Assembly: GCF_026109735.1 (NCBI RefSeq)
Contig: NZ_CP069620.1
Location: forward strand, 1,116,001-1,180,000
DNA from: Salinimicrobium tongyeongense
Lineage (GTDB): Bacteria > Bacteroidota > Bacteroidia > Flavobacteriales > Flavobacteriaceae
Length of the DNA: 64,000 bases
Direction: 5' to 3'
Positions 1 through 64,000 of this stretch are shown here, one piece after another (position 1 is the first letter of the stretch; the number at the start of each line of letters is the position of its first letter). A program made the position numbers and the translations under genes. The notes beneath the pieces are model-generated. The model had not been told where the DNA came from and made no database searches. It was given only the letters and a program-made list of their open reading frames with translations.

Positions 1-382
1 AGAAGGCAAACCGCTTAAAGATGCCGGCGTGTTCATTATTGACACCGTGGGATTGCTTACAAAGATCTACAGCTATGCCCATATTGCCTACGTGGGCGGT
101 GCGGCCGGAAATACCGGTTTGCACAATATCCTGGAACCGGCAGCTTTTGGGGTTCCGGTGGTGATTGGACATAACTTTGAGAAATTTCCGGAAGCAAAAG
201 AACTTATGGAAGCCGGCGGACTCTTTTCAGCAGAAAATAGTACCCAGGCAAATGAGATTTTTCACAAGCTGGTTAATGACAGGGAGTTCAGGGAAAAAAC
301 AGGTTCAAATTCGGTAGCTTTTATTGAACAAAACAAGGGAGCCACAGAGAGAATTTATAATTATTTCTTAAAAAACAAATAA
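1..382 (+). CDS. waaA: 3-deoxy-D-manno-octulosonic acid transferase, C-terminal part
   Basis: The reading frame is open from base 2 and runs off the left edge, so only about the last 127 residues are present. They carry the end of a GT-B glycosyltransferase: the hydrophobic start DTVGLLTKIYSYAHIAYVGG, then the nucleotide-binding stretch GLHNILEPAAFGVPVVIG with the glutamate and proline typical of Kdo transferases. In this family the enzyme moves Kdo from CMP-Kdo to lipid A precursor at the inner membrane. The GTG at 29 is an internal codon, not the start. A gene for a small lipoprotein follows about 100 bp downstream. Confidence 0.85.
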   Translation, partial: EGKPLKDAGVFIIDTVGLLTKIYSYAHIAYVGGAAGNTGLHNILEPAAFGVPVVIGHNFEKFPEAKELMEAGGLFSAENSTQANEIFHKLVNDREFREKTGSNSVAFIEQNKGATERIYNYFLKNK

Positions 383-430
383 AAATAACCTTGCTTTAAC
401 AGCATGAACGAGAGTTTATTGAAACTCTGT

Positions 431-460
431 TTTGCATATATAAAAAATAGTTTAAATTTG
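431..460 (+). promoter_or_regulatory. Bacteroidetes-type promoter for the 485 lipoprotein gene
   Basis: TTTG at 431-434 is followed after 18 bp by TAAATTTG at 453-460, matching the -33 TTTG and -7 TAnnTTTG elements. The ATG lies 25 bp downstream of the -7 box. The promoter falls inside a longer upstream frame starting at 404 and so argues for the start at 485. Confidence 0.6.
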
Positions 461-484
461 TTTCAACTAATTAAACATACTAAC

Positions 485-724
485 ATGAAAAAATTATTTT
501 TAGGATTACTTGTAGCTGCATTTACTCTTTCTATCTACTCTTGTAGAGAAACTACTGAAGAGAATGTGGAAACTAACTTGGAAGAAGTAGAATCTGATCT
601 TGAAGAAACAGGAGAAGACATTGAGTCTGGTCTTGAAGACGCAGGAAATGAAATAGAAGAAACTGCTGAACAAACTGAGCAGGAAATCGAAGAAGAAGTT
701 AACAATACTGACGATATCCAGTAG
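485..724 (+). CDS. small acidic coiled-coil lipoprotein
   Basis: 79 residues. An N-terminal signal (MKK, hydrophobic stretch, SIYSC) ends in a lipobox with Cys20, so the mature protein should be a lipid-anchored peptide. The rest is an extremely acidic series of Glu/Asp-rich heptads (ESDLEETGEDIESGLEDAG) that should form one amphipathic helix. A frame start at 404 exists but would bury the signal peptide, so ATG 485 is chosen. It is paralogous to the protein at 898: same MKK-x-signal-YSCRE start and same repeat spacing, but more acidic. Function is unknown; such proteins resemble stress-related, YtxH/Lpp-like helical lipoproteins only in general form. Confidence 0.75.
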   Translation: MKKLFLGLLVAAFTLSIYSCRETTEENVETNLEEVESDLEETGEDIESGLEDAGNEIEETAEQTEQEIEEEVNNTDDIQ

Positions 725-745
725 ACTTTTTCCTTTTAAAAATTT

Positions 746-880
746 AGAGGCTGCCTAAAAAGCCGTGTTTGTGTCAACCTGAAGCTGATTTCAGGTTCTG
801 GTGAAATCTTGAATTGGATTTTTTTTAGATTCTGAAGTAAAAATCAGGAAGACCATGGCATTGCATTTTGGGCAGCCTCT
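746..880. repeat. MITE-like inverted-repeat element between lipoprotein genes
   Basis: AGAGGCTGCC at 746-755 is repeated inverted as GGCAGCCTCT at 871-880, and the identity extends inward as Y-AAAA on both arms. Between them is an inner perfect hairpin, CCTGAA (778-783) with TTCAGG (790-795). The 135-bp unit has no coding potential. Its shape suggests a non-autonomous mobile element or a long-looped terminator for the upstream lipoprotein gene. Confidence 0.5.
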
Positions 881-897
881 TTTTAATGAACAGAAGT

Positions 898-1143
898 ATG
901 AAAAAGATAATTTTAGGTGTTGTAATTGCCGGGATGTCTCTGGTCACTTATTCCTGCAGGGAGTCTACCCAGGAAAAAACCCAGGATGCCGTAGAGGCCA
1001 TTGGGGAAGATATTGAAGACGGAACCAGGCGTGCTGCCGAAGAAGTGGAAAAAGGTGCCGACAAGGTGAAAAGGGAAATAGATGAAGAAATTCACGAGAC
1101 CGATGACCAGGTACAGCACGAAGATTTAGAAGCACAAAACTAA
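898..1143 (+). CDS. small coiled-coil lipoprotein, paralog of the 485 gene
   Basis: 81 residues with a lipoprotein signal ending at Cys20 (SLVTYSCRE). The mature part is a charged, heptad-like helix (AIGEDIEDGTRRAAEEVEKG) with mixed Lys/Glu content, unlike the almost wholly acidic neighbour. In-frame starts at 868 and 886 are possible, but 868 lies inside the inverted repeat and only ATG 898 puts the lysines directly at the start of the signal. The shared signal (YSCRE) and repeat phase suggest tandem duplication followed by charge divergence. Function unknown. A strong terminator follows. Confidence 0.72.
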   Translation: MKKIILGVVIAGMSLVTYSCRESTQEKTQDAVEAIGEDIEDGTRRAAEEVEKGADKVKREIDEEIHETDDQVQHEDLEAQN

Positions 1144-1160
1144 CCTGAACAAAGATTGGA

Positions 1161-1187
1161 AAAAGCTGCCCGCGGGCAGCTTTTTTA
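1161..1187 (+). terminator. intrinsic terminator after the 898 lipoprotein gene
   Basis: GCTGCCC and GGGCAGC form a perfect GC-rich stem (1165-1180) with a 2-nt loop, flanked by AAAA and a TTTTTT run starting at 1181. Confidence 0.85.
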
Positions 1188-1192
1188 TTTTT

Positions 1193-1410
1193 AAGGAAGA
1201 AAGACAGGTGGTCAAAAATGGCATTTTTGACTACCTATCTCAGACAGAAAAAACGGATAATTTTACGAGCCCATAAATTAGGTGGTACTTTGCTTTGTTG
1301 AGGCGAAAATCTGGTATTTAGAACCGAAATAGTACCTCCCCGCAAGCTTCGGAAGCATAAAAGTCCCAAAAAAGCTATTCCGGCTTATTATTTCTGAAGA
1401 TTTAGATTTA
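1193..1410. other. intergenic stretch without a gene
   Basis: No credible coding frame. It holds the AAAATGGCATTTT palindrome (1207-1235) and an imperfect inverted pair, GGTGGTACT near 1283 and AGTACCTCC near 1330, plus one CTTCGGAAG at 1347. Confidence 0.6.
1207..1235. repeat. odd palindrome with AAAATGGCATTTT core
   Basis: The 13-bp core lies at 1215-1227. Arms GGTGGTCAAAAATG and CATTTTTGACTACC pair over 14 bp with one mismatch around a single central G. One of at least nine exact copies of AAAATGNCATTTT in the window. Confidence 0.85.
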
Positions 1411-1454
1411 AAAAAGCCTTTTTAGCTGAAAAGCTTCAGCAGAAAAGGCTTTTT
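1411..1454 (-). terminator. long hairpin terminator downstream of the response regulator
   Basis: AAAAAGCCTTTTT (1411-1423) pairs with AGAAAAGGCTTTTT (1441-1454), and inside it GCTGAA pairs with TTCAGC. T-runs on both sides make it a plausible bidirectional terminator for the leftward kinase/regulator operon. Confidence 0.75.
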
Positions 1455-1576
1455 TAGTCTTTAAATTCAGGGGGTTGTACTTTTTCCGAAGAAAAAAATG
1501 CTGTTCTTCCAAAAGTGTCAAATTATATGACGTTTTATGGCTGAGCTCCAGACAAATTTCCGCAGAAAAACACCCA

Positions 1577-1954
1577 TCAGTTTGCCACTTTTTGCCCCAG
1601 GATGGAGTTGATCTTTTCAACCAGGTCATCCATTTCGAAGGGTTTTGCAATAAAATCGTTCGCACCGGCTTCCCTGCATTTTGAACCCGCATCGTGCAGG
1701 GCAGACATCATGAGCACGGGAATATCCCGGGTTTCGGGGTTGTTGCGAAGGCGTGCGCAAACATCGGTGCCGTTAACACCCGAGATGAGCATATCCAGCA
1801 TTACCAGATCAACATTTTCCTGAAGGATGAGTTTTTCAGTCTCTTCGGGCCTTGGCGTAACGATAACGTCAAACTCGTAGAACTCAAGCAAAGTCTTGAG
1901 CATTTCCCCTATTCCGGAGTCATCATCGACCACCAGTATCTTTTTTTTGTTCAT
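1577..1954 (-). CDS. single-domain response regulator
   Basis: 125 residues comprising only a CheY-like receiver domain. Acidic residues D10-D12, phospho-acceptor D54 in LVMLDM, S84 in MMSAL and K104 in AKPFE are all present, so it should be phosphorylated and switch normally. There is no DNA-binding or enzymatic output domain; the signal must pass through protein contact or a phosphorelay. The ATG lies 2 bp after the stop of the histidine kinase, so the two are translated from one message and are almost certainly partners. The target is not visible in the window. Confidence 0.9.
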   Translation of the reverse strand: MNKKKILVVDDDSGIGEMLKTLLEFYEFDVIVTPRPEETEKLILQENVDLVMLDMLISGVNGTDVCARLRNNPETRDIPVLMMSALHDAGSKCREAGANDFIAKPFEMDDLVEKINSILGQKVAN

Positions 1955-1956
1955 TT

Positions 1957-4581
1957 TTATTGGTTTTCAAGAAGCACAAAACTAAAGTCTGATCCTTCCC
2001 CTATTTTACTTTTTACTTCAATATAGCCGTTATGGCGATCAATAATTTCATTGGCAAGATACAAGCCTATCCCGAAACCAGAGTAGGTTTCTTTGCTCTC
2101 CACGCCTATCCTGTAGAACCTTTTAAAGATGTTCTTATGAAACTTAGGGTCAATTCCAATCCCCTTGTCGCGCACGCTCACGGCAACCTTATCTTCTCCC
2201 ACTTTTAGCACGTGAATCTGAATGTGCTGGCTATCTGGCGAATACTTAATGGCGTTGGTAATAAAGTTGATTAGCACCTGCCCTATCCTGTCTTTATCGG
2301 CAAATACCCTGGCCCGGTGAGCATGAAAGACCTCCATTTGGTGCTGCGTGTTGGTGAGCTTAATATCCTGAATGGTTTGCTCTACCATGGCATTAAGGTC
2401 AAAAACTTCTTTTTTAAGTTCGAGCTTGTTCTCTTCAAGCCTTGAAAGGTCTAGTATTTCGGCGATGAGCCTGGTGAGGCGTACAATCTGGTTATCTATG
2501 CGCTCCAGGGAAGGTTTAAGCGGAACATTCCCGGGGATTTCCAGTTTGTATTTGTCGAGCAGGTTGAGCAGCAGCTGAACATAGCCTTTTATGGAAGTCA
2601 CGGGAGTTTTTAGTTCATGGCTTACCATTTTGAGAAAATCTTCTTTGCGCTTTTCTTCTTCTTTTAGCCTTTGGATCTCGGTACTAATCCCAATCCACAT
2701 GGTGATCTTACCGTCTTCCCCTTTCACCGCTTCTTTCCTGCTAAGGTGCCACAGGTATTTGCCCTCCTTATCCCTTAGCCGCAGCTGCATTTCAAAATTC
2801 TTCCCGGTTTTAAGCGAATGTTGCCACTTTTTCTTAAACTCCTGTTCTTCGGAAGGGTGAATACAGCTTTCCCAATTTTGTTCCTGCAGTTCGTGGAAGT
2901 CGAGGCCTATATAATCGAGCCAGTTTTGATTGAAGAAGATAGGTTTCCCGGTGGCATCAGTATTTATGACCTTTCCGGGCATGAGATCGGCCATGAGCTT
3001 AAAGTGGCGCTCCCTCTCCTTCAGAAGGGTTTTTGACTCGACCATTTCAGTCACATCAAGCCCCATGTTGAGGACCCCAATAATTTCACCCTCCTCATTC
3101 CGCAGCGGTTTATAGGTAAAGTTGTAATAGCCGGTTTCCATCCTGCCATTACGCATAAGGTCTACCCGGTCTTCTTTTCCCCAGTAGGTTTCGCCGGTAG
3201 TAAATACATTGTCTAACAGGTCGAAAAAAGGCTGGCCTTCAAGTTCGGGGAGCGCCTCTTGCAGGGGTTTTCCTACCACTTCACGGGTTTTCCCCCAGAG
3301 GTTGATCATGGCATCATTGGCCAGCTCGATGGTCATCCCCCTTCCGGTGTACACCGCTGTTGGCACCGTGGCCTGATCTACAATAGAGCGAATACGGTGT
3401 TCATTTTCACGTATCACCTGTTCTTTAAGATGATCATCGTGTACATCGGTCACCGTACCTATGAGGCCTTCAAATTCACCTTCGGCAGTCCATTTTGGCC
3501 GGCCGCGGTCTACCACCCACCGGTAAGCACCGTTTTTATGGCGCAGCCTGAACCTGGAATAATATTCTTTTCTCAATTCATGAGCCTGGATGAACTGCCG
3601 GTAGATTATTTCCTGATCTTCGGGATGAACTGCCTGCAGCCATCCGGCACCCAGAGATTCTTTCCGGGTTTGGCCTGTGTATTCATACCATTCTTTGTTG
3701 AGGTAATTCCCCTGCCCCTGAGGATTGGTGATCCAGATAATTACCGGTACCGTATCTATGACGTTTCGCAGCTCTTTTTCACTGTTTTCGAGGCTCTGGC
3801 GGTTGAGCACCTTTTCGGTCACATCTATGGCATGCACAAAAATGCCTTCTACCTTTCCATTCACATCCTTAATGGGCTGGTAAATAAAATCGAGGATAAT
3901 GCTTTTCCCGCCGTTTTCGCCTTTAAGGTCGAGGTTTATTTCCTTACCAATAAAACTCTTCCCGCTGTTATAGACCCCATCGAGCATTTTTATAAAACCC
4001 TGGTTCTCTACTTCAGGAAGCACTTCTTTAACAGATTTACCAATGATCTCCCGGTATTCCAAAAGTGCCTGGTACTTGTCGTTTGCCAGTTCAAAAATGT
4101 GATCTTTCCCACGCAGCGTGCAAATTAAACCCGGAGCTTCAGAAAGCACCTCGTTGAGTAATTTGCGGTAATCAATACTTCCCTTGTGAAGTATGTTGAC
4201 TTCAGTAAAACTGAGAAGAAATGCGGTACTCCCTTTAAACTGCGGGAGCCGGTTTGCATTGATCGAAAAACGATGTCTTTTAAGGTTGGGGGAAGAGAGC
4301 ACCACCTGAAAGTCTTTTACTGCTTCCTGTGAAGCCATGAGGGTTTCCAGGAGGTGACAGAGTTGTGCAGGCTCTTTCTTATCTTCAAGTAAAGGAACCA
4401 GATATTCCCCCTCCAGGTTACCGGGAAGCGTTTTAAAAATCCCGTACATCCTTTCAGTTGCAGCCAAAATCCTTCCTTCTTCATTTACCACCACCACGGG
4501 ATCGTGCAGGGAAATGAGAATATTTTTAGCAAATTCAATCTGTTCAGGATCTTCCTTAAAAGGCACCTGGCTACTCTTCAT
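1957..4581 (-). CDS. multi-PAS sensor histidine kinase
   Basis: 874 residues. About five PAS/PAC units occupy residues 20-640, recognisable by repeated endings such as GIFVHAIDVTE, GLIGTVTDVHDD, GVLNMGLDVTE and TMWIGISTEIQ. Then follow the dimerisation/H-box MVSHELKTPVTSIKG (His about 655) and an ATPase with N-box NFITNAIKYSPDS, DKGIGI and GFGIGLYLA. No transmembrane segment is evident, so it is probably cytoplasmic and senses a redox, light or small-ligand cue through PAS domains. It heads an operon with the receiver protein. The start MKSSQVPF is the first ATG before the PAS region. Confidence 0.92.
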   Translation of the reverse strand: MKSSQVPFKEDPEQIEFAKNILISLHDPVVVVNEEGRILAATERMYGIFKTLPGNLEGEYLVPLLEDKKEPAQLCHLLETLMASQEAVKDFQVVLSSPNLKRHRFSINANRLPQFKGSTAFLLSFTEVNILHKGSIDYRKLLNEVLSEAPGLICTLRGKDHIFELANDKYQALLEYREIIGKSVKEVLPEVENQGFIKMLDGVYNSGKSFIGKEINLDLKGENGGKSIILDFIYQPIKDVNGKVEGIFVHAIDVTEKVLNRQSLENSEKELRNVIDTVPVIIWITNPQGQGNYLNKEWYEYTGQTRKESLGAGWLQAVHPEDQEIIYRQFIQAHELRKEYYSRFRLRHKNGAYRWVVDRGRPKWTAEGEFEGLIGTVTDVHDDHLKEQVIRENEHRIRSIVDQATVPTAVYTGRGMTIELANDAMINLWGKTREVVGKPLQEALPELEGQPFFDLLDNVFTTGETYWGKEDRVDLMRNGRMETGYYNFTYKPLRNEEGEIIGVLNMGLDVTEMVESKTLLKERERHFKLMADLMPGKVINTDATGKPIFFNQNWLDYIGLDFHELQEQNWESCIHPSEEQEFKKKWQHSLKTGKNFEMQLRLRDKEGKYLWHLSRKEAVKGEDGKITMWIGISTEIQRLKEEEKRKEDFLKMVSHELKTPVTSIKGYVQLLLNLLDKYKLEIPGNVPLKPSLERIDNQIVRLTRLIAEILDLSRLEENKLELKKEVFDLNAMVEQTIQDIKLTNTQHQMEVFHAHRARVFADKDRIGQVLINFITNAIKYSPDSQHIQIHVLKVGEDKVAVSVRDKGIGIDPKFHKNIFKRFYRIGVESKETYSGFGIGLYLANEIIDRHNGYIEVKSKIGEGSDFSFVLLENQ

Positions 4582-4692
4582 AAAAATGATTTTCGTTAGG
4601 GTAAAAGCTAAAATAAACTTTTCAAATTGCTATTGTACAAAAGAAATCTCAAAGTTTAATAATAAATCAATATTGTCACTTTAAATAGATCA

Positions 4693-4734
4693 AACAGGAG
4701 CTAAGGCGGCGAATTCACCAATAATTCAGCCTAA
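4693..4734 (+). repeat. dispersed 42-bp repeat, copy 1
   Basis: Shares 39 of 42 bases with the reverse complement of 45287-45328. The three differences (4708, 4717, 4732) all fall at third codon positions of the frame reading TGAKAANSPIIQP. In this copy the frame continues open to about 4820. Probably the relic of a coding or mobile sequence. Confidence 0.75.
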
Positions 4735-4770
4735 ATTAAGATGTGTAAGACTGATTCTAAAACTTTCAGT

Positions 4771-4785
4771 AAAAATGCCATTTTT
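4771..4785. repeat. AAAATGCCATTTT palindrome
   Basis: Exact copy of the recurring core (4772-4784) between the divergent kinase and ArsR genes, 37 bp downstream of the 42-bp repeat. Confidence 0.85.
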
Positions 4786-4819
4786 GGACCTGCTTTCGCT
4801 TCAGGTTTTTATATCGTAA

Positions 4820-4829
4820 TATTGCAATA
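4820..4829. promoter_or_regulatory. candidate operator upstream of the ArsR gene
   Basis: TATTGCAATA is a perfect 10-bp palindrome 20 bp before the ATG of an ArsR-type repressor, the usual position for autoregulatory binding. Inference from position and symmetry only. Confidence 0.35.
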
Positions 4830-4849
4830 CAAAAAGCAGAAAAAATAAA

Positions 4850-5185
4850 ATGGGAATAACAAAAACCGACCTCTTCACAGAAGCTCAAAACGAAGTGGCA
4901 CTGGCTGCCAAAGCCCTGGCTCACCCGGCGCGAATTGCCATTATTGAATTCCTGTTAAGATCTAACAGCTGCATCAATGGAGACCTGGTAAATGAACTGG
5001 GGCTGGCACAGGCTACTATAAGTCAGCACCTTCGGGAACTAAAGGAAATCGGGATAATTCAGGGAACCATTGAAGGCACCCGGGTATGTTATTGCATCAA
5101 TCCGCAGCGCTGGAAAGAAATTCAGAATAAATTCAATGTACTCTTTAACAAATTTGAAGATCCTGCATCAAATGAGTGTTGCTAG
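4850..5185 (+). CDS. ArsR-family winged-helix repressor
   Basis: 111 residues. The winged helix runs from KALAHPARIAIIEFL through the recognition helix LGLAQATISQHLRELKEIG to the beta-wing GTRVCYCINP. Cysteines occur at the middle (SCI), in the wing (CYC) and at the C-terminus (SNECC); these could bind a metal or react with thiol oxidants, but the classical ELCVCDL motif of ArsR/SmtB metal sensors is absent. A palindrome lies just upstream. The next gene in the same direction, about 130 bp away, encodes a drug exporter, which is a plausible target, although the gap and lack of a shared promoter leave this open. Confidence 0.88.
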   Translation: MGITKTDLFTEAQNEVALAAKALAHPARIAIIEFLLRSNSCINGDLVNELGLAQATISQHLRELKEIGIIQGTIEGTRVCYCINPQRWKEIQNKFNVLFNKFEDPASNECC

Positions 5186-5316
5186 CCTTTATAGCTTTTG
5201 TAACAATATGTTTTGATTGAAAGGAATTTTCATCCTCCTATAACCTTTTCGGATAATAATTTGTTAAGGCCCTGAATCTAATTGGTTTTAATGCGGATGT
5301 AGCAGAAATTTGCACG

Positions 5317-6543
5317 ATGCAAAAAGAATATGAAGTAAGAAACAAAAAGCGGGAACAGATCATACTCTTGGTGCTGGGAACATTGATTGCCCTGGGGCCA
5401 TTTTCAATAGACATGTACCTGCCCGGCTTTGAGAGTATCGCAGAAGAGTTTAAAATAACAAAAGCCCAGGTAGGTTTTTCACTCACCAGCTATTTTATCG
5501 GGATCGCGCTTGGACAGTTAGCTTATGGCCCGATTATGGACAGGTATGGCCGTAAGCGCCCCCTGCTTATTGGGCTGGTGATCTATGTAATTGCAGCCAT
5601 GAGTTGTTTTTATTCGCCCAACCTTATGTGGCTCATCATTTCCCGCTTCTTTTTGGCGGTGGGAGCATCGGCAGGAATGGTGGCTTCCAAGGCGGTAGTT
5701 CGGGATATTTTCCCTTCCGAAGAAGTAGCCCGGGCAATTTCTTTCCTCATGTTGATCATGGGGGGCGCACCTATTATTGCCCCCACGGTTGGGGGAATGG
5801 TGATCTCCCATTTTTCCTGGCACAGCATTTTCCTTGTGCTGGCTGTATTTGCAGGCCTCATGTTCTTTAGCGTTCTTAAATTTCTTCCCGAAAGTGTGGC
5901 CCCCGACGAATCGGTAAAACTGGAATTCAAAAATATGGCTTCAAAATATATGGGGATCTTTAAGAACAGAATCTTCCTTACCTTCTCCCTGGCCGGAAGT
6001 TTGACCATAGGCGCCATGTTCGCTTATATTTCCAATGCCCCCGTATTGTTCATGGACAGGTTTGATATGAGCGAAACATATTTTGGCTGGTTATTTGGAC
6101 TCAATGCCGCCGGCTTAATAGCAGGAAGCCAGTTAAACCGACTGGTATTGAAACGCTATACCACCTTTAGAGTGACTATGGTGATTAGTATTGTGCTTGT
6201 AGGCCTCTCCACACTTTTTGTGCTGAACAGTTTCTTCGGTGGAAATTTCTACATCACGATCCTGTTGTTGTTCCTGATCCTTTTTTTGATGGGATTTCAA
6301 AATCCCAACACTACAGCCCTGTCTTTGTATCCGTTTGAAAGAAAAGCAGGACGGGCATCGGCCCTGGTAGGAAGCTTAAAAATGATTTTGGGCGCTGTGG
6401 CTTCATTTGTGATAAGTAAGTTCACAGGCATTAGCATGCTCCCACTGGCATTCACCATCCTTGTCTGCCTCAGCTTAAGCTCATTTCTACTCTTCCGGTT
6501 TCAGGCAAAGGAGAAAAGAGCAATGGTGTTGATCTCCAGGTAA
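5317..6543 (+). CDS. MFS multidrug exporter, Bcr/CflA family
   Basis: 408 residues, close to the usual family length, with about 12 hydrophobic segments. The N-terminal GPFSIDMYLPGF and the loop 2-3 motif GPIMDRYGRKRPLL are diagnostic of the Bcr/CflA drug:proton antiporters, as is SRFFLAVGASAGMVASKAVVRDIF. Located in the inner membrane, it would export small drugs such as bicyclomycin or chloramphenicol in exchange for protons; the actual substrate cannot be told. Start MQKEYEV gives a short charged N-terminus before helix 1. TTTG lies 4 nt before the ATG. Confidence 0.9.
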   Translation: MQKEYEVRNKKREQIILLVLGTLIALGPFSIDMYLPGFESIAEEFKITKAQVGFSLTSYFIGIALGQLAYGPIMDRYGRKRPLLIGLVIYVIAAMSCFYSPNLMWLIISRFFLAVGASAGMVASKAVVRDIFPSEEVARAISFLMLIMGGAPIIAPTVGGMVISHFSWHSIFLVLAVFAGLMFFSVLKFLPESVAPDESVKLEFKNMASKYMGIFKNRIFLTFSLAGSLTIGAMFAYISNAPVLFMDRFDMSETYFGWLFGLNAAGLIAGSQLNRLVLKRYTTFRVTMVISIVLVGLSTLFVLNSFFGGNFYITILLLFLILFLMGFQNPNTTALSLYPFERKAGRASALVGSLKMILGAVASFVISKFTGISMLPLAFTILVCLSLSSFLLFRFQAKEKRAMVLISR

Positions 6544-6668
6544 ATATTTTAAAGGAAGAATGGAGCAATTACCGGGAATTTACCAAGAAACCTAGCATCT
6601 ATATTTAAATAGTATGAGTTCTTCGGCTGCACAAAATTTATTTACAAAAAGAATAGGCACAAAACAAA

Positions 6669-6702
6669 AAACCCTTGAAAATCAGGTGATTAACAAGGGT
6701 TT
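6669..6702 (-). terminator. terminator of the tRNA-Gly/tRNA-Leu transcript
   Basis: AACCCTTG and CAAGGGTT form an 8-bp stem, read leftward into TTTTTTGTTTT, directly after the tRNA-Leu gene. Confidence 0.8.
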
Positions 6703-6705
6703 CTG

Positions 6706-6791
6706 TACTCGGAGCGGGACTTGAACCCGCACGAACATTGCTGTTCATTGGATTTTAAGTCCAACGTGTCTACCAATTCCACCATCCGAGC
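6706..6791 (-). tRNA. tRNA-Leu (anticodon UAA)
   Basis: 86 nt. Read leftward it begins GCTCGGATGGTGGAATTGG. The anticodon stem TTGGA/TCCAA encloses CTTAAAA (anticodon TAA), there is a long variable arm typical of class II tRNAs, then GGTTCAAGT in the T arm and the acceptor 3' strand TCCGAGT with discriminator A. CCA is not encoded. The 1-72 pair is G-U. Confidence 0.95.
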
Positions 6792-6809
6792 GTGGAATTT
6801 TCCATGGAG

Positions 6810-6839
6810 CTCATTGAGTTTTAAACCCAACGTGTTTAA
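6810..6839 (-). pseudogene. tRNA-Leu anticodon-arm remnant
   Basis: About 23 of 29 bases match the anticodon-arm region of the neighbouring tRNA-Leu (6744-6772) in the same orientation, but no complete cloverleaf can be formed. It sits between the two tRNA genes and looks like a decayed partial duplication. Confidence 0.45.
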
Positions 6840-6844
6840 AAAAC

Positions 6845-6865
6845 AAACCCGGGCAACCCGGGTTT
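6845..6865 (-). terminator. perfect hairpin between the tRNA genes
   Basis: AAACCCGGG and CCCGGGTTT pair perfectly around a 3-nt loop, followed leftward by a TTTG and T-rich tract. It may be a partial terminator or a processing signal after tRNA-Gly. Confidence 0.65.
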
Positions 6866-6876
6866 CTCCATTTCAG

Positions 6877-6949
6877 AGCGAAAAACGGGATTCGAACCCG
6901 CGACCTCCACCTTGGCAAGGTGGCGCTCTACCAACTGAGCTATTTTCGC
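6877..6949 (-). tRNA. tRNA-Gly (anticodon GCC)
   Basis: 73 nt. Read leftward it begins GCGAAAATAGCTCAGTTGG; the anticodon stem CCACC/GGTGG encloses TTGCCAA. The T arm GGTTCGAAT and the acceptor TTTTCGC close the fold. CCA is not encoded. Confidence 0.96.
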
Positions 6950-6989
6950 GTTTTAAAGAACTTCCCTCCTATAGGAGAGTATTGCGGTG

Positions 6990-7019
6990 CAAATTTAATA
7001 CATTTCTGAAACTGGCAAA
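6990..7019 (-). promoter_or_regulatory. promoter of the tRNA-Gly/tRNA-Leu transcript
   Basis: On the minus strand TTTG (7016-7019) and TAAATTTG (6990-6997) are separated by 18 bp, the same arrangement as at 431-460. The -7 box lies 40 bp before the tRNA-Gly 5' end. Confidence 0.65.
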
Positions 7020-7067
7020 GATTTTTTTTAAAAAACAACAGGCTTTTTTCATCTGCCATCCCCTTGC

Positions 7068-9698
7068 TTAAACCCCCGCCTTCTGCCTGCTGGTAAGCAT
7101 CCGCTTAATCTCATTGAGCTTCATCAAAGCCTCTACAGGCGTAAGTGTATTAATATCAAGATGATGAATCTCTTCCCTGAGCTCTTCCAGAATAGGATCA
7201 TCAAGATTAAAGAAACTAAGTTGCATATCTTCTTCTGCCGATTTCTTTAAGGCACCCGATTTCTCTTTCATGCCATGGGAATCTTCCAGTTTTTTTAAAA
7301 TTTTGTTGGCCCTTCTCAACACCTGCTGCGGCATCCCGGCCATTCGGGCCACATGAATCCCAAAACTGTGCTCACTGCCTCCCGGCACCAGCTTTCTCAG
7401 GAACAACACATTATCTTTCAGTTCTTTTACTGAAACATTGAAATTCTTAATTCGGACAAAGGTCTCGCCCATATCATTCAGCTCGTGATAATGAGTGGCG
7501 AACAAAGTTTTCGCTTTTGCCGGATGCTCATGCAAATATTCGGTGATCGCCCAGGCAATGGAAATCCCGTCATAGGTACTCGTCCCCCGGCCAATCTCGT
7601 CGAGCAAAATTAAGCTCCTTTCCGAAAGGTTGTTCAGAATGCTGGCGGTCTCGTTCATTTCTACCATAAAAGTAGATTCTCCCATAGAAATGTTGTCACT
7701 GGCTCCTACCCTGGTAAAAATTTTGTCTATAAGCCCGATTCTTGCCGCCTCGGCAGGCACAAAACTTCCCATCTGGGCCATGAGTACTATTAAAGCCGTT
7801 TGCCGCAGGATGGCCGACTTACCACTCATGTTTGGCCCCGTGATCATGATGATTTGCTGATTCTCCCGGTCAAGATAAACATCGTTGGCAATATAAGCTT
7901 CCGAAAGCGGCAGCTGCTTTTCAATAACTGGGTGCCGCCCGTTAATGATCTCAAGATCAAAAGAATCGTCTATTTCGGGTTTGCTGTAATTTTCAAGAAG
8001 TGCCTGTTGTGCAAAAGAACACAAACAGTCTAACTGCCCAATAATGGTAGCGTTTTGCTGTACCGGCTGAATGTAATCTCCAATCCAGGTGACCAGCTTT
8101 GTAAAGATCTCCTGTTCCAGCTGCAGGATTTTCTCTTCGGCCCCCAGGATCTTTGCCTCATACTCTTTTAGCTCCTGAGTAATATAACGTTCGGCGTTAA
8201 CCAAAGTTTGCTTTCGCACCCAGCTTTCGGGCACCTTGTTTTTATGGGCGTTACGCACCTCTATATAATACCCGAAGACATTGTTGCTCCCAATCTTAAG
8301 GGAAGTGATGCCGGTGGCTGCACTTTCCCGCTCCAGCAGCTTGTCTAAATAATCGCGACCCGAAAATGCTATTTTTCGAAGTTCATCCAGTTCGGCTGAA
8401 AAACCTTCAGCAACAGTATTCCCTTTCTGAATATTCACCGGCGCATCTTCGTAGAGCGTCTCTTTTATTTTATTCCGAAGCAAATCACAGCTCTGCAAAT
8501 TCTCCCCCAGCACTTTAAGTGCCTCTTCTCCCGAGCCCGTTGCCAGGGCCTTTACAGGGATCACTGCCTCCAAAGAATTCTTTAACTGAACTACTTCGCG
8601 CGGACATACCTTCCCGGTGGCCACTTTTGAAATAAGACGCTCCAGGTCACTGATCTTTTTGATGTGGCTCCTCGTTTTTTCGAGCCTATCGGTATTCTCT
8701 ACCAGGTGAGCCACCACCCGGTGCCGTCTTTTTATTTTTTCTGAATTCTTAAGCGGTAAGGCCAGCCAGCGTTTTAACATTCTGCCGCCCATTGGCGAAA
8801 TGCTGTGGTCTATCACATCGAGCAGCGTAACCGCGTTTTGAGCGTTAGAAGTGTAAAGCTCCAGGTTGCGAATGGTAAACCTGTCCATCCACACATATTC
8901 CTCCTCGGCAATGCGTGTAATGCCGGTAATGTGCTGCAGGCGATGGTGCTGGGTCTCGCCCAGATAATAAAGTACAGCCCCTGCCGCAACAATGCCCTCT
9001 AGCAAATGCTCTACCCCAAATCCCTTTAAAGATTTTGTGTTGAAGTGGGTATTGAGGTTTTCGTAAGCATAATCGTGTTTAAACACCCAGTCTTCCAAAA
9101 AGAAGACATGGTGATCCTGCCCAAAGCTGTTGTAGAACTCCTTTTTCTTTTGCTTTGGCACCAGCACTTCACTGGGGCTAAAATTCTGCAACAACTTGTC
9201 TATATAATCAGCGGTGCCTTCAGCAACCAGGAATTCTCCCGTAGAAACATCCAGAAAAGATATTCCCAAAGCCTTTTTTCCGAAGTGAACCGCACATAAA
9301 AAATTGTTGGTCTTGCTTTGCAGTACCTCATCATTCATGGCCACTCCCGGCGTTACCAGCTCGGTCACCCCTCGCTTTACGATCTTTTTGGTGAGCTTGG
9401 GGTCTTCCAACTGGTCGCAAATGGCTACCCGCTCCCCGGCTTTCACCAGTTTTGGCAGGTAAGTGTTAAGGGAATGATGTGGAAAACCGGCCAGTTCACT
9501 GCGCTCACTCCCATTGTTGCGGTTAGTGAGCACAATATTGAGAATTCGGGAGGCCTTTACAGCATCTTCCCCAAAAGTCTCGTAAAAATCGCCCACCCTA
9601 AACAGCAACATGGCATCAGGATATTTCGTCTTGATCTTGTTGTACTGCTGCATTAAGGGCGTGATCTTCTTCTCTGCTTTTCCTGACACTGGACTCAT
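7068..9698 (-). CDS. mutS: DNA mismatch repair protein MutS
   Basis: 876 residues, full length. The mismatch-reading motif FYETF (F38, E40) is near the N-terminus. The connector, lever and clamp domains follow, then the ATPase with Walker [15 protein letters not shown] near residue 625, STFMVEM, Walker [17 protein letters not shown] and ATHYHEL. It binds mispaired bases and recruits MutL. The C-terminus ([17 protein letters not shown]) is the short helix-turn-helix tail that mediates tetramers. A good promoter lies upstream; no partner gene is adjacent. CTATTTT near 8363 is a one-mismatch copy of the recurring palindrome. Confidence 0.98.
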
Positions 9699-9736
9699 TT
9701 TTTTTGCTGAGGGCTAAAATATACATTCTCTCCCTT

Positions 9737-9768
9737 TAAAGATAATCTTCCCTTTTCTCATTTTCAAA
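9737..9768 (-). promoter_or_regulatory. promoter of mutS
   Basis: Minus strand TTTG (9765-9768), 20 bp, TATCTTTA (9737-9744; one mismatch to TAnnTTTG), about 40 bp before the mutS ATG. Confidence 0.5.
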
Positions 9769-9860
9769 CTTTTATCCACAACCTGTCAACCATCATTTTA
9801 AATTTAAGCTGAAGTGAAATTCGCCGCCCCGCTATTTTCTGAAAGTACTGCTGAATTCTC

Positions 9861-9868
9861 TATTTTTG
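9861..9868 (+). promoter_or_regulatory. -7 box very close to the trmH-like start
   Basis: TATTTTTG matches TAnnTTTG exactly and ends only 4 nt before the ATG at 9873. No clear TTTG is visible 19-21 bp upstream. If used, the message would have almost no leader. Confidence 0.4.
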
Positions 9869-9872
9869 CCCT

Positions 9873-10415
9873 ATGGAAAACCGAAAGCTGAAAAACAGCG
9901 AGCTCGATAGAAAATCTACTGAAGAATTTAAGTCGGCCAGAAAGACGCCGGTAATTGTCATTTTAGACAACGTGAGGAGCCTCAATAACATAGGCTCCGT
10001 TTTTCGCACTGCCGATGCCTTTTTGATTGAAAAGATCTATCTCTGCGGCATCACAGCCTGCCCGCCTCATAAAGATATCCAGAAAACCGCTTTGGGAGCC
10101 ACCGAAACCGTGGCCTGGGAGTATCGCGAAGATGCGCTTGAACTGGTGAAAGAGCTGCAGCAGCAGGAAGTGCGGGTGTACTCGGTAGAACAAGCCGAAG
10201 GTGCCGAATTCCTCGATGCTTTCACCCCTCAAAAAGGGCAAAAATACGCCCTCATATTTGGGAACGAAGTAAAAGGCGTGCAGCAAAAAGTAGTTTCTGT
10301 CAGTAACGGCGTACTTGAAATCCCACAGCTTGGCAGTAAACATTCTCTCAATATCTCTGTAAGCGCAGGCGTTGTAATGTGGGATGTGTTTTCTAAAATG
10401 AAACTTCTGGAATAG
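9873..10415 (+). CDS. TrmH/SpoU-family RNA 2'-O-methyltransferase
   Basis: 180 residues. The three SPOUT motifs are clear: NIGSVFRTADAF (motif 1), YALIFGNEVKGV (motif 2) and IPQLGSKHSLNISVSAGVVMWD (motif 3), which together form the knotted AdoMet site. It should methylate a ribose 2'-OH in tRNA or rRNA; the exact target cannot be read from sequence. No separate RNA-binding domain is present, as in short TrmH/TrmL proteins. The usual ALG motif (TALGATETV) follows motif 1. Directly downstream lies an AG-rich tandem stretch interrupted by an insertion sequence. Confidence 0.9.
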   Translation: MENRKLKNSELDRKSTEEFKSARKTPVIVILDNVRSLNNIGSVFRTADAFLIEKIYLCGITACPPHKDIQKTALGATETVAWEYREDALELVKELQQQEVRVYSVEQAEGAEFLDAFTPQKGQKYALIFGNEVKGVQQKVVSVSNGVLEIPQLGSKHSLNISVSAGVVMWDVFSKMKLLE

Positions 10416-10439
10416 TGGAAAGTGGAAAGTAAAAAATAG

Positions 10440-10475
10440 AACTTCCCTGATTAATGTTGACCTGTTCTAGATATA
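10440..10475 (+). repeat. left terminal inverted repeat of the IS
   Basis: Begins AACTTCCCTGATTAATG and pairs with 11755-11790 on the other strand, 32 of 35 positions. Confidence 0.9.
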
Positions 10476-10518
10476 AGTTGTACGTCCCTGATATAGGTTG
10501 ACCATAAAATCAACTTAC

Positions 10519-10917
10519 ATGAAGTCAAATATTCGATTGCTCAGTAAACATCGGAAATTCTCCGATGAGTTCAAAAGACAAATTGTGAATGATTATGAAA
10601 GTGGCAGGTACAGTGTATTTCAACTGTCTAAGCTTCACGGAATGTCACGGTCTATGATCTATAACTGGATTCATAAATTTTCTACCTTTAACGAGAAAGG
10701 TTATAGAGTTGTAGAAATGAAAGACAGTAGCAGTAAAAAGATGCAAGAGCTGGAGGCCAAAAACAAGGAACTGGAAGCAGCTTTAGGGCGTAAACAGATA
10801 CAGTTGGATTATTTAGAAAAGATGATCGAACTGGCTAAGTCAGAACTCGATATCGACATTAAAAAAAACTACAGCACCCCACAATCAACTGGTTCAGGAA
10901 AAACAAAGAAAAAGTGA
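10519..10917 (+). CDS. IS3-family transposase OrfA
   Basis: 132 residues from ATG 10519. An HTH of the transposase-8 type lies at the start (KFSDEFKRQIVNDYESG, then SVFQLSKLHGMSRSMIYNWI), followed by a leucine-zipper-like coiled coil (MQELEAKNKELEAALGRKQ). It binds the IS ends and oligomerises. An in-frame TTG at 10498 would add 7 residues but lies in the subterminal repeat. The stop overlaps the OrfB start by 4 bp, and the A-rich end (AAAGAAAAAG) could allow -1 slippage to make the OrfAB fusion. Confidence 0.92.
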   Translation: MKSNIRLLSKHRKFSDEFKRQIVNDYESGRYSVFQLSKLHGMSRSMIYNWIHKFSTFNEKGYRVVEMKDSSSKKMQELEAKNKELEAALGRKQIQLDYLEKMIELAKSELDIDIKKNYSTPQSTGSGKTKKK

Positions 10918-11756
10918 GTTATTCCATGAATCAATTCTATGAAGGCATTGGGATCAGTAAACAAGCTGTCCATCAATATGCTAGAAGACAAAGAATTTTT
11001 GATCATCGTTTGATGGAATTAATGTCTGAAGCTGATGATATTCGTAGAGATCATCCTGGTTGTGGGGTGGAAAAAATGTACTATACTTTAAAGCCTGATT
11101 TTATTGGGAGAGATCGTTTTGTAGAGACTTTTATGCAATTAGGTTATCGTCTCAAAAGAAAGAAGAATTATAGACGCACAACCATTGCCGGTAATATCTA
11201 CTATCCGAATAAAATTAAAGGAATAAAGATCAATGCACCTTCGGTAGTATGGCAAAGCGATATTACTTACTATCGGGTAGGAGACAAATTTTATTATGCA
11301 GTATTTATAATTGATGTTTACACCAAGAAAATAGTCGGTTATGAAGTCTCTGATCATATGAGAGGGACAGCAAATTTAAAAGCTTTGAAGATGGCTTTAA
11401 AACAAAACAAAGCTCCTAAGATCCATCACTCAGATCGAGGAAGCCAGTATACGTACAAATCTTATACTGAACTCTTACAATCAAATACGACCACTATAAG
11501 TATGGCCTTAAGTGCTCAGGACAATGCATATGCCGAGAGGATCAATAGAACAATAAAAGAGGAGTATCTGGATCACTGGAAGCCACAATCCTTTAGCCAA
11601 CTCAAGAACCAGGTGAACAAAGCAGTAAAAAATTATAACACCAAAAGATCCCATGATCATTTAGAGAAAAGAAACCCTGAAGAGTTCATTAGTTATTGGT
11701 CAACCCTCAAAACAGAAGAAAGACCAATTATTACTATTTTTGATAATGAAAATTAA
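10914..11756 (+). CDS. IS3-family transposase OrfB (integrase core)
   Basis: 280 residues. An N-terminal HTH-21 region is followed by the rve integrase core with all three catalytic residues: Asp in VWQSDITYY, Asp in AVFIIDVYTKKIVGYEV, and Glu in DNAYAERINRTIKEEYL, with the usual HHSDRGSQYT between. It uses GTG overlapping the orfA stop, in the -1 frame, so it is expressed by translational coupling or by frameshifting as OrfAB. The stop codon lies within the right inverted repeat. No internal stops or frameshifts, so it looks functional. Confidence 0.94.
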   Translation: MSYSMNQFYEGIGISKQAVHQYARRQRIFDHRLMELMSEADDIRRDHPGCGVEKMYYTLKPDFIGRDRFVETFMQLGYRLKRKKNYRRTTIAGNIYYPNKIKGIKINAPSVVWQSDITYYRVGDKFYYAVFIIDVYTKKIVGYEVSDHMRGTANLKALKMALKQNKAPKIHHSDRGSQYTYKSYTELLQSNTTTISMALSAQDNAYAERINRTIKEEYLDHWKPQSFSQLKNQVNKAVKNYNTKRSHDHLEKRNPEEFISYWSTLKTEERPIITIFDNEN

Positions 11757-11790
11757 TATCTAAAACCGGTCAACACTAATCAGGGAAGTT
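11755..11790 (-). repeat. right terminal inverted repeat of the IS
   Basis: Reverse complement begins AACTTCCCTGATTAGTG; partner of 10440-10475. Confidence 0.9.
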
Positions 11791-11807
11791 TAAAGTTTTA
11801 AACTGCA

Positions 11808-11868
11808 CACTGAAGACTGATCACTGAAGACTGATCACTGAAGACTGAGCACTGATCACTGATCACTG
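11808..11868. repeat. heptad tandem repeat, CACTGAA/GACTGAT
   Basis: Three 14-bp units (CACTGAAGACTGAT, the third ending in G) followed by CACTGAT, CACTGAT, CACTG. The TGA stop of the folK-dNK gene lies inside the array (11863-11865). Confidence 0.9.
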
Positions 11869-12987
11869 TAAAGTAATTTCCTCCAGTAACTGCAAATAAT
11901 CTTCCCTTCTTTTTACAAAATCCAGGTCAGAAATATCGATGATCTTTACGTTCAGCCCCGGCTGCGACTTGATAAAGGACAAATAACTGCGGTTAATATT
12001 TGCCAGGTAATCGGCTTCAATATTTTGTTCGTATTCCCTGCCGCGCTTTTTGATATTTACGAGCAACCTTTCGGTATTTTGATAGAAATACACGTAAAGA
12101 TCGGGCTTCACCAGCTCTTTGTACATGATGTGAAACAGCTTCTGGTAAAGCGAATATTCGTCTTCGTGCAGGGTGATCTTTGCAAAAATGAGGGATTTAA
12201 AAACATCATAATCGGAAACCACGAAATCTTTAAACAGGTCGTATTGCGCAAGATCGTCTGAAAGCTGCTGATACCTGTCGGCCAAAAATGACATTTCCAG
12301 CGGGAAGGCGTAACGCGATTTGTCTTCGTAAAACTTCGGAAGGAATGCGTTGTCTTTGAACCTTTCCAAAATCAGTTTTGCATTGAAATCCTGGGAGACC
12401 ATAGTGGCAAAACTGGTTTTTCCTGCCCCGATGTTCCCTTCAACCGCGATGTAATTAAAATTGGAAAAAGAAAATTTCTTCGGAAGCTGAAGTTCTTCAG
12501 AAATAAGCTTTAAATCCGATTTTTCTAAGGTGTCAAAAAGGGCATTTACAGACAGCTTTTTTAGGGGATGTTTTACTTCCGAAGCAATATCGGCCAGCGG
12601 CGCCAGCACAAAATCGCGCTGGTGCATTTGCGGGTGCGGCACCGTAAGCTCTTCCGATGTGATGATTTCATCTCCAAAAAGTAAAATATCTAGATCTATG
12701 GGCCGGTTTTGGTATCCGCTGCCAGGTTTTCTCTCCCGCCCCAGCTTTTTTTCAATTTCGAGCAGCTGTTTTAAGATTTTGCGGGGCTTAAAACGGGTTT
12801 CTACGGCAATACAGGCGTTGAGAAAAGCCCCGCCCTCAAAACCCATTGCCGGCGTCTCATACACTTTTGAAACCGCCCTTACCTCTCCTGTTTTTTTCTG
12901 AATTTCTTCAACGGCCTGCTGTAAAAAAGCAAATCTGGCACCTTCATTGCTTCCAAGAGCTATAAATACTGTTTTTAAAGGGTTCAA
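11863..12987 (-). CDS. folK: FolK / deoxynucleoside kinase fusion
   Basis: 374 residues in two parts. Residues 1-160 are HPPK: IALGSNEG at the start, then RKPGSGYQNRPIDLDILLFGDEII and VPHPQMHQRDFVLAPLADI, the substrate and Mg sites. It pyrophosphorylates 6-hydroxymethyl-dihydropterin in folate synthesis. Residues 175-374 are a deoxynucleoside kinase: P-loop VEGNIGAGKTSF, the ERF motif after it and KRGREYEQNI as lid, phosphorylating deoxyadenosine or deoxyguanosine for salvage. The fusion is, from memory, common in Bacteroidetes. The stop codon is supplied by the downstream heptad array, so changes in the array could alter the C-terminus. Confidence 0.93.
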   Translation of the reverse strand: MNPLKTVFIALGSNEGARFAFLQQAVEEIQKKTGEVRAVSKVYETPAMGFEGGAFLNACIAVETRFKPRKILKQLLEIEKKLGRERKPGSGYQNRPIDLDILLFGDEIITSEELTVPHPQMHQRDFVLAPLADIASEVKHPLKKLSVNALFDTLEKSDLKLISEELQLPKKFSFSNFNYIAVEGNIGAGKTSFATMVSQDFNAKLILERFKDNAFLPKFYEDKSRYAFPLEMSFLADRYQQLSDDLAQYDLFKDFVVSDYDVFKSLIFAKITLHEDEYSLYQKLFHIMYKELVKPDLYVYFYQNTERLLVNIKKRGREYEQNIEADYLANINRSYLSFIKSQPGLNVKIIDISDLDFVKRREDYLQLLEEITLQ

Positions 12988-13160
12988 GAGATCTTAAGAA
13001 AATTTTAGTAAGACGGGATCAAGTATTTCACAGCAAATTAAACAAAACAAAAGCACATACCCTTAACTTTGTTTTAAAGAGTTTCAACAAAATGAAGACC
13101 TTCGGCTACTTGTTATTTTAAGCAGGTTTTCAGGAAGATGAAACCAAAAAAGACCACAAA

Positions 13161-15818
13161 ATGAAAAAGTTTTTAAAAATACTGGGAATTGTTTTAGGAG
13201 TAATCTTGCTTCTGTTGTTCTTAACGCCCTTCTTGTTTGAAAGGCAGCTGAAAGACCTGGTACAGGAAACCATCAACAAAAACGTGAATGCCACGGTCAC
13301 TTTTGAAGATATTGACCTGAGCATTTTCAGGAACTTCCCCGATGCCACCCTGGCCATTCAGAATTTAAAGATCATTAACCAGGCACCTTTTGAAGGGGAC
13401 ACGCTGGTTTTAAGCGAAGAGGTCACGCTTGAAATGTCGCTGGCCCAACTTTTTAAAGGCGGAAGTGAACCCAAAAAGATTGACGCTTTAAAGATCGACA
13501 ATACCTTTCTGAACATCGCTGTTGATAGTCTGGGAAACAGCAACTACGACATTGCCGTACAGGACACCATTACTACCACCACTTCACAGGGCGGTGGCTT
13601 TAGCTTTGATGTGGAGCACTATGAAATCAACAATTCACGGGTGAAATACGTAGATAAGGGCTCAAAAATGGTATTTTTGGTGGAAGATCTAAACCACCGC
13701 GGAACCGGCGATTTTTCGGCCAGCACCTCAACCCTTAGCACCTACTCTACCGCCCTTGTGAGCTTTGAGATGGACAGCGTAAATTACCTGAACCGGAACA
13801 AACTGCAACTGGAAGCCGATTTTGAAATGGATCTAGAAAACCAGAAATACACTTTTCTGGAAAACGAAGCCCTTATCAATCAGCTCCCGCTTACTTTTAA
13901 CGGCTATGTGCAGGTCAATGAAGAGAATAATGAAGTAGACCTCAGTTTTAAGACCCCCACTTCCTCTTTCAAGAATTTCCTGGCGGTGATGCCTGAAGAA
14001 TACGCAAAAAATATTGAGAACGTCGAAACTACGGGAGATTTTGTGGTAGATGGCTTCATCCGGGGGATTGTAGATGAGACTTACATTCCTAAAATGCAGA
14101 TCAATGTGGCGTCAAACAATGCCGCATTTAAGTACCCCGACCTTCCGAAGGCTGTGGAAGACATAACTATTGCCGCCGTGTTAAAGAATGACACCGGGCT
14201 GGTGGAAGACACTTACCTGAATATCGACAAACTCAACTTCAGGATAGACCAGGATGCCTTTAGAGCCAGCGGAAGCATTAAAAACCTTACCGAAAATATG
14301 CTCGTGAACCTGGCACTGCAGGGTACCATCAACCTCGCGAACATCACCCGGGCCTACCCGCTTGACCTGGAGCAGGACCTCAACGGGATTGTCACTGCCA
14401 ATCTCACTACAAGTTTTGACATGAATTCCCTCGAAAATGAACAGTATCAAAACGTGAAGAGCAGCGGTACAGCAGTAATACGAGATTTTAGTTACACCTC
14501 CCCCGAAATTCCCAATGAGATAAAACTCTCTGCTGCAAACCTGAAGTTCAATCCAAGTACGGTGAGCCTCGAAAATACCGTATTGACCACAGGCCAAACC
14601 GATCTTGCCGTTAACGGAACCATACAAAACCTAATGGGCTACTTGTTCACTGATCAAAAGCTTAAAGGAAACTTTACTGCTACTTCCAATACTTTTTCTG
14701 TCAATGATTTTATGGTCAAAGAAACTGTAAGTGAAGAAGCTGAAGCTACACCTGTTACCACCACTGAAGTGCCGGGAGATGAAGCCATTAAAATCCCGTC
14801 ATTTTTGGATGCCAACATAGACTTTTCAGCAAAGAAAGTCCGTTATGACAATCTGGTTCTGGAAAACACCAGCGGAAGTTTAAGAATTGTAGACGAGACG
14901 GCTACTTTATCTAATGTTTCCTCAAGTATTTTTGCCGGAAATATCCTTTTAAACGGACTGGTTTCCACCAAAGATGCCATCCCGAATTTCTCCATGCAAC
15001 TTGGTTTACAGTCTATTGATATTGTACAGGCCTTTAAAGATATGGAGCTGCTAAGGAATCTTGCCCCAATTGCACAGGCTTTGCAGGGAGAACTTACCAC
15101 CAACATCGACCTGCGGGGAAACCTGAACGATGACCTCACCCCGCAGCTGCAAACCCTAACCGGAAACGCGCTTGCAAAAGTGCTTGGTGCAAGGGTGAAC
15201 CCAGCGCAGACCGCGCTACTTTCACAGCTTGACCAGAGCCTTACCTTTGTTGACCTTAACGATCTTAATTTAAAGGATCTGGAGACCAGGCTAAGCTTCA
15301 ATAACGGGCAGGTAGAAGTACAGCCGTTCGATTTTAATATAAAAGGAATTAAAGCCAGGGCTTCGGGCACGCATGGATTTGATATGGACATGAATTACAA
15401 GGTGGCCCTAGAAATACCTGCAAAATATCTTGGCAGCCAGATAGGCACCACGCTTTCGCGTCTTAGCGCCCAGGAACAGGAAAAAATGACTGTTGGTTTA
15501 CCCGTGAACATTACCGGAAGCTTTAGCAACCCCAATATCAACGTCAACGTTCAGCAGGCCGTAGGCAACCTTACCCAGCAAATTGTTGACACGCAGAAAG
15601 AGAACCTGAAGGAAAAAGGCCGGGATGTTCTAAGCGAACTCATTAGCGGCGGAAAAAACAAGGACACCGCCGATACCACGACCACACGGACTCCCACGCA
15701 AAAAGATTCAATTGCGCGCAAGAATACCAGTGATGCTGTAAAAGAAACTGCAAGAGACATTTTGGGTGGAATTTTGGGTGGTTCCAGAAAGAAAAAAGAT
15801 ACTACCCAAAATCAATAA
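13161..15818 (+). CDS. AsmA-like membrane-anchored protein
   Basis: 885 residues. One transmembrane helix (ILGIVLGVILLLLFLTPFLF) is followed by the AsmA start region (VNATVTFEDIDLSIFRNFPDATLAIQNLKI) and a long beta-rich body. The C-terminal AsmA_2-like part (RLSFNNGQVEVQPFDFNIKG, GLPVNITGSFSNPNINVN) precedes a charged tail. AsmA-like proteins form long grooves that carry lipids between the inner and outer membranes; that role is inferred here. The gene stands alone with a gap of 173 bp to folK, and a TAACTTTG box at 13064 may be part of its promoter. GGTATTTT near 13665 is a one-mismatch copy of the palindrome. Confidence 0.85.
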   Translation: MKKFLKILGIVLGVILLLLFLTPFLFERQLKDLVQETINKNVNATVTFEDIDLSIFRNFPDATLAIQNLKIINQAPFEGDTLVLSEEVTLEMSLAQLFKGGSEPKKIDALKIDNTFLNIAVDSLGNSNYDIAVQDTITTTTSQGGGFSFDVEHYEINNSRVKYVDKGSKMVFLVEDLNHRGTGDFSASTSTLSTYSTALVSFEMDSVNYLNRNKLQLEADFEMDLENQKYTFLENEALINQLPLTFNGYVQVNEENNEVDLSFKTPTSSFKNFLAVMPEEYAKNIENVETTGDFVVDGFIRGIVDETYIPKMQINVASNNAAFKYPDLPKAVEDITIAAVLKNDTGLVEDTYLNIDKLNFRIDQDAFRASGSIKNLTENMLVNLALQGTINLANITRAYPLDLEQDLNGIVTANLTTSFDMNSLENEQYQNVKSSGTAVIRDFSYTSPEIPNEIKLSAANLKFNPSTVSLENTVLTTGQTDLAVNGTIQNLMGYLFTDQKLKGNFTATSNTFSVNDFMVKETVSEEAEATPVTTTEVPGDEAIKIPSFLDANIDFSAKKVRYDNLVLENTSGSLRIVDETATLSNVSSSIFAGNILLNGLVSTKDAIPNFSMQLGLQSIDIVQAFKDMELLRNLAPIAQALQGELTTNIDLRGNLNDDLTPQLQTLTGNALAKVLGARVNPAQTALLSQLDQSLTFVDLNDLNLKDLETRLSFNNGQVEVQPFDFNIKGIKARASGTHGFDMDMNYKVALEIPAKYLGSQIGTTLSRLSAQEQEKMTVGLPVNITGSFSNPNINVNVQQAVGNLTQQIVDTQKENLKEKGRDVLSELISGGKNKDTADTTTTRTPTQKDSIARKNTSDAVKETARDILGGILGGSRKKKDTTQNQ

Positions 15819-15863
15819 TGCTTTAGTGTAGTTGTCGCAAATAACTTTACATATGCTGTAAAA

Positions 15864-15893
15864 CCGGAGAGTACATGCTCTCTAACTCTCCGG
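15864..15893. terminator. GC-rich hairpin between convergent genes
   Basis: CCGGAGAGT (15864-15872) and ACTCTCCGG (15885-15893) pair over 9 bp. There is no good T-run, so termination is only possible, not shown. Confidence 0.35.
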
Positions 15894-15912
15894 AAGGCAT
15901 GATCAAATTTTT

Positions 15913-15947
15913 CTGATCACCGACCACTGATGACTGCTAACTGATCA
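15913..15947. repeat. heptad array next to the DUF2797 stop
   Basis: Five heptads in register: CTGATCA, CCGACCA, CTGATGA, CTGCTAA, CTGATCA. The last ends 1 bp before the leftward stop codon of the 15949 gene. Confidence 0.75.
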
Positions 15948-15948
15948 C

Positions 15949-16743
15949 TTATTTAAGGGAAAGATTAACATTGAAACCTTCATGTTTTCGCACGTTAAAC
16001 ACCATCCCGTCTTCAAAAATGAGGTACTGGCCTTTGATGCCTTTTAGAACCCCTTCGTAAAATGACGTTTTTGCGAGGTTGAGGGATTTACATTTTGCAG
16101 GATAATCAAGCACCGGAAATTTAATCTCGAGCTCTGTTGAATTTGCCAGGTAATAATCCTGAACTTCTTCCGGCAGGTACTGCCTCATGTTGTCGCGAAT
16201 AGCCGCAAGATCAAGATCTTTAAGATCGTTGGTGAGCATGCTGCGCCAGTTAGTCTTGTCTGAAAGATGTTCCTTGAGGGCAACTTCGGTAATCCCGGCG
16301 AGGTAGCGGTTGGGCACCTCAACCACTTCAATGGCTTCATGAGCCCCCTGGTCGATCCAGCGGGTTGGGATTTCGGTTTTGCGGGTCACGCCCACCTTCA
16401 CATTACTGGAATTGGCAAGATATACCACATGCGGCTGCAGCTGCACCCGCTTTTCGAACTCCAGGTCGCGGTGCTCCTGGTCTAAATGCGCCTTACTAAG
16501 TTCGGGGCGAATTACCCATTCGCCCATTTCGGGCAGTTCCATAAAACAGTTATAACAAACTCCGTTGGCGAAAACCTTCTTTTTTTTGCCACAGCCCAAA
16601 CATTCATAATTGAGAAAATTGATAGCAATGCGCTTATCGAGCACCTGGTTCACATTGAGGAAATCCTGCTCAAAAATGAGATAATACTGCACGGTTTCTG
16701 CCAGTTCGGTTTTCATTTTTTTGAGCACGCCTTCATAAGTCAT
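15949..16743 (-). CDS. DUF2797 family protein
   Basis: 264 residues from ATG 16743 (MTYEGVLKKMKTELAETVQ). An upstream extension to 16875 reads a hydrophobic, low-quality stretch and overlaps the divergent GH3 gene, so it is rejected. A zinc-ribbon-like set of cysteines, CLGC and CYNC, lies near residues 48-70. The central YLANSSNVKVGVTRKTEIPTRWIDQGA looks like the family's GIY-YIG-like core, and the C-terminus is KGIKGQYLIFEDGMVFNVRKH. Function of the family is not known. It is convergent with the AsmA-like gene and divergent from GH3. Confidence 0.75.
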   Translation of the reverse strand: MTYEGVLKKMKTELAETVQYYLIFEQDFLNVNQVLDKRIAINFLNYECLGCGKKKKVFANGVCYNCFMELPEMGEWVIRPELSKAHLDQEHRDLEFEKRVQLQPHVVYLANSSNVKVGVTRKTEIPTRWIDQGAHEAIEVVEVPNRYLAGITEVALKEHLSDKTNWRSMLTNDLKDLDLAAIRDNMRQYLPEEVQDYYLANSTELEIKFPVLDYPAKCKSLNLAKTSFYEGVLKGIKGQYLIFEDGMVFNVRKHEGFNVNLSLK

Positions 16744-16850
16744 AGAAAAGAGTATTTTATCGCTGTTTAATTTTTTTGCCAGCTGTAAGAATAGTTTTAA
16801 TTTTAACCGTTTACAACCCGGTTTAAAGGGGCTAAAGATAAAAAGAAAAA

Positions 16851-18368
16851 ATGCCAATTCCGTTAGTACATTCAATCGCTTCCTGGTTTCTCAAAAAGCG
16901 TATTCACCAAATGGAATTGTTCATAAAATATCCGCATGACGTCCAGCTGGAACTGCTAAAGAAACTCCTTCAGAAAGCAAAAAATACCGAAGTGGGGCAA
17001 AAATACGACTTTGCTTCCATGAAGACCTACCGCGAATTTGCAGAACGGGTACCCCTACAACAGTACGAAGATTTTGAACCTCAAATAGAACGCAGCCGCC
17101 GCGGCGAAACCAACATCTTCTGGCCCACGCCCATTAAATGGTTCGCAAAATCGAGCGGCACCACCAACGCCAAAAGCAAATTTATCCCGGTGAGCGATGA
17201 GTCGCTGGAGAACTGCCACTATGCCGCAGGTAAAGATATGTTGTGCATGTACCTCAACAACAATCCCGATTCACAGTTATTTAGCGGAAAGAGCCTAAGG
17301 CTTGGCGGCAGCAAAGAACTTTACAGGCAAAACGGCACCCAGTTCGGTGACCTTTCGGCCATTCTAATCGACAATATGCCGTTTTGGGCAGAATTCAGCA
17401 GCACCCCCAGCAACGAAATCTCTCTGCTTAGCGACTGGGAAGTGAAGATGCCGGCAATTGTCAACGAGACCATTAAAGAAAATGTCACCAGCCTTGCCGG
17501 GGTACCTTCATGGATGCTGGTACTGCTCAACAATGCCCTTGAGGCTTCGGGAAGGAACAACCTCTTTGAGATATGGCCAAACCTGGAGGTCTACTTTCAT
17601 GGCGGCGTAAACTTTGCACCCTATGTAGATCAATATCAAAAGATATTGCCTTCAAGCAACTTCAAGTATTTTGAGATCTATAATGCTTCGGAAGGATTCT
17701 TCGCCATCCAGGATTCCAATGAATCTAAAGAACTGCTGCTAATGCTCGATTACGGTGTGTTTTATGAATTCATTCCCATGGAAGGCTTTGGCACTCCTCA
17801 AGAAAGGGTCATTCCGCTTTCTGAAGTGGAGCTGGGAAAAAACTATGCGGTGCTCATCACCACCAACGCCGGATTGTGGCGCTATAAGATTGGGGATACG
17901 GTACGTTTTACCTCGGTAAACCCTTACCGCATAAAAATTACGGGCAGAACAAAACACCACATCAATGTTTTTGGGGAGGAACTTATCATTGAAAACGCCG
18001 AAGAAGCCCTGAAGAAAGCTTCTCAACAAACCGATTGCGAGATTGTTGATTATACGGCTGCCCCAATCTTTATGCACAACAAGGAAAAAGGCGCGCATGA
18101 ATGGATGATCGAATTTAAGACACCGCCGCAGGATTTCAGCTTCTTTGCTGAATGTCTTGACAATCACCTGCAAAGCATTAACAGCGATTATGAGGCAAAA
18201 CGTTTTAATAACATGACCCTCAACCCTCCCAAAGTTCATAAAGCAAGGCAAAAACTCTTCTATGACTGGCTTAAAAAGAGAGATAAACTGGGCGGCCAGC
18301 ACAAAATTCCCAGGCTCTCCAACCAACGCACGTATCTTGAGGAATTGCTGGAGATGAATGGGAAGTAG
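16851..18368 (+). CDS. GH3-family acyl-adenylate enzyme-like protein
   Basis: 505 residues, matching bacterial GH3 proteins in length. The ATP-binding P-loop FAKSSGTTNAKSKFIPVS, the motif FEIYNASEGFFAIQD and the hinge region LWRYKIGDTVRFTS are typical of the adenylate-forming GH3 fold, which in plants conjugates amino acids to jasmonate or auxin. In Flavobacteria the substrate is unknown. The start at ATG 16851 (MPIPLVHSIASWF) gives the usual N-terminal helix. The tail LSNQRTYLEELLEMNG is intact. It is followed by a palindromic hairpin and the convergent hemL operon. Confidence 0.88.
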   Translation: MPIPLVHSIASWFLKKRIHQMELFIKYPHDVQLELLKKLLQKAKNTEVGQKYDFASMKTYREFAERVPLQQYEDFEPQIERSRRGETNIFWPTPIKWFAKSSGTTNAKSKFIPVSDESLENCHYAAGKDMLCMYLNNNPDSQLFSGKSLRLGGSKELYRQNGTQFGDLSAILIDNMPFWAEFSSTPSNEISLLSDWEVKMPAIVNETIKENVTSLAGVPSWMLVLLNNALEASGRNNLFEIWPNLEVYFHGGVNFAPYVDQYQKILPSSNFKYFEIYNASEGFFAIQDSNESKELLLMLDYGVFYEFIPMEGFGTPQERVIPLSEVELGKNYAVLITTNAGLWRYKIGDTVRFTSVNPYRIKITGRTKHHINVFGEELIIENAEEALKKASQQTDCEIVDYTAAPIFMHNKEKGAHEWMIEFKTPPQDFSFFAECLDNHLQSINSDYEAKRFNNMTLNPPKVHKARQKLFYDWLKKRDKLGGQHKIPRLSNQRTYLEELLEMNGK

Positions 18369-18420
18369 GACTGAGTAGTGAGTGTCCTAAGGCTATAAGC
18401 TCATGTTTTAAAAAAGAAAT

Positions 18421-18447
18421 CCTCACAGGTTTTGAAAACCTGTGAGG
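18421..18447. terminator. perfect hairpin between GH3 and hemL
   Basis: Arms CCTCACAGGTTTT and AAAACCTGTGAGG are perfectly complementary around one G. The same arm sequence recurs at 30304-30336, so this is one copy of a dispersed palindrome that serves here as a bidirectional terminator. Confidence 0.7.
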
Positions 18448-18471
18448 TTTAGCTTCATATGTAATGTAGTC

Positions 18472-19761
18472 CTACAACTCCTTCGACACCTGATGCACTG
18501 CCTCTATGGTCGCATCAAGATCTTCATAAGAGAGCGCATCTGTAATGAACCAGGTTTCAAAAGCACTCGGTGCAATGTAGACACCATGATCCAGCAGCCC
18601 GTGGAAGAATTTCTTGAATTTTCCATTGCCCGCAGATCGTGCTGCAGATGCAAAATCTATTATCGGTTCTTCTCCAAAATGTACCGAGATCATAGACCCC
18701 TTTCGATTGATAGTGTGGACAACCTTATTCCGGTTAAGCACATTCCCGATTCCCTTATGCAGGTAAGCAGTTTTTTCCTCCAGCCTGTTATAAATTTCAG
18801 CATCTTTATTCAGTTCCTGGAGCATGGCCAATCCTGCTGCCATTGCCAGCGGATTCCCGCTCAAGGTTCCCGCCTGGTAAACAGGTCCGGTTGGTGCGAG
18901 GTAATCCATTATTTCATTCCGGGCGGCGAAGGCTCCCACGGGTAATCCACCACCAATCACTTTTCCGAAGCAGACGATATCAGCATCCACTCCGTAAGCT
19001 TCCTGTGCCCCGCCTTTTGCAAGCCTGAAGCCGGTCATTACCTCATCAAATATCAACAGCACATCATGCTCGTCACAAAGCTGGCGAAGACCTTCCAAAA
19101 ATCCCTTTTTTGGAGGGATACATCCCATGTTCCCTGCCACAGGTTCTAAAATAATACAGGCTACTTCGCCTTTGTTGGCTTCAAGCAGCTCCTCTACGTT
19201 CTCAAGATCGTTATAGGTTGCCAGCAAAGTGTCTTTTGCCGTTCCTTTGGTAACCCCCGGACTATTGGGCGTTCCAAAGGTCACTGCCCCGCTGCCTGCC
19301 TGAATCAAAAATGAATCTGAGTGCCCGTGATAGCAGCCTGCAAATTTGATGATCTTATCCCTGTTCTTGAAGCCACGGGCAAGGCGTACCGCGCTCATGG
19401 TGGCCTCGGTACCCGAATTCACCATGCGTATTTTATCAATATTTGGCACCATAGAAACTGCGAGTTCGGCAATAGTCGTCTCTAGTTCTGTTGGCGTTCC
19501 AAAAGAAGTCCCTTTTTTGGCCTTTTCAACCACCGCATTCACCACGGGTTCAAAAGCGTGGCCAAGAATAAGCGGCCCCCAGGAATTGATATAGTCTATA
19601 TATTTATTTCCGTCTTCATCATAAATATAGGCTCCCCTGGCTTCTTTTATAAATATAGGCTCTCCGCCCACGGCACTAAACGCCCTCACGGGAGAGTTCA
19701 CTCCGCCGGGAATAACTTTTTTAGCTGCAGCAAACAATTCGCTGCTTCTTTTATAGATCAT
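18472..19761 (-). CDS. hemL: glutamate-1-semialdehyde 2,1-aminomutase
   Basis: 429 residues, the normal length. A class III aminotransferase fold: [11 protein letters not shown] at the start, then [41 protein letters not shown], and the PLP lysine in [15 protein letters not shown] near residue 266. It converts glutamate-1-semialdehyde to 5-aminolevulinate in the C5 heme pathway. It is the last gene of a leftward group with the glucosaminidase gene 9 bp upstream; nothing links the neighbours to heme, so the grouping may be only transcriptional. Confidence 0.97.
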
Positions 19762-19770
19762 AATTTTGAT

Positions 19771-20574
19771 TTATTGAGGCACGTAAAGCGTTTGGCCAAT
19801 GCCAATGTTCGTACCTCTAAGGTTGTTCATTTTTTGTAACTGTTCTACAGTGATATTGTGCTTTTTAGAGATAGAATACAACGTATCTCCCCGCTGCACC
19901 GTGTACTCCCTGGCTGAGGAATTCCCGGCATTTTGCGGCGCCGAATATGCTATGTCGCGTGCAGAGGCATCGCCGTCATAAAGGTATAACTGGTACCTTT
20001 CAATAAGGCTAATAAGTTTATCGGGGTACTTCCTGTCGGTAGCATAGCCTGCAGCTCTCAAGCCCCTGGCCCAGCCCTTATAATCTTTGATGTCGAGATC
20101 AAATAAAGCTGCGTAGCGCCTTCTTTCGGCTAAAAAAAGCGAATGATCCCTGTAAGAATATTTCGGATCCTTGTATTTCCTGAAGCATTCCTGCCTTTCA
20201 TCATCATCGTGATAGACCTTTTGACCGGTCCAGCCATGGCATTTAATCCCAAAGTGGTTGTTTGCCCTGCGGGTCAACTGCCCTTCTCCCGCCCCACTCT
20301 CCAGGATTCCCTGGGCTAAAGTGATACTGGCAGGAATATGGTAAAGTCGCATTTCTTCCTGGGCAATAGGTGCAAATTCATGGATATATGCCTCGATTTT
20401 GTCGGAATAAGTACGCGGGGTTGATGGCACCTGGGTCTTAGCCTGGCGGGGGGCATTTCTGTCTACAACAGCAGGCACTTCTTTTTTAGAGGCCTTCCTG
20501 GCTTTCTTTCCCGAGCCACAAGCCACACTGAAAATCAGCAAGAGAAGAGTGAGGATTTTTAAAGCAACTTTCAT
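19771..20574 (-). CDS. glucosaminidase lipoprotein with LysM domain
   Basis: 267 residues. A signal with lipobox SVACG (Cys19) leads to a basic/Pro linker, then a GH73-type glucosaminidase domain at about 55-190 (PASITLAQGILESGAGEG with catalytic Glu92, NNHFGIKCHGWTG, YATDRKYPDKLISLIERY). A C-terminal LysM (YTVQRGDTLYSISKKHNITVEQLQKMN) binds peptidoglycan. It should cut glycan strands of the cell wall from the periplasmic side. The ATG follows immediately after the stop of the upstream PLP enzyme gene. Confidence 0.92.
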   Translation of the reverse strand: MKVALKILTLLLLIFSVACGSGKKARKASKKEVPAVVDRNAPRQAKTQVPSTPRTYSDKIEAYIHEFAPIAQEEMRLYHIPASITLAQGILESGAGEGQLTRRANNHFGIKCHGWTGQKVYHDDDERQECFRKYKDPKYSYRDHSLFLAERRRYAALFDLDIKDYKGWARGLRAAGYATDRKYPDKLISLIERYQLYLYDGDASARDIAYSAPQNAGNSSAREYTVQRGDTLYSISKKHNITVEQLQKMNNLRGTNIGIGQTLYVPQ

Positions 20575-21513
20575 CTACATCAAAATTGTGGGTAAATTTT
20601 TCATTTCGAGCACCTTATTCATTCCGGAAATTCCCTGCAGGCCTCCCGTATGAATGGCTAAAATACGAGTATTTTTCAAAAAATATCCTTCCCGGGCCAG
20701 GTCAAAAATACCGTACAGCATCTTTCCCGTATAAACCGGATCCAGCTGTACGCCGTAGCTGCTTCGGAAGGTATTGATAAATGTAATTAGCTCCCGGTCT
20801 ACCTTAGCATAACCTCCAAAATGGTAATTTGTTATAAGGTCCCAGTTATTTTTTTTGCTGAAGCGTGCTATCTCCGGCTTCAAAAAATCCCCTTTTAGAG
20901 CCGGAAATCCCAATATTTGCTGATGTTCTTCGGAAGCATTAATGATCCCGCTAATCGTTCCACCTGTGCCCACCGCGCAACAAATCACATCAAATTCGGC
21001 ATCTCCCCGAAGCAAAATTTCCTCACAGCCTTTTACCGCCAGCTCGTTGGTGCCGCCTTCCGGTACCAGGTAAAAATCTCCGAATTTCTTCCGCAGGTCT
21101 TCAATAAATACTTCGGAAGTTTTCTCCCTGTAATCGCTCCGGCTTATAAAATGGAATTCCATTCCGCAGGCATGGGCAAACCTTAAAGTTGGATTTTCCT
21201 GAAGGGTCTTCTCAAGGTCTTTTCCCAGCTCTTCACCTCTTATAACGCCAATAGTTTTAAAACCCGCAAGTTTTCCCGCCGCCGCAGTGGCCGAAATATG
21301 GTTCGAAAAAGCCCCGCCAAAGGTGAGCAGAATTTGCCTTTTTTGAGAGGTAGCTTCGTTGATGTTATACTTCAGCTTTCGAAATTTGTTGCCCGATACT
21401 TCAGGGTGCAAAAGGTCTTCCCGCTTCAGGTAGATTGAAACGCCATTTACTTCAGCAATAAACTGATTGGGCACTTTTGAGGGATTGCTAAAAAGATTTG
21501 CGGGTTGAATCAT
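20575..21513 (-). CDS. PLP-dependent ACC deaminase/D-cysteine desulfhydrase family enzyme
   Basis: 312 residues of fold-type II. The PLP lysine is K43 in VSGNKFRKLKYN, followed by GGAFSNHISATAAAG and the phosphate-binding loop AVGTGGTISGI. Members deaminate 1-aminocyclopropane-1-carboxylate or desulfhydrate D-cysteine; the sequence alone does not decide, and D-cysteine desulfhydrase activity is the commoner case in bacteria without plant contact. The C-terminus IHTGGLQGISG is complete. First gene of the leftward operon with the glucosaminidase and hemL, with zero spacing to the next gene. Confidence 0.88.
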   Translation of the reverse strand: MIQPANLFSNPSKVPNQFIAEVNGVSIYLKREDLLHPEVSGNKFRKLKYNINEATSQKRQILLTFGGAFSNHISATAAAGKLAGFKTIGVIRGEELGKDLEKTLQENPTLRFAHACGMEFHFISRSDYREKTSEVFIEDLRKKFGDFYLVPEGGTNELAVKGCEEILLRGDAEFDVICCAVGTGGTISGIINASEEHQQILGFPALKGDFLKPEIARFSKKNNWDLITNYHFGGYAKVDRELITFINTFRSSYGVQLDPVYTGKMLYGIFDLAREGYFLKNTRILAIHTGGLQGISGMNKVLEMKNLPTILM

Positions 21514-21632
21514 TTTCAGAAAATAAACTATTGCGGGCTAACCACAATGCTGCAAATATTAAGAACTAATTATAAGAAACAAACACCGGTTTGTCAAAAA
21601 GTATATTTAATTTCTGAAATTAATTCAGCTTC

Positions 21633-23000
21633 ATGAAAAAATTTGATGCCATTATCATTGGAACGGGACAGGCAGGCCCGCCCCTGGCTGCCAGCCTCGC
21701 CAGAAACGGATTGAAAACTGCCATTATTGAGAAAGGGGCTCTGGGGGGCACCTGCGTCAACACGGGTTGTACCCCCACAAAAGCCTATGTTGCCTCGGCG
21801 CGCAGGGCTTTTATCGCCGGGAACAGCCGCGAAATGGGCGTGAATATTGAAGGAAAGGTGCAGATAGATCTCAAAACAATCAAGGCCCGAAAAGATCAAC
21901 TAATAGCTGATTCTCATAAAAGTCTCGAAAAAACTTTTGAAAAGGATGAGCATATTAGCCTTTTCCGTGGAAAAGCTATGTTTCTCGATGATCACACAAT
22001 TTTGGTTAACGGGGAAGAATTAACGGCGAAAAAGATCTTTATCAACGTGGGCGGCAGGCCCAGGGTGCCCAAAGATTTTGAAGCTGTCAATTATCTCACC
22101 AACCGCAGTATGCTTCAGCTCGATGAGGTGCCAGAAAACCTGGTGGTGATTGGCGGCGGCTATGTGGGGCTGGAATTTGCCCAGATGTTCAGCCGCTTTG
22201 GAAGCAAAGTGACCATCCTGGAACGGGGTTCGGCCCTCATGAAAAAAGAGGACGACGATATTGCTGAAGCCATTACAGAGATCATCAGAAAAAGCGGCAT
22301 CAATGTGCTGCTGAACTCTGATTGTATCAAGGCTGCTGAAAAAGATGGAGAGATTGAAGTGACCTATAACTGTGAAGAAGGAAGCAAAACCATACAGACC
22401 TCGCATTTACTGCTGGCCGTGGGCAGAGTTCCAAATACCGATGAGCTAGGGCTGGAAAAAACCAGCGTGGAACTGGACGACCGCGGATTCATTAAAGTAA
22501 ATGATGAGCTACAGACATCAGTCCCGCACATTTGGGCTCTGGGAGATTGTAACGGCGAAGGGGCTTTTACCCACACCTCTTTTAACGATTTTCAAATAGT
22601 GAATTCCCAGCTTTTTGAGGAGAGAAAGAGAAAACTGTCTGATCGTTTTCCCTGCTATGCCGCGTACATTGATCCTCCGCTTGCCAGGGTGGGTCTCGAT
22701 GAAAAACAGATCAAAGCCCAGGGAATAAAAGCCAAAGTTGCTGAAATGCCCATGGAGAAGGTTGCCCGCGCCAAAGAAAAAGGAGAGACCGCCGGAAAAA
22801 TGAAGATCTTCATTGATGCCGAAACCGACAGGATCCTGGGAGCAACATTTTTAGGAACCGGGGCAGATGAATACATCCACTCCGTTATTGACCAGATGTA
22901 TGCAGGTGCGACCTACCAGGTAATGCGGGATGCCGTACATATTCATCCCACGGTGAGCGAACTCATTCCCACCATGCTTGAAAAGCTTCGGGATCTATAG
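21633..23000 (+). CDS. FAD-dependent disulfide oxidoreductase, mercuric reductase-like
   Basis: 455 residues. FAD site IIGTGQAGPPLAASLAR, redox-active pair C41 and C46 in GGTCVNTGCTPTK, NAD(P) site VVIGGGYVGLEFAQMFSRFG, second FAD motif VPHIWALGDCNGEG, and the C-terminal dimer domain with VHIHPTVSELIPTML bearing the catalytic His. It belongs with the lipoamide dehydrogenase/mercuric reductase class. The N-terminal metal-binding domain and C-terminal CC pair of true MerA are absent, so the substrate is likely a disulfide, not mercury. It stands alone and is convergent with the small membrane protein gene. Confidence 0.92.
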   Translation: MKKFDAIIIGTGQAGPPLAASLARNGLKTAIIEKGALGGTCVNTGCTPTKAYVASARRAFIAGNSREMGVNIEGKVQIDLKTIKARKDQLIADSHKSLEKTFEKDEHISLFRGKAMFLDDHTILVNGEELTAKKIFINVGGRPRVPKDFEAVNYLTNRSMLQLDEVPENLVVIGGGYVGLEFAQMFSRFGSKVTILERGSALMKKEDDDIAEAITEIIRKSGINVLLNSDCIKAAEKDGEIEVTYNCEEGSKTIQTSHLLLAVGRVPNTDELGLEKTSVELDDRGFIKVNDELQTSVPHIWALGDCNGEGAFTHTSFNDFQIVNSQLFEERKRKLSDRFPCYAAYIDPPLARVGLDEKQIKAQGIKAKVAEMPMEKVARAKEKGETAGKMKIFIDAETDRILGATFLGTGADEYIHSVIDQMYAGATYQVMRDAVHIHPTVSELIPTMLEKLRDL

Positions 23001-23016
23001 CATTGAAAAAGGCTTT

Positions 23017-23343
23017 TTAAAGGTATTTTCTAAAATCCCAGAACTTACGGTTGGGAATGTACTTCAGGTTTCTTTCGTTAGCATAGGCTTCGCGCTCAAA
23101 ACAAATCCGGTTATAGGCTTTGTAGGAATCCCTGTACTTTATGAGCCTGATGAAATACTCAAAAAAGTACCATACAAAGAAGAAGATCACCAGTAGCTCC
23201 AGCTGTTGCTTGAGGTGAATGCGCTCGTGGTTCATAAAAACAGGGTTCTTTTTCAGCTCTTCCCGCTTTACCACAATGAACGGCCAAAGGACTACGCCAT
23301 CAAAGTGTTTGGCAAGAATAAATTTATTTACCACCACAAACAT
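23017..23343 (-). CDS. small membrane protein with HExxH motif
   Basis: 108 residues. NHERIHLKQQ supplies an HExxH zinc-protease signature at about residues 39-43, directly followed by a hydrophobic helix (LELLVIFFFVWYFFEYFI). About 40 residues later FEREAYANE has a glutamate that could be the third ligand. The pattern resembles a minimal M48/M56-like gluzincin. Family function is not known to me, and the motif could be coincidental in such a short protein. It overlaps nothing, ends 16 bp from the upstream convergent gene and starts near the 23377 gene, which runs away from it. Confidence 0.6.
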   Translation of the reverse strand: MFVVVNKFILAKHFDGVVLWPFIVVKREELKKNPVFMNHERIHLKQQLELLVIFFFVWYFFEYFIRLIKYRDSYKAYNRICFEREAYANERNLKYIPNRKFWDFRKYL

Positions 23344-23364
23344 TAGGGCAAGATAAGAAAATGC

Positions 23365-23372
23365 TATTTTTG
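23365..23372 (+). promoter_or_regulatory. -7 box 4 nt before the DUF5522-like start
   Basis: TATTTTTG matches TAnnTTTG and precedes ATG 23377 by 4 nt, the same spacing as at 9861-9873. It overlaps a one-mismatch copy of the recurring palindrome (AAAATGCTATTTT, 23358-23370). Confidence 0.4.
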
Positions 23373-23376
23373 TGAT

Positions 23377-23550
23377 ATGAGTTTTTCAAGAAAAAAAATT
23401 CCTCTTGAAGAAGGGGATTATTATCTCACCCCCGAAGGCTACCGCTGTTTTACCGAACAATACCACCTCAAGCGGGGTTATTGCTGCGAAAGCGGCTGCC
23501 GCCACTGCCCTTACGGCTTCAACAAAAAAACCAATCAACAGAAAAAATAA
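23377..23550 (+). CDS. small cysteine-rich protein, DUF5522-like
   Basis: 57 residues. The C-terminal half, RGYCCESGCRHCPYGF, carries four cysteines in CC-x3-C-x2-C spacing and is strongly reminiscent of the small DUF5522 proteins; it may bind zinc or an iron-sulfur cluster. The N-terminus SFSRKKIPLEEGDYYLTPEGYRCFTEQYHL is soluble. The start ATG follows a -7 box and the stop lies only 6 bp before hutU, so the two may be co-transcribed. Function unknown. Confidence 0.8.
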   Translation: MSFSRKKIPLEEGDYYLTPEGYRCFTEQYHLKRGYCCESGCRHCPYGFNKKTNQQKK

Positions 23551-23556
23551 TTCTAT

Positions 23557-25605
23557 ATGGACTTCAAAAATGCCATTTTAGAAGGTATTCCGGCAAACCT
23601 GCCTCCTGCACAAGATTATGATTACAATATAAACCACGCTCCAAAACGCAAGGACATTCTCTCTGCTGAAGAAAAAAAACTCACCCTGCGCAATGCGCTC
23701 AGGTATTTTGACAGCAAACATCACGAAGAGCTGCTACCCGAATTCCGCAAGGAACTTGACACCTACGGCAGGATCTATATGTACCGCCTGCGCCCCAATT
23801 ACGCAATGTACGCCCGGCCAGTTTCGGAATATCCCGGAAAGTGTGAGCAGGCAAAGGCCATAATGCTCATGATACAGAACAACCTGGACCCTAAAGTGGC
23901 CCAACATCCGCATGAATTGATTACCTATGGCGGAAATGGGGCTGTTTTTCAGAATTGGGCACAGTACCGGCTGGTGATGAAATATTTAGCCGAAATGACC
24001 GAAGAGCAAACGCTGGTCATGAATTCAGGTCACCCGCTGGGACTCTTCCCGTCACACAAAGATGCACCACGCGTAGTGGTCACCAATGGGATGATGATCC
24101 CCAATTACTCTAAACAGGACGACTGGGAAAAATTCAATGCCCTTGGCGTAACCCAGTACGGACAAATGACTGCGGGAAGCTACATGTATATTGGGCCGCA
24201 GGGAATTGTTCACGGCACTACGATCACGGTGCTGAATGCCTTGCGTAAAATAGCTAAAAACTCCCCCTCCATTCCAGGGAGGGAGCCGGGGGAAGGGTCT
24301 GCTCTGTTTGTTACTTCAGGACTGGGCGGCATGAGCGGCGCACAACCCAAAGCCGGGAACATCGCCGGCTGCATTACGGTTTGTGCCGAAGTGAATCCAA
24401 AAGCAGTAGAAACCCGCCACTCCCAGGGCTGGGTAGATGAAGTTGTTGAAGATTTGGATGTGCTGGCACAAAAAGTTTCTGCAGCAAAAAAGGAAGGCAA
24501 AACCATCTCTTTTGCTTACCTCGGAAACGTGGTAGATGTATGGGAAAAATTCGATGAAGAAAACATTCATATAGACCTGGGCAGTGACCAAACTTCCCTG
24601 CACAACCCCTGGGCAGGAGGCTATTATCCTGCCGGGTTAAGCTTTTCGGAAGCAAACGGGATGATGAGCCACGATCCGGAAGCCTTTAAAGAAAAAGTAC
24701 GTGAGAGTTTGCGAAGGCAAACCGAAGCCATTAACCGCCACACCAAAAAAGGCACTTACTTTTTCGACTATGGAAACGCCTTTTTACTGGAGGCTTCAAG
24801 GGCAGGTGCTAAAATCTACAAAGATGAGGCAGGTAATTTTGTGAGCGGAACTTCAGCAGGAGAAGACAAAGAATTTGCATATCCAAGTTATGTGCAGGAC
24901 ATCATGGGGCCCATGTGCTTTGATTATGGTTTTGGCCCCTTCCGCTGGGTATGTGCTTCAGGAAAAAAAGAAGACCTGGAGAAAACCGACCAGATTGCAC
25001 GGGAAGTGCTTCAGAAATTAAAGGAAAAAGCTCCCGAAGAGATTCAGCAGCAAATGCAGGACAACATCAGGTGGATCGAAGGTGCCAGGGCCAACAAACT
25101 GGTAGTGGGATCACAGGCCCGGATTCTCTATGCCGATGCTGAAGGTCGCATAGAAATTGCAAGAGCCTTCAACAAAGCTATCGAAAAGGGGCAAATTGGA
25201 CCGTTAATTTTGGGGCGTGACCATCACGATGTTTCAGGCACCGATTCTCCTTACCGCGAAACCTCCAATATTTACGACGGTTCCCGCTATACAGCTGATA
25301 TGGCCATCCAGAATGTTATTGGCGACAGCTTTAGAGGTGCCACCTGGGTGAGCATCCATAACGGAGGCGGTGTAGGCTGGGGTGAAGTGATCAACGGCGG
25401 ATTCGGTATGGTTCTTGAGGGTAATAAAGAGTCGGAGAGGCGGCTTAACTCAATGTTATTCTGGGATGTAAACAACGGGATCGCCCGTAGATCATGGGCC
25501 CGAAACGAAGGCGCTGTGTTCGCCATAAAACGCGCGATGAAAGCAGAACCCCGCTTAAAAGTAACCATACCCAACCTTGTGGACGACCGCTTATTGGACA
25601 CTTAA
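23557..25605 (+). CDS. hutU: urocanate hydratase, long form, with in-frame insertion
   Basis: 682 residues, nearer the eukaryotic-type long enzyme (about 676) than the usual bacterial 555. It hydrates urocanate to imidazolone propionate in histidine breakdown using tightly bound NAD. Typical motifs are present: YGGNGAVFQNWAQYRL, MNSGHPLGLFPSHKDAPRVV, FVTSGLGGMSGAQPKA, the active-site DYGFGPFRWVCASG (Cys), and HNGGGVGWGEVINGGFGMVL. Residues 234-248 (KNSPSIPGREPGEGS) are encoded by a GC-rich hairpin and interrupt a conserved stretch between LNALRKI and FVTSGLGG. No hutH, hutI or hutG gene is nearby. The palindrome AAAATGCCATTTT covers codons 4-8. Confidence 0.95.
   Translation: MDFKNAILEGIPANLPPAQDYDYNINHAPKRKDILSAEEKKLTLRNALRYFDSKHHEELLPEFRKELDTYGRIYMYRLRPNYAMYARPVSEYPGKCEQAKAIMLMIQNNLDPKVAQHPHELITYGGNGAVFQNWAQYRLVMKYLAEMTEEQTLVMNSGHPLGLFPSHKDAPRVVVTNGMMIPNYSKQDDWEKFNALGVTQYGQMTAGSYMYIGPQGIVHGTTITVLNALRKIAKNSPSIPGREPGEGSALFVTSGLGGMSGAQPKAGNIAGCITVCAEVNPKAVETRHSQGWVDEVVEDLDVLAQKVSAAKKEGKTISFAYLGNVVDVWEKFDEENIHIDLGSDQTSLHNPWAGGYYPAGLSFSEANGMMSHDPEAFKEKVRESLRRQTEAINRHTKKGTYFFDYGNAFLLEASRAGAKIYKDEAGNFVSGTSAGEDKEFAYPSYVQDIMGPMCFDYGFGPFRWVCASGKKEDLEKTDQIAREVLQKLKEKAPEEIQQQMQDNIRWIEGARANKLVVGSQARILYADAEGRIEIARAFNKAIEKGQIGPLILGRDHHDVSGTDSPYRETSNIYDGSRYTADMAIQNVIGDSFRGATWVSIHNGGGVGWGEVINGGFGMVLEGNKESERRLNSMLFWDVNNGIARRSWARNEGAVFAIKRAMKAEPRLKVTIPNLVDDRLLDT
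23567..23579. repeat. AAAATGCCATTTT palindrome in hutU codons 4-8
   Basis: Exact copy of the recurring core, here within the extreme 5' end of a coding region. Confidence 0.8.
24256..24299 (+). repeat. GC-rich hairpin inserted in frame in hutU
   Basis: CTCCCCCTCC, then CAGGGAGGGAG, then CCGGGGGAAGGG. CCCTCC and GGAGGG pair. The composition differs sharply from the flanks and the translated peptide interrupts conserved urocanase sequence. Confidence 0.5.
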
Positions 25606-25623
25606 CCTTAAAACACTATTTAT

Positions 25624-26160
25624 ATGAGAGCGATTAAAATTACTTCAATCCTTGTTCTGTTCGTGCTGGTAATGACTTCCTGCAGTAGCGTGAAAGTGGC
25701 GACAGATTACGACAGGGAAGTGAACTTTTCACAGTATCAAACCTATGCTTTCTTTAAACCCGGTATTGACAAGGCAGAAATTTCTGATCTTGACAAAAAA
25801 CGTATCCTAAGGGCCATAGACCAGGAAATGCAGGAAAAAGGTTTCTCCAAGTCTGACAATCCCGATCTACTTATCAGCATTTTCACCAAGACCAAAGAGA
25901 ACGTGAACATCTACAACAACGCCTACGGCTATGGTTATGGGTGGGGCTGGCACCCATGGTATTGGGGTTCTGGATATAACACCGTAAGCTCTACTACCGA
26001 AGGCACCCTTTACATTGATCTTGTAGATGCCGAAAAGAAAGAACTGGTTTGGCAGGGTATGGGCACTGCAGCCCTTTCTACCAAAGTGGAACAAAAACAA
26101 GAGAGAATAAATGAAATTGTGGAAGAGATCCTGGAGAAATATCCGCCTTCCATGAATTAA
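25624..26160 (+). CDS. DUF4136 family lipoprotein
   Basis: 178 residues with a lipobox VMTSCSS (Cys20). The mature domain shows the DUF4136 pattern: VATDYDREVNFSQYQTYAFF, AIDQEMQEKGF, NPDLLISIFTKTKE, then an aromatic Gly-rich loop (YGYGYGWGWHPWYWGSGY) and TLYIDLVDAEKKELVWQGMGTA near the end. The proteins are periplasmic or outer-membrane attached and of unknown role. The gene begins 18 bp after hutU and may be read from the same transcript; a good terminator follows. Confidence 0.88.
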   Translation: MRAIKITSILVLFVLVMTSCSSVKVATDYDREVNFSQYQTYAFFKPGIDKAEISDLDKKRILRAIDQEMQEKGFSKSDNPDLLISIFTKTKENVNIYNNAYGYGYGWGWHPWYWGSGYNTVSSTTEGTLYIDLVDAEKKELVWQGMGTAALSTKVEQKQERINEIVEEILEKYPPSMN

Positions 26161-26180
26161 GATGAATGCCCCCCAAACTA

Positions 26181-26215
26181 AAGCCGCTAATATTAAAAGA
26201 TTAGCGGCTTTTTTG
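26181..26215 (+). terminator. terminator after the DUF4136 gene
   Basis: AGCCGCTAAT pairs perfectly with ATTAGCGGCT around an 8-nt loop and runs into TTTTTT. Confidence 0.9.
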
Positions 26216-26264
26216 TTTCTTCATGAGACCTATTCATGTGGTAACCAATATATTACAAACCTAA

Positions 26265-26272
26265 TATTTTTG
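26265..26272 (+). promoter_or_regulatory. candidate -7 box for the toxin-antitoxin operon
   Basis: TATTTTTG, an exact TAnnTTTG, about 110 bp before the antitoxin ATG. No good -33 element. Between it and the gene lie related inverted half-sites (GACTCAACTGGTAA near 26292 and TTACCCAGGAGTTGGTTGAG near 26344) that could be the autoregulatory operator. Confidence 0.3.
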
Positions 26273-26381
26273 TATCTTTAAAACCTGTTGTTGACTCAAC
26301 TGGTAAACAGCAGAAGATTTTATTTTTTGATTTTTAACACGGGTTACCCAGGAGTTGGTTGAGTGATTATTATATTTAAGT

Positions 26382-26615
26382 ATGGGAAATTTAAAAGATC
26401 GCGAGGCTTTGATTAATAGAATCAGAAAAATTGATGATAAGAATGTTCTTGATGAAGTTAAGAGACTTCTTAACCTAAATTTTGATGATACCTTTTATCA
26501 GTTAAACGAAGATCAAGAGGCCCAAATAACTCAGGCCAGGGAAGAATTGAGTCGTGGAGAAGGAATATCATCTGATCAGGTTGAAAAAGATTTTGATGAA
26601 TGGCTAAACAAATAG
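26382..26615 (+). CDS. type II antitoxin component
   Basis: 77 residues. An N-terminal helical part (LKDREALINRIRKIDDKNVLDEVKRLLNL) could form the DNA-binding/dimer region; the C-terminal LNEDQEAQITQAREELSRGEGISSDQVEKDFDEWL is the toxin-wrapping tail seen in Bacteroidetes RelB/ParD-like antitoxins. It overlaps the toxin gene by 16 bp, the usual arrangement. Base composition is AT-richer than the flanking hutU and phhA genes, suggesting gain by transfer. No recognised ribbon-helix-helix motif is clear. Confidence 0.75.
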   Translation: MGNLKDREALINRIRKIDDKNVLDEVKRLLNLNFDDTFYQLNEDQEAQITQAREELSRGEGISSDQVEKDFDEWLNK

Positions 26616-26896
26616 TCTGGTCTCCTTTAGCTGTACAAAAACGCTCAGAAATTTTGAAATTCTGGATTAAAAAGAATAAATCTGATACCTACAGTAAAAA
26701 ATTAAATAAACTGTTCAAGGAAGCCAGCCATTTAATATCCAAACATTCAGGCATAGGAAAACCTACTTCAAATGGTAATGTTCGGTTTAAGATTATCCTC
26801 CATTATCTCATGTTTTACGAACTCAAAAATAATAAGGTTTATATTCTAACTATTTGGGATTCCAGGCAGGATCCAGAGAAATTTAGACTTCCGTAA
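26600..26896 (+). CDS. RelE/ParE-type toxin
   Basis: 98 residues of the ParE/RelE fold: IVWSPLAVQKRSEILKFW at the start, the helical middle TYSKKLNKLFKEASHLISKHSGIGKP, and the C-terminal beta strands VRFKIILHYLMFYELKNNKVYILTIWDSRQDPEKF. RelE proteins cut mRNA on the ribosome and ParE proteins poison gyrase; the sequence does not decide which, though the lack of a clear catalytic set of RelE residues leans to ParE. It is intact and overlaps its antitoxin. phhA follows 12 bp later. Confidence 0.85.
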   Translation: MAKQIVWSPLAVQKRSEILKFWIKKNKSDTYSKKLNKLFKEASHLISKHSGIGKPTSNGNVRFKIILHYLMFYELKNNKVYILTIWDSRQDPEKFRLP

Positions 26897-26908
26897 ATTT
26901 ATATAGCT

Positions 26909-28666
26909 ATGGAAAAAGAATTTGAGTCAAATGAAATTATTGACAGGCTTCCGGCACACCTGAAGCAGTTCATAAAACCTCAGAATTATGAGGACTACAC
27001 GCCAATTAATCAGGCAGTGTGGAGATATGTGATGCGCAAAAATGTAGATTACCTTAGCAAAGTTGCCCACTCCTCTTACCTCGACGGACTAAAACAAACA
27101 GGGATTTCCATAGATCATATCCCCAATATGTACGGGATGAACAGGATCCTCAAAGAAATTGGCTGGGCCGCAGTAGCGGTTGATGGTTTTATTCCGCCTG
27201 CAGCTTTTATGGAATTTCAGGCGTTTAATGTACTGGTGATCGCCAGTGACATCAGGCAACTCGAACACATAGAATACACCCCGGCACCCGATATTATCCA
27301 CGAAGGTGCCGGCCACGCCCCCATCATTGCAAATCCCGAATACGCCGAATACCTCCGCCGCTTTGGAGAGATTGGTTGCAAAGCCATTTCCAGCGCAAAA
27401 GATTACGAAATCTATGAAGCCATTCGCCACCTTTCCATCATTAAAGAAGCCGAAGATACTCCGCAGGAAGAGATCGAAGCTGCCGAAAAAAAGGTAGATG
27501 AATTACAAAACGACCAGCGGGAACAAAGCGAAATGGCGCAGATAAGAAACCTGCACTGGTGGACCGTAGAATACGGCCTCATAGGCACGCCCGAAAACCC
27601 TAAAATCTATGGCGCCGGCCTCCTTTCCTCGATTGGGGAGAGTGCCTGGTGCATGACCGATAAGGTGAAGAAAATACCTTATACCATTGAAGCTGCACAG
27701 CAGGAATTCGACATTACAAAACCCCAGCCACAGCTGTACGTAACACCCGACTTTGCTCACTTAAGCCTTGTCCTGGAACAGTTTGCCAATAAAATGGCGC
27801 TGCGTGTTGGCGGCCTGGAAGGCCTTCAAAAACTTATAAATTCCAAAAATATTGGGACAATAGAACTCAGCACCGGGATACAGATCTCGGGTAATTTCAC
27901 CCGCGTGATCGAAGATCATGGAAAACCGGTTTATTTCCAAACAACCGGAGAAACTGCCCTGGCTGCCAGAGAAAAAGAACTGGTGGGCCACGGCAGGAAA
28001 AACCATCCCGATGGCTTTGGCTCTCCCGTTGGAAGGTTAAAAGGCATCAACCTTGCCATTGAAGATATGAGTCCGCGAGACCTGCGAGCTTACGATATTT
28101 ATGAAGGCGAACAGGTGAATTTTGAGTTTGAAGGCGGGATAACTGTTAAGGGGGAGATCATCACCGGCACCAGGAATTTACAGGGAAAGATTATACTTAT
28201 TAGTTTAAAGAATTGCACCGTCACCTGGAAAGATGAGGTGCTGTTTAAGCCAGAGTGGGGAAATTATGATATGGCCATTGGAAAAGAAGTGATCTCGGCT
28301 TTTGCAGGACCTGCAGATGCCAAATCCTTTAACCTAATCACCCACACTCCTTCCTCGACTACCATTAAAAGTAAAAAAACAGCGGAGCGGGAGGAATTGG
28401 AATCCCTCTACGAATCTGTTAGAAATATAAGGCAGGGCAGGAACACCAAATTCTCCCTTGAAGCAGCTTTTGATCTTGCTAAAAAATACCACCCTAAAGA
28501 CTGGCTGCTTTCCGTAGAGATCTTTGAACTTGCCAGCGGGAAGGATGAGAAACTGGCTTCGGCAGTATTGGAACATCTCGAAGATGTTAAACAAAGGAGG
28601 CCAGAAGTTTCACACCTTATCGATAACGGCATCGGTTTGGTTAAACCTGAGCTGGTAACGTCCTAA
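26909..28666 (+). CDS. phhA: phenylalanine 4-hydroxylase, long form
   Basis: 585 residues. The catalytic domain fills roughly 20-350: EIGWAAVAVDGFIPP, then TPAPDIIHEGAGHAPIIANPEYAEYL with iron ligands H131 and H136, and the glutamate-bearing WWTVEYGLIG. It oxidises Phe to Tyr using pterin and oxygen. Classical bacterial PhhA stops near 270-300; here about 230 further residues follow (FEFEGGITVKGEIITGT to the end), including a beta-rich part and a helical tail. Similar long forms are, from memory, found in Bacillus and Bacteroidetes. The stop codon directly abuts that of the convergent DUF4230 gene. Confidence 0.93.
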   Translation: MEKEFESNEIIDRLPAHLKQFIKPQNYEDYTPINQAVWRYVMRKNVDYLSKVAHSSYLDGLKQTGISIDHIPNMYGMNRILKEIGWAAVAVDGFIPPAAFMEFQAFNVLVIASDIRQLEHIEYTPAPDIIHEGAGHAPIIANPEYAEYLRRFGEIGCKAISSAKDYEIYEAIRHLSIIKEAEDTPQEEIEAAEKKVDELQNDQREQSEMAQIRNLHWWTVEYGLIGTPENPKIYGAGLLSSIGESAWCMTDKVKKIPYTIEAAQQEFDITKPQPQLYVTPDFAHLSLVLEQFANKMALRVGGLEGLQKLINSKNIGTIELSTGIQISGNFTRVIEDHGKPVYFQTTGETALAAREKELVGHGRKNHPDGFGSPVGRLKGINLAIEDMSPRDLRAYDIYEGEQVNFEFEGGITVKGEIITGTRNLQGKIILISLKNCTVTWKDEVLFKPEWGNYDMAIGKEVISAFAGPADAKSFNLITHTPSSTTIKSKKTAEREELESLYESVRNIRQGRNTKFSLEAAFDLAKKYHPKDWLLSVEIFELASGKDEKLASAVLEHLEDVKQRRPEVSHLIDNGIGLVKPELVTS

Positions 28667-29281
28667 TTAAAGTTTTAGCTCCTGCATTTCCTGTTCTGCG
28701 CTAAATTCCTGGTCGTTATAGGTAAGCGTCCAGCCAAGCGTGTTAGTGAGGATATATATCTTTTGCAGCTCACTTATCAGCCGGTTTTTGGCGTTGGATT
28801 TTAAAGTGGAATTCTCCACTTTTTCCCGCATTGATCTATTGATGCGCGTTTTAATCTTGTTGTAATCATCGGCCGTGAACTGGTTCAGGTAGTCCTGGGT
28901 GATGTCGTAGTATTTAATATCGGGATAGATATTGATCTCTTCTTCCGGAATATGTTTTATGTGCACAGTTTTATTTTCAACATCAACTTCAGTGACCAGT
29001 TTACTCAGGTCGTACGCCACCGTCGCTTTCGTATTCACGATAATTAGTGCCCTTTTTCGGGCTGGGAGCACATCCAGAAACCTGTTTTTAGTGTCTTTAT
29101 AAGTGTAGACCTGAGAAAAAGTCCCCTCGGTCACCACAAGTTTCCCAACGTTCTTAATTTGCTGCTGAATAAGCGCAGTACTTTCCTCCAGGCAGTCTCT
29201 TTCGGCATTCCGGTTCTCAAAATAGCGGTAAACCATGAAAATAAGCAGTACTGCAAGGGCACCAAGAATGTATTTCTTCAT
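28667..29281 (-). CDS. DUF4230 membrane-anchored protein
   Basis: 204 residues. A single N-terminal transmembrane helix (ILGALAVLLIFMVYRYF) is followed by the DUF4230 core: VGKLVVTEGTFSQVYTYKD, RALIIVNTKATVAYDLSKL and INIYPDIKYYDITQ. Family function unknown; it faces the periplasm or is anchored to the inner membrane. Its stop is immediately next to the phhA stop (TAATTA), with no terminator between the two convergent genes. No other gene overlaps. Confidence 0.88.
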   Translation of the reverse strand: MKKYILGALAVLLIFMVYRYFENRNAERDCLEESTALIQQQIKNVGKLVVTEGTFSQVYTYKDTKNRFLDVLPARKRALIIVNTKATVAYDLSKLVTEVDVENKTVHIKHIPEEEINIYPDIKYYDITQDYLNQFTADDYNKIKTRINRSMREKVENSTLKSNAKNRLISELQKIYILTNTLGWTLTYNDQEFSAEQEMQELKL

Positions 29282-29338
29282 GTTCTAAAAATACGAATTA
29301 GGAGGAGGCTTTTTTTGAAGAAAATGTGAAGATTTCTC

Positions 29339-30280
29339 TCAAAAACGAATCTGAGGTACTTCTTTTTCGAGTTTTTCTATTTTTTGCTGAAGATTTCTTC
29401 GGAATTTCTGATGCGCTTCAGAAGTTTCATTAAAAGGCCGGTGTAAAAGCCCTTTTTGGATGGTATCCACCTGCTTCATGACTTCGGAAGCTGCTGAAGC
29501 TATCCAGCCCTGCCTGAATTTCTCCCAAATGTAATCTACCGCCACAATATTAGGATGCAGCATATCTTCAGCATAGAACCTGTAATCCCTCAGCTCGTCC
29601 ATCATGATCTCATACGAAGGAAAATAGGAACAATTTTCTTCTGAAGCCACCCTTTCCTGGATTGCAGTGATCAATTTGGCTTTGCTTAACTGATTTTCAA
29701 CAAAACCATCCTTTAAATGTCGCACTGGGGAAACCGTGAAGATAATCTGGGCTGAAGGATTTAGCGACCTCACAATTTCTGAGGTGTCAAAAAGGGCATT
29801 TTTCACCTCTGTTATTTCCCTGCTAAATTTCGCCTGCGGCACTTTATGGCAATTGGCCACCAGCAGCTGCCCTGTTTCATTCAGTTTATATCCCCAGGCT
29901 GTTCCCGGCGTGATGACCACATGAGTGGCCGTCTTCAAAAACTCCCGGGTTTCCTGCACGGCGGCGTTCAGTTTGTTCAGGATCTCCTCTTTTTCTACGG
30001 AATTAAGATCGGAATGGGCTTCGTAACATTTCCAGGTCTCATTGTGGTAAAAAATATCGGCTTCAGTAAAAATGTACTGCTCTTTTACCCTTTTTAAGAA
30101 GTTGTGAATGGCCGCAGGATGAAAAAGAATTCCGAAGGGATTAAGCAGGTTTGGGAACTTGAAGTACTCCAGTTTATTTCCGATATTTTCCACAAAACAG
30201 GAACCTAAAAGCAGCACTTTTGAAGAGTAACCGATTTTTGGTTCTTGCGGAGTTACGGGAACTTGAGTACGGAATTCCAT
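29339..30280 (-). CDS. GSCFA-domain protein
   Basis: 313 residues. The signature LLLGSCFVENIGNKL (GSCF) is near residue 30, with VITPGTAWGY and the C-terminal FYAEDMLHPN, which together suggest an SGNH-hydrolase-like fold with Ser, Asp and His. These proteins are almost restricted to Bacteroidetes and some Alphaproteobacteria; the substrate is unknown but may be an O-acetyl or other ester on a glycan. Downstream of alaS, on the same strand, separated by two palindromic hairpins. AAAAGGGCATTTT at 29791 is a one-mismatch copy of the palindrome. Confidence 0.88.
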   Translation of the reverse strand: MEFRTQVPVTPQEPKIGYSSKVLLLGSCFVENIGNKLEYFKFPNLLNPFGILFHPAAIHNFLKRVKEQYIFTEADIFYHNETWKCYEAHSDLNSVEKEEILNKLNAAVQETREFLKTATHVVITPGTAWGYKLNETGQLLVANCHKVPQAKFSREITEVKNALFDTSEIVRSLNPSAQIIFTVSPVRHLKDGFVENQLSKAKLITAIQERVASEENCSYFPSYEIMMDELRDYRFYAEDMLHPNIVAVDYIWEKFRQGWIASAASEVMKQVDTIQKGLLHRPFNETSEAHQKFRRNLQQKIEKLEKEVPQIRF

Positions 30281-30303
30281 TTGATTTTAAATATCCTCTT
30301 TAA

Positions 30304-30336
30304 AGACCTCACAGGTTTTTGAAACCTGTGAGGTCT
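30304..30336. repeat. 15-bp palindromic hairpin, AGACCTCACAGGTTT arm
   Basis: Arms AGACCTCACAGGTTT and AAACCTGTGAGGTCT are perfectly complementary around TTG. It shares its inner arm with the hairpin at 18421-18447. Confidence 0.9.
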
Positions 30337-30364
30337 GAAATCTAATTTCTGATATCCTTATTAA

Positions 30365-30397
30365 AAACCTAACAGGTCTTGGAGACCTGTTAGGTTT
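30365..30397. repeat. 15-bp palindromic hairpin, AAACCTAACAGGTCT arm
   Basis: Arms AAACCTAACAGGTCT and AGACCTGTTAGGTTT around TGG. It differs from 30304-30336 at three stem positions, each matched on the other arm. It lies just after the alaS stop and could terminate it. Confidence 0.9.
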
Positions 30398-30413
30398 AGA
30401 CGATTTACAAATC

Positions 30414-33026
30414 TTATTTCACAAACTCCTCAGCCTTTTGCAGGGCCTCGTTCAATCCTCCCGGATTTTTACCTCCGGCAGTCGCGTAAAAAGGTTGTCC
30501 GCCGCCGCCGCCCTGGATGTAACGACCGAGTTCCTTTACTACCTTTCCGGCATTTAGACCTTTTTCCTGTACCAGGTTCTTTGAAATGTAACAGGAGAGC
30601 ATTGCTTTTTCATCCTGCCGGGTACCAAAAAGTAGAAATAGATTCTCCATTTCATCCCCCAACTGGAAAGAAAGGTCTTTGATGCCGCCTATATCCAAAT
30701 CTACTTCTTGAGCGAGGAAGTTGATGCCATTAATTTCCCGGATCTGATTTTTAAGATCCCCTTTCAGGTTTTTGGCTTTATCACGAAGCAAAGCTTCGAT
30801 CTGTTTTTTTAATTCGGCGTTTTCTTCCTGCAGGTTCACCACTGCTTTCACGGGATCTTTGGCGTTCTTGAGCACGACTTTGATCTCGCCAAAAGTTTGG
30901 GTTTGTGCAGTAAAATATTCTTTGGCAGCTTCATTGGTAATAGCTTCGATCCTGCGGATTCCTGAAGCAACAGCCCCTTCAGAAATGATCTTAAAATGCC
31001 ATATATCGGCGGTATTCCCAACATGCGTACCACCACAGAGCTCCATGGATTTTCCGAAGCGAATAGCGCGAACTTTGTCCCCGTATTTCTCCCCAAAAAG
31101 GGCAATTGCGCCGTCGTTTATTGCTTGCTGATAGGTCATTTCGCGATTATCAACAAGCGGAAGTTTTTCAGCAATCCTTGAATTCACGAAATCCTCTACC
31201 TGCTGCAATTCTTCCGAAGAAACCTTGCTGAAGTGAGAGAAGTCAAATCTTAAATAATCACTTTGTACCATGGAACCTTTTTGCTCCACGTGCGGCCCCA
31301 GGATTTCCCTGAGCGCCTGGTGCAATAAGTGCGTGGCACTATGATTGGCTGCGGTACGCGCTCTTTGTGCAGCATTTACTTTGGCCGAAAAAGTACCCGA
31401 AAGATCTTCGGGAAGTTCTTTGGTGAGGTGAATGATAAGGTTGTTCTCCTTGCGGGTGTCTAAAATGTAATTTACAGCACCATTTTTTGACTCCAGAGTT
31501 CCTTTGTCGCCCACCTGGCCTCCACCTTCAGGATAAAATGGCGTTTTGCTGAAGACTAGCTGGTACAGCTCCCCTTCTTTTTTAGATTCCACTTTGCGGT
31601 AGCGCAAGATCTCCACCTCGGCTTCAAGGCTGTCGTAGCCCACAAAACCTTCGGTCTCTGCTTCCTTCACCACCTGCCAGTCGCCGGAAGTTACTTTCGA
31701 GGCATTCCTGGAACGATCTTTTTGCTTCTGCAGCTCGGCTTCAAATTCCTTTTGGTCAAGGCTGTAGCCTTTTTCACTCAGGATAAGCGCGGTAAGGTCA
31801 ATTGGGAATCCAAAAGTGTCATATAATTCAAAGGCTTTTTGGCCTGAAACTTTTTTGTCTTTGCTCTCCTGCATGATCTGGTCCAACAGCACCAACCCCT
31901 GGTCAAGTGTGCGTAAAAAGGAATTTTCTTCTTCCCTAATTACGTTTGTGATGAGGTTTTGCTGAGAACGCAGTTCGGGAAATGCTTCTCCCATCTGGCT
32001 TGCCAGCGTCTCAACCAGTTTATAAACAAAGGCTTCTTTTTGGTTGAGGAAAGTGAAGCCATAGCGAATGGCCCTTCTAAGGATACGACGAATCACGTAA
32101 CCGGCGCCGGTACTACCTGGCAACTGCCCGTCGGCAATGGCAAAAGATACCGCCCGCACATGATCGGCAATTACACGGATTGCAATGTCGGTCTCTTCGT
32201 TCTTCCCGTATTCTGAAGTTGTCACCTCGCTAATCTTCTTGATGAGCGGGGTGAAAACATCGGTATCATAATTTGATTTTACGCCCTGCAACGCCATACA
32301 AAGGCGCTCAAAGCCCATGCCTGTATCTACATGTTTCTCCGGAAGTTTTTCGAGGGAACCATCGGCTTTTCGGTTAAACTGAATGAAAACCAGGTTCCAG
32401 ATCTCCACTACAAGCGGATGGTCATTGTTTACCAGCTCCCTTCCGGGAGTTTTCGCCTTCTCTTCAGCCGATCTAAGGTCGATATGGATTTCAGAAGAAG
32501 GTCCGCACGGCCCCTGATCGCCCATTTCCCAGAAATTATCTTTTTTATTTCCGTAGATAATGCGGTCTTCGGGCACTATTGCCTTCCATAGATCTAAAGC
32601 TTCCCGATCTACAGGCAAATCTTCTTCCTCACTGCCTTCAAAAACCGAAACATACAGGTCTGCTTTATTTAGTTTATAAACTTCGGTAAGCAGTTCCCAT
32701 GCCCAGTGAATGGCTTCCTTTTTAAAATAATCCCCAAAGCTCCAGTTGCCAAGCATCTCGAACATGGTATGGTGGTAAGTGTCTTTGCCCACCTCTTCAA
32801 GGTCGTTGTGCTTCCCGCTCACGCGCAGGCATTTTTGGGTATCGGCGATGCGACGGCTGGTAGGTGTCCCGTTACCTAAAAAGAATTCCTTGAACTGGTT
32901 CATCCCTGCATTGGTGAACATGAGCGTGGGGTCGTCTTTGACCACCATGGGCGCAGATGGTACTATGCTGTGGGATTTATTTTGAAAGAATTCGAGGAAT
33001 TTAGAACGTATCTCCTGGGATTTCAT
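30414..33026 (-). CDS. alaS: alanyl-tRNA synthetase
   Basis: 870 residues, full length. The class II core starts with [23 protein letters not shown], has GMNQFK and the acceptor-binding region up to about 450. The editing domain holds [11 protein letters not shown] near residue 560 and the metal-binding CGGTHV near 665. The C-terminal oligomerisation domain ends in [24 protein letters not shown]. It charges tRNA-Ala. Divergent from the M23 peptidase gene with a 123-bp spacer; a TTG-N20-TAAATTTT pair on the minus strand is a fair promoter candidate. Confidence 0.98.
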
Positions 33027-33149
33027 GAAGGCTAAAATTTAATATTATGCTGTCGGGAAAACAATTTTTATATTTGTTCGTTTCTCAAGCTGATTGTTGC
33101 ACTGTTTTTGCAACATATTAAGTAACGCAAAAATAGAATAATTTAACTT

Positions 33150-34127
33150 ATGTCTAAGGTTAAATATTATTACGACAGCGAGACGCTATCTTACAAAAAG
33201 ATTGAGCGCAAGAAAGGCCGCCGCCTTGGAATTGCTGCTCTTAGTGTGCTGGGGACCTTCCTGGCCGGCTTTATTCTCCTGGTGATCTACCTCAACATCC
33301 CGCAGCTCGAGACCCCCAAGGAAAAAGCACTTTCCCGGGAACTTGAAAATATGAAATTACAGTACAGCCTTCTCAACCGCAAAATGGAGCAAATTGAGAG
33401 CGTACTGGCCAATGTAGAAGATCGCGACAACAACATTTACCGCCTTTACTTTGAAGCCAACCCCATCCCCGAAGAACAGCGGCTTGCCGGTTTTGGAGGG
33501 ATAAACCGCTATAAAGACCTGGAGGGCTTTGACAATTCTAAACTTATTATTGAAAGCCACAAAAAGCTGGATATGCTTACCAAAAGGCTGGTGGTGCAAT
33601 CGCGTTCCCTAGATGAGATCATTGAACTGGCCAATGATAAAGAGAACCTGCTGGCTTCTATCCCGGCCATTATCCCGGTAAAGAATGAGAACCTTAAAAG
33701 GATGGCTTCGGGTTACGGCTGGCGCACAGACCCTTTTACCAAGGTGAGAAAATTCCATTACGGAATGGACTTTACAGCTCCCCGGGGAACTCCTGTATAC
33801 GCAACCGGCGACGGGGTTGTGGAAAGGGCCGATAACCGTTCCAGCGGGTACGGAAACCATATAAGGATAGATCACGGTTATGGCTACGTGAGCCTTTATG
33901 CCCACCTTTACAAGTACAACGTGAGGAGAGGGCAAAAGGTACAGCGCGGAGATCTTATAGGTTTTGTGGGCAGCACAGGGCGTTCACAGGCGCCGCACCT
34001 GCACTACGAGATCTTTAAGGATGATGTGAAGATCAATCCCATCAACTTCTATTACGGACATTTATCTCCGGCCGAATATGACGATATCCTGGAGCAGGCA
34101 CAACTTGAAAACCAATCTCTGGATTAA
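33150..34127 (+). CDS. M23-family (LytM) peptidoglycan endopeptidase
   Basis: 325 residues. An N-terminal transmembrane helix (LGIAALSVLGTFLAGFILLVIYL) and a coiled coil (LSRELENMKLQYSLLNRKM) precede the LytM domain at about 190-300. Zinc ligands are in FHYGMDFTAPRGTP (H, D) and PHLHYEIF (HxH), with a YGNHIRIDHGYGYVSLYAHL in between, so the enzyme should be active. It cuts peptide cross-bridges from the periplasmic face. First gene of a five-gene rightward operon; its stop overlaps the next ATG by 1 bp. Confidence 0.95.
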   Translation: MSKVKYYYDSETLSYKKIERKKGRRLGIAALSVLGTFLAGFILLVIYLNIPQLETPKEKALSRELENMKLQYSLLNRKMEQIESVLANVEDRDNNIYRLYFEANPIPEEQRLAGFGGINRYKDLEGFDNSKLIIESHKKLDMLTKRLVVQSRSLDEIIELANDKENLLASIPAIIPVKNENLKRMASGYGWRTDPFTKVRKFHYGMDFTAPRGTPVYATGDGVVERADNRSSGYGNHIRIDHGYGYVSLYAHLYKYNVRRGQKVQRGDLIGFVGSTGRSQAPHLHYEIFKDDVKINPINFYYGHLSPAEYDDILEQAQLENQSLD

Positions 34128-34459
34128 TGCATGTAGACCTTCCAGATAAACTGTACTACTCTATTGGCGAAGTGGCCGAAGCCTTTAAGGTGAACACCTC
34201 CCTCATCAGGTTTTGGGAGAAGGAATTTGATGCCATAAAACCCCGGAAGAACGCAAAAGGCAACCGCAAGTTTACCAAAGAAGACATCAAGAACCTGGAG
34301 TTGATCTACCACCTGGTAAAAGAAAGAGGCTTTACCCTCGAGGGCGCAAAAATCCATCTCAAGGAAGAGAAAAGCCGGAAAACATTGTCTAACTTTGAAA
34401 TCATTAGAAAGCTGGAGAATATAAAATCCACTTTAAACAATTTAAAAAAGGAACTGTAA
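34127..34459 (+). CDS. MerR-family transcriptional regulator
   Basis: 110 residues. The winged-helix MerR start YYSIGEVAEAFKVNTSLIRFWEKEF and the wing RKNAKGNRKFTKEDIKNLELI are clear, followed by a short dimer helix (FEIIRKLENIKSTLNNLKK). There is no cysteine-rich effector domain, so the ligand is unlikely to be a metal. The gene overlaps the peptidase stop by 1 bp and LemA starts 2 bp after its own stop. In this operon it may regulate cell-envelope genes; the ligand is unknown. Confidence 0.92.
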   Translation: MHVDLPDKLYYSIGEVAEAFKVNTSLIRFWEKEFDAIKPRKNAKGNRKFTKEDIKNLELIYHLVKERGFTLEGAKIHLKEEKSRKTLSNFEIIRKLENIKSTLNNLKKEL

Positions 34460-34460
34460 T

Positions 34461-35057
34461 ATGAAAAAATGGCTCGTCCCCGTATTGATCATTGGGGCTA
34501 TTGTCTTAGGTCTTTACCTGTTAACCGTTGGAAAATACAACAATGCCGTAGTAAAGCAGGAAACAGCACAAACTGCCTGGTCACAGGTTGAGAGCGCCTA
34601 CCAACGCCGAAGCGACCTCATCCCTAACCTGGTCAACACCGTGAAAGGCGCGGCAGACTTTGAAAGGGGAACGCTTACCGATGTGATAGAAGCCCGTGCA
34701 AAAGCAACTTCTGTGAACGTTGATGCCAGCAATATCACCCAGGAGAACCTTCAGCAGTTTCAGCAGGCACAGGGAGAAGTTTCTTCAGCTTTGTCGCGAT
34801 TGCTCGTAACCGTAGAAAGGTATCCCGAACTTAGGGCAACCCAGAATTTTCAGCAGTTACAGTCACAACTTGAGGGCACAGAGAACCGAATTAACGTAGA
34901 GAGAAACCGGTACAACGAACAGGTAAGGGATTACAACACCTACATCAGGAAGTTTCCTAATAACCTTATTGTAGGCATGTATGGTTTTGAGAGAATGCCT
35001 CTTTTTGAAGCCGATCCTGGTTCTGAAAGCGCACCCGAAGTAGATTTTGATTCCTAA
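34461..35057 (+). CDS. lemA: LemA-family protein
   Basis: 198 residues. An N-terminal transmembrane helix (LVPVLIIGAIVLGLYLLTVG) then the LemA core YNNAVVKQETAQTAWSQVESAYQRRSDLIPNLVNTVKG, a long helical body ending in NRYNEQVRDYNTYIRKFPNNLIVGMYGFER. LemA proteins occur together with TPM proteins in many bacteria, as here, and may form an envelope quality-control unit; the biochemical role is unsettled. Third gene of the operon. Confidence 0.95.
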   Translation: MKKWLVPVLIIGAIVLGLYLLTVGKYNNAVVKQETAQTAWSQVESAYQRRSDLIPNLVNTVKGAADFERGTLTDVIEARAKATSVNVDASNITQENLQQFQQAQGEVSSALSRLLVTVERYPELRATQNFQQLQSQLEGTENRINVERNRYNEQVRDYNTYIRKFPNNLIVGMYGFERMPLFEADPGSESAPEVDFDS

Positions 35058-35068
35058 AAGTCCCAAAA

Positions 35069-35503
35069 ATGTCAAAAATAGAAGAATTTCTTTCTGAAGC
35101 CGATGAAGCCGAAGTGGTGGCAGCCATTAGAGCGGCAGAGAATAAAACTTCGGGAGAAATTCGGGTACATATTGAAAAGACCAGCAAAGGCAAGATCTGG
35201 GACCGCGCAATGGAAGTTTTCCACTTACTGAAGATGGACAACACCAAAGAAGATAACGGGGTGCTCATTTACGTTGCCATAGATGACCGGCAGTTTGTGA
35301 TCTACGGCGACAAAGGCATCAATAAAGTTGTGCCCCCGGATTTTTGGGAAACTACCAAAGATGCCATTGCTTCAAGGTTCAAAAATGGTGAATTCAAACA
35401 GGGCCTTATAGACGGTATTCTTATGGCCGGCAAGGAATTACAGGAACATTTTCCCTGGAGCGAAGATGACACCAATGAACTCTCGGATAAAATATCCAAA
35501 TAA
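35069..35503 (+). CDS. TPM-domain protein (cytoplasmic form)
   Basis: 144 residues; only a TPM domain with no signal or transmembrane segment. Conserved stretches are FLSEADEAEVVAAIRAAE, TSGEIRVHIEK, NGVLIYVAIDDRQFVIYGDKGINKVVPPDFWE and FKQGLIDGILMAGKELQEHFP. Paralogous to the next, secreted, TPM protein, which it overlaps by 1 bp. Family role unclear; in LemA/TPM operons both types commonly occur together. Confidence 0.9.
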   Translation: MSKIEEFLSEADEAEVVAAIRAAENKTSGEIRVHIEKTSKGKIWDRAMEVFHLLKMDNTKEDNGVLIYVAIDDRQFVIYGDKGINKVVPPDFWETTKDAIASRFKNGEFKQGLIDGILMAGKELQEHFPWSEDDTNELSDKISK

Positions 35504-36297
35504 TGAACAATTTACTTCGGAATTCCCTTCTTCTAATCGCCCTTTTCAGCCTTGGCCTTACGGCTTATGCGCAAAGGGATATTCCTCCCAGGCCTTCTTT
35601 GGAAACCAGTGTTTATGATGAAGCTGAAGTACTCTCTTCGCAGGAAGAGCAGGCCCTGGAACGAAAGCTTATCAATTACGCCGATACTACCTCTACGCAA
35701 ATCGTTATTGCCACAATAGAATCTTTGCAGGGCGAATACATTGGCACCTATGCTGCCGAATGGGCTCATGAATGGGGCGTGGGGCAGGCCGAAGAAGACA
35801 ACGGAATATTGATTTTACTTGCTGAAACCGAACGCAAGATCTGGATCTCCACCGGCTACGGAATTGAAAGTACACTTACCGATGCCCTCTCCAAACAAAT
35901 TATTGAAGGCGTTATACTCCCTGAATTTCGCTCCGGAAGTTATTACCGCGGATTAGATGCGGGTACAACTGCAATTTTCCAGGTACTTAATGGCACTTTT
36001 GAAGGTTCACGACCCGCTTCGGGAGACGGAGCTGCTCCACGATTCATTGTTCTGGCCCTCATTTTGATCGTTTTTCTCATCATCCTTAGTTCCCGCAACA
36101 AAAGAGGCGGTGGCCGTGGAGGATATCGCCGTGGCGGCGGACTCCTCGACATCCTTGTGCTCTCCAGTCTTGGCCGTGGCGGCTTTGGCGGGGGCGGTAG
36201 TTTTGGTGGCGGAGGTGGCTTCGGTGGTGGCGGCGGCTTTGGGGGCGGCTTTGGCGGCGGTGGCTTTGGCGGCGGCGGTGCCGGCGGTGGATGGTAG
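35503..36297 (+). CDS. TPM-domain membrane protein, YgcG-like, Gly-rich tail
   Basis: 264 residues. Signal peptide (LLLIALFSLGLTAYA), a TPM domain at 30-165 (VYDEAEVLSSQEEQALERKL, TQIVIATIESLQG, NGILILLAETERKIWISTGYGIE), a transmembrane helix (FIVLALILIVFLIILSS), a basic stretch (NKRGGGRGGYRRGG) and a tail of repeated GFGGG units with Ser (GGGGSFGGGGGF). The tail is GC-rich and repetitive and so is likely to vary between strains. It anchors on the membrane, closing the LemA/TPM operon. Confidence 0.92.
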   Translation: MNNLLRNSLLLIALFSLGLTAYAQRDIPPRPSLETSVYDEAEVLSSQEEQALERKLINYADTTSTQIVIATIESLQGEYIGTYAAEWAHEWGVGQAEEDNGILILLAETERKIWISTGYGIESTLTDALSKQIIEGVILPEFRSGSYYRGLDAGTTAIFQVLNGTFEGSRPASGDGAAPRFIVLALILIVFLIILSSRNKRGGGRGGYRRGGGLLDILVLSSLGRGGFGGGGSFGGGGGFGGGGGFGGGFGGGGFGGGGAGGGW

Positions 36298-36301
36298 GTT
36301 C

Positions 36302-36360
36302 AGTTAGCAGTGAGCAGTCTTTTAGTAGGCAGTAGGGTTCAGTGGTCAGTGGTCAGTGAT
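36302..36360. repeat. heptad array, CAGTGGT/CAGTGAT
   Basis: CAGTTAG, CAGTGAG, CAGT, then CAGTAGGGTT, CAGTGGT, CAGTGGT, CAGTGAT, CAGG, beginning about 5 bp after the TPM gene's stop. Confidence 0.75.
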
Positions 36361-36709
36361 CAGGAAATTCGAATTACAAGCACCAAATTACAAAGCACTA
36401 AATTCCAAAAAACAAACTCCAATGGAAAGCCCCAGCGGGGCAAAATATTGGTAGCCGGGGTTTTCAAGCCCGGGATTAAAAGTACCACCCCACATCAGGA
36501 GCCCTGAAAGGGAGATATATGTTTGGGGAATAAATTTCCATTTTTATTCATCTAATAGTGCTCCGTGGTCAGGAAATTCGAATTCCAAAAAACAAATTCC
36601 AAATAACAAATTCCAATATCAACATTTGTACTCGGCACGGATCATAAATCCGCGCCAGCGGGAGACCTTATCTTCCTATTTACTGCCTACTCAAAACTGC
36701 CTACTGCAA

Positions 36710-36768
36710 ACCATAAAAAAACAGGGGTTCCAAAAATGGCATTTTTGGAACCCCTGTTTTTTTATGGT
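36710..36768. terminator. perfect 59-bp palindrome with AAAATGGCATTTT core; bidirectional terminator
   Basis: Arms 36710-36738 and 36740-36768 are perfectly complementary for 29 bp around one G. From the outside in the arm reads ACCATAAAAAAACAGGGG, then TTCCAAAAATG. The T-runs after the GC-rich part fit an intrinsic terminator working both ways between two convergent genes. The centre is an exact copy of the recurring 13-bp motif. Confidence 0.92.
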
Positions 36769-36796
36769 ATTTCTAAAATCTACCTTCTACATTCCC

Positions 36797-39565
36797 CTAC
36801 ATTCGTATGATCCCCCCGCCTCTCCGGTTTGGATCCTTTCCTCCAAACTTACTTAGTTTGTAGGTGAAGCTAAGCATAAAATACTGTTCAAGGATAAGTT
36901 CCCGTGTGTCCTGCACAAAATCTTCCCCCGTGGTACGGGATGTGCTCACATTTTCATTGAGCAAATCGTAAACCTTCAGCTTTAATGTGGCATCGTCTTT
37001 CAGGAATTTGTAGCCAAGGCTCATGTTCCATAAAAGGGAAGTATCATCAAACCCTGGCGCAACATTTCCGTAGGAATTAAAGGAAACATCATTGCCAAAA
37101 ACCACATTTTTGGGCCAGTATGTTGTGGTTTCAAGGGCCACCGTATGATTCACATACTCTTCTTCCCTGTTGTTGTTAATGCCGTACTGTGTATTGACAT
37201 AGCTAAGCTCATACCGGGGATTAATCTCGATAACATCTTCATAATTGTAACCCAGCCTCAATGAAGGGCTAGCTCCAAAACGATCTGCCTTATAGCGGGT
37301 ACCATTTGAAAAGCCTAACTGCCGGTTATAATTTCCGTTAAGGCCCACCCGATAGTTGAACTCCTGCTTTTCCTTTTTATACCGCTTTGAATAAAATACC
37401 CCGGCATAGGAAGTCAAACCTCCATCCAGATTTCTATATGTGGTGGTGGTTATAAGGTCTTCAGTAATTGAGTAAGGCACCACCTGGTTGTCGTAAAATG
37501 TTGCCGAAGCATATATATTCATTCCGCTGCGGGTGGCAAAGTCAAAGTTATGGTATCCAAAATTAAGGTTTTGGGAGTAGGTTGGGTCTAGTTCAGGGTT
37601 ACCCACAATGATGTTCAGGGGGTTGGTAAGATTAGGCACCGGCTGCAACTGCGATATTGAAGGGATGTTATTATCTGTACGATACCTGAAGTAAAATGAT
37701 TTACCACGGGTGATCTCATACCTGATATCGGCCTCCATAAAAAGTTCACTGTAATTTTTCTTAAATGAACTCTCTACCAGAAAATCCTCATTTTCAAGAG
37801 AGGTATTTAAAAGGCCCAGGTTAAAGCCTCCCCGCAATTTTTTACCCTCGTAATTAATTCCGGCATTGGGGATGTGCTTGTAACTCGTCACTTCAAAATC
37901 GTTGCTTAGCTCCCCTTCCAAAAGGTCATAATTACCGGTGTTTTCGTCAACCTGGTACACAGAACGCGTATTGGAGAGATTGAGCACAGAGAAATCGTAA
38001 GAAAGATCAAGAAAGAGTTTGTTGGCAAGCACAGAGCGCTGGGTAATTCCCGCTTCATATTCATCTGAGCTGTTATCTTCATCAATGAACTGATCCTGTA
38101 TCGCGGTGCCTGTGGTGGCGCCGTCTTCTACGGTAGCCCTTTCGGAGTAGAAGAAATTTTCTCTTTCCTGTTTTTCGTTACGGTTATTAAAATCAACTTG
38201 CAAATAGGCGCCACGGCTGCCAAATTTGCGGATAAAGTCGATTCTGTTACTGAAGTTGCTGCTGTACAGTTCTTCATTATCGAAGGTGTTGGAAAGGAGT
38301 TGAGAGGCCCCTTCAATTCTTTCTGAAACGCTGTTGCGATCTGAAAATCCGTTATTGATATTTACCGATGGCCTTACCGAGATCCTGGTTAGGGTGTCGA
38401 GATCTACCTCAAAAGCCAGGTTTGCCCGGTGACTTTCGTTCACCATATTTGCTGAAGTTTCAGAATTAGTGAAGAAAGTACTATTGGGAAGAAAAGTCTC
38501 CCGCTCTACCACCGTAAAGGTTTCGGTATCATTTTTTCCGAAGAAATAATCGGCAGTCAGTTCATATTTTTTATCCCATTCGTTGGTGAAATTGAAACCG
38601 GCAGTCTCACTTTTTGTGATACCACCGCTACCGCCAAAACTATTCCCGTTAATGCTGAAGCTGCCGTTACGGTTAAAGGAGATGCTGCGTGCCCTGCCCC
38701 CCATCATGTCAAAGACCTCATCAAAAGAGAAACCCGAAGAGTTAATGTTGTTGGAACTGGCAAGCACACTCAGCCGCATATCGTCCTTGAAATAATTCCC
38801 GATGCCGCTCAATTCATACCTGTCATCTGTTCCCCCTCCTGCGGTTGCGCGTGCAAAATAGCCTTTGTTCTTATCTTCTTTTATAGTAACGTTGATGGTC
38901 TTATCATCGGGGTTTCCTGCTTTGCCCGTGAATTCTTCCGATTTGGTCTTGGTATCGACAACCTGTATCTTATCTATGATATCCTTAGGAAGGTTTTTGG
39001 TGGCGATCTTGGGATCATTCCCAAAGAATTCTTTTCCGTTCACCAGGATGCGGGAAACAGGCTTTCCGTTGACGGTAATATTTCCCTGGGCATCTACTTC
39101 CACACCCGGCAATTTTTTCATCACCTCCTCAAGATTGGCATCCTGCCTGGTGTTAAAAGATCCGGCATTGAACTCAAGGGTGTCTGACTTTATTGTGACA
39201 GGAGCTCTTTCTGAAACCAGGGTTACTTCCCCCAGCATGTTGTTTGCCACCTGCATTTTTAGCTGCCCAAGATCTATGCTGGCCTGTCTCATGCTAATAA
39301 GTCGGGTAAAAGGCTCATAACCATTATAGGTGCTCACCAGCCTAAGACTGTCCATTTTTCCTGAACCTTCAATAACAAACCCCCCGTCCTGATTGGAAAT
39401 TGTATAGGAAACAAGACTGCTGTCTTTCAGCTTTTCAACGAACAGAGTAGCCGATTCTAATGGAAGCTGGGTTTCGGCATCTACGACTTTACCCGAAATA
39501 GAGAACTGCTGGGCCATTGCTCCCGAAGAAATTAAGAGCAGGCAAAAAAGGAAAAAATGCTTCAT
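36797..39565 (-). CDS. outer-membrane beta-barrel receptor-like protein
   Basis: 922 residues. Signal peptide (FFLFCLLLISSGAMA), a carboxypeptidase-regulatory-like domain at about 20-110 (ISGKVVDAETQLPLESATLF), a plug-like domain (TRQDANLEEVMKKLPGVEVD, NGKEFFGNDPKIATKNLP), then a large barrel with many aromatic strand ends. It belongs with the flavobacterial 'outer membrane beta-barrel' family related to TonB-dependent receptors. No TonB box or SusD partner is next to it, so the substrate is unknown. The C-terminal RRGGGIIRM differs from the usual terminal aromatic. Der follows downstream of the upstream side at 39657. Confidence 0.88.
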   Translation of the reverse strand: MKHFFLFCLLLISSGAMAQQFSISGKVVDAETQLPLESATLFVEKLKDSSLVSYTISNQDGGFVIEGSGKMDSLRLVSTYNGYEPFTRLISMRQASIDLGQLKMQVANNMLGEVTLVSERAPVTIKSDTLEFNAGSFNTRQDANLEEVMKKLPGVEVDAQGNITVNGKPVSRILVNGKEFFGNDPKIATKNLPKDIIDKIQVVDTKTKSEEFTGKAGNPDDKTINVTIKEDKNKGYFARATAGGGTDDRYELSGIGNYFKDDMRLSVLASSNNINSSGFSFDEVFDMMGGRARSISFNRNGSFSINGNSFGGSGGITKSETAGFNFTNEWDKKYELTADYFFGKNDTETFTVVERETFLPNSTFFTNSETSANMVNESHRANLAFEVDLDTLTRISVRPSVNINNGFSDRNSVSERIEGASQLLSNTFDNEELYSSNFSNRIDFIRKFGSRGAYLQVDFNNRNEKQERENFFYSERATVEDGATTGTAIQDQFIDEDNSSDEYEAGITQRSVLANKLFLDLSYDFSVLNLSNTRSVYQVDENTGNYDLLEGELSNDFEVTSYKHIPNAGINYEGKKLRGGFNLGLLNTSLENEDFLVESSFKKNYSELFMEADIRYEITRGKSFYFRYRTDNNIPSISQLQPVPNLTNPLNIIVGNPELDPTYSQNLNFGYHNFDFATRSGMNIYASATFYDNQVVPYSITEDLITTTTYRNLDGGLTSYAGVFYSKRYKKEKQEFNYRVGLNGNYNRQLGFSNGTRYKADRFGASPSLRLGYNYEDVIEINPRYELSYVNTQYGINNNREEEYVNHTVALETTTYWPKNVVFGNDVSFNSYGNVAPGFDDTSLLWNMSLGYKFLKDDATLKLKVYDLLNENVSTSRTTGEDFVQDTRELILEQYFMLSFTYKLSKFGGKDPNRRGGGIIRM

Positions 39566-39656
39566 GGAATGGGAGGACTTTAAATATTAAATGCTGCTAC
39601 TTTGGGTAACAGCATTTATTGGACTCCCAAAAAAGGCAAAAGTTACATGGCCTTGT

Positions 39657-40961
39657 TTATTTTTTCCTGAAATACACCGATACCGGCACGCCGGTAAAGT
39701 CAAATTCTTCCCTCAATTTATTTTCTAAAAACCTTTTATACGGATCTTTTACATACTGCGGAAGGTTGCAGAAAAAGGCAAACTGCGGCTGCGGTGTTGG
39801 CAGCTGCATACAAAACTTGATCTTCACATACTTGCCTTTATAGGCCGGTGGCGGGTAAGATTCAATAATTGGCAGCATCACCTCATTGAGTTCACTGGTC
39901 TTGATCTTTTTACTGCGGTTGTTGTACACCTCTACCGCAGTTTCTATAGCTTTAAAAATGCGTTGCTTTGTGAGTACCGACATAAAGACGATAGGCACAT
40001 CGGTGAAAGGTTCCATTTCGCGGCGAATATTCGCCTCGTATTCTTTCATGGTATTGGTCTCTTTCTCTAAAAGGTCCCATTTGTTCACCAAAATCACAAT
40101 CCCTTTCCTGTTTCGCTGGGCGAGCCAGAAAATATTTTGCACCTGCCCGTCAAAACCACGGGTGGCATCCATGACTATCAAACATACATCGCAGTGCTCT
40201 ATAGCCCTAACCGAACGCATCACCGAGTAGAATTCAAGATCTTCTTTCACTTTAGACTTGCGTCGTATCCCGGCAGTATCAACCAGGTTAAATTCAAACC
40301 CGAAACGGTTGTACCTTGTGTCAATAGAATCGCGGGTTGTGCCGGCGATATCGGTCACTATATAGCGATCTTCACCTATGAGCGCATTGATAAAAGAAGA
40401 TTTCCCGGCGTTGGGGCGGCCCACTACCGCAAAACGAGGCAGTTCGGCTTCTTCTTCACGGGTGTCTTCGGGCAGGGCCTCTACAAGGGCGTCAAGCAAT
40501 TCCCCGGTGCCACTTCCGTTGGTGCTGGCAATGGGAAAATACTCCCCAAGTCCAAGAGCGTAAAATTCTACGGCATTTTCAAGCCGTTTTGAATTATCTA
40601 CTTTATTTACGGCAAGAAATACGGGTTTGTTCACCTTCCGAAGTAATTTGGCCACATCTTCGTCCATAGGAGTAACGCCGGTTTCTACGTCTACCATGAA
40701 AATAATGGCATCGGCTTCTCCAATGGCAAGTTCTACCTGCTTGTCAATTTCGGCTTCAAAAACATCGTCGCTTCCCAGTACATAACCTCCGGTATCAATG
40801 ACAGAAAAATTGCGGCCATTCCAGTCGGTTTTTCCATAATGCCGGTCTCTGGTCACTCCACTCACCGAATCTACAATGGCTTCGCGGCGCTGGATCAAAC
40901 GATTAAAAAAAGTAGATTTCCCAACGTTAGGTCGTCCTACAATAGCTACAATACTGCTCAT
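39657..40961 (-). CDS. der: ribosome biogenesis GTPase Der (EngA)
   Basis: 434 residues. Two tandem GTPase domains: G1 [14 protein letters not shown] with [10 protein letters not shown] and VNKVDNS; second G1 [14 protein letters not shown] with [17 protein letters not shown] and NKWDLL. A KH-like domain ([29 protein letters not shown]) completes it. Essential for assembly of the 50S subunit. It lies on the same strand as era with 171 bp between, so the two GTPase genes are close but not tightly coupled. Confidence 0.97.
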
Positions 40962-41120
40962 AAATATATGCTCTTAAATAAAAGTGCAAAATTAGGGGAT
41001 TTAAAACAAATGCCCTGTACTTACAGCTGCCTAATTTTCAGGAATTACTGAGAGGATCATCCTGGAAAAATCTTTCAGATAAAATTACTGGCCACTGCTC
41101 ATAAACAGGCTCACCTGTCA

Positions 41121-41133
41121 AAAAGGGCATTTT
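41121..41133. repeat. one-mismatch palindrome at the era stop
   Basis: AAAAGGGCATTTT differs from the core at one base and touches the era stop codon. The flanks CTGTC and AC keep partial symmetry. Confidence 0.6.
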
Positions 41134-42023
41134 TACTTCCTGTCTCCGGAATAGCCAAAGCGCCGCAGTTGCTTGAGGTCGCTCCTCCAGTTTTTGTTCA
41201 CTTTCACATAGAGTTCAAGGTGCACCTGCTTCCCGAAGAATTTCTCGAGGTCTTTGCGGGCCTCTACACCCACTCTTTTTAAGGCTGCACCTTTATGCCC
41301 AATGATGATCCCTTTTTGGGTTTCCCGCTCAACCATGATAATGCTGCGCATGCGAATGATCTCTTCTTCTTCGAAGAATTCTTCGGTATCGATCTCTACA
41401 CTGTAAGGAATTTCCTTTTTGTAGTGCATCAGGATCTTTTCGCGGATGATCTCGTTCACAAAGAAACGTTCGGGTTTATCGGTAAGGGTATCTTTCGGGT
41501 AAAAAGCAGGAGATTCGGGAAGGAATTCTACAATGCGGCTGAATACTTCAGCCACATTAAAGCCCTGAAGCGCAGATATCGGGTAAATTTCGGCATTGGG
41601 AACTTTTTCCTTCCACAGCTGTACCTGTTCTTCGAGTTCAGCCTGGTTAGATTTGTCGATCTTATTCAGAAGTAATAAAACAGGGATTTCAGAATTGATG
41701 ATCTTATTAAAAAAAGCCTCGTCTTTTAGTTCCTTTTCACCAATTTCGACCATGTACACAAGCACGTCGGCATCTTCAAAAGCCGACTTCACAAAATCCA
41801 TCATCGATTCCTGTAACTGGTAAGCCGGTTTTATGATCCCCGGAGTATCACTAAGGATCACCTGAAAATCTTCTCCATTCACTATTCCCAGAATACGGTG
41901 CCGCGTAGTTTGCGCCTTGGAGGTAATAATACTAAGCTTTTCCCCAACAAAGGCGTTCATTAGGGTTGACTTGCCCACGTTTGGGTTCCCTACAATATTT
42001 ACAAATCCTGCTTTATGTGCCAT
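41133..42023 (-). CDS. era: GTPase Era
   Basis: 296 residues. G1 GNPNVGKSTLMNAF, G2 TSKAQTTRHRILG, DTPGI, NKIDKS, then the C-terminal KH domain FVNEIIREKILMHYKKEIPYS and IIMVERETQKGIIIGHKGAALKRVG. Binds 16S rRNA and acts in 30S assembly. The gene is oriented as der. The stop lies against a near copy of the recurring palindrome. Confidence 0.97.
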   Translation of the reverse strand: MAHKAGFVNIVGNPNVGKSTLMNAFVGEKLSIITSKAQTTRHRILGIVNGEDFQVILSDTPGIIKPAYQLQESMMDFVKSAFEDADVLVYMVEIGEKELKDEAFFNKIINSEIPVLLLLNKIDKSNQAELEEQVQLWKEKVPNAEIYPISALQGFNVAEVFSRIVEFLPESPAFYPKDTLTDKPERFFVNEIIREKILMHYKKEIPYSVEIDTEEFFEEEEIIRMRSIIMVERETQKGIIIGHKGAALKRVGVEARKDLEKFFGKQVHLELYVKVNKNWRSDLKQLRRFGYSGDRK

Positions 42024-42220
42024 AATTCAATTTTTCGATACAAAGATACTTAATTATAAAAGCAGGCGACCTGGCGTAAAAATTTGAGGTGATTCATTGG
42101 AATTATTTAAAAATGAGCTTTTTAAAACAGCTTTCCAGACTTCCTTTTAACAGATAATTATAATGACTAAGAACTGACTTTTGTAATTTTAAAGGTACTA
42201 ACCAGAAAAAACAGAAAATA

Positions 42221-42727
42221 ATGAAAAAATTTGTGATTTTAATTTTTAGCGTGGGGCTTTTAGTTTCTTGCGGAAATAATGAGAAGGAAAACCTTTCAAA
42301 GGAATTTGATGAGCTAATGTCGCAAAACGACAGTATTTCTCAGGTTTATTCCGAATTTCAATCTACCCACGACCAGATGAAGCAAAACCACCAGCAACTT
42401 ATGCAACAGCTGGATACCATGCAGGTGGCAGATTCTACCTATTACGAGCAAATGGCCCAGAACGAGGTGATCATCAAGAAACACGAAGGCCTTTTAGCCG
42501 GGCACAAAGAATTTATGGAGGGCCACCGCGACCTGAAGGATAATTTCGGAAATTTGAGCAGTTCAGAAATGAAAGCCCAGATCTCTAAAATGAAAGAAGT
42601 GCACCAAACCATGATGGATGAGCACAGCAGCATGCGAAGTGAGCATGAGGAAATGATGAACAAGCACGACGAAATTAGGAAGAGCCTTATTGACAGCAAC
42701 AGGCAGGACGGGCAACCGCAATCTTAA
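42221..42727 (+). CDS. coiled-coil lipoprotein
   Basis: 168 residues with lipobox LLVSCGN (Cys17). The mature region is one long predicted helix full of Gln, Met, His and Glu (HDQMKQNHQQLMQQLDTMQV; HQTMMDEHSSMRSEHEEMMN) with heptad spacing. The many His/Met residues could bind metal such as copper, but this is speculation. No family is recognised. It stands alone between era (divergent) and a DUF4403-like gene (convergent). Confidence 0.8.
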   Translation: MKKFVILIFSVGLLVSCGNNEKENLSKEFDELMSQNDSISQVYSEFQSTHDQMKQNHQQLMQQLDTMQVADSTYYEQMAQNEVIIKKHEGLLAGHKEFMEGHRDLKDNFGNLSSSEMKAQISKMKEVHQTMMDEHSSMRSEHEEMMNKHDEIRKSLIDSNRQDGQPQS

Positions 42728-42749
42728 AGCCCAAAAAACCATTAAAAGC

Positions 42750-42795
42750 AAAGGTTCCCGTAGTATCCAAAAATGGCATTATGGGAACCTTTTTT
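42750..42795 (+). terminator. terminator with the palindrome motif in its loop
   Basis: AAAGGTTCCC (42750-42759) pairs with GGGAACCTTT (42783-42792), followed by TTTTTT. The loop contains AAAATGGCATTAT, one mismatch from the recurring core. It also ends the convergent 42796 gene. Confidence 0.8.
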
Positions 42796-43422
42796 CTAGA
42801 AGTTGATACTTTCAATATTGAGCACATTAGTCCCCAAAATACTTACCGAAACCAGCAACTTTCGCTGACCGGCAATAATCTCCTGGATACGGAGTTCGTT
42901 TATTTTCCCGGTGAGGTTCACGCCGTCTGTAATTTCAAGGGCATTGGCCAGTTTTTCATTGATCTTCTCCAGTTGAGCTTCAACTACAGGCCTAATGTCA
43001 AACTTCATTTTCGATTTCAGCTTTGAATACAGAAAATTGTTGATAAGCGCCTCCACCAGCGTGTTTACAAACCAGCCATTGTTCTCCCCCTCCACTTTAA
43101 AGCGCCTTATGAGCACCTCCTGCTCTGCTTCATGAAAAGCTATGGCGAGATGGGCCACGGCAGAAATTTCTTTATTTCTGAAAAATGTGGTGAGAAGGCT
43201 TAAGCGTACATGCACGGCCAGGTCAAAGTCTTCTAAATGGCTTTTTTGAAGACTGATCTTTTGAATTCGGGCATGATCGGAAGTTTCCCCGCCAGCCTTT
43301 CCCTTGCTAAGGATCTTTCCCTGCAGTTTCTTTTGCAGATAGTCTTCAAGCACCTGGTAATCTATTCTCACCGGCAGTCGTAAAATCACATTATGCTTGT
43401 TATCAGGATTATTTCCTTCCAT
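42796..43422 (-). CDS. DUF4403-like protein, single-repeat length
   Basis: 208 residues, no signal or transmembrane segment. VILRLPVRIDYQVLEDYLQKKLQGKIL resembles the repeated unit of DUF4403, and the ends (GVNLTGKINELRIQEIIAGQ, LLVSVSILGTNVLNI) fit the same pattern. DUF4403 proteins are usually about 450 residues and periplasmic, so this is half length and probably one repeat. The assignment is tentative. A carbonic-anhydrase-like gene diverges upstream. Confidence 0.55.
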   Translation of the reverse strand: MEGNNPDNKHNVILRLPVRIDYQVLEDYLQKKLQGKILSKGKAGGETSDHARIQKISLQKSHLEDFDLAVHVRLSLLTTFFRNKEISAVAHLAIAFHEAEQEVLIRRFKVEGENNGWFVNTLVEALINNFLYSKLKSKMKFDIRPVVEAQLEKINEKLANALEITDGVNLTGKINELRIQEIIAGQRKLLVSVSILGTNVLNIESINF

Positions 43423-43559
43423 AGTTCTCTGGTTGAAGAGAACAGAAGATAGTAAATTTTATCCTTCCAATCAACTCTGTTTAAAAAGCCGGAAAATTAT
43501 AGTACCGGCAGACAATAAACGCCGGGGGTTTCGTAAATTTATCTCACTAAATCTTTGTT

Positions 43560-44096
43560 ATGCCACTTATCTTACCCGTAGAAGAAAAAAGCCCCGAAAT
43601 AGGAAAAAATTGTTTCATTGCAGAAAATGCGACCATAGTTGGAGATGTCACTTTGGGCAGCGAGTGTTCGGTATGGTTCACTGCCGTTATTAGAGGAGAC
43701 GTAAATTCCATTCGCATTGGAGACAGAACGAACATACAGGATGGTGCCGTAATTCACTGCACCTACAAAAAAGCAGCTACCACCATAGGAAATGACGTTT
43801 CTATAGGCCACCGGGCAATAGTTCACGGCTGCCATATAAAAGATCGCTCCCTGGTGGGGATGGGGGCCATTGTGATGGATGACGCTATAGTTGAAGAAGG
43901 CTGTATTATTGCGGCGGGGGCCGTTGTGCTCGAAAAAACAGTTTGTGAAGCCGGCCACATCTACGCCGGAATTCCTGCAAAAAAGGTTAAAAAATTATCT
44001 GAAGCCCAAATTGCCAACCTCAAAAAAACTGCCGCTAATTATATCATGTACAGTAGCTGGTTTGACAATGAGCCGGTAAAACAGAGCCCTTTATAA
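43560..44096 (+). CDS. gamma-class carbonic anhydrase family protein
   Basis: 178 residues forming a left-handed parallel beta-helix of hexapeptide repeats (ATIVGDVTLGSECSVWFTAV, SLVGMGAIVMDDAIVEEGCI). Metal ligands H66, H84 and H89 (AVIHC, SIGHRAIVHG) are present, so a Zn or Fe trimer site can form. It may hydrate CO2 or act as another transferase-like hexapeptide protein. The C-terminal helix is complete. Its stop overlaps the end of a small minus-strand frame. Confidence 0.93.
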   Translation: MPLILPVEEKSPEIGKNCFIAENATIVGDVTLGSECSVWFTAVIRGDVNSIRIGDRTNIQDGAVIHCTYKKAATTIGNDVSIGHRAIVHGCHIKDRSLVGMGAIVMDDAIVEEGCIIAAGAVVLEKTVCEAGHIYAGIPAKKVKKLSEAQIANLKKTAANYIMYSSWFDNEPVKQSPL

Positions 44097-44216
44097 AGAC
44101 CACAACTGGTGTAGGGAAAGAATAAGAAAAATACCCGCCACTGCCGCAAAAAGGAATATAGCGATTAACCTCACATTTGAGTTATTGAAAAGCTTTATGA
44201 TATCCCTTTTTGACAT
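44091..44216 (-). CDS. putative 41-residue membrane protein
   Basis: Reads MSKRDIIKLFNNSNVRLIAI, followed by FLFAAVAGIFLILSLHQLWSL: a short charged head, then one transmembrane helix. The stop lies in the stop region of the carbonic-anhydrase-like gene. A purine-rich AGAGGAAAA stands about 10 bp before the ATG. Small membrane proteins of this shape are common in Flavobacteria, but I cannot name a family. Confidence 0.45.
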   Translation of the reverse strand: MSKRDIIKLFNNSNVRLIAIFLFAAVAGIFLILSLHQLWSL

Positions 44217-44480
44217 ATACAGGTTTTCCTCTTTGAGAGCAAATTGAGTGCCAGAGACGGGCACTTCTTATATAAAATTTCTCTATTGCCCTTTTCTGCG
44301 GAAAAAGGAGAAGTATCTACATCTTTTTTCTGAAGAGACTTACCAGTTTTTAACCAGTGCTGTACTGCTGCCAAAGTGGTACTGAAGCTGCATTTTTTAT
44401 TTTCCTGTTTTCTAAAAACCTTAAATTAAGGGTAGTTTAAGGGATAATCTTATATTGCACCAAAAATCCCCCGATAGTTA
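44217..44480. other. spacer without a gene
   Basis: No coding frame. A small hairpin, GTGCC with GGCAC, lies near 44250. The 3' end is AT-rich and probably holds the promoter of the 44481 gene, but no clean TTTG/TAnnTTTG pair is visible. Confidence 0.5.
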
Positions 44481-45145
44481 ATGAAGATAAATTCAGATCT
44501 TATTTGGGCCCTGGCCCTGATTGCAGTGGCAGCAGCATCCTTCTTTTTGGGAATGACCAGGGAAAACCTAAAGACCGAAGAACGGCTCGAAGAGCAACTG
44601 GGAAAAATTGAGATCCTGGAAAAGAAGAATCAGCAGCTTTCAGAAGAATTGACTTCCCGCGGCATTTACAGCTATCCGCAGGCTACTATAGTGTCAAAAT
44701 TAAATGGCGCCGTGGCAACAGTACTCATTTCCTTAAACGGCAAAGATCCCATTCCGAATTTAAAGCTCAGGAAAAATGTCATTTTCAACTATTCAGCAAA
44801 GGAATCCTTAAAACCTGAACAAGGGGAATCCTTACCGACCTGGGCACTTTAAAGCCACACAACCCATCGGCTTTTGATATCCCTCTGAACGAGGAAGAAA
44901 TTGCCCTTTACCTCGAATTTGATTCCAAGTTGAGCGAATGGCATCAATATATCTGGATTAGGACCGGGACCAATGGAAAACCTGCTTCCTTTTGGGTGAT
45001 CACCAACGAAAATTCGGTAGTGATCGATAAACATATCGACCCCGGCTTCCCAACAGATGAAGAAGAAAAGATGCTGCTGTGGAAAGGTCAAAAACTGGAT
45101 TATTCAGATCTAAAGATGAATTCCATTTTTCCGCCAAAAAGCTAA
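44481..45145 (+). pseudogene. frameshifted gene for a membrane-anchored coiled-coil protein
   Basis: The first frame (44481-44852) gives an N-terminal transmembrane helix (WALALIAVAAASFFLGM), a coiled coil (LKTEERLEEQLGKIEILEKK) and then sequence to KPEQ. It meets an early stop, while a second frame continues without a break to 45145 (GILTDLGTLKPHNPSAFDI through WHQYIWIRTGTNGKPASFWV). The shift falls in the run GGGG at 44823-44826; one added G would join both parts into a protein of about 221 residues. No family is recognised. The cause may be mutation, phase variation or a sequencing error. Confidence 0.75.
44773..44785. repeat. AAAATGTCATTTT palindrome inside a coding frame
   Basis: Exact copy of the recurring core; here the encoded peptide is KNVIFN. 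Confidence 0.8.
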
Positions 45146-45173
45146 TTTTCATTCCCTCCGAAAAATTCATCAG

Positions 45174-45186
45174 AAAAAGCCATTTT
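45174..45186. repeat. one-mismatch palindrome (AAAAAGCCATTTT)
   Basis: Thirty bp after the stop of the frameshifted gene and about 100 bp from the second copy of the 42-bp repeat. Confidence 0.5.
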
Positions 45187-45286
45187 TGAATACCCATAAT
45201 ACTTCAAAAAGGATTAAAATACATTGCCGCCTAAATAAGGTTCCTAATATATTCAGAAGCTAAAAACCATCCTTCTATACCTCTAA

Positions 45287-45328
45287 TTGGGCTGAATTAT
45301 TGGCGAATTCGCGGCCTTAGCTCCTGTT
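45287..45328 (-). repeat. dispersed 42-bp repeat, copy 2
   Basis: Reverse-complement partner of 4693-4734. It contains a perfect inner palindrome GCGAATTCGC (45303-45312). On the minus strand a frame runs FLSDLSDEITVTGAKAANSP and then IIQPN before a stop. Confidence 0.75.
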
Positions 45329-45396
45329 ACAGTTATTTCATCGGACAAATCTGATAGAAATGGAACCTTCCGAATAAAAAATCTCTCTTATCCATT

Positions 45397-45843
45397 TTAA
45401 CTACCCCCGGCACTAACTAGTATGGTGGCCACTTCACTATTCTCACTTATTTCAAAAGTGGCACCCTCTATTTCTAATGCTGTCAAGCTGGTAGAAGTAC
45501 AATCGCCGCTGCTCGATTCCTGCAGCGTAAAGGCAATGGTGAATGTTATTTCTTCCCCGATGGTTACTGTATATGTATCAGATTTTGACCCCCAGCCCAG
45601 CAATACATTCAGCACTTCGCGTTCTGCCAAAAAGCTGAATTCTACAGCTTCGCCTTTTTTATCGACTATTGTTAATTGATTTTCTTCATAAGATCCATTT
45701 GCGAATAAATTTTTGCCCGTTTCTTTATCCACCACCTCAAATGTTAAGCCGACCGGCCCTGTGGCACAAAGTATGCCTTCATCTGTGTCATCACAGCCGG
45801 TGAACATAATACAAATGAACAGTAATGTAAATACCTTTTTCAT
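45397..45843 (-). CDS. hypothetical lipoprotein
   Basis: 148 residues. A lipobox IMFTGCDD gives Cys17; the mature protein begins with acidic residues and is beta-rich (VGLTFEVVDKETGKNLF, YTVTIGEEITFTIAFTL). The remaining two cysteines (ILCATG and GDCTS) could pair. No family is recognised. It is probably outer-membrane attached. No close partner gene; the neighbour on the left is the frameshifted gene in convergent orientation. Confidence 0.75.
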   Translation of the reverse strand: MKKVFTLLFICIMFTGCDDTDEGILCATGPVGLTFEVVDKETGKNLFANGSYEENQLTIVDKKGEAVEFSFLAEREVLNVLLGWGSKSDTYTVTIGEEITFTIAFTLQESSSGDCTSTSLTALEIEGATFEISENSEVATILVSAGGS

Positions 45844-45919
45844 TATTCTGATTTATTATTATCGGGAGAAAAGTTATAACAAAATTGCAACACAAAGTAA
45901 ATCCAGAGCATATAAAATA

Positions 45920-45948
45920 AAAAACCACCTCTTTTGAAGGTGGTTTTG
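45920..45948 (-). terminator. terminator of the initiator tRNA gene
   Basis: AAAACCACCT pairs with AGGTGGTTTT; read leftward it runs into TTTTTTATTTTAT. Confidence 0.85.
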
Positions 45949-45952
45949 CTAG

Positions 45953-46025
<73 letters not shown>

Positions 46026-46036
46026 ATATTGGACTG

Positions 46037-46067
46037 CAAATATACAGTCATTTTTCAATTCTCCAAA
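46037..46067 (-). promoter_or_regulatory. promoter of the initiator tRNA
   Basis: Minus strand TTTG (46064-46067), 19 bp, TATATTTG (46037-46044), ending 11 bp before the tRNA 5' end. A full match to the Bacteroidetes consensus. Confidence 0.75.
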
Positions 46068-46079
46068 GCTTTTTTTAAA

Positions 46080-46433
46080 TTATTGCATCACCCAGTTCAT
46101 TGCATCCAGCCGATCGCTGATATCAAAGGTTTTAAGGTCGGCTTCAATTATAAAGTCTTTTGCTTCCATCGATCTCTGAAACCATTTAAGGTCGGTCACT
46201 ATAGCAACTTTGCGAATGGAATAAGGATGAGCATAGTGAAAAAACAGACTTTTAAGGTATGCTAACAAAGTAATGCCCTGTTTGCTTTCATCTTCTAAAT
46301 AAAGGCTCACCGAGAGATTATTTTCCATCTTCTGCTCAAGAAGATTTGTTATCTCTTCTAATTTCTCATCGTTGAGTTCGGTGTCGATCAAAACCCCCAC
46401 TACATCATCTGAAAAAGCAAAGGAATTTGTCAT
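46080..46433 (-). CDS. SpoIIAA-like / STAS-fold protein
   Basis: 117 residues. Mixed alpha/beta pattern with the strand VVGVLIDTELNDEKLEEI, KVAIVTDLKWFQRSMEAK and IEADLKTFDISDRLDAMNWV, similar to the SpoIIAA-like proteins that occur widely in marine bacteria. The phosphorylated Ser of true anti-sigma antagonists is not clear. Role unknown. The gene is in line with two further genes on the same strand but separated from them by 70 bp. Confidence 0.65.
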   Translation of the reverse strand: MTNSFAFSDDVVGVLIDTELNDEKLEEITNLLEQKMENNLSVSLYLEDESKQGITLLAYLKSLFFHYAHPYSIRKVAIVTDLKWFQRSMEAKDFIIEADLKTFDISDRLDAMNWVMQ

Positions 46434-46502
46434 TTTTAAGAAGGTAAGGCTCCTCCAATTTACGAAAAATATTAGAGATCAATTACTTAACGACCTAATA
46501 TC

Positions 46503-46685
46503 TTACTGCCCCATATCCCTAACATCAAAAGCAGTCAATTCCCCTTCTTCAAAAGAAGCTGTAACTTCAATAGGGTTGCAACACACTTCACAATCTTCTA
46601 TATACTCCTGCCGGGCTATGCTGGGGTCGAGCAACATAGAAACCTCTTCCCAGCAATAAGGACAATGAAAGAAATGCTCGTACAT
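46503..46685 (-). CDS. CPXCG-motif cysteine-rich protein
   Basis: 60 residues. CPYCWEEV (C8, C11) and DCEVCCNPIEV supply four zinc-binding cysteines in a short ribbon, matching the small CPXCG protein family in length and layout. Function unknown. The ATG lies 2 bp after the stop of the ABC-F gene, so it is translated from the same message. Confidence 0.9.
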   Translation of the reverse strand: MYEHFFHCPYCWEEVSMLLDPSIARQEYIEDCEVCCNPIEVTASFEEGELTAFDVRDMGQ

Positions 46686-46687
46686 GC

Positions 46688-48598
46688 CTAACTTACCTGC
46701 TCAAGTTCTTCCTGTACCTGCTCCCACTCCTTCATGGCCTTTTCAAGCTCCTTCTTTTTTGCCTGGTACTTTTCAAGATAATCTGGCTTCTTAATGGTCT
46801 CTTCATAATTTGTCGCCAGCTCAATATCTTTTTCTTTGATCTCTTTCTCAAGCCTGGTGACACGGGCTTCTATATTGCTCAGCTTATTGTTAAGGGATTT
46901 CAGTTTCTTCTGGTTCTGGTAAGAATCTTTATTCGTACTGTCTTTAGGCCCCTGCTTTTCAACATCCCTCTTCTCTACCTCCCGCATATCTACCAGTTTT
47001 CGCTGCTCCAGGTAATAATCTATATCCCCAAGATATTCTTTGATCCTGTGGTCTTTGAACTCGTAAACCTTATTGGTAAGCCCCTGAAGAAAATCCCTGT
47101 CGTGAGACACCAGGATGAGCGTACCTTCAAAGCTTTTCAGGGCGTCTTTTAAAACGTTTTTAGATTTGATGTCAAGGTGGTTGGTAGGCTCATCCATTAC
47201 CAGCACATTAAAAGGCTGAAGCAGCATTTTAGCCAATGCCAATCTATTTCGCTCTCCCCCAGAAAGCACCCTCACGTACTTATCTACCTCATCACCGCGG
47301 AATAAAAAAGACCCGAGTATGTCTCTCACCTTTGCCCGGTTCTTTTCATTGGCAGCATCTATCATAGTATCTAAAACTGTCTTGGAACCGTCAAGATATT
47401 CTGCCTGGTTCTGCGCAAAATACCCTATCTGCACATTATGCCCCAATTTCAAATCTCCTTTATACTCGAGTTCCCCCACCAGGATCTTGGCCAGGGTAGA
47501 TTTTCCCTGCCCGTTTTGTCCCACAAAAGCAGTTTTTGAATCCCGTTCAATCAACAGGTCGATATCCTTCAGTACATTTTTATGCCCGTAACTCTTGCTG
47601 ATATGATGAGCTTCAATGACCACTTTGCCGGGCACTACAGAAACCGGAAACTTTACATTCATCACCGAGTTATCGTCTTCATCTACTTCAATACGGTCTA
47701 TTTTGTCGAGCTTCTTGATGAGCGATTGCGCCATGCTTGCCTTTGAAGCCTTGGCCCTGAATTTCTCAATCAGCTTTTCCGTCTGCTGAATTTGCTTTTC
47801 CTGGTTCTTTTGAGAAGCCAGCTGTTGCTCCCTCAATTCCTTCCGAAGTACAAGGTATTTTGAATACGGTTTATTGAAATCGTAAATCCTTCCCAGGGAG
47901 ATTTCAATCGTCCGGTTGGTCACATTATCAAGGAACATCTTATCGTGAGACACGATGACCACAGCCCCGGGATAATTGTTCAAAAACCCTTCGAGCCAGA
48001 TAATAGATTCAATATCGAGGTGGTTGGTAGGCTCATCAAGCAGAAGAATGTCGTTTTGCTGCAGCAGCAATTTTGCAAGTTCAATTCGCATTCTCCATCC
48101 TCCCGAAAAGGTATTGGTGAGCTTATTAAAATCTTCCCTTTTAAAACCAAGCCCCTGCAAAATGCGCTCTGTCTCCCCCTGGTAATTGTACCCGCCGTGA
48201 ATCTCATACTGGTGCTGCACATCGTTGAGGTCTACCATAAGCTGGTGATATGCGTCACTCTCATAATCGGTACGTTCGGCCAGCTGAGTGTTGATTTGTT
48301 CCAGCTGCTTTTCCAGTTTCTTGATCTCTTCAAAGGCCTCATAAGATTCTTCAAGCACCGTACGCCCTTCCACAAAATCTATATCCTGCTTAAGAAAACC
48401 TATTTTCAGGTCTTTATCGGCTGCAATTTGCCCTGTATCGGGTTCCATTTCGCCCGAGAGGATCTTGAGCATGGTAGATTTTCCGGCACCGTTCTTACCT
48501 ATTAGCCCCACCCTGTCACCACCACCAAGCCTAAAGGTGATCTCTTCAAACAAATACTCTCCGCCAAAGGCGACCGATAAATTATGGATATTCAACAT
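46688..48598 (-). CDS. ABC-F family ATPase (Uup/YdiF-like)
   Basis: 636 residues. Two ABC modules without membrane parts: Walker A GLIGKNGAGKSTMLK and signature TFSGGWRMRIELAKLLLQ; second Walker A AFVGQNGQGKSTLAK and RVLSGGERNRLALAK; both followed by DEPTNHLDI. The interdomain linker (KASMAQSLIKKLDKID) and a C-terminal coiled coil (LNNKLSNIEARVTRLEKEI) are as in Uup. ABC-F proteins act on the ribosome or in DNA repair. Cotranscribed with the CPXCG gene. Confidence 0.94.
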   Translation of the reverse strand: MLNIHNLSVAFGGEYLFEEITFRLGGGDRVGLIGKNGAGKSTMLKILSGEMEPDTGQIAADKDLKIGFLKQDIDFVEGRTVLEESYEAFEEIKKLEKQLEQINTQLAERTDYESDAYHQLMVDLNDVQHQYEIHGGYNYQGETERILQGLGFKREDFNKLTNTFSGGWRMRIELAKLLLQQNDILLLDEPTNHLDIESIIWLEGFLNNYPGAVVIVSHDKMFLDNVTNRTIEISLGRIYDFNKPYSKYLVLRKELREQQLASQKNQEKQIQQTEKLIEKFRAKASKASMAQSLIKKLDKIDRIEVDEDDNSVMNVKFPVSVVPGKVVIEAHHISKSYGHKNVLKDIDLLIERDSKTAFVGQNGQGKSTLAKILVGELEYKGDLKLGHNVQIGYFAQNQAEYLDGSKTVLDTMIDAANEKNRAKVRDILGSFLFRGDEVDKYVRVLSGGERNRLALAKMLLQPFNVLVMDEPTNHLDIKSKNVLKDALKSFEGTLILVSHDRDFLQGLTNKVYEFKDHRIKEYLGDIDYYLEQRKLVDMREVEKRDVEKQGPKDSTNKDSYQNQKKLKSLNNKLSNIEARVTRLEKEIKEKDIELATNYEETIKKPDYLEKYQAKKKELEKAMKEWEQVQEELEQVS

Positions 48599-48715
48599 TC
48601 CTCTTCAAAATTTCTGCAAAGATGCTCATTTTTTCAGGGTAAAAAAAGAAGCTCTTTATTGATATAACTAATTAAAAACCAATCACACTCAAAATTACTG
48701 CCAGTATTACTTCGG

Positions 48716-48728
48716 AAAATGCCATTTT
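48716..48728. repeat. AAAATGCCATTTT palindrome, upstream of the DUF983 gene
   Basis: Exact copy. Overlapped on its left by TTCGGAA, and a CTTCCGAAG follows at 48759. Confidence 0.85.
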
Positions 48729-48792
48729 AAGCACTACATTTTCCGGCTTCGGAAAAGCCTTCCGAAGTCTTATTCTTTAACCGAAAGATGCG

Positions 48793-48800
48793 TAAATTTG
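48793..48800 (+). promoter_or_regulatory. -7 box upstream of the DUF983 gene
   Basis: TAAATTTG, an exact TAnnTTTG, 18 bp before ATG 48819. The -33 element is weak. Confidence 0.4.
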
Positions 48801-48818
48801 TAACTCTTACCCAAGCTT

Positions 48819-49205
48819 ATGAATTCTTTAAAAGGAAATAAACTCTACAGTATTTTCACCGGCACATGCCCGGTGTGCCAGGAAGAGAGTATGTATAAGG
48901 CAAGTAACCCTTACAAGGTCTCGAAGCTCTTTGCCATGCACGATCGCTGCTCAAATTGCGGCACCAAGTACAAAATGGAACCTTCTTTCTTTTTTGGTGC
49001 CATGTATGTGAGCTATGCGGTGGGAATTGCCTTCGCCACCGCCGCTTTTGTGATCTCTTACTTCTTTTTAAGCCTGCCCCTGCTGCCCACCTTTATCATT
49101 ATTGTGGCCACGCTGGTTATATTCCTGCCGGTCATAGTTCGGTGGAGCAGGAATATCTGGATCAACTTCTTTTTTAGTTATGATCCAAAAAAGGCAAAAA
49201 GCTAA
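48819..49205 (+). CDS. DUF983 membrane protein
   Basis: 128 residues. A zinc ribbon, CPVC (C17, C20) and CSNC (C44, C47) with GTKYKMEPSFFFGAMYVSYA, is followed by two transmembrane helices. It is a typical DUF983 protein of unknown role. The ends overlap the convergent oxidoreductase gene by 4 bp. Confidence 0.93.
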   Translation: MNSLKGNKLYSIFTGTCPVCQEESMYKASNPYKVSKLFAMHDRCSNCGTKYKMEPSFFFGAMYVSYAVGIAFATAAFVISYFFLSLPLLPTFIIIVATLVIFLPVIVRWSRNIWINFFFSYDPKKAKS

Positions 49206-50260
49206 GCTCTTTTATACCATTTTTTGGTAAACCTGGAGATATCAACTTCGGGGTCAAGGGCTTTTCCTTCTTCAATAAAGTCCAGAAGTTCTTCGGAAAC
49301 TGAAGGAGCTATGAGAATCCCGCGACTCCCAAAACCATTGCAGGTGTACAAATTCTTGTGCTCTGGGTGCTGCCCCAGCATTGGCCTGCGGTCTATGGTA
49401 GAAGGCCGCAAGCCTGCTACCTGGCCTACCACCTCAAAATCGGTTTTTATGAGGTCCTTCAGTTTTTCAACAAGTTCCTCCCGGGCGGCCTGTGTAGGTT
49501 CGGGGGTTTTATCGGTATTGCTATAGGTTGCCCCCACGGCGTAGTGGTCTCCCCCTGCCGGAAATATAAAGATAGACGATTTTACACCCACTTCCAGGTC
49601 GAGGTTCGGGGCTTTTATGATGATGTATTCCCCTTTATTCCCCCTTAACGGAAGATAGCTGAAAAACGGATTTTGCTGAAGCCCGAAACCTTCGCAAAAA
49701 ATGACATTTTTGGCAGCTGTGTTTTTATACTGAACGCCCGAACCTGTTAATTGCAGTGCATTATGATCAAAGGTATCCTGTAACAGCCAGCCTTTCTCCT
49801 GAAGGTGTTCAGAATAGGATTCCAGAAGGTAACGCGGATCAATTCGGGAGGTTTTCAATACTTTTCCGAAGGAAAATTTGCCGGGAATATGCTTATTCAC
49901 CGAAGCGACAAGTTTTGTATCGAGAAAAGGGGCGATTTTAGGCTTATCGGCCGCGGCAAACCAGTTGTTCTGCTCTTCTACAGACGAGAACCGCCTGTAG
50001 ACCTCAAGAGGGCCTAAAAAGGTCTTTTGGAGATGCTTTTCCATCTCCTTATAGAAATCGTAAGCTTTTGCGAGTTGTACATCGGCTTTCCAGGCAAGGG
50101 TAAAGCGTTTCAGGATCACCGGGTTCATGAAGCCGCCGGCCACTTTTGAGGCTTCCTGGCTGCCATCATCAAAAACAACAAAGGATTTTCCGGCTTTTTC
50201 GAGCCTGTATGCAAGGCAGGTTCCGCTAAGGCCTGCCCCAACAATAATATAGTCTTTCAT
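49202..50260 (-). CDS. DAO-family FAD-dependent oxidoreductase
   Basis: 352 residues. Dinucleotide motif YIIVGAGLSGTCLAYRLEKAGK at the start; NPVILKRFTLAWKAD and the C-terminal GLRPSTIDRRPMLGQHPEHK, YTCNGFGSRGILIAPSVSEELL are as in D-amino-acid oxidase or MnmC-like proteins. Electrons pass to O2 or a carrier; the substrate is unknown, although the C-terminus resembles the FAD domain of MnmC (tRNA wobble uridine modification). The stop overlaps that of the convergent DUF983 gene. AAAATGACATTTT at 49698 lies in the coding region. Confidence 0.88.
   Translation of the reverse strand: MKDYIIVGAGLSGTCLAYRLEKAGKSFVVFDDGSQEASKVAGGFMNPVILKRFTLAWKADVQLAKAYDFYKEMEKHLQKTFLGPLEVYRRFSSVEEQNNWFAAADKPKIAPFLDTKLVASVNKHIPGKFSFGKVLKTSRIDPRYLLESYSEHLQEKGWLLQDTFDHNALQLTGSGVQYKNTAAKNVIFCEGFGLQQNPFFSYLPLRGNKGEYIIIKAPNLDLEVGVKSSIFIFPAGGDHYAVGATYSNTDKTPEPTQAAREELVEKLKDLIKTDFEVVGQVAGLRPSTIDRRPMLGQHPEHKNLYTCNGFGSRGILIAPSVSEELLDFIEEGKALDPEVDISRFTKKWYKRA
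49698..49710. repeat. AAAATGACATTTT palindrome in the DAO gene
   Basis: Exact copy of the recurring core with central A; flanks CA and TTGG keep partial symmetry. Confidence 0.8.
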
Positions 50261-50281
50261 GTTACAAAATTAGATATAAAA

Positions 50282-50310
50282 AAACGCCTTTTCGGAAGGA
50301 AAAGGCGTTA
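50282..50310 (-). terminator. terminator of the gldKLMN operon
   Basis: On the minus strand AACGCCTTTTC and GAAAAGGCGTT pair around a 5-nt loop and lead into TTTTTTTT. Confidence 0.88.
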
Positions 50311-50332
50311 TAAATTCATTCATGCGAACAGT

Positions 50333-51226
50333 TTAGTAGTTCCACATATCTTGTTCAAAATTCCTTATCTGCTCTTTTATCCTTTTAGACTCCAGTAACT
50401 GCATAAAGGCATTGTTGCTTATGTAGTCGTCTACCTGGCGGTTGCCCTGTACGTTATCTTCAGCATAAATCACTGCGTTGAACCTTCGCGAGTTGAGCAA
50501 ATGGTCAAATGACACAGGGTTTGAAGTATTATCGGGGTTAAAGGCGTAAGCTTCGTTCAACACTTCCCTTGCACCCGGAAACCACACCCAGAAGAGCTCT
50601 ACTAAAGCAGAAGCCCCACCCTGGTCTATAAAGTTAACATCGGGGGCAACCGGTGCAATGGCCAGCAGCCTGTACTTAAGCTCGGCCTGGCGCTTATCAA
50701 AATACCAGTACCCGCGAATGTGGTACTCGGCAATATCGGCTGAAGAGATATCCCTTCGGCTGATGTACTGCGGATCAATCTCTTCCCCGGCGTTGTACTG
50801 CTCAATACCAAGATCTGTAGTATCTACCTTAGACAATGCTGCCTGGATGTCATTCAGGGTACGTTTGTCATTGAAGTAAGAATCGGCATAGATATTTTTG
50901 ATCTTTCCGCTTTTGATCCCGGCTACGAGCACGTCGTAAAGAGAGCGTCTCGAACCACCAATCTGGTTAGTATCTATAGGATAATACAGCGGAAAATTCA
51001 CCCTTTCGTCAAGATCTATGATCTCCCAGGTGGTTTTTGCCCACAGCACATCCCTGTCATCCACATATCCATATTCCAAAGGATCGTTCTTTCCATAGGT
51101 AAGCTCGGCTCTGGTTGGAGCTCCTATCTCGTCGGGACTTTTGGCGTTAAGAAGGTTGCTTTGGCCAAAAGAGGTCACCGAAACGAGCAATCCGCATAAT
51201 CCTAACAATAATTGGTTCCAGTTCAT
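50333..51226 (-). CDS. gldN: gliding motility / type IX secretion protein GldN
   Basis: 297 residues with a signal peptide (LLLGLCGLLVSVTSFG). The body (DVLWAKTTWEIIDLDERVNFPLYYP, FYFNDKRTLNDIQAALSKVDT-like region) fits GldN, which forms the large periplasmic ring with GldK. The region YDVLVAGIKSGKIKNIYADS is typical. Last gene of the leftward gldK-L-M-N cluster; a strong terminator follows. Confidence 0.93.
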   Translation of the reverse strand: MNWNQLLLGLCGLLVSVTSFGQSNLLNAKSPDEIGAPTRAELTYGKNDPLEYGYVDDRDVLWAKTTWEIIDLDERVNFPLYYPIDTNQIGGSRRSLYDVLVAGIKSGKIKNIYADSYFNDKRTLNDIQAALSKVDTTDLGIEQYNAGEEIDPQYISRRDISSADIAEYHIRGYWYFDKRQAELKYRLLAIAPVAPDVNFIDQGGASALVELFWVWFPGAREVLNEAYAFNPDNTSNPVSFDHLLNSRRFNAVIYAEDNVQGNRQVDDYISNNAFMQLLESKRIKEQIRNFEQDMWNY

Positions 51227-51237
51227 GTTCTAATGAT

Positions 51238-52782
51238 TTAATTTGTTAATTCAACCAGTACCGGAGATACCTGCTTTAGCTTATATCCTGAGTTTCCGGC
51301 CAGTTGGGCTTCCACATCAAAGATCTGGATTGTTTCACCCCTGCCTGCTCTTCTAAGGGCTCCAATAGCACTCTGGTCAAGCTTTTGCCCCCTAACCTGA
51401 ATGGTAGGTTGGCCCGGCACACGAAATTTAAAGCCGGTCACCCTTAGGTCAACATCAAATTCGAAGTCGGGCAGGCTTGCACCAATGGTTGAAATTTCAA
51501 GGTTTTGACGCTGCATCCTCACAGTACCGTCTTCCCCTCTTACGGTTCCAACAGGTCTTGGAATATCGCGTACTCTGAATGTTTTACTGTCGCTTACTTT
51601 TTCTCCTCCCGGAAGTTCACCACTTACGTTGATGGTTACTTCACGAGCCTGCAAGGTGGTAACATCCATAACGTAATTTCCGGCTCCACCGGCAGATCTA
51701 AGCCCCGGCGCATTTGCCGATACATTACCCACTCCTGGTATAGAGATGGTCATTGGGTTTGCCACCCCCCGGTACACCACGTTCATTTTATCTGCTGATA
51801 TTACTGCGGAATTTGGCTTCGGAATTACGCTATAAGAACTGTTCACAGGAATTTCTACAATAGAATCTCCTTCTTTAAACTGAAGCTGACCGGTGATTTT
51901 TTGCTCACCTACATTTCCTGCAGGAAATTTAAGCTGCACCTGCCCGGCCTGTGTAGACGCTACTTCATTACCGTTGATCACAACATTCTCAAATCGAAGT
52001 GACGGATCTACCCTTCCCAAAACAACTTTTCCTGAGAACTGCTCTCCACTGAAGAAGGCGGTCTTATCGGGGATCACAATAGCTTCGTAATTAGTTAAGG
52101 AAACATCGCTTTGCAATTGGCCCGAAAGCATTGCCGAAAGTGCATCATTTTCTGCAGATTTTGCGTCCCCCTGCATTTGGGTAAGTTTTGTAATAGATGC
52201 AATTAGCGGAAACCCTTCAAAGTTATATGATAACCATGGGCGTTTTACACCTTCACCATCTACAACTGGTTCTGTGCTAAATTCTCTTCTGACTTCAGAT
52301 GCAATTTGAGAAAAATCTTCTCCTAATACATTTGCAACACCTTCGCGGTATTTTTCAATTTCGGCAAGAAATTCTTTTCCGGCTTCACTTGGCTGCCCGC
52401 TTGAGAAAAGGTATTCATCAAGCTTAGCAGATTGATCCATCGCCTCGTAATCCTGACGCTCTTCCCCTTCAATATCTTCAAGGGCTTTTTCCTTTAGATT
52501 ATCAATATAAGTAGTGAAATTAGTTGTTAAGGTGTGAATTTGCTCCGCTTTTTCCTGCAACGGAACGTATTTTGCCGGCTGCTCCTGAGCTTTTGTTGCC
52601 AAACCTGCAATTGCAGCGGCATTTCGTTCAGTAACAGAGGCATTTGATTCGGCTAAACTTTCGTTGATCATTCCAAAGGCAGTAAGCACTTCTTTGGACA
52701 TATTTAGAGCCATCATCGCGATGAAAACCAGATACATTAGGTTAATCATCTTCTGTCTTGGGGATTGTTTTCCAGACGCCAT
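51238..52782 (-). CDS. gldM: type IX secretion motor protein GldM
   Basis: 514 residues. A single N-terminal transmembrane helix (MINLMYLVFIAMMALNMSKEVL) that, in the family, carries the proton-driven motor together with GldL, followed by a helical bundle (EKAEQIHTLTTNFTTYIDNL) and several beta-sandwich domains that span the periplasm to the GldK/N ring. The start MASGKQSPRQKMINL is typical. Gap to gldN 11 bp. Confidence 0.97.
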   Translation of the reverse strand: MASGKQSPRQKMINLMYLVFIAMMALNMSKEVLTAFGMINESLAESNASVTERNAAAIAGLATKAQEQPAKYVPLQEKAEQIHTLTTNFTTYIDNLKEKALEDIEGEERQDYEAMDQSAKLDEYLFSSGQPSEAGKEFLAEIEKYREGVANVLGEDFSQIASEVRREFSTEPVVDGEGVKRPWLSYNFEGFPLIASITKLTQMQGDAKSAENDALSAMLSGQLQSDVSLTNYEAIVIPDKTAFFSGEQFSGKVVLGRVDPSLRFENVVINGNEVASTQAGQVQLKFPAGNVGEQKITGQLQFKEGDSIVEIPVNSSYSVIPKPNSAVISADKMNVVYRGVANPMTISIPGVGNVSANAPGLRSAGGAGNYVMDVTTLQAREVTINVSGELPGGEKVSDSKTFRVRDIPRPVGTVRGEDGTVRMQRQNLEISTIGASLPDFEFDVDLRVTGFKFRVPGQPTIQVRGQKLDQSAIGALRRAGRGETIQIFDVEAQLAGNSGYKLKQVSPVLVELTN

Positions 52783-52839
52783 TCTCTAATTTTAGTTTGT
52801 TCTTTTAATTTTTTTTAGCGGCAAAAGCAAAACTTGCTT

Positions 52840-53484
52840 TTAAGCCTTAACGTGCATAGCAGAAAGCATTCCTCCATAAACATTGTTTAGAGAAGAAAGA
52901 TTTGAAGCCAGAGACTCCATTTGCTTGTTCAATCTATCAGCGTTTTCGGCAACTGCCTCATTTACTTCTGCCTGGCGTGAAGCAGATTCTACCTGTACTT
53001 TATAAATGCTGTTCAATGACTCCAACTGGTTTGCTGCAAGGCTCATTTCTTCGCTGTACTTCTTTTGAGAAGCCATAGCATCTACGGTAGGGGTAATATT
53101 TTTTGCGGCACCTTCAAAATTCCTAATGCTTTCGCCAAGGCTGCTCATTAAGCTGGCATCAATCTTGGCCTCGCGCAAAATGTTATCAAGTTTCTTAGAC
53201 AACATCCCTTCAGTTTCCTCATTGCTCACAAGTGCCTGGTTGTTTCGGGCAGTGGCTTCCCCACCGGCTAGTTCAGGATAAACTAAAGACCAGTCTACCT
53301 CATCATCTACAGGTTCAAACGCAGAGACAGCAAATACAATTGCCTCTACAATAAGACCAATGATAAGCATGAGGTTTCCGAAAGGCCAGTGCATAATTTT
53401 AAAAAGTGCTCCTAGGATAACCACAGAAGCACCCAAACCATACACCATATTCATTAATTTCTTACTCGACTTTGATTGTGCCAT
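52840..53484 (-). CDS. gldL: type IX secretion motor protein GldL
   Basis: 214 residues. Two transmembrane helices at the start (MNMVYGLGASVVILGALFKI and GNLMLIIGLIVEAIVFAVSAFEP) and a cytoplasmic coiled coil (MSLAANQLESLNSIYKVQVE). The glutamate in helix 2 (VEAIVF) is the residue implicated in proton flow in the family. Partners with GldM. 57 bp before gldM. Confidence 0.97.
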   Translation of the reverse strand: MAQSKSSKKLMNMVYGLGASVVILGALFKIMHWPFGNLMLIIGLIVEAIVFAVSAFEPVDDEVDWSLVYPELAGGEATARNNQALVSNEETEGMLSKKLDNILREAKIDASLMSSLGESIRNFEGAAKNITPTVDAMASQKKYSEEMSLAANQLESLNSIYKVQVESASRQAEVNEAVAENADRLNKQMESLASNLSSLNNVYGGMLSAMHVKA

Positions 53485-53538
53485 GATAAATAAAAATTTA
53501 GTTCTTTTTTAATAGGTTATTTATGAAATAGGGATTGT

Positions 53539-54894
53539 TTATCTTGTTTGATTAAGGGTAAGGTCTGTCCCCAAATAATCCTGTACGGTTCTGAAGCCTA
53601 TATAACTACGGGCAGAATCTGCGTATTCGTAATCACGCGAACTCACCTGAAGAAAATATGCCACATCTTTCCATGACCCGCCACGCACAACTTTTTTCAT
53701 ATTGGCCTCATCGTTAACCGAAGGGTTCATGGATGAAGAATACTCATAAGATGCGGGATCGTAAGATGAGAACACCCATTCGGCCACGTTACCGGCCATG
53801 TTATAAAGCCCATAATCGTTAGGCTCATAAGATTTGGCTTCTACGGTGTACAGAGCCTGGTCTGCTGCGTAATCTCCTCTTAGAGGTTTGAAGTTAGCCA
53901 TAAAGCAACCGCGGTCGTTCTTGGTATAAGGCCCACCCCATGGATAAGTAGCAGATTCCAGTCCGCCCCGGGCTGCATATTCCCATTCGGCCTCTGTAGG
54001 CAAACGGTAAGAATTCACATTGTGCTTGCCTCTAGATTTTCGGTAAGCGTTGTGGTAAAGGGTTCTCCACTGTGCAAAAGCACGGGCCTGTTTCCACGAA
54101 ACCCCAACCACCGGGTATTCACCATAAGCCTCATGCCAAAAATAATCGTTGTGCATGGGCTCATTGTAAGAATAGTTAAAATCCTTGATCCAGACGGTGG
54201 TATCGGGATAAATTTTAATTTCTTCGGTTTCGATAAAATCGGTACGTCTTCCGGGTTCTGCTCTTGCGGCGCCACTAACGTCCATCCAGGTGTAACGGAA
54301 TTTTAGGTGGTTCACGTCAAAAGAACGCTGACCGTTGTAGGCTTCTTCAATAGGAATATAAAGGGTATCCATCACCTCGGCATAATATGCATCGGGGTAA
54401 TCTCTGGTGTCCCAAATAATATCTACATCTTTATTGATCTTTCTGCCTTCATAACCCCCAAGGCTGAAGTAGTTATCGTACATGTATTGCTCATACGGGG
54501 TCATTTCACCTTCTTCGCTATCGGCAAAGGCAAATTCACCAATTCCACCCGTTCCAGGGGTTTCACCAATTTCCTCGGCAAAAATCGCAAGCTTCATTCG
54601 GGTGATTGAATCTTTCACCCAATTTACGAACTGGCGATACTCCGCATTGGTAATTTCTGTCTCGTCCATATAAAAGGAACGAACTGTAACGGTTTTTGGC
54701 GGTGCATTGTTCAGGCCGGCAATGTCGTCATCACTCTTACCCATAATAAAAGCGCCACCGGGAATTAATGTCATTCCCAATGGTTTTTCGGGATGCCATT
54801 TCTTTCCCTGCGCACCAACCAATTGCCCCTGATCACCGCGGCCACAAGAGGCCAAAACAGAAATTACAGCAATAAGCGAAAAAATTTTCCTCAT
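53539..54894 (-). CDS. gldK: type IX secretion lipoprotein GldK
   Basis: 451 residues from ATG 54894. The lipobox VLASCGRG gives Cys17; a frame beginning with TTG at 54906 would only add four residues and overlaps a possible -7 box. The body is a sulfatase-modifying-factor fold: GMTLIPGGAFIMGKSDDD, YRLPTEAEWEYAARGG, NVAEWVFSSYDP and KVVRGGSWKD, but the catalytic cysteines of true formylglycine enzymes are absent. With GldN it forms the outer-membrane-side ring of the secretion machine. First gene of the operon. gldJ is not in the window. Confidence 0.95.
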   Translation of the reverse strand: MRKIFSLIAVISVLASCGRGDQGQLVGAQGKKWHPEKPLGMTLIPGGAFIMGKSDDDIAGLNNAPPKTVTVRSFYMDETEITNAEYRQFVNWVKDSITRMKLAIFAEEIGETPGTGGIGEFAFADSEEGEMTPYEQYMYDNYFSLGGYEGRKINKDVDIIWDTRDYPDAYYAEVMDTLYIPIEEAYNGQRSFDVNHLKFRYTWMDVSGAARAEPGRRTDFIETEEIKIYPDTTVWIKDFNYSYNEPMHNDYFWHEAYGEYPVVGVSWKQARAFAQWRTLYHNAYRKSRGKHNVNSYRLPTEAEWEYAARGGLESATYPWGGPYTKNDRGCFMANFKPLRGDYAADQALYTVEAKSYEPNDYGLYNMAGNVAEWVFSSYDPASYEYSSSMNPSVNDEANMKKVVRGGSWKDVAYFLQVSSRDYEYADSARSYIGFRTVQDYLGTDLTLNQTR

Positions 54895-55006
54895 AATATC
54901 TCTCAAAGTTAGGACATAATAGCTCCAAGGCAGTAAACCTATTTATTTATTTTCTAATAAACAATTTATTTAGTTAAAATGCAGAAGCTACAAATGTTTA
55001 TATCAT

Positions 55007-56158
55007 TTAAATTTCGTTTTTCCTTTTCGTTTTATACCACCTCTCAGGGATGATTTGATTACAGGCGTCAAGGTAATCTCCTTGCGTGCAAGGTAATAAC
55101 GTATGCCTTTTAAGTTTATTATTTGCCGGGGAAATAAATGGAATTTCTATCCACCAGCGACCACTGACCGGACTTTTATAAAAAACCAGGACCTCATCGT
55201 CTATTGGCACCTGATACCTAATAAACTCTTTTTTAGAGGAAATAGTATTTTCATTTTTCCTAAAATTCACTCCCTCAACAAAATACCATAGTATTTGAGC
55301 CACCAACATATTGGAAGCCGGGAAATTGAGGCGCGATGTATATTCAAAAACCCCAAATGAAGTCACCTTGTCGCTAATACCTGCATATCTCGCCAAAGCA
55401 CAAATTTCCTTTCCATCAAAACCATTGGGCGATTTAAGACGGTAATTACCAAGTGCACCGGCACTAACCGCATTCAAATCAAGCCCCACAAGGTTGGCAT
55501 CGCGCATTACCGGCTCAATAGCAGTAATATCAGCCGATACTTCCCCCAGCCTTATGGCATCAAAAAACAGCCGCTCCATCAACTCGATCTCGTCCTGCGA
55601 GTTGAAATAAGTCTGGTACCCCAAATTTGAATAATTGAAAAGATTGTACGGCTTTGTCACCACCATCTTTCCCACATACGAATGGTTGCTTATTGGCTTA
55701 TCGGCATCACCAAGATCAAATTTAGCGTCTATATTCACCAGGTTCACCATCTGCTCCACCCCGTCATAAGCCCTGTACTGCGCATAAAGTAAATCTTCGC
55801 CACCTCCAAGAAGCACCGGAATAATGCCATTTTTGAGACAGTAGTTCACCACCGATTGTACCGCAAAAAAAGTATCTTCTTCAGAATTCCCTTTTTGGAT
55901 ATCCCCCAAATCGGCCATGGGCAAATGCCAGTTACCGGCATATAAATTATAGAACTCCCTCCTTATATTATCAAAATCAAACGGCTCTCCTGTAGGTTCC
56001 TCATCCAAACGATCTTCAAGGATCCCAAAAAAGGCAATTTTAACGCCCTCTAGATCGGGAAAGGCCCTATTCTCAAGATGAATGCGCAGGGACGCCCCAA
56101 GGCGGTTACCTTGAGCTGCCAATTCCTCTTTCACCGGCGTAAGAAAATCGAATTCCAT
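55007..56158 (-). CDS. arginase-fold protein with altered metal ligands
   Basis: 383 residues. The overall ureohydrolase pattern is present: the loop ILLGGGEDLL-type stretch near residue 120, VNIDAKFDLG near 142, and GLDLNAVSAGALG near 225. The Mn-binding His in GGDH is replaced (GGED), the ligand H of DAHxD is K (IDAKFD) and the SxDxD triad has changed to LDLNAVS. So it has the fold but probably not the enzyme activity of arginase or formimidoylglutamase. It lies between topA (4 bp away) and gldK on the same strand, as I recall in other Flavobacteria, which suggests a gliding or secretion role. Confidence 0.82.
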   Translation of the reverse strand: MEFDFLTPVKEELAAQGNRLGASLRIHLENRAFPDLEGVKIAFFGILEDRLDEEPTGEPFDFDNIRREFYNLYAGNWHLPMADLGDIQKGNSEEDTFFAVQSVVNYCLKNGIIPVLLGGGEDLLYAQYRAYDGVEQMVNLVNIDAKFDLGDADKPISNHSYVGKMVVTKPYNLFNYSNLGYQTYFNSQDEIELMERLFFDAIRLGEVSADITAIEPVMRDANLVGLDLNAVSAGALGNYRLKSPNGFDGKEICALARYAGISDKVTSFGVFEYTSRLNFPASNMLVAQILWYFVEGVNFRKNENTISSKKEFIRYQVPIDDEVLVFYKSPVSGRWWIEIPFISPANNKLKRHTLLPCTQGDYLDACNQIIPERWYKTKRKNEI

Positions 56159-56161
56159 AAA

Positions 56162-58705
56162 TTACTCCTTTTTGGAAACAGTTTTTTTACGGGTGGTTTT
56201 CTTGGTCCCGGTCTTCTTTGAAGCGGCAGTTTTTTTAGCGGCCTTTTTCTTGGGAGCTTTTTTCTCGAGTATGTCCTTCACCTCTTCAAGACTCAGTTTT
56301 GCAGCATCTACAGTCTTTGGCAATTCAATTTTTGTCTTGCCTTTAATAATATTTGAACGTCCCCACCTGGCTTTCTCTACCCTGATTCCTTCCTCTTCCC
56401 AGTTATGGATCACCTTCTCGCGCTCTTTCCTTATCTTATCTTCAATAAGCTCTTCAATATCTTCTGCGGAAAGATTATCAAAATCATACTTTTTGTTCAC
56501 GTTTATGAACATGTCGTTCCATTTGAGGTAAGGCCCAAAACGCCCCACCCCTTTTTGAACCGGAAGATCTTTGTATTCATAGATAGGCGCATCGGCTTTT
56601 TCTTTTGCCTTGATCAACTCGAGCGCACGATCCATGGTTACGGCTATAGGATCTTCCCCTTTTTCAAGCGAAACGAATTTTTTCCCGTAGCGCACGTAAG
56701 GGCCAAAACGCCCGTTGTTCACTTCCACTTTTTCCCCTTCATATTCCCCTAGTTCCTTCGGAAGTTTAAACAGCTCCATCGCCTCTTCAAAAGTGACTGA
56801 ATCAAGGGTTTGATCTGGAGAAAGGCTGGCAAATTTTGGCTTCTCCTCATCCTCTACAGATCCCATCTGCACCATGGGTCCAAATTTCCCGAGCCGCACA
56901 CTCACCGGCTTTCCGGTAACAGGATCTTCCCCTAAAATTCTTTCGCCAACTTCCCTTTCCGCATTTTGGGCAACATCGAGCACATGAGGGTGAAAATCAC
57001 TGTAGAAATCTTTCATCATCTTGGTCCACTCCTCATTTCCTTCAGCAATATCATCAAAATCCTGCTCTACCTTGGCGGTAAAGTTGTAATCGAGGATGCT
57101 TGAGAAATGGTTGACAAGAAAATCGTTCACCACCATCCCAACATCGGTTGGCACAAGTTTGCCCTTATCACTACCTACAGTTTCCGTAAGTTTCTTTTCG
57201 CTGATTTTTTCAGCTTTTAATGTAAGCTGCACATAATCACGCTCCACCCCGTCAACCGATCCTTTTTCGATATAATTCCGGTTTTGAATTGTAGAAATGG
57301 TTGGCGCGTAGGTAGACGGGCGTCCTATTCCCAGCTCTTCGAGTTTCTTTACCAAAGAAGCTTCAGTATAGCGGTAAGGGGGCCGTGTAAATCTCTCGGT
57401 GGCCGTGATATGATTATTTTCAAGTTTTTCGTTCACCCGTAGTGCCGGCAACATGCCTTCCTGTTCCTGTAATTCTTCATCCTCTTCGTCGCGGCCTTCC
57501 AGGTAAACTTTCAGGAAACCCTCAAATTTTAAAACCTCCCCGTTGGCAGTGAACTGTTTATCGTGCTTATCGGCTTCAATTTTCACATTGGTCCTTTCCA
57601 GTTCGGCTTCGCTCATTTGGGAAGCTATGGCACGTTTCCAGATCAATTCATACAGGCGCTGTTCATCGCGATCGGCCTGCACGCTGTGGGCCGCAAAATT
57701 TGTTGGCCTAATGGCCTCGTGAGCTTCCTGCGCCCCTTTTGTTTTTCCTTTGAATTGACGTGTCTTGCTGTACTTTTCACCGTAGGCGTCTAAAATCTCT
57801 TTTTTGGCACCTTTTCTTGCGTCATCAGAAAGGTTGACGCTATCGGTTCTCATATAAGTAATATGCCCCGCCTCATAGAGACGCTGCGCCATGGTCATGG
57901 TCTTACTTACTGAAAAATATAATTTTCGGGCAGCTTCCTGCTGAAGTGTTGAGGTTGTAAAGGGTGGTGCCGGGGACTTTTTAGCCGGTTTGGTCGTAAG
58001 ATCGGCCACCTTGAAATTCGCACCCAGGTTATCTGAAAGGAACTGTTCGGCTTCAGCCTTGGTATCAAAATTTTTAGGAAGTTTTGCTTTGAAAGATTTA
58101 CCTTCCTCATTGGTAAATTCGGCATCAATCCTGAAGGAAGCTTCAGGAATAAAACCCTGAATTTCGCGCTCTCTCTCCACAATCAACCTCACCGACACAC
58201 TTTGAACCCTTCCTGCCGAAAGGCCTCCTTTTACTTTTCTCCAAAGCACAGGAGAAAGCTCATAGCCCACAAGCCTGTCCAACACACGCCGTGCCTGCTG
58301 GGCATTTACCAGGTTGTAATTGATCCCTCTTGGGTTTTCGATTGCTCTGAGAATAGCCGATTTTGTGATCTCGTGAAAAACGATCCTTTTGGTTTTGTTC
58401 TTATCAAGATCCAGCTCTTCGGCCAGGTGCCACGCAATAGCTTCCCCCTCCCGGTCTTCATCACTCGCCAGCCAAACCATCTCGGCGCTCTTTGCAAGGC
58501 TCTTCAGTTTTTTAACAACGTCTTTCTTGTCTTTAGACACTATATATTTAGGAGTAAAATCGCCCTCGGTATCTACGCCCAGCTCTTTTGCTGGCAAGTC
58601 GGCAATATGACCAAAACTGGAAGCAACAGTGTAATCTTTGCCGAGAAATTTCTCAATAGTTTTAGCCTTTGCGGGGGACTCTACAATCACTAAATTCTTT
58701 GCCAT
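56162..58705 (-). CDS. topA: DNA topoisomerase I
   Basis: 847 residues. Toprim domain at the start (NLVIVESPAKAKTIEKFLG, DEDREGEAIAWHL), active-site Tyr near 284 in GHITYMRTDSVNL, and the gate domains. The C-terminus has several repeats with VRLGKFGPMVQMG, NGRFGPYVRYGKKF and VGRFGPYLKWNDMF and no four-cysteine zinc fingers. It ends in a lysine/alanine tail (KKAPKKKAAKKTAASKK), probably DNA binding. It relaxes negative supercoils. Two 5' spacer bases separate its stop from the next gene. Confidence 0.98.
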   Translation of the reverse strand: MAKNLVIVESPAKAKTIEKFLGKDYTVASSFGHIADLPAKELGVDTEGDFTPKYIVSKDKKDVVKKLKSLAKSAEMVWLASDEDREGEAIAWHLAEELDLDKNKTKRIVFHEITKSAILRAIENPRGINYNLVNAQQARRVLDRLVGYELSPVLWRKVKGGLSAGRVQSVSVRLIVEREREIQGFIPEASFRIDAEFTNEEGKSFKAKLPKNFDTKAEAEQFLSDNLGANFKVADLTTKPAKKSPAPPFTTSTLQQEAARKLYFSVSKTMTMAQRLYEAGHITYMRTDSVNLSDDARKGAKKEILDAYGEKYSKTRQFKGKTKGAQEAHEAIRPTNFAAHSVQADRDEQRLYELIWKRAIASQMSEAELERTNVKIEADKHDKQFTANGEVLKFEGFLKVYLEGRDEEDEELQEQEGMLPALRVNEKLENNHITATERFTRPPYRYTEASLVKKLEELGIGRPSTYAPTISTIQNRNYIEKGSVDGVERDYVQLTLKAEKISEKKLTETVGSDKGKLVPTDVGMVVNDFLVNHFSSILDYNFTAKVEQDFDDIAEGNEEWTKMMKDFYSDFHPHVLDVAQNAEREVGERILGEDPVTGKPVSVRLGKFGPMVQMGSVEDEEKPKFASLSPDQTLDSVTFEEAMELFKLPKELGEYEGEKVEVNNGRFGPYVRYGKKFVSLEKGEDPIAVTMDRALELIKAKEKADAPIYEYKDLPVQKGVGRFGPYLKWNDMFINVNKKYDFDNLSAEDIEELIEDKIRKEREKVIHNWEEEGIRVEKARWGRSNIIKGKTKIELPKTVDAAKLSLEEVKDILEKKAPKKKAAKKTAASKKTGTKKTTRKKTVSKKE

Positions 58706-58920
58706 AGTATCATTTTTTGTTTTGCAAAAGTATGGGAATTTTTAAATATGGCTGCAAATCACAAATTTTTATCCGCTCAACCCTGCCCCTAAACAATAAT
58801 TTGGCAATTAACTTAAAATGCACAACCCGCCTTCCCTGTAATTTATTCTGAATTTTATATGAAGAATTTATACTTCAGTCATATTATATAGGGATCCTTA
58901 GAAACTGAAAAATACCTTTC

Positions 58921-58933
58921 AAAATGCCATTTT
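58921..58933. repeat. AAAATGCCATTTT palindrome upstream of miaB
   Basis: Exact copy, flanked by TTC and TGAA so that the dyad extends to about 20 bp with one gap. Confidence 0.85.
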
Positions 58934-59008
58934 TGAAGCCTCATAACCTGGCTCTCTCTTTTGCCCCCACTCCTTCCGAAGAAGCCTTTCAGAATTTCCT
59001 CCTGTCAC

Positions 59009-59040
59009 TTTGTCACATACCAACTAAAACTGTATCTTTG
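59009..59040 (+). promoter_or_regulatory. promoter of miaB
   Basis: TTTG (59009-59012), 20 bp, TATCTTTG (59033-59040). An exact consensus match 33 bp before ATG 59074; it decides the start of miaB. Confidence 0.75.
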
Positions 59041-59073
59041 CCCGTTCAATTGCCTAAGGCATTTTTTGGAATT

Positions 59074-60519
59074 ATGGAGAAGATTATAGACGAAAAACAG
59101 CAGGGAAATACACTGGTAATGGAGCCTCAAAAGGGCAATGGGAAAAAGCTGATGATTGAGAGCTACGGCTGCCAGATGAACTTTAGCGACAGTGAGATCG
59201 TGGCTTCAATACTTGCAAAAGAAGGTTTTGACACCACACAAAGCCTCGAGGAGGCAGACCTGGTGCTTATCAACACCTGTTCAATTAGAGATAAAGCAGA
59301 ACAAACGGTACGCAAGAGACTTGAAAAATACAACGCGGTAAAAAGGATCAACCCCGGGATGAAAGTGGGGGTGCTTGGCTGTATGGCCGAACGCCTTAAA
59401 GCAAAGTTCCTGGAAGAGGAAAAAATTGTAGACCTGGTGGTAGGCCCCGATGCCTACAAAGACCTGCCAAACCTCATCAATGAAGTGGAAGAAGGCCGCA
59501 ATGCGGTGAACGTGATACTTTCCAAAGATGAGACCTACGGTGATATTTCTCCCGTGCGCCTGCAAAGCAACGGCGTTTCAGCCTTTGTTTCTATCACGCG
59601 GGGCTGCGACAATATGTGTACTTTCTGCGTGGTACCTTTTACCCGCGGAAGAGAGCGAAGCCGCGACCCGCAAAGTATTCTGGAAGAAGTGAATGACCTG
59701 GCACAAAAAGGCTTTAAGGAAATCACCCTTTTGGGACAAAATGTTGACAGCTACCTGTGGTATGGCGGCGGACTCAAAAAAGATTTTAAAAATGCTTCGG
59801 AAATGCAAAAGGCCACCGCTACAAATTTTGCTGCGCTTTTGAGGATGGTGACCGAAGCCCATCCAAAAATGAGGATAAGGTTCTCTACTTCAAATCCGCA
59901 GGATATGACACTCGATGTGATCGAGGCCATGGCGAAGTACCCGAATATTTGTAAATATATCCACCTGCCTGTACAAAGTGGAAGCGACAGGATTCTTAAA
60001 GCCATGAACCGTCTGCACACCCGCGAAGAATATTTTGAGTTGATTGACAACATCAGGAAACTAATGCCCGATTGCGCCATTTCGCAGGATATGATCACCG
60101 GATTCCCTACGGAAACCGAAGAAGACCACCAGGACACCCTGTCTCTAATGGAATATGTGAAGTACGATTTTGGCTTCATGTTCGCCTATTCTGAAAGACC
60201 CGGAACCATGGCTGCCAGGAAACTGGAAGACGATGTTCCCGAAGAAGTTAAAAAAAGAAGGCTCACAGAAATTGTGAACCTGCAACAAAAACACAGCCAC
60301 TACAGGACCAGCCAGTTTGTTGGCAAGACGGTAGAGGTGTTGATCGAAAAAGAATCCAAGAAATCTGATGCTCACTGGAGCGGCAGGACCACTCAAAACA
60401 CCGTTGCCGTATTTCCGAAGGAAGATTATAAGGTTGGGGATTTTGTGAACGTAAAGATCAACGACTGCACCAGCGCCACTTTAATAGGAGAAGCGGTTGG
60501 ATATAGCGAGAATAATTAG
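59074..60519 (+). CDS. miaB: tRNA-i6A37 methylthiotransferase MiaB
   Basis: 481 residues from ATG 59074 ([18 protein letters not shown]). The UPF0004 domain has three Cys ligands ([31 protein letters not shown]); the radical-SAM core has [20 protein letters not shown] near residue 180 with CxxxCxxC; a C-terminal TRAM domain follows ([15 protein letters not shown]). It converts i6A37 to ms2i6A in tRNAs. Two iron-sulfur clusters are implied. Upstream ATG 58924 is rejected because of the promoter at 59009. Confidence 0.96.
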
Positions 60520-60522
60520 TGC

Positions 60523-60542
60523 GCAGTGATCAGCAGGCAGTG
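60523..60542. repeat. heptad array after the miaB stop
   Basis: CAGTGAT, CAGCAGG, CAGTGG starting about 4 bp after the TAG of miaB. Confidence 0.55.
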
Positions 60543-60681
60543 GTTTGCTAAGGTTTAAGGAAAATATCAGGTCTACATTTGTTCATCCTTTCTTGAGCAG
60601 TAGATTTACATTTAATATTAAAAGGATTTCCCGCACCCCTATTGGAATTTGGTGCTTGTTTATTGGAATTTGATTAGAAAT

Positions 60682-61938
60682 ATGGAAAGTATTCAGGCAA
60701 TAAAACAGCGTTTCGGCATTCTGGGAAATGACCAGAAGCTGAACAGGGCAGTAGAAAAAGCCATGCAGGTGGCGCCAACAGATATTTCGGTGCTGGTTAC
60801 CGGGGAAAGCGGGGTGGGAAAGGAAAGCATCCCAAAGATCATCCATGCGCTCTCCCACCGCAAACACGGAAAATACATCGCCGTGAACTGCGGTGCCATT
60901 CCCGAAGGTACTATTGACAGTGAACTCTTTGGGCACGAAAAAGGTGCTTTTACCGGTGCCACCCAAACCCGAAGCGGATATTTTGAAGTGGCCGATGGCG
61001 GCACCATTTTCCTCGATGAAGTTGGTGAACTGCCACTCACCACGCAGGTACGGCTTCTGCGTGTGCTCGAAAATGGCGAATTTATCAAGGTAGGCTCTTC
61101 AAAAGTGCAAAAGACCAACGTGCGCATTGTAGCTGCCACCAACCTCAATATGGCCGAAGCCATTAAAAAGGAAAAATTCAGGGAAGACCTTTACTACAGG
61201 CTTAGCACCGTGGAGATCTACCTGCCACCGCTGCGCGATCGCAAGGAAGACATCCACCTGCTCTTCAGGAAATTTGCAGCCGATTTTGCCCTGAAATACA
61301 AAATGCCCACCATTCGCCTTGAAGACGATGCCATAAGCCTCCTGCAAAAATATTCCTGGAATGGAAACGTGAGGCAGCTAAGGAACCTCGCAGAGCAGAT
61401 TTCAGTTTTAGAACAGGAAAGAAGCATAGACGCCGCAAAACTCAAGGAATACCTTCCCGGTTATGGCAGTAACCTGCCGGCGGTTATCGAAGAGAAGAAG
61501 AAAGAAAACGACTTCAGCAATGAACGGGAAATTCTTTACAAAGTGCTTTTTGACATGAAAAGCGACCTTAACGACCTTAAAAAGCTCACCTTGGAGCTTA
61601 TGGAAAATGATGGCCACAAGAATGTAAGGGAAGAGAACGAAAGCCTCATCAACAAGATCTACGGGAATAATGAGGAAGAAGATGTTATTCCTGAAGAAAT
61701 AACCGATGAACAACTGGAAGTACTTCAAATTCCGCAGCAAAACCCTTCAGATAAACAGGATAAATATTACTTTGCTGAAGAAATTGAGGAAGAAGAGACG
61801 CTTTCCCTCCAGGACAAGGAGCTGGAACTCATTAAGAAATCTCTGGAGCGCCACAACGGAAAACGCAAGGCGGCCGCCGAAGAGCTTGGGATAAGCGAGC
61901 GCACCCTGTACAGAAAGATCAAACAATACGACCTTTAA
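60682..61938 (+). CDS. sigma-54-dependent transcriptional activator without sensor domain
   Basis: 418 residues from ATG 60682; a frame extension to 60649 adds no conserved sequence. The AAA+ domain fills residues 5-240: Walker A VTGESGVGKES, the sigma-54 contact loop GAFTGAT near residue 88, Walker B GTIFLDEVGELP and LYYRLSTVEIYLPPLRDR. A long acidic linker (NEEEDVIPEEITDEQLEVLQ) leads to a Fis-type HTH (NGKRKAAAEELGISERTLYRKIKQYDL). There is no receiver or ligand domain, so activity must be controlled otherwise, perhaps by abundance. It precedes lptE by 29 bp and so may drive envelope or heat-shock genes; a sigma-54-like site is present before groES. Confidence 0.94.
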   Translation: MESIQAIKQRFGILGNDQKLNRAVEKAMQVAPTDISVLVTGESGVGKESIPKIIHALSHRKHGKYIAVNCGAIPEGTIDSELFGHEKGAFTGATQTRSGYFEVADGGTIFLDEVGELPLTTQVRLLRVLENGEFIKVGSSKVQKTNVRIVAATNLNMAEAIKKEKFREDLYYRLSTVEIYLPPLRDRKEDIHLLFRKFAADFALKYKMPTIRLEDDAISLLQKYSWNGNVRQLRNLAEQISVLEQERSIDAAKLKEYLPGYGSNLPAVIEEKKKENDFSNEREILYKVLFDMKSDLNDLKKLTLELMENDGHKNVREENESLINKIYGNNEEEDVIPEEITDEQLEVLQIPQQNPSDKQDKYYFAEEIEEEETLSLQDKELELIKKSLERHNGKRKAAAEELGISERTLYRKIKQYDL

Positions 61939-61951
61939 AAAATGTCATTTT
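61939..61951. repeat. AAAATGTCATTTT palindrome between the activator gene and lptE
   Basis: Exact copy immediately after the activator stop; flanks A and TTGAC. Confidence 0.85.
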
Positions 61952-61967
61952 TGACACCCAGTCTCTT

Positions 61968-62474
61968 ATGAAAAAAATACAATTCTTGTTTCTTTTGATG
62001 CTTTCGTTCAGCCTGTCATCTTGTGGCATCTATTCGTTTTCGGGGGCCGATGTGGGGAATGCGCAAACCTTTCAGGTTAATTATTTTCAGAATGCCGCAC
62101 CAATTGTGGAGCCGGGAATTGACCGTACCTTCACGCTCCAGCTCCAGGATCTTATTCAGAGTCAGACGAACCTGAGCCTAACCAATGAGAACGGAGACCT
62201 GGTATACGAAGGGGAAATTATAGATTACTACGTTTCGCCCATGAGTGCCACGGCTCAAAGTACTGCCGCACAAAACCGTCTCACCATCGTGGTCAACCTC
62301 AGGTTTTACAACACCTTAGATCCCGAAAAAGACATTTTAGACAGGCGTTTCTCGTTCTACTACGACTATCCTGCCAGTGCACAGCTTATTGGGCCGGTGC
62401 TGGCAACAGCCCTTGAAGAGATCTTTACCCGCATCACTCAGGATATTTTTAATGCTACTCTGGCAAACTGGTAA
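61968..62474 (+). CDS. lptE: LPS-assembly lipoprotein LptE
   Basis: 168 residues. The lipobox SLSSCGIYSFSG (Cys19) is followed by the LptE pattern: AQTFQVNYFQN, TFTLQLQDLIQSQTNLSL, NLVYEGEIIDYYVSP-like strand and RRFSFYYDYPASAQL. LptE plugs the LptD barrel in the outer membrane and helps insert LPS. Overlaps the next gene by 1 bp. Operon follows the activator. Confidence 0.92.
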   Translation: MKKIQFLFLLMLSFSLSSCGIYSFSGADVGNAQTFQVNYFQNAAPIVEPGIDRTFTLQLQDLIQSQTNLSLTNENGDLVYEGEIIDYYVSPMSATAQSTAAQNRLTIVVNLRFYNTLDPEKDILDRRFSFYYDYPASAQLIGPVLATALEEIFTRITQDIFNATLANW

Positions 62475-63328
62475 TGAAACAGGCAGAAGTCATATCGATC
62501 CTTAAAAATCCTGCTGCCATTTCTTTTGAGCAGACAAAAGCGCTGCACGATATTTTAAAGAAATACCCGTATTTCCAGGCGGCCCGTGCCGTAAGGCTCA
62601 AGGGGCTCAAAAATGTGAACAGCCTGCACTACAACAAGGAGCTCAAGGTAACAGCCGCTCACACTACAGACAGAGGGGTGCTTTTTGACTTTATTACTTC
62701 AAAAGAATTCAACCAAAATGAAATTGCCGAATCTATCAAGAAGCAGGAGCAGCAGCAAAAGCAACTTGAAGATAAATCGGTATCAACAGAGCCCAAAGAG
62801 GACGAAAACCTGACCCTCGACAAAGCCCTGAAAATGAAATCTCAGGAATCGGCCCGGGTATTTGATCCGGGGCTGTTCCAGAAGAGGGAAGACAAAGAGC
62901 AACAGGCTTCAGGAGAAGGTGATGATTCGCTCGAAATTGGGAAACCCCTGTCGTTTAACCGCAACGAAAACCACTCTTTTTCTGAATGGCTGAAACTGGC
63001 TTCGGCAAAACCTGTAAAACGTGAAGAATCAACTTCCGAAGAACAGGAAGAAAAGAGCCGGAAGTTTGAACTTATCGAGGAATTTATCTCAAAAAACCCA
63101 AGGATTACCCCGTCAAAAACGGCAAAAAAAGCCAACCTCGCCGAAGAGAGCCTTGCAGCCCCCGAAGCCCTTATGACAGAGACTTTAGCGCGGGTTTACC
63201 TGGAGCAGAAAAACTATAAAAAAGCCATCCAGGCATATAAAATTTTAATTTTGAAAAATCCGGAAAAAAGTGGTTTCTTTGCAGACCAAATTCGGGCAAT
63301 CGAGAAATTACAGGAAAATAACAGTTAA
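62474..63328 (+). CDS. TPR-like cytoplasmic protein
   Basis: 284 residues. The first part (ISFEQTKALHDILKKYPYFQAARAVRLKGLKN) and the C-terminal TETLARVYLEQKNYKKAIQAYKILILKNPEKSGFFADQIRAIEKL form TPR-like helical hairpins; the middle is a low-complexity charged linker (KQEQQQKQLEDKSVSTEPK). Found in Flavobacteria between lptE and secG, so possibly linked to membrane export, though no direct evidence exists. Its start overlaps the stop of lptE. Confidence 0.75.
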   Translation: MKQAEVISILKNPAAISFEQTKALHDILKKYPYFQAARAVRLKGLKNVNSLHYNKELKVTAAHTTDRGVLFDFITSKEFNQNEIAESIKKQEQQQKQLEDKSVSTEPKEDENLTLDKALKMKSQESARVFDPGLFQKREDKEQQASGEGDDSLEIGKPLSFNRNENHSFSEWLKLASAKPVKREESTSEEQEEKSRKFELIEEFISKNPRITPSKTAKKANLAEESLAAPEALMTETLARVYLEQKNYKKAIQAYKILILKNPEKSGFFADQIRAIEKLQENNS

Positions 63329-63333
63329 GCATA

Positions 63334-63672
63334 ATGAGCACATTTACAATCTTTTTAACGCTAATCATTATAGTAGCGTTCCTACTGGTAGTAGTAATCA
63401 TGGTTCAAAACCCTAAGGGCGGCGGATTATCTTCAGCTTTTGGCGGTGGCGCAAACCAGATTGGCGGAGTTCAAAAGACTTCAGATTTTTTAGATAAAAG
63501 TACCTGGACGCTTGCTACGCTTCTTCTTGTGCTTATCCTGCTTTCTAACGTGACCATCATGGATGGCAGCGGAGTGGGCGAATCTAAGATCATGGGGGGA
63601 GAACCTGAAGTAGAGACTAACATCCCTGCCCCTGTTGAAGCTCCTGCCACTACCCCTGCAGAGCAGAACTAG
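63334..63672 (+). CDS. secG: protein translocase subunit SecG
   Basis: 112 residues. Two transmembrane helices: FLTLIIIVAFLLVVVIMVQNPKGGGLSSAFGGGA, where QNPKGGGLSS.FGG is the SecG signature, and LATLLLVLILLSNVTIM. The C-terminal tail is Pro/Ala rich. SecG assists SecYE in preprotein transport across the inner membrane. It follows the TPR-like gene by 5 bp; a terminator separates it from groES. Confidence 0.95.
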   Translation: MSTFTIFLTLIIIVAFLLVVVIMVQNPKGGGLSSAFGGGANQIGGVQKTSDFLDKSTWTLATLLLVLILLSNVTIMDGSGVGESKIMGGEPEVETNIPAPVEAPATTPAEQN

Positions 63673-63698
63673 AAACGACATTTTTCACACTTATATCA

Positions 63699-63730
63699 AT
63701 GCCGGCTTATGACAAGCTGGCATTTTTTTT
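63699..63730 (+). terminator. terminator after secG
   Basis: ATGCCGGCTT pairs with AAGCTGGCAT (one G-U pair) around 5 nt and leads into a run of nine T. Confidence 0.85.
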
Positions 63731-63754
63731 TGGCTTTTGTCAGCATTTTTCAAG

Positions 63755-63769
63755 TGGCACAATTTTCGT
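63755..63769 (+). promoter_or_regulatory. sigma-54-like site upstream of groES
   Basis: TGGCAC at 63755-63760, then GG-N10-GT where the sigma-54 consensus has GC. It lies 50 bp before the groES ATG. A sigma-54 activator gene is 2 kb upstream. Tentative; no CIRCE element is visible. Confidence 0.35.
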
Positions 63770-63819
63770 CCATAAGGCAATTCAAACAAAGAATTCATTA
63801 ACTAAAATACATTTGAAAA

Positions 63820-64000
63820 ATGGCACTAAACATTAAACCTCTTTCAGACAGAGTACTTGTTGAGCCTGCCGCAGCCGAAACTCAGACTGCATCAGGTATT
63901 TACATTCCCGAAACCGCAAAAGAAAAGCCTCAAAAAGGTACCGTAGTAGCCGTAGGTGGCGGTAAAAAAGATCACGACATGACCGTTAAGGTTGGTGACA
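63820..64000 (+). CDS. groES: co-chaperonin GroES, N-terminal part
   Basis: The first 60 codons are present. [20 protein letters not shown], the mobile loop [19 protein letters not shown] and [12 protein letters not shown] are diagnostic. GroES caps the GroEL chamber in protein folding. The right edge of the window cuts the gene, and groEL is expected beyond it. ATG 63820 follows TACATTTG, an apparent -7 box that lies too close to be a normal promoter. Confidence 0.95.

Follow-up and report, generated by a model that had tools for sequence, protein, structure and literature searches.

A two-fold symmetric palindrome that is strongly enriched in the genome of this Salinimicrobium species is probably a DNA uptake sequence, that is, a species-recognition tag for natural transformation. 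Among the genomes compared, the motif was common only where the genes for DNA import looked intact, and its most likely function is thus to label "own" DNA for import. The motif was restricted to one marine genus, Salinimicrobium, whose motif-rich genomes contain from hundreds to more than a thousand copies.

The 13-bp core of the motif, AAAATGNCATTTT, was present in nine exact copies in the window (the whole 64-kb stretch of DNA analysed), whereas 0.05 copies were expected (mean of 100 dinucleotide shuffles; maximum 1). The nine positions given in a preliminary description of this DNA were all correct, and its statement that the number is far beyond chance was borne out. Twelve one-mismatch copies were also found; ten of them had been listed previously, one with its position shifted by 1 (29791 instead of 29790), and those at 12285 and 62326 had been missed. 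Based on gene calls made with a simple script rather than a published caller, six exact copies (1215, 4772, 36733, 48716, 58921, and 61939) lay outside called genes, in agreement with the earlier figure. Individual sites include the following (window coordinates, no strand assigned, score of the full site).

1215..1227, exact core with convergent genes on either side, 32.7 bits
4772..4784, exact core with divergent genes on either side, 22.7 bits
8363..8375, one-mismatch copy in mutS, 22.5 bits
12285..12297, one-mismatch copy, intragenic, newly listed, 14.8 bits
13665..13677, one-mismatch copy, intragenic, 23.6 bits
16059..16071, one-mismatch copy, intragenic, 15.6 bits
23567..23579, exact core at the 5' end of a urocanase ORF, 24.0 bits
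29790..29802, one-mismatch copy, intragenic, 28.2 bits
36720..36758, long perfect inverted repeat between convergent genes, containing the exact core 36733-36745, 40.9 bits
41121..41133, one-mismatch copy, intergenic, 21.3 bits
42770..42782, one-mismatch copy with convergent genes on either side, 24.1 bits
44773..44785, exact core in a 123-aa ORF, full site below 14 bits
45174..45186, one-mismatch copy, intergenic, 21.8 bits
48716..48728, exact core with divergent genes on either side, 21.2 bits
49698..49710, exact core within a gene resembling FAD oxidoreductases (top NCBIfam matches under their cut-offs), at least 18 bits in 7 of 8 congeners
55821..55833, one-mismatch copy, intragenic, 20.7 bits
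57792..57804, degenerate full-length copy in a topoisomerase I gene, with a similar score of about 26 bits in 5 of 8 congeners
58921..58933, exact core upstream (per the script gene call) of a radical-SAM (UPF0004/TRAM) gene, 28.7 bits
61939..61951, exact core immediately 3' of a stop codon, at least 22 bits in 7 of 7 aligning congeners
62326..62338, one-mismatch copy, intragenic, newly listed, 25.5 bits

The genome-wide count proposed in the preliminary description gave 424 exact copies of AAAATGNCATTTT on the 3.51-Mb chromosome and a single copy of the reversed-pattern control; thus, the count was not near expectation. The 13-mer formed the centre of a longer motif with two-fold symmetry that spans about 39 bp, AAAA..RGSTBYCAAAAATG-N-CATTTTTGRVASCY..TTTT, and the earlier view of a real, symmetric, genome-wide motif was upheld. 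Because the scoring matrix (order-4 Markov background) was trained on the same 844-kb sample that it scored, the site count is an estimate: 340 distinct sites of at least 14 bits (362 raw sites including shifted duplicates) against 16 expected, which scales to about 1,350 sites net per genome. Intragenic sites accounted for 200 of the 340 (336 distinct and 357 raw sites were classed by location, the remainder lying at stretch ends). The excess fell with distance from the consensus, with 98 exact (1 expected), 127 one-mismatch (19), and 280 two-mismatch copies (187) in the sample. Such a graded near-miss excess is a property of uptake sequences and is consistent with origin by point mutation. 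Pairs of strong half-sites had one predominant spacing (112 with offset 0, and 5 with the next most frequent offset), and the central base and the outer positions showed graded variation.

The motif was strongly over-represented both in and between genes, as is expected of an uptake sequence. The 98 exact copies comprised 37 in called genes (about 734 kb) and 61 outside them (about 110 kb), indicating a density approximately 11 times higher outside genes. Exact intergenic copies numbered 16 between convergent genes (15 kb), 24 and 9 between tandem genes (30 and 25 kb), and 8 between divergent genes (24 kb); four more at stretch ends were left unclassed. Motif density had no relation to the distance from the GC-skew minimum over 40 sampled stretches (Spearman 0.005, p 0.97), and an origin-terminus signal was rejected on this result. 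Even (sub-Poisson) spacing was also considered and dropped as not convincing (mean 9.4, variance 7.5 in 34 bins, with five poor stretches and the window excluded).

Intragenic sites kept every motif position, including the outer A-tracts, and showed no arm-to-arm pairing above chance. At 10, 12, 13, and 15 bases from the centre, the observed/expected pairing at 200 distinct intragenic sites was 0.31/0.31, 0.28/0.27, 0.34/0.32, and 0.26/0.27, respectively. These results indicate that the motif is read as duplex DNA, probably by a dimer. At 31 distinct convergent intergenic sites, the corresponding values were 0.61/0.35, 0.58/0.36, 0.52/0.35, and 0.61/0.31; these copies double as terminator-like hairpins, and the inverted repeat at 36720..36758 is a motif copy reused in this manner. 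Accordingly, the previous statement that symmetric flanks stay paired applied to the convergent intergenic copies and failed for the intragenic ones, and the suggested terminator component was valid for that subset and not as a general role. It is very unlikely that the motif as a whole represents transcription terminators of the intrinsic type or RNA hairpins whose apex is conserved. The higher density outside genes, the paired arms at convergent gene ends, and the perfect inverted repeat at 36733 would fit such elements; however, terminators need no single primary sequence, the full motif was present without pairing excess at the 200 intragenic sites, and 16 divergent intergenic sites carried it too. 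Paired arms with a G+C-rich stem at transcript ends, which characterise intrinsic terminators, were thus not a common property of the sites, and the coding copies rule out a hairpin or terminator as the general role.

Ten of the 12 Salinimicrobium genomes compared were clearly enriched in the motif, and comparable enrichment was found in none of 393 other genomes of the family. The extended-motif counts (control in parentheses) in the 12 genomes, with our own included, were 701 (23), 706 (19), 454 (13), 427 (15), 394 (16), 375 (12), 360 (12), 357 (13), 311 (13), and 128 (10) in the ten enriched genomes, and 45 (22) and 4 (6) in the motif-poor congeners G004 and G001, respectively. Counts therefore differed about fivefold inside the clade of ten. 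In the tree, G004 and G001 branched outside this clade (99/97 support); hence, the motif may postdate the split, and the gene losses described below may be a coincidence. G001 may simply be remote, since it is 74% complete and has a comEC-family trace below the cut-off (19 bits), and since the unrelated word TTTCTTCGGAA is missing from it too. A first 64-kb sample of Christiangramia/Gramella contained four sites of at least 14 bits against 0.2 expected, three of the four in L052, and later sister-genus samples of 181, 81, 121, and 61 kb from four genomes other than L052 contained 1, 1, 3, and 1 sites against 0.7, 0.9, 0.9, and 0.4 expected. Other enriched dyads in G004 and Christiangramia were mostly local tandem or coding repeats.

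Transposon mutagenesis of Riemerella anatipestifer indicated that ComEC, DprA, a helix-hairpin-helix (HhH) protein, and a DUF5689 protein are essential for transformation (PMC8459023), and DUF5689 was chosen for our search from these genetics. comEC, dprA, a ComEA-like gene, and DUF5689 were present in all ten enriched genomes, where comEC was open and full length and the ComEA-like gene was open in frames of 292-308 aa. Three of the four genes were broken in motif-poor G004 and one was absent: comEC was a fragmented, syntenic remnant, dprA was split between reading frames, the ComEA-like gene had four in-frame stops, and DUF5689 was missing. In G001 (74% complete), none of the four exceeded the cut-off, and DUF5689 was likewise absent. 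The co-occurrence (10/10 versus 0/2) gave a Fisher p of about 0.015 (1/66), uncorrected for phylogeny. As expected of an uptake sequence, the motif was thus abundant only together with the competence machinery, in a comparison with two negatives, of which G001 is 74% complete. comEC, dprA, and DUF5689 were also present in four genomes from other genera (G429-G432) that showed no motif excess in the samples, indicating that competence alone does not produce the motif.

Bearers of the classical uptake sequences, DUS and USS, take up DNA via a type IV pilus. The type IV pilus ATPase (PF00437) was not over the cut-off in our own genome and exceeded it in 2 of 17 (G003 and G431); the pilus machinery expected from the classical systems was therefore not detected in our own genome. 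Since Riemerella transformation is described as using proteins unlike the well-known machinery (PMC8459023), we treated the lack of a pilus ATPase over the cut-off as a variant of an uptake system and not as a different kind.

The DUF5689 lipoprotein is a candidate for the surface DNA-binding receptor. In our own genome its gene lies 3 bp downstream of a gene for a 932-aa CarboxypepD_reg protein, an arrangement shared with Riemerella. The identity of the C-terminal domain was 0.79 within the motif clade and 0.26 to the four other-genus genomes, and that of the N-terminal domain was 0.72 and 0.44, respectively; columns with a residue fixed throughout the clade and found in none of the outside sequences numbered 47 of 188 in the C-terminal and 19 of 231 in the N-terminal domain. 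These alignments show that the C-terminal domain has been remodelled in the motif-bearing clade. A sequence search of the candidate against solved structures gave no match. For one domain, its predicted model (pLDDT 75.7, pTM 0.58) matched beta-sandwiches of the cleaved-adhesin/MAM-like type, with 3m1h as the best match (E 1.2e-6); such a fold is no proof of DNA binding, nor does it exclude it.

Of the nine exact sites in the window, six could be aligned to one or more congeners (48716 and 58921 to a single one each), and the differences were point changes or small gaps. Site 23567 aligned gap-free in two of three aligned congeners, the third having a 2-base gap further downstream, and at site 48716 the sole aligning congener (G003) showed point changes and a 1-base gap. 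At coding sites, the identity of the 19-bp core exceeded that of its own flank in all eight congeners (from 0.737 versus 0.730 up to 0.925 versus 0.757). AT-rich control 19-mers exceeded their own flanks by 0.007-0.027, but in three of the eight (G005, G010, and G002) the core had a lower identity than these controls. At noncoding sites, the gain over the flank was approximately nil in G008 and negative in G010. Full sites were kept in 42 and lost in 38 coding comparisons, and kept in 9 and lost in 16 noncoding ones, from a set of 34 sites that included two shifted duplicates. Such orthologous retention lends modest support to maintenance of the motif. Four G004 sites were checked for orthology, and one matched strong sites of several congeners in the alignment and another weak ones; because both are in conserved coding sequence, the possibility that they are relics of the motif is weakly supported.

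The preliminary description had proposed a nucleoid protein, a global regulator, or a chromosome-organising signal, and a DNA-uptake signal was missing from its candidates. As a main role these proposals fit poorly with the 200 intragenic sites, the lack of relation to the GC-skew minimum, the confinement to one genus, and the poverty of the motif in the two congeners with broken or unfound competence genes. We consider it unlikely that a genus-specific, abundant, sequence-specific dimeric protein of nucleoid or chromosome architecture binds the motif at sites selected chromosome-wide. Two-fold symmetry with one preferred spacing, a density unrelated to the GC-skew minimum, and the fact that some of the strong sites are kept at orthologous positions would agree with such a protein, but an origin-terminus pattern is missing, counts vary about fivefold within the clade, and 37 of the 98 exact copies are in coding sequence, where selection for individual sites would be expected to carry a cost. 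Furthermore, the two of 12 genus genomes in which the motif is poor or missing are precisely those without working competence genes. A very large regulon of one transcription factor is highly improbable: dimeric regulators, such as Fur-like binders with their 7-1-7 geometry, typically have odd palindromes with an unconstrained central base as their sites, whereas well over a thousand sites are estimated here, more than half are intragenic, and the density of exact intergenic copies is highest between convergent and tandem genes and lower between divergent ones. We give almost no credence to a REP/MITE-like mobile palindrome scattered over the genome or to degenerate transposon ends, despite the many copies and one tandem array of 13 copies with a 25-bp period (C1:428490-428802). 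This array holds about 3% of the exact copies, and the others among the first 100 listed were dispersed. Strong shared flanks beyond the motif were not seen, and the variation of the central base and outer positions is graded. Nor were the sites confined to extragenic positions, and whole-element insertion was not seen at the few aligned sites, where no congener lacked a block; three of the nine window sites were unaligned. The earlier statement that the motif is not a simple mobile repeat thus appears to hold.

In the uptake mechanism that we propose, a surface lipoprotein (DUF5689 and choice-of-anchor J domain) and a presumed outer-membrane barrel would bind motif-bearing double-stranded DNA, possibly as a symmetric dimer. 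The bound DNA would be drawn into the periplasm and held there by the ComEA-like helix-hairpin-helix protein; ComEC would pass one strand inward, and DprA and RecA would recombine it. Fragments with better copies would be imported and recombined more often, so that point mutation together with this uptake bias would raise the number of copies both in and between genes, convergent gene ends having recruited the motif as terminator hairpins. On balance, we lean towards regarding the motif as the first DNA uptake sequence of the Bacteroidota: a palindromic, dimer-read self-DNA tag of about 39 bp recognised by a surface lipoprotein-barrel pair (DUF5689/choice-of-anchor J and CarboxypepD_reg) and not by a type IV pilin. 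In this reading, the C-terminal domain of the lipoprotein may have changed specificity at the root of one Salinimicrobium clade and then driven well over a thousand copies into the genome. No established uptake sequence for Bacteroidota was found reported in the literature. If the proposal is true, the tag would have arisen independently, with another geometry and probably another machine, and the long-debated question of how uptake sequences rise and decay would become directly testable from a young one-genus spread, graded genomes, and one congener with decayed competence genes. The outer-membrane step of transformation in Flavobacteriia, as described in PMC8459023, would also become a defined ligand-receptor problem.

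Several known systems resemble the motif in part. To our knowledge, self-DNA transformation tags are known from two proteobacterial families, both with type IV pili, and we know of no palindromes among uptake sequences. The Neisseriaceae DUS is dispersed, lineage-restricted, reused in terminators, and recognised by the receptor ComP; the Salinimicrobium motif shares the many dispersed copies in and between genes, the lineage restriction, the terminator reuse, and the tie to competence genes, but it is a 39-bp palindrome from Bacteroidota with no type IV pilus ATPase over the cut-off in our own genome. The Pasteurellaceae USS lacks symmetry, its A/T tracts being on a single side, whereas the Salinimicrobium motif is two-fold symmetric. 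The enterobacterial matS is also a 13-bp odd palindrome and is bound by a MatP dimer, but its few copies are confined to the terminus; the Salinimicrobium motif extends over the whole chromosome and is not limited to one chromosomal domain. Cyanobacterial HIP1 is likewise a highly iterated, lineage-specific palindrome, but it is an 8-bp even one linked to methylation, whereas the present motif is long and degenerate and co-occurs with competence genes. Like our motif, the USS has a conserved core in a larger consensus of 29 bp, and its over-representation drops with mismatch load (PMC1939737). R. columbina is reported to prefer its own DNA, and candidate short words such as AAAAATAAAA have been named with a role said to need study; in contrast to our proposal, an uptake motif or receptor is not established in that account (PMC7965970). 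The Riemerella machinery is described as ComEC, DprA, ComF, RecA, an HhH protein, a DUF1343 protein, and a DUF5689 protein with a CarboxypepD_reg outer-membrane protein (PMC8459023), and our own genome resembles it in having comEC, dprA, an HhH gene of the ComEA-like type, and genes for CarboxypepD_reg and DUF5689 proteins next to each other.

The preliminary description had reported nine exact copies of the 13-bp odd palindrome AAAATG-N-CATTTT in the window, and all of them were recovered at their positions versus 0.05 expected from dinucleotide shuffles. The genome-wide count suggested there gave 424 exact copies in the single contig of 3,509,958 bases, on which the window spans C1:1116001-1180000, whereas the pattern read backwards occurred once. 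The over-representation of the palindrome is real and strong, and it is not ordinary. The shape of the motif was determined with 39 evenly spaced 20-kb stretches and the window (844 kb in total), which contained 98 exact, 127 one-mismatch, and 280 two-mismatch cores, compared with approximately 1, 19, and 187 expected, respectively. Alignment of the 98 exact copies indicated that the conserved span reaches approximately 19-20 bases on each side of the centre and is symmetric: an A-tract at -19 to -16 is followed by RGSTBYCAAAAATG, the other half is the mirror image, and the central base is free with G or C favoured. A symmetric matrix with a threshold of 14 bits detected 362 places, corresponding to 340 distinct sites after removal of shifted duplicates, versus 16 in an order-4 Markov sequence; scaled up from the sample, this gives approximately 1,350 net sites per genome.

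Called genes occupied 87% of the DNA, and 37 of the 98 exact copies were located within genes and 61 outside; of the 340 distinct sites, 200 were within genes. Of the 209 coding places in the 14-bit search, 114 shared a single codon phase, encoding peptides such as KNAIF, and the coding sites retained the motif features. Symmetric flanks that stay paired had been proposed to favour a structural or dimer-bound role. This pairing was confirmed at 31 convergent intergenic sites, but not at coding sites, where the arm pairing was at the level of independence. The partner of a strong half-site was found mainly at one spacing. The simplest reading is that the motif would be a symmetric recognition site in duplex DNA, with terminator use being secondary. 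A sampled stretch (L048:490-802; G000:C1:428490-428802 of this genome) also carried 13 motif copies in tandem, repeating every 25 bp, with a gene running into the array on one side and opposite-strand phoU/pst-like genes, named by eye from the sequence, on the other.

The origin was placed at the GC-skew minimum, near 1.64 Mb, and the site density showed no trend with distance from it (Spearman 0.005, p 0.97, 40 stretches). The mean density was 4.2 sites per 10 kb. Four of the 40 stretches had 1.0 or fewer per 10 kb, each with a G+C content of 0.414 or lower; EF-G was found in one of these stretches together with ORF sizes fitting a ribosomal-protein cluster, which we infer to be present there. 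In a low-G+C region of approximately 140 kb (552-692 kb), 7 sites were found in 120 kb freshly read versus approximately 51 expected at the mean density. This region (stretches L180-L185 and L016) is almost motif-free, carries genes for efflux, TonB receptor, and GH65 proteins, and resembles acquired DNA.

The nearest named relative of this genome was Salinimicrobium nanhaiense (GldM 89% identical), and the genome was assigned to the genus Salinimicrobium, family Flavobacteriaceae. Among 60 genomes including this one, enrichment was observed in congeners only, and the 48 non-genus genomes had at most 8 exact copies. Among 397 Flavobacteriaceae genomes, the 393 outside the genus had at most 20, the second highest count being 14; the top one, G251 from another genus (20 versus 4 for the control), could have a weak relative of the motif system. 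Across 12 Salinimicrobium genomes, the counts of the extended motif lay between 128 and 706 in the ten enriched ones and were 45 in G004 (control 22) and 4 in G001 (control 6). The matrix densities, calculated for ten of them with G001 and G009 left out, ranked the genomes in the same way: 417 sites per Mb in this genome, 289 in G003, 193-272 in six others, 170 in G002, and 47 in G004. The GldM phylogeny grouped the enriched ten in one clade (99/97), with G004 and G001 branching outside it in unresolved order.

Because the motif resembles uptake sequences, comEC was examined. Each of the ten enriched genomes had an open, full-length copy, whereas that of G004 was in pieces at the syntenic position between NlpC/P60 and thioredoxin-like genes; in G001 it was not found by protein query, and the family match (19 bits) was below the cut-off. 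dprA was found in 10 of 10 enriched genomes (in G009 the frame is shorter, at 339 aa, and lies close to the end of a contig), split between reading frames in G004, and not found in G001. All ten also had an open frame for a ComEA-like helix-hairpin-helix (HhH) protein of approximately 297 aa; the G004 gene was interrupted by four in-frame stops, and none was found in G001. Transposon mutagenesis of Riemerella anatipestifer identified ComEC, DprA, ComF, and RecA, together with HhH, DUF1343, DUF5689 surface, and CarboxypepD_reg outer-membrane proteins, as essential to transformation (PMC8459023). With these genetics as the guide, DUF5689 was searched as the last competence family; it followed the same pattern, being present in 10 of 10 enriched genomes and absent from G004 and G001. 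The decayed comEC, dprA, and ComEA-like gene of G004 were on contigs C11, C7, and C8 (L230, L231, and L274). Judged from its gene content, G004 is an apparent natural competence-loss lineage. The comparative evidence from the negatives is thin: there are two such congeners, both branching outside the motif clade, and one has an incomplete genome.

A general loss of over-represented words from G004 is argued against by TTTCTTCGGAA, a second, asymmetric over-represented word (341 in this genome versus 13 for the control), which is still abundant there (163 versus 14). It was also abundant in G022 of another genus (245 versus 9) and near zero in G001 (3 versus 9), and it has no tie to comEC. Both words were either lost from G001 or never acquired. 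The TTTCTNCGGAA form, located at 1494, 1568, 12475, 29394, 29992, 31222, 32334, 38546, and 44293 in the window, was mostly within genes (100 of 127 sampled). Separately, a Christiangramia stretch (L232:14367-14918) has a local array of ACCTGTGAGGT inverted repeats with a spacing of approximately 133 bp.

Outside the genus, Salegentibacter sp. 24 (G428) yielded no comEC, dprA, DUF5689, or approximately 297-aa HhH gene, and a 21.5-kb locus of it contained no motif. Four other-genus genomes with comEC, dprA, and DUF5689 showed no excess of the palindrome in the samples read, indicating that the motif needs specificity beyond competence. Literature searches, restricted to open-licence PubMed Central papers, yielded no account of this motif and none of an established Bacteroidota uptake sequence. 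R. columbina is reported to favour its own DNA, and candidate short words are named in that report with their function left open (PMC7965970). On balance, the palindrome is probably a DNA uptake sequence in Bacteroidota, the most likely reading of its putative function, and the lower site count (340, not 362) left this assessment unchanged.

The DUF5689 protein of this genome has 462 aa and a lipoprotein-like start. Its gene begins 3 bp downstream of that for a 932-aa CarboxypepD_reg protein, a pair arrangement known in Riemerella; the upstream partner is presumed to be the barrel, as carried over from the Riemerella paper (PMC8459023). The lipoprotein matched the NCBIfam M949_1556 lipoproteins with 198 bits, under the 475-bit cut-off, and its choice-of-anchor J domain was over the cut-off. 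Fourteen homologues, including those of four genomes of other genera, were compared by domain. Identity within the motif clade was 0.79 for the C-terminal and 0.72 for the N-terminal domain, whereas identity to the four other-genus genomes was 0.26 and 0.44, respectively, with the caveat that the C-terminal domain also diverges faster among other genera (0.45 versus 0.54). Columns that were invariant in the clade and not shared by any sequence beyond it amounted to 47 of 188 in the C-terminal versus 19 of 231 in the N-terminal domain, and the within-minus-between identity difference was not attained in any of 10,000 column permutations. This pattern of the C-terminal domain is the one that would be expected from a shift in specificity with subsequent constraint.
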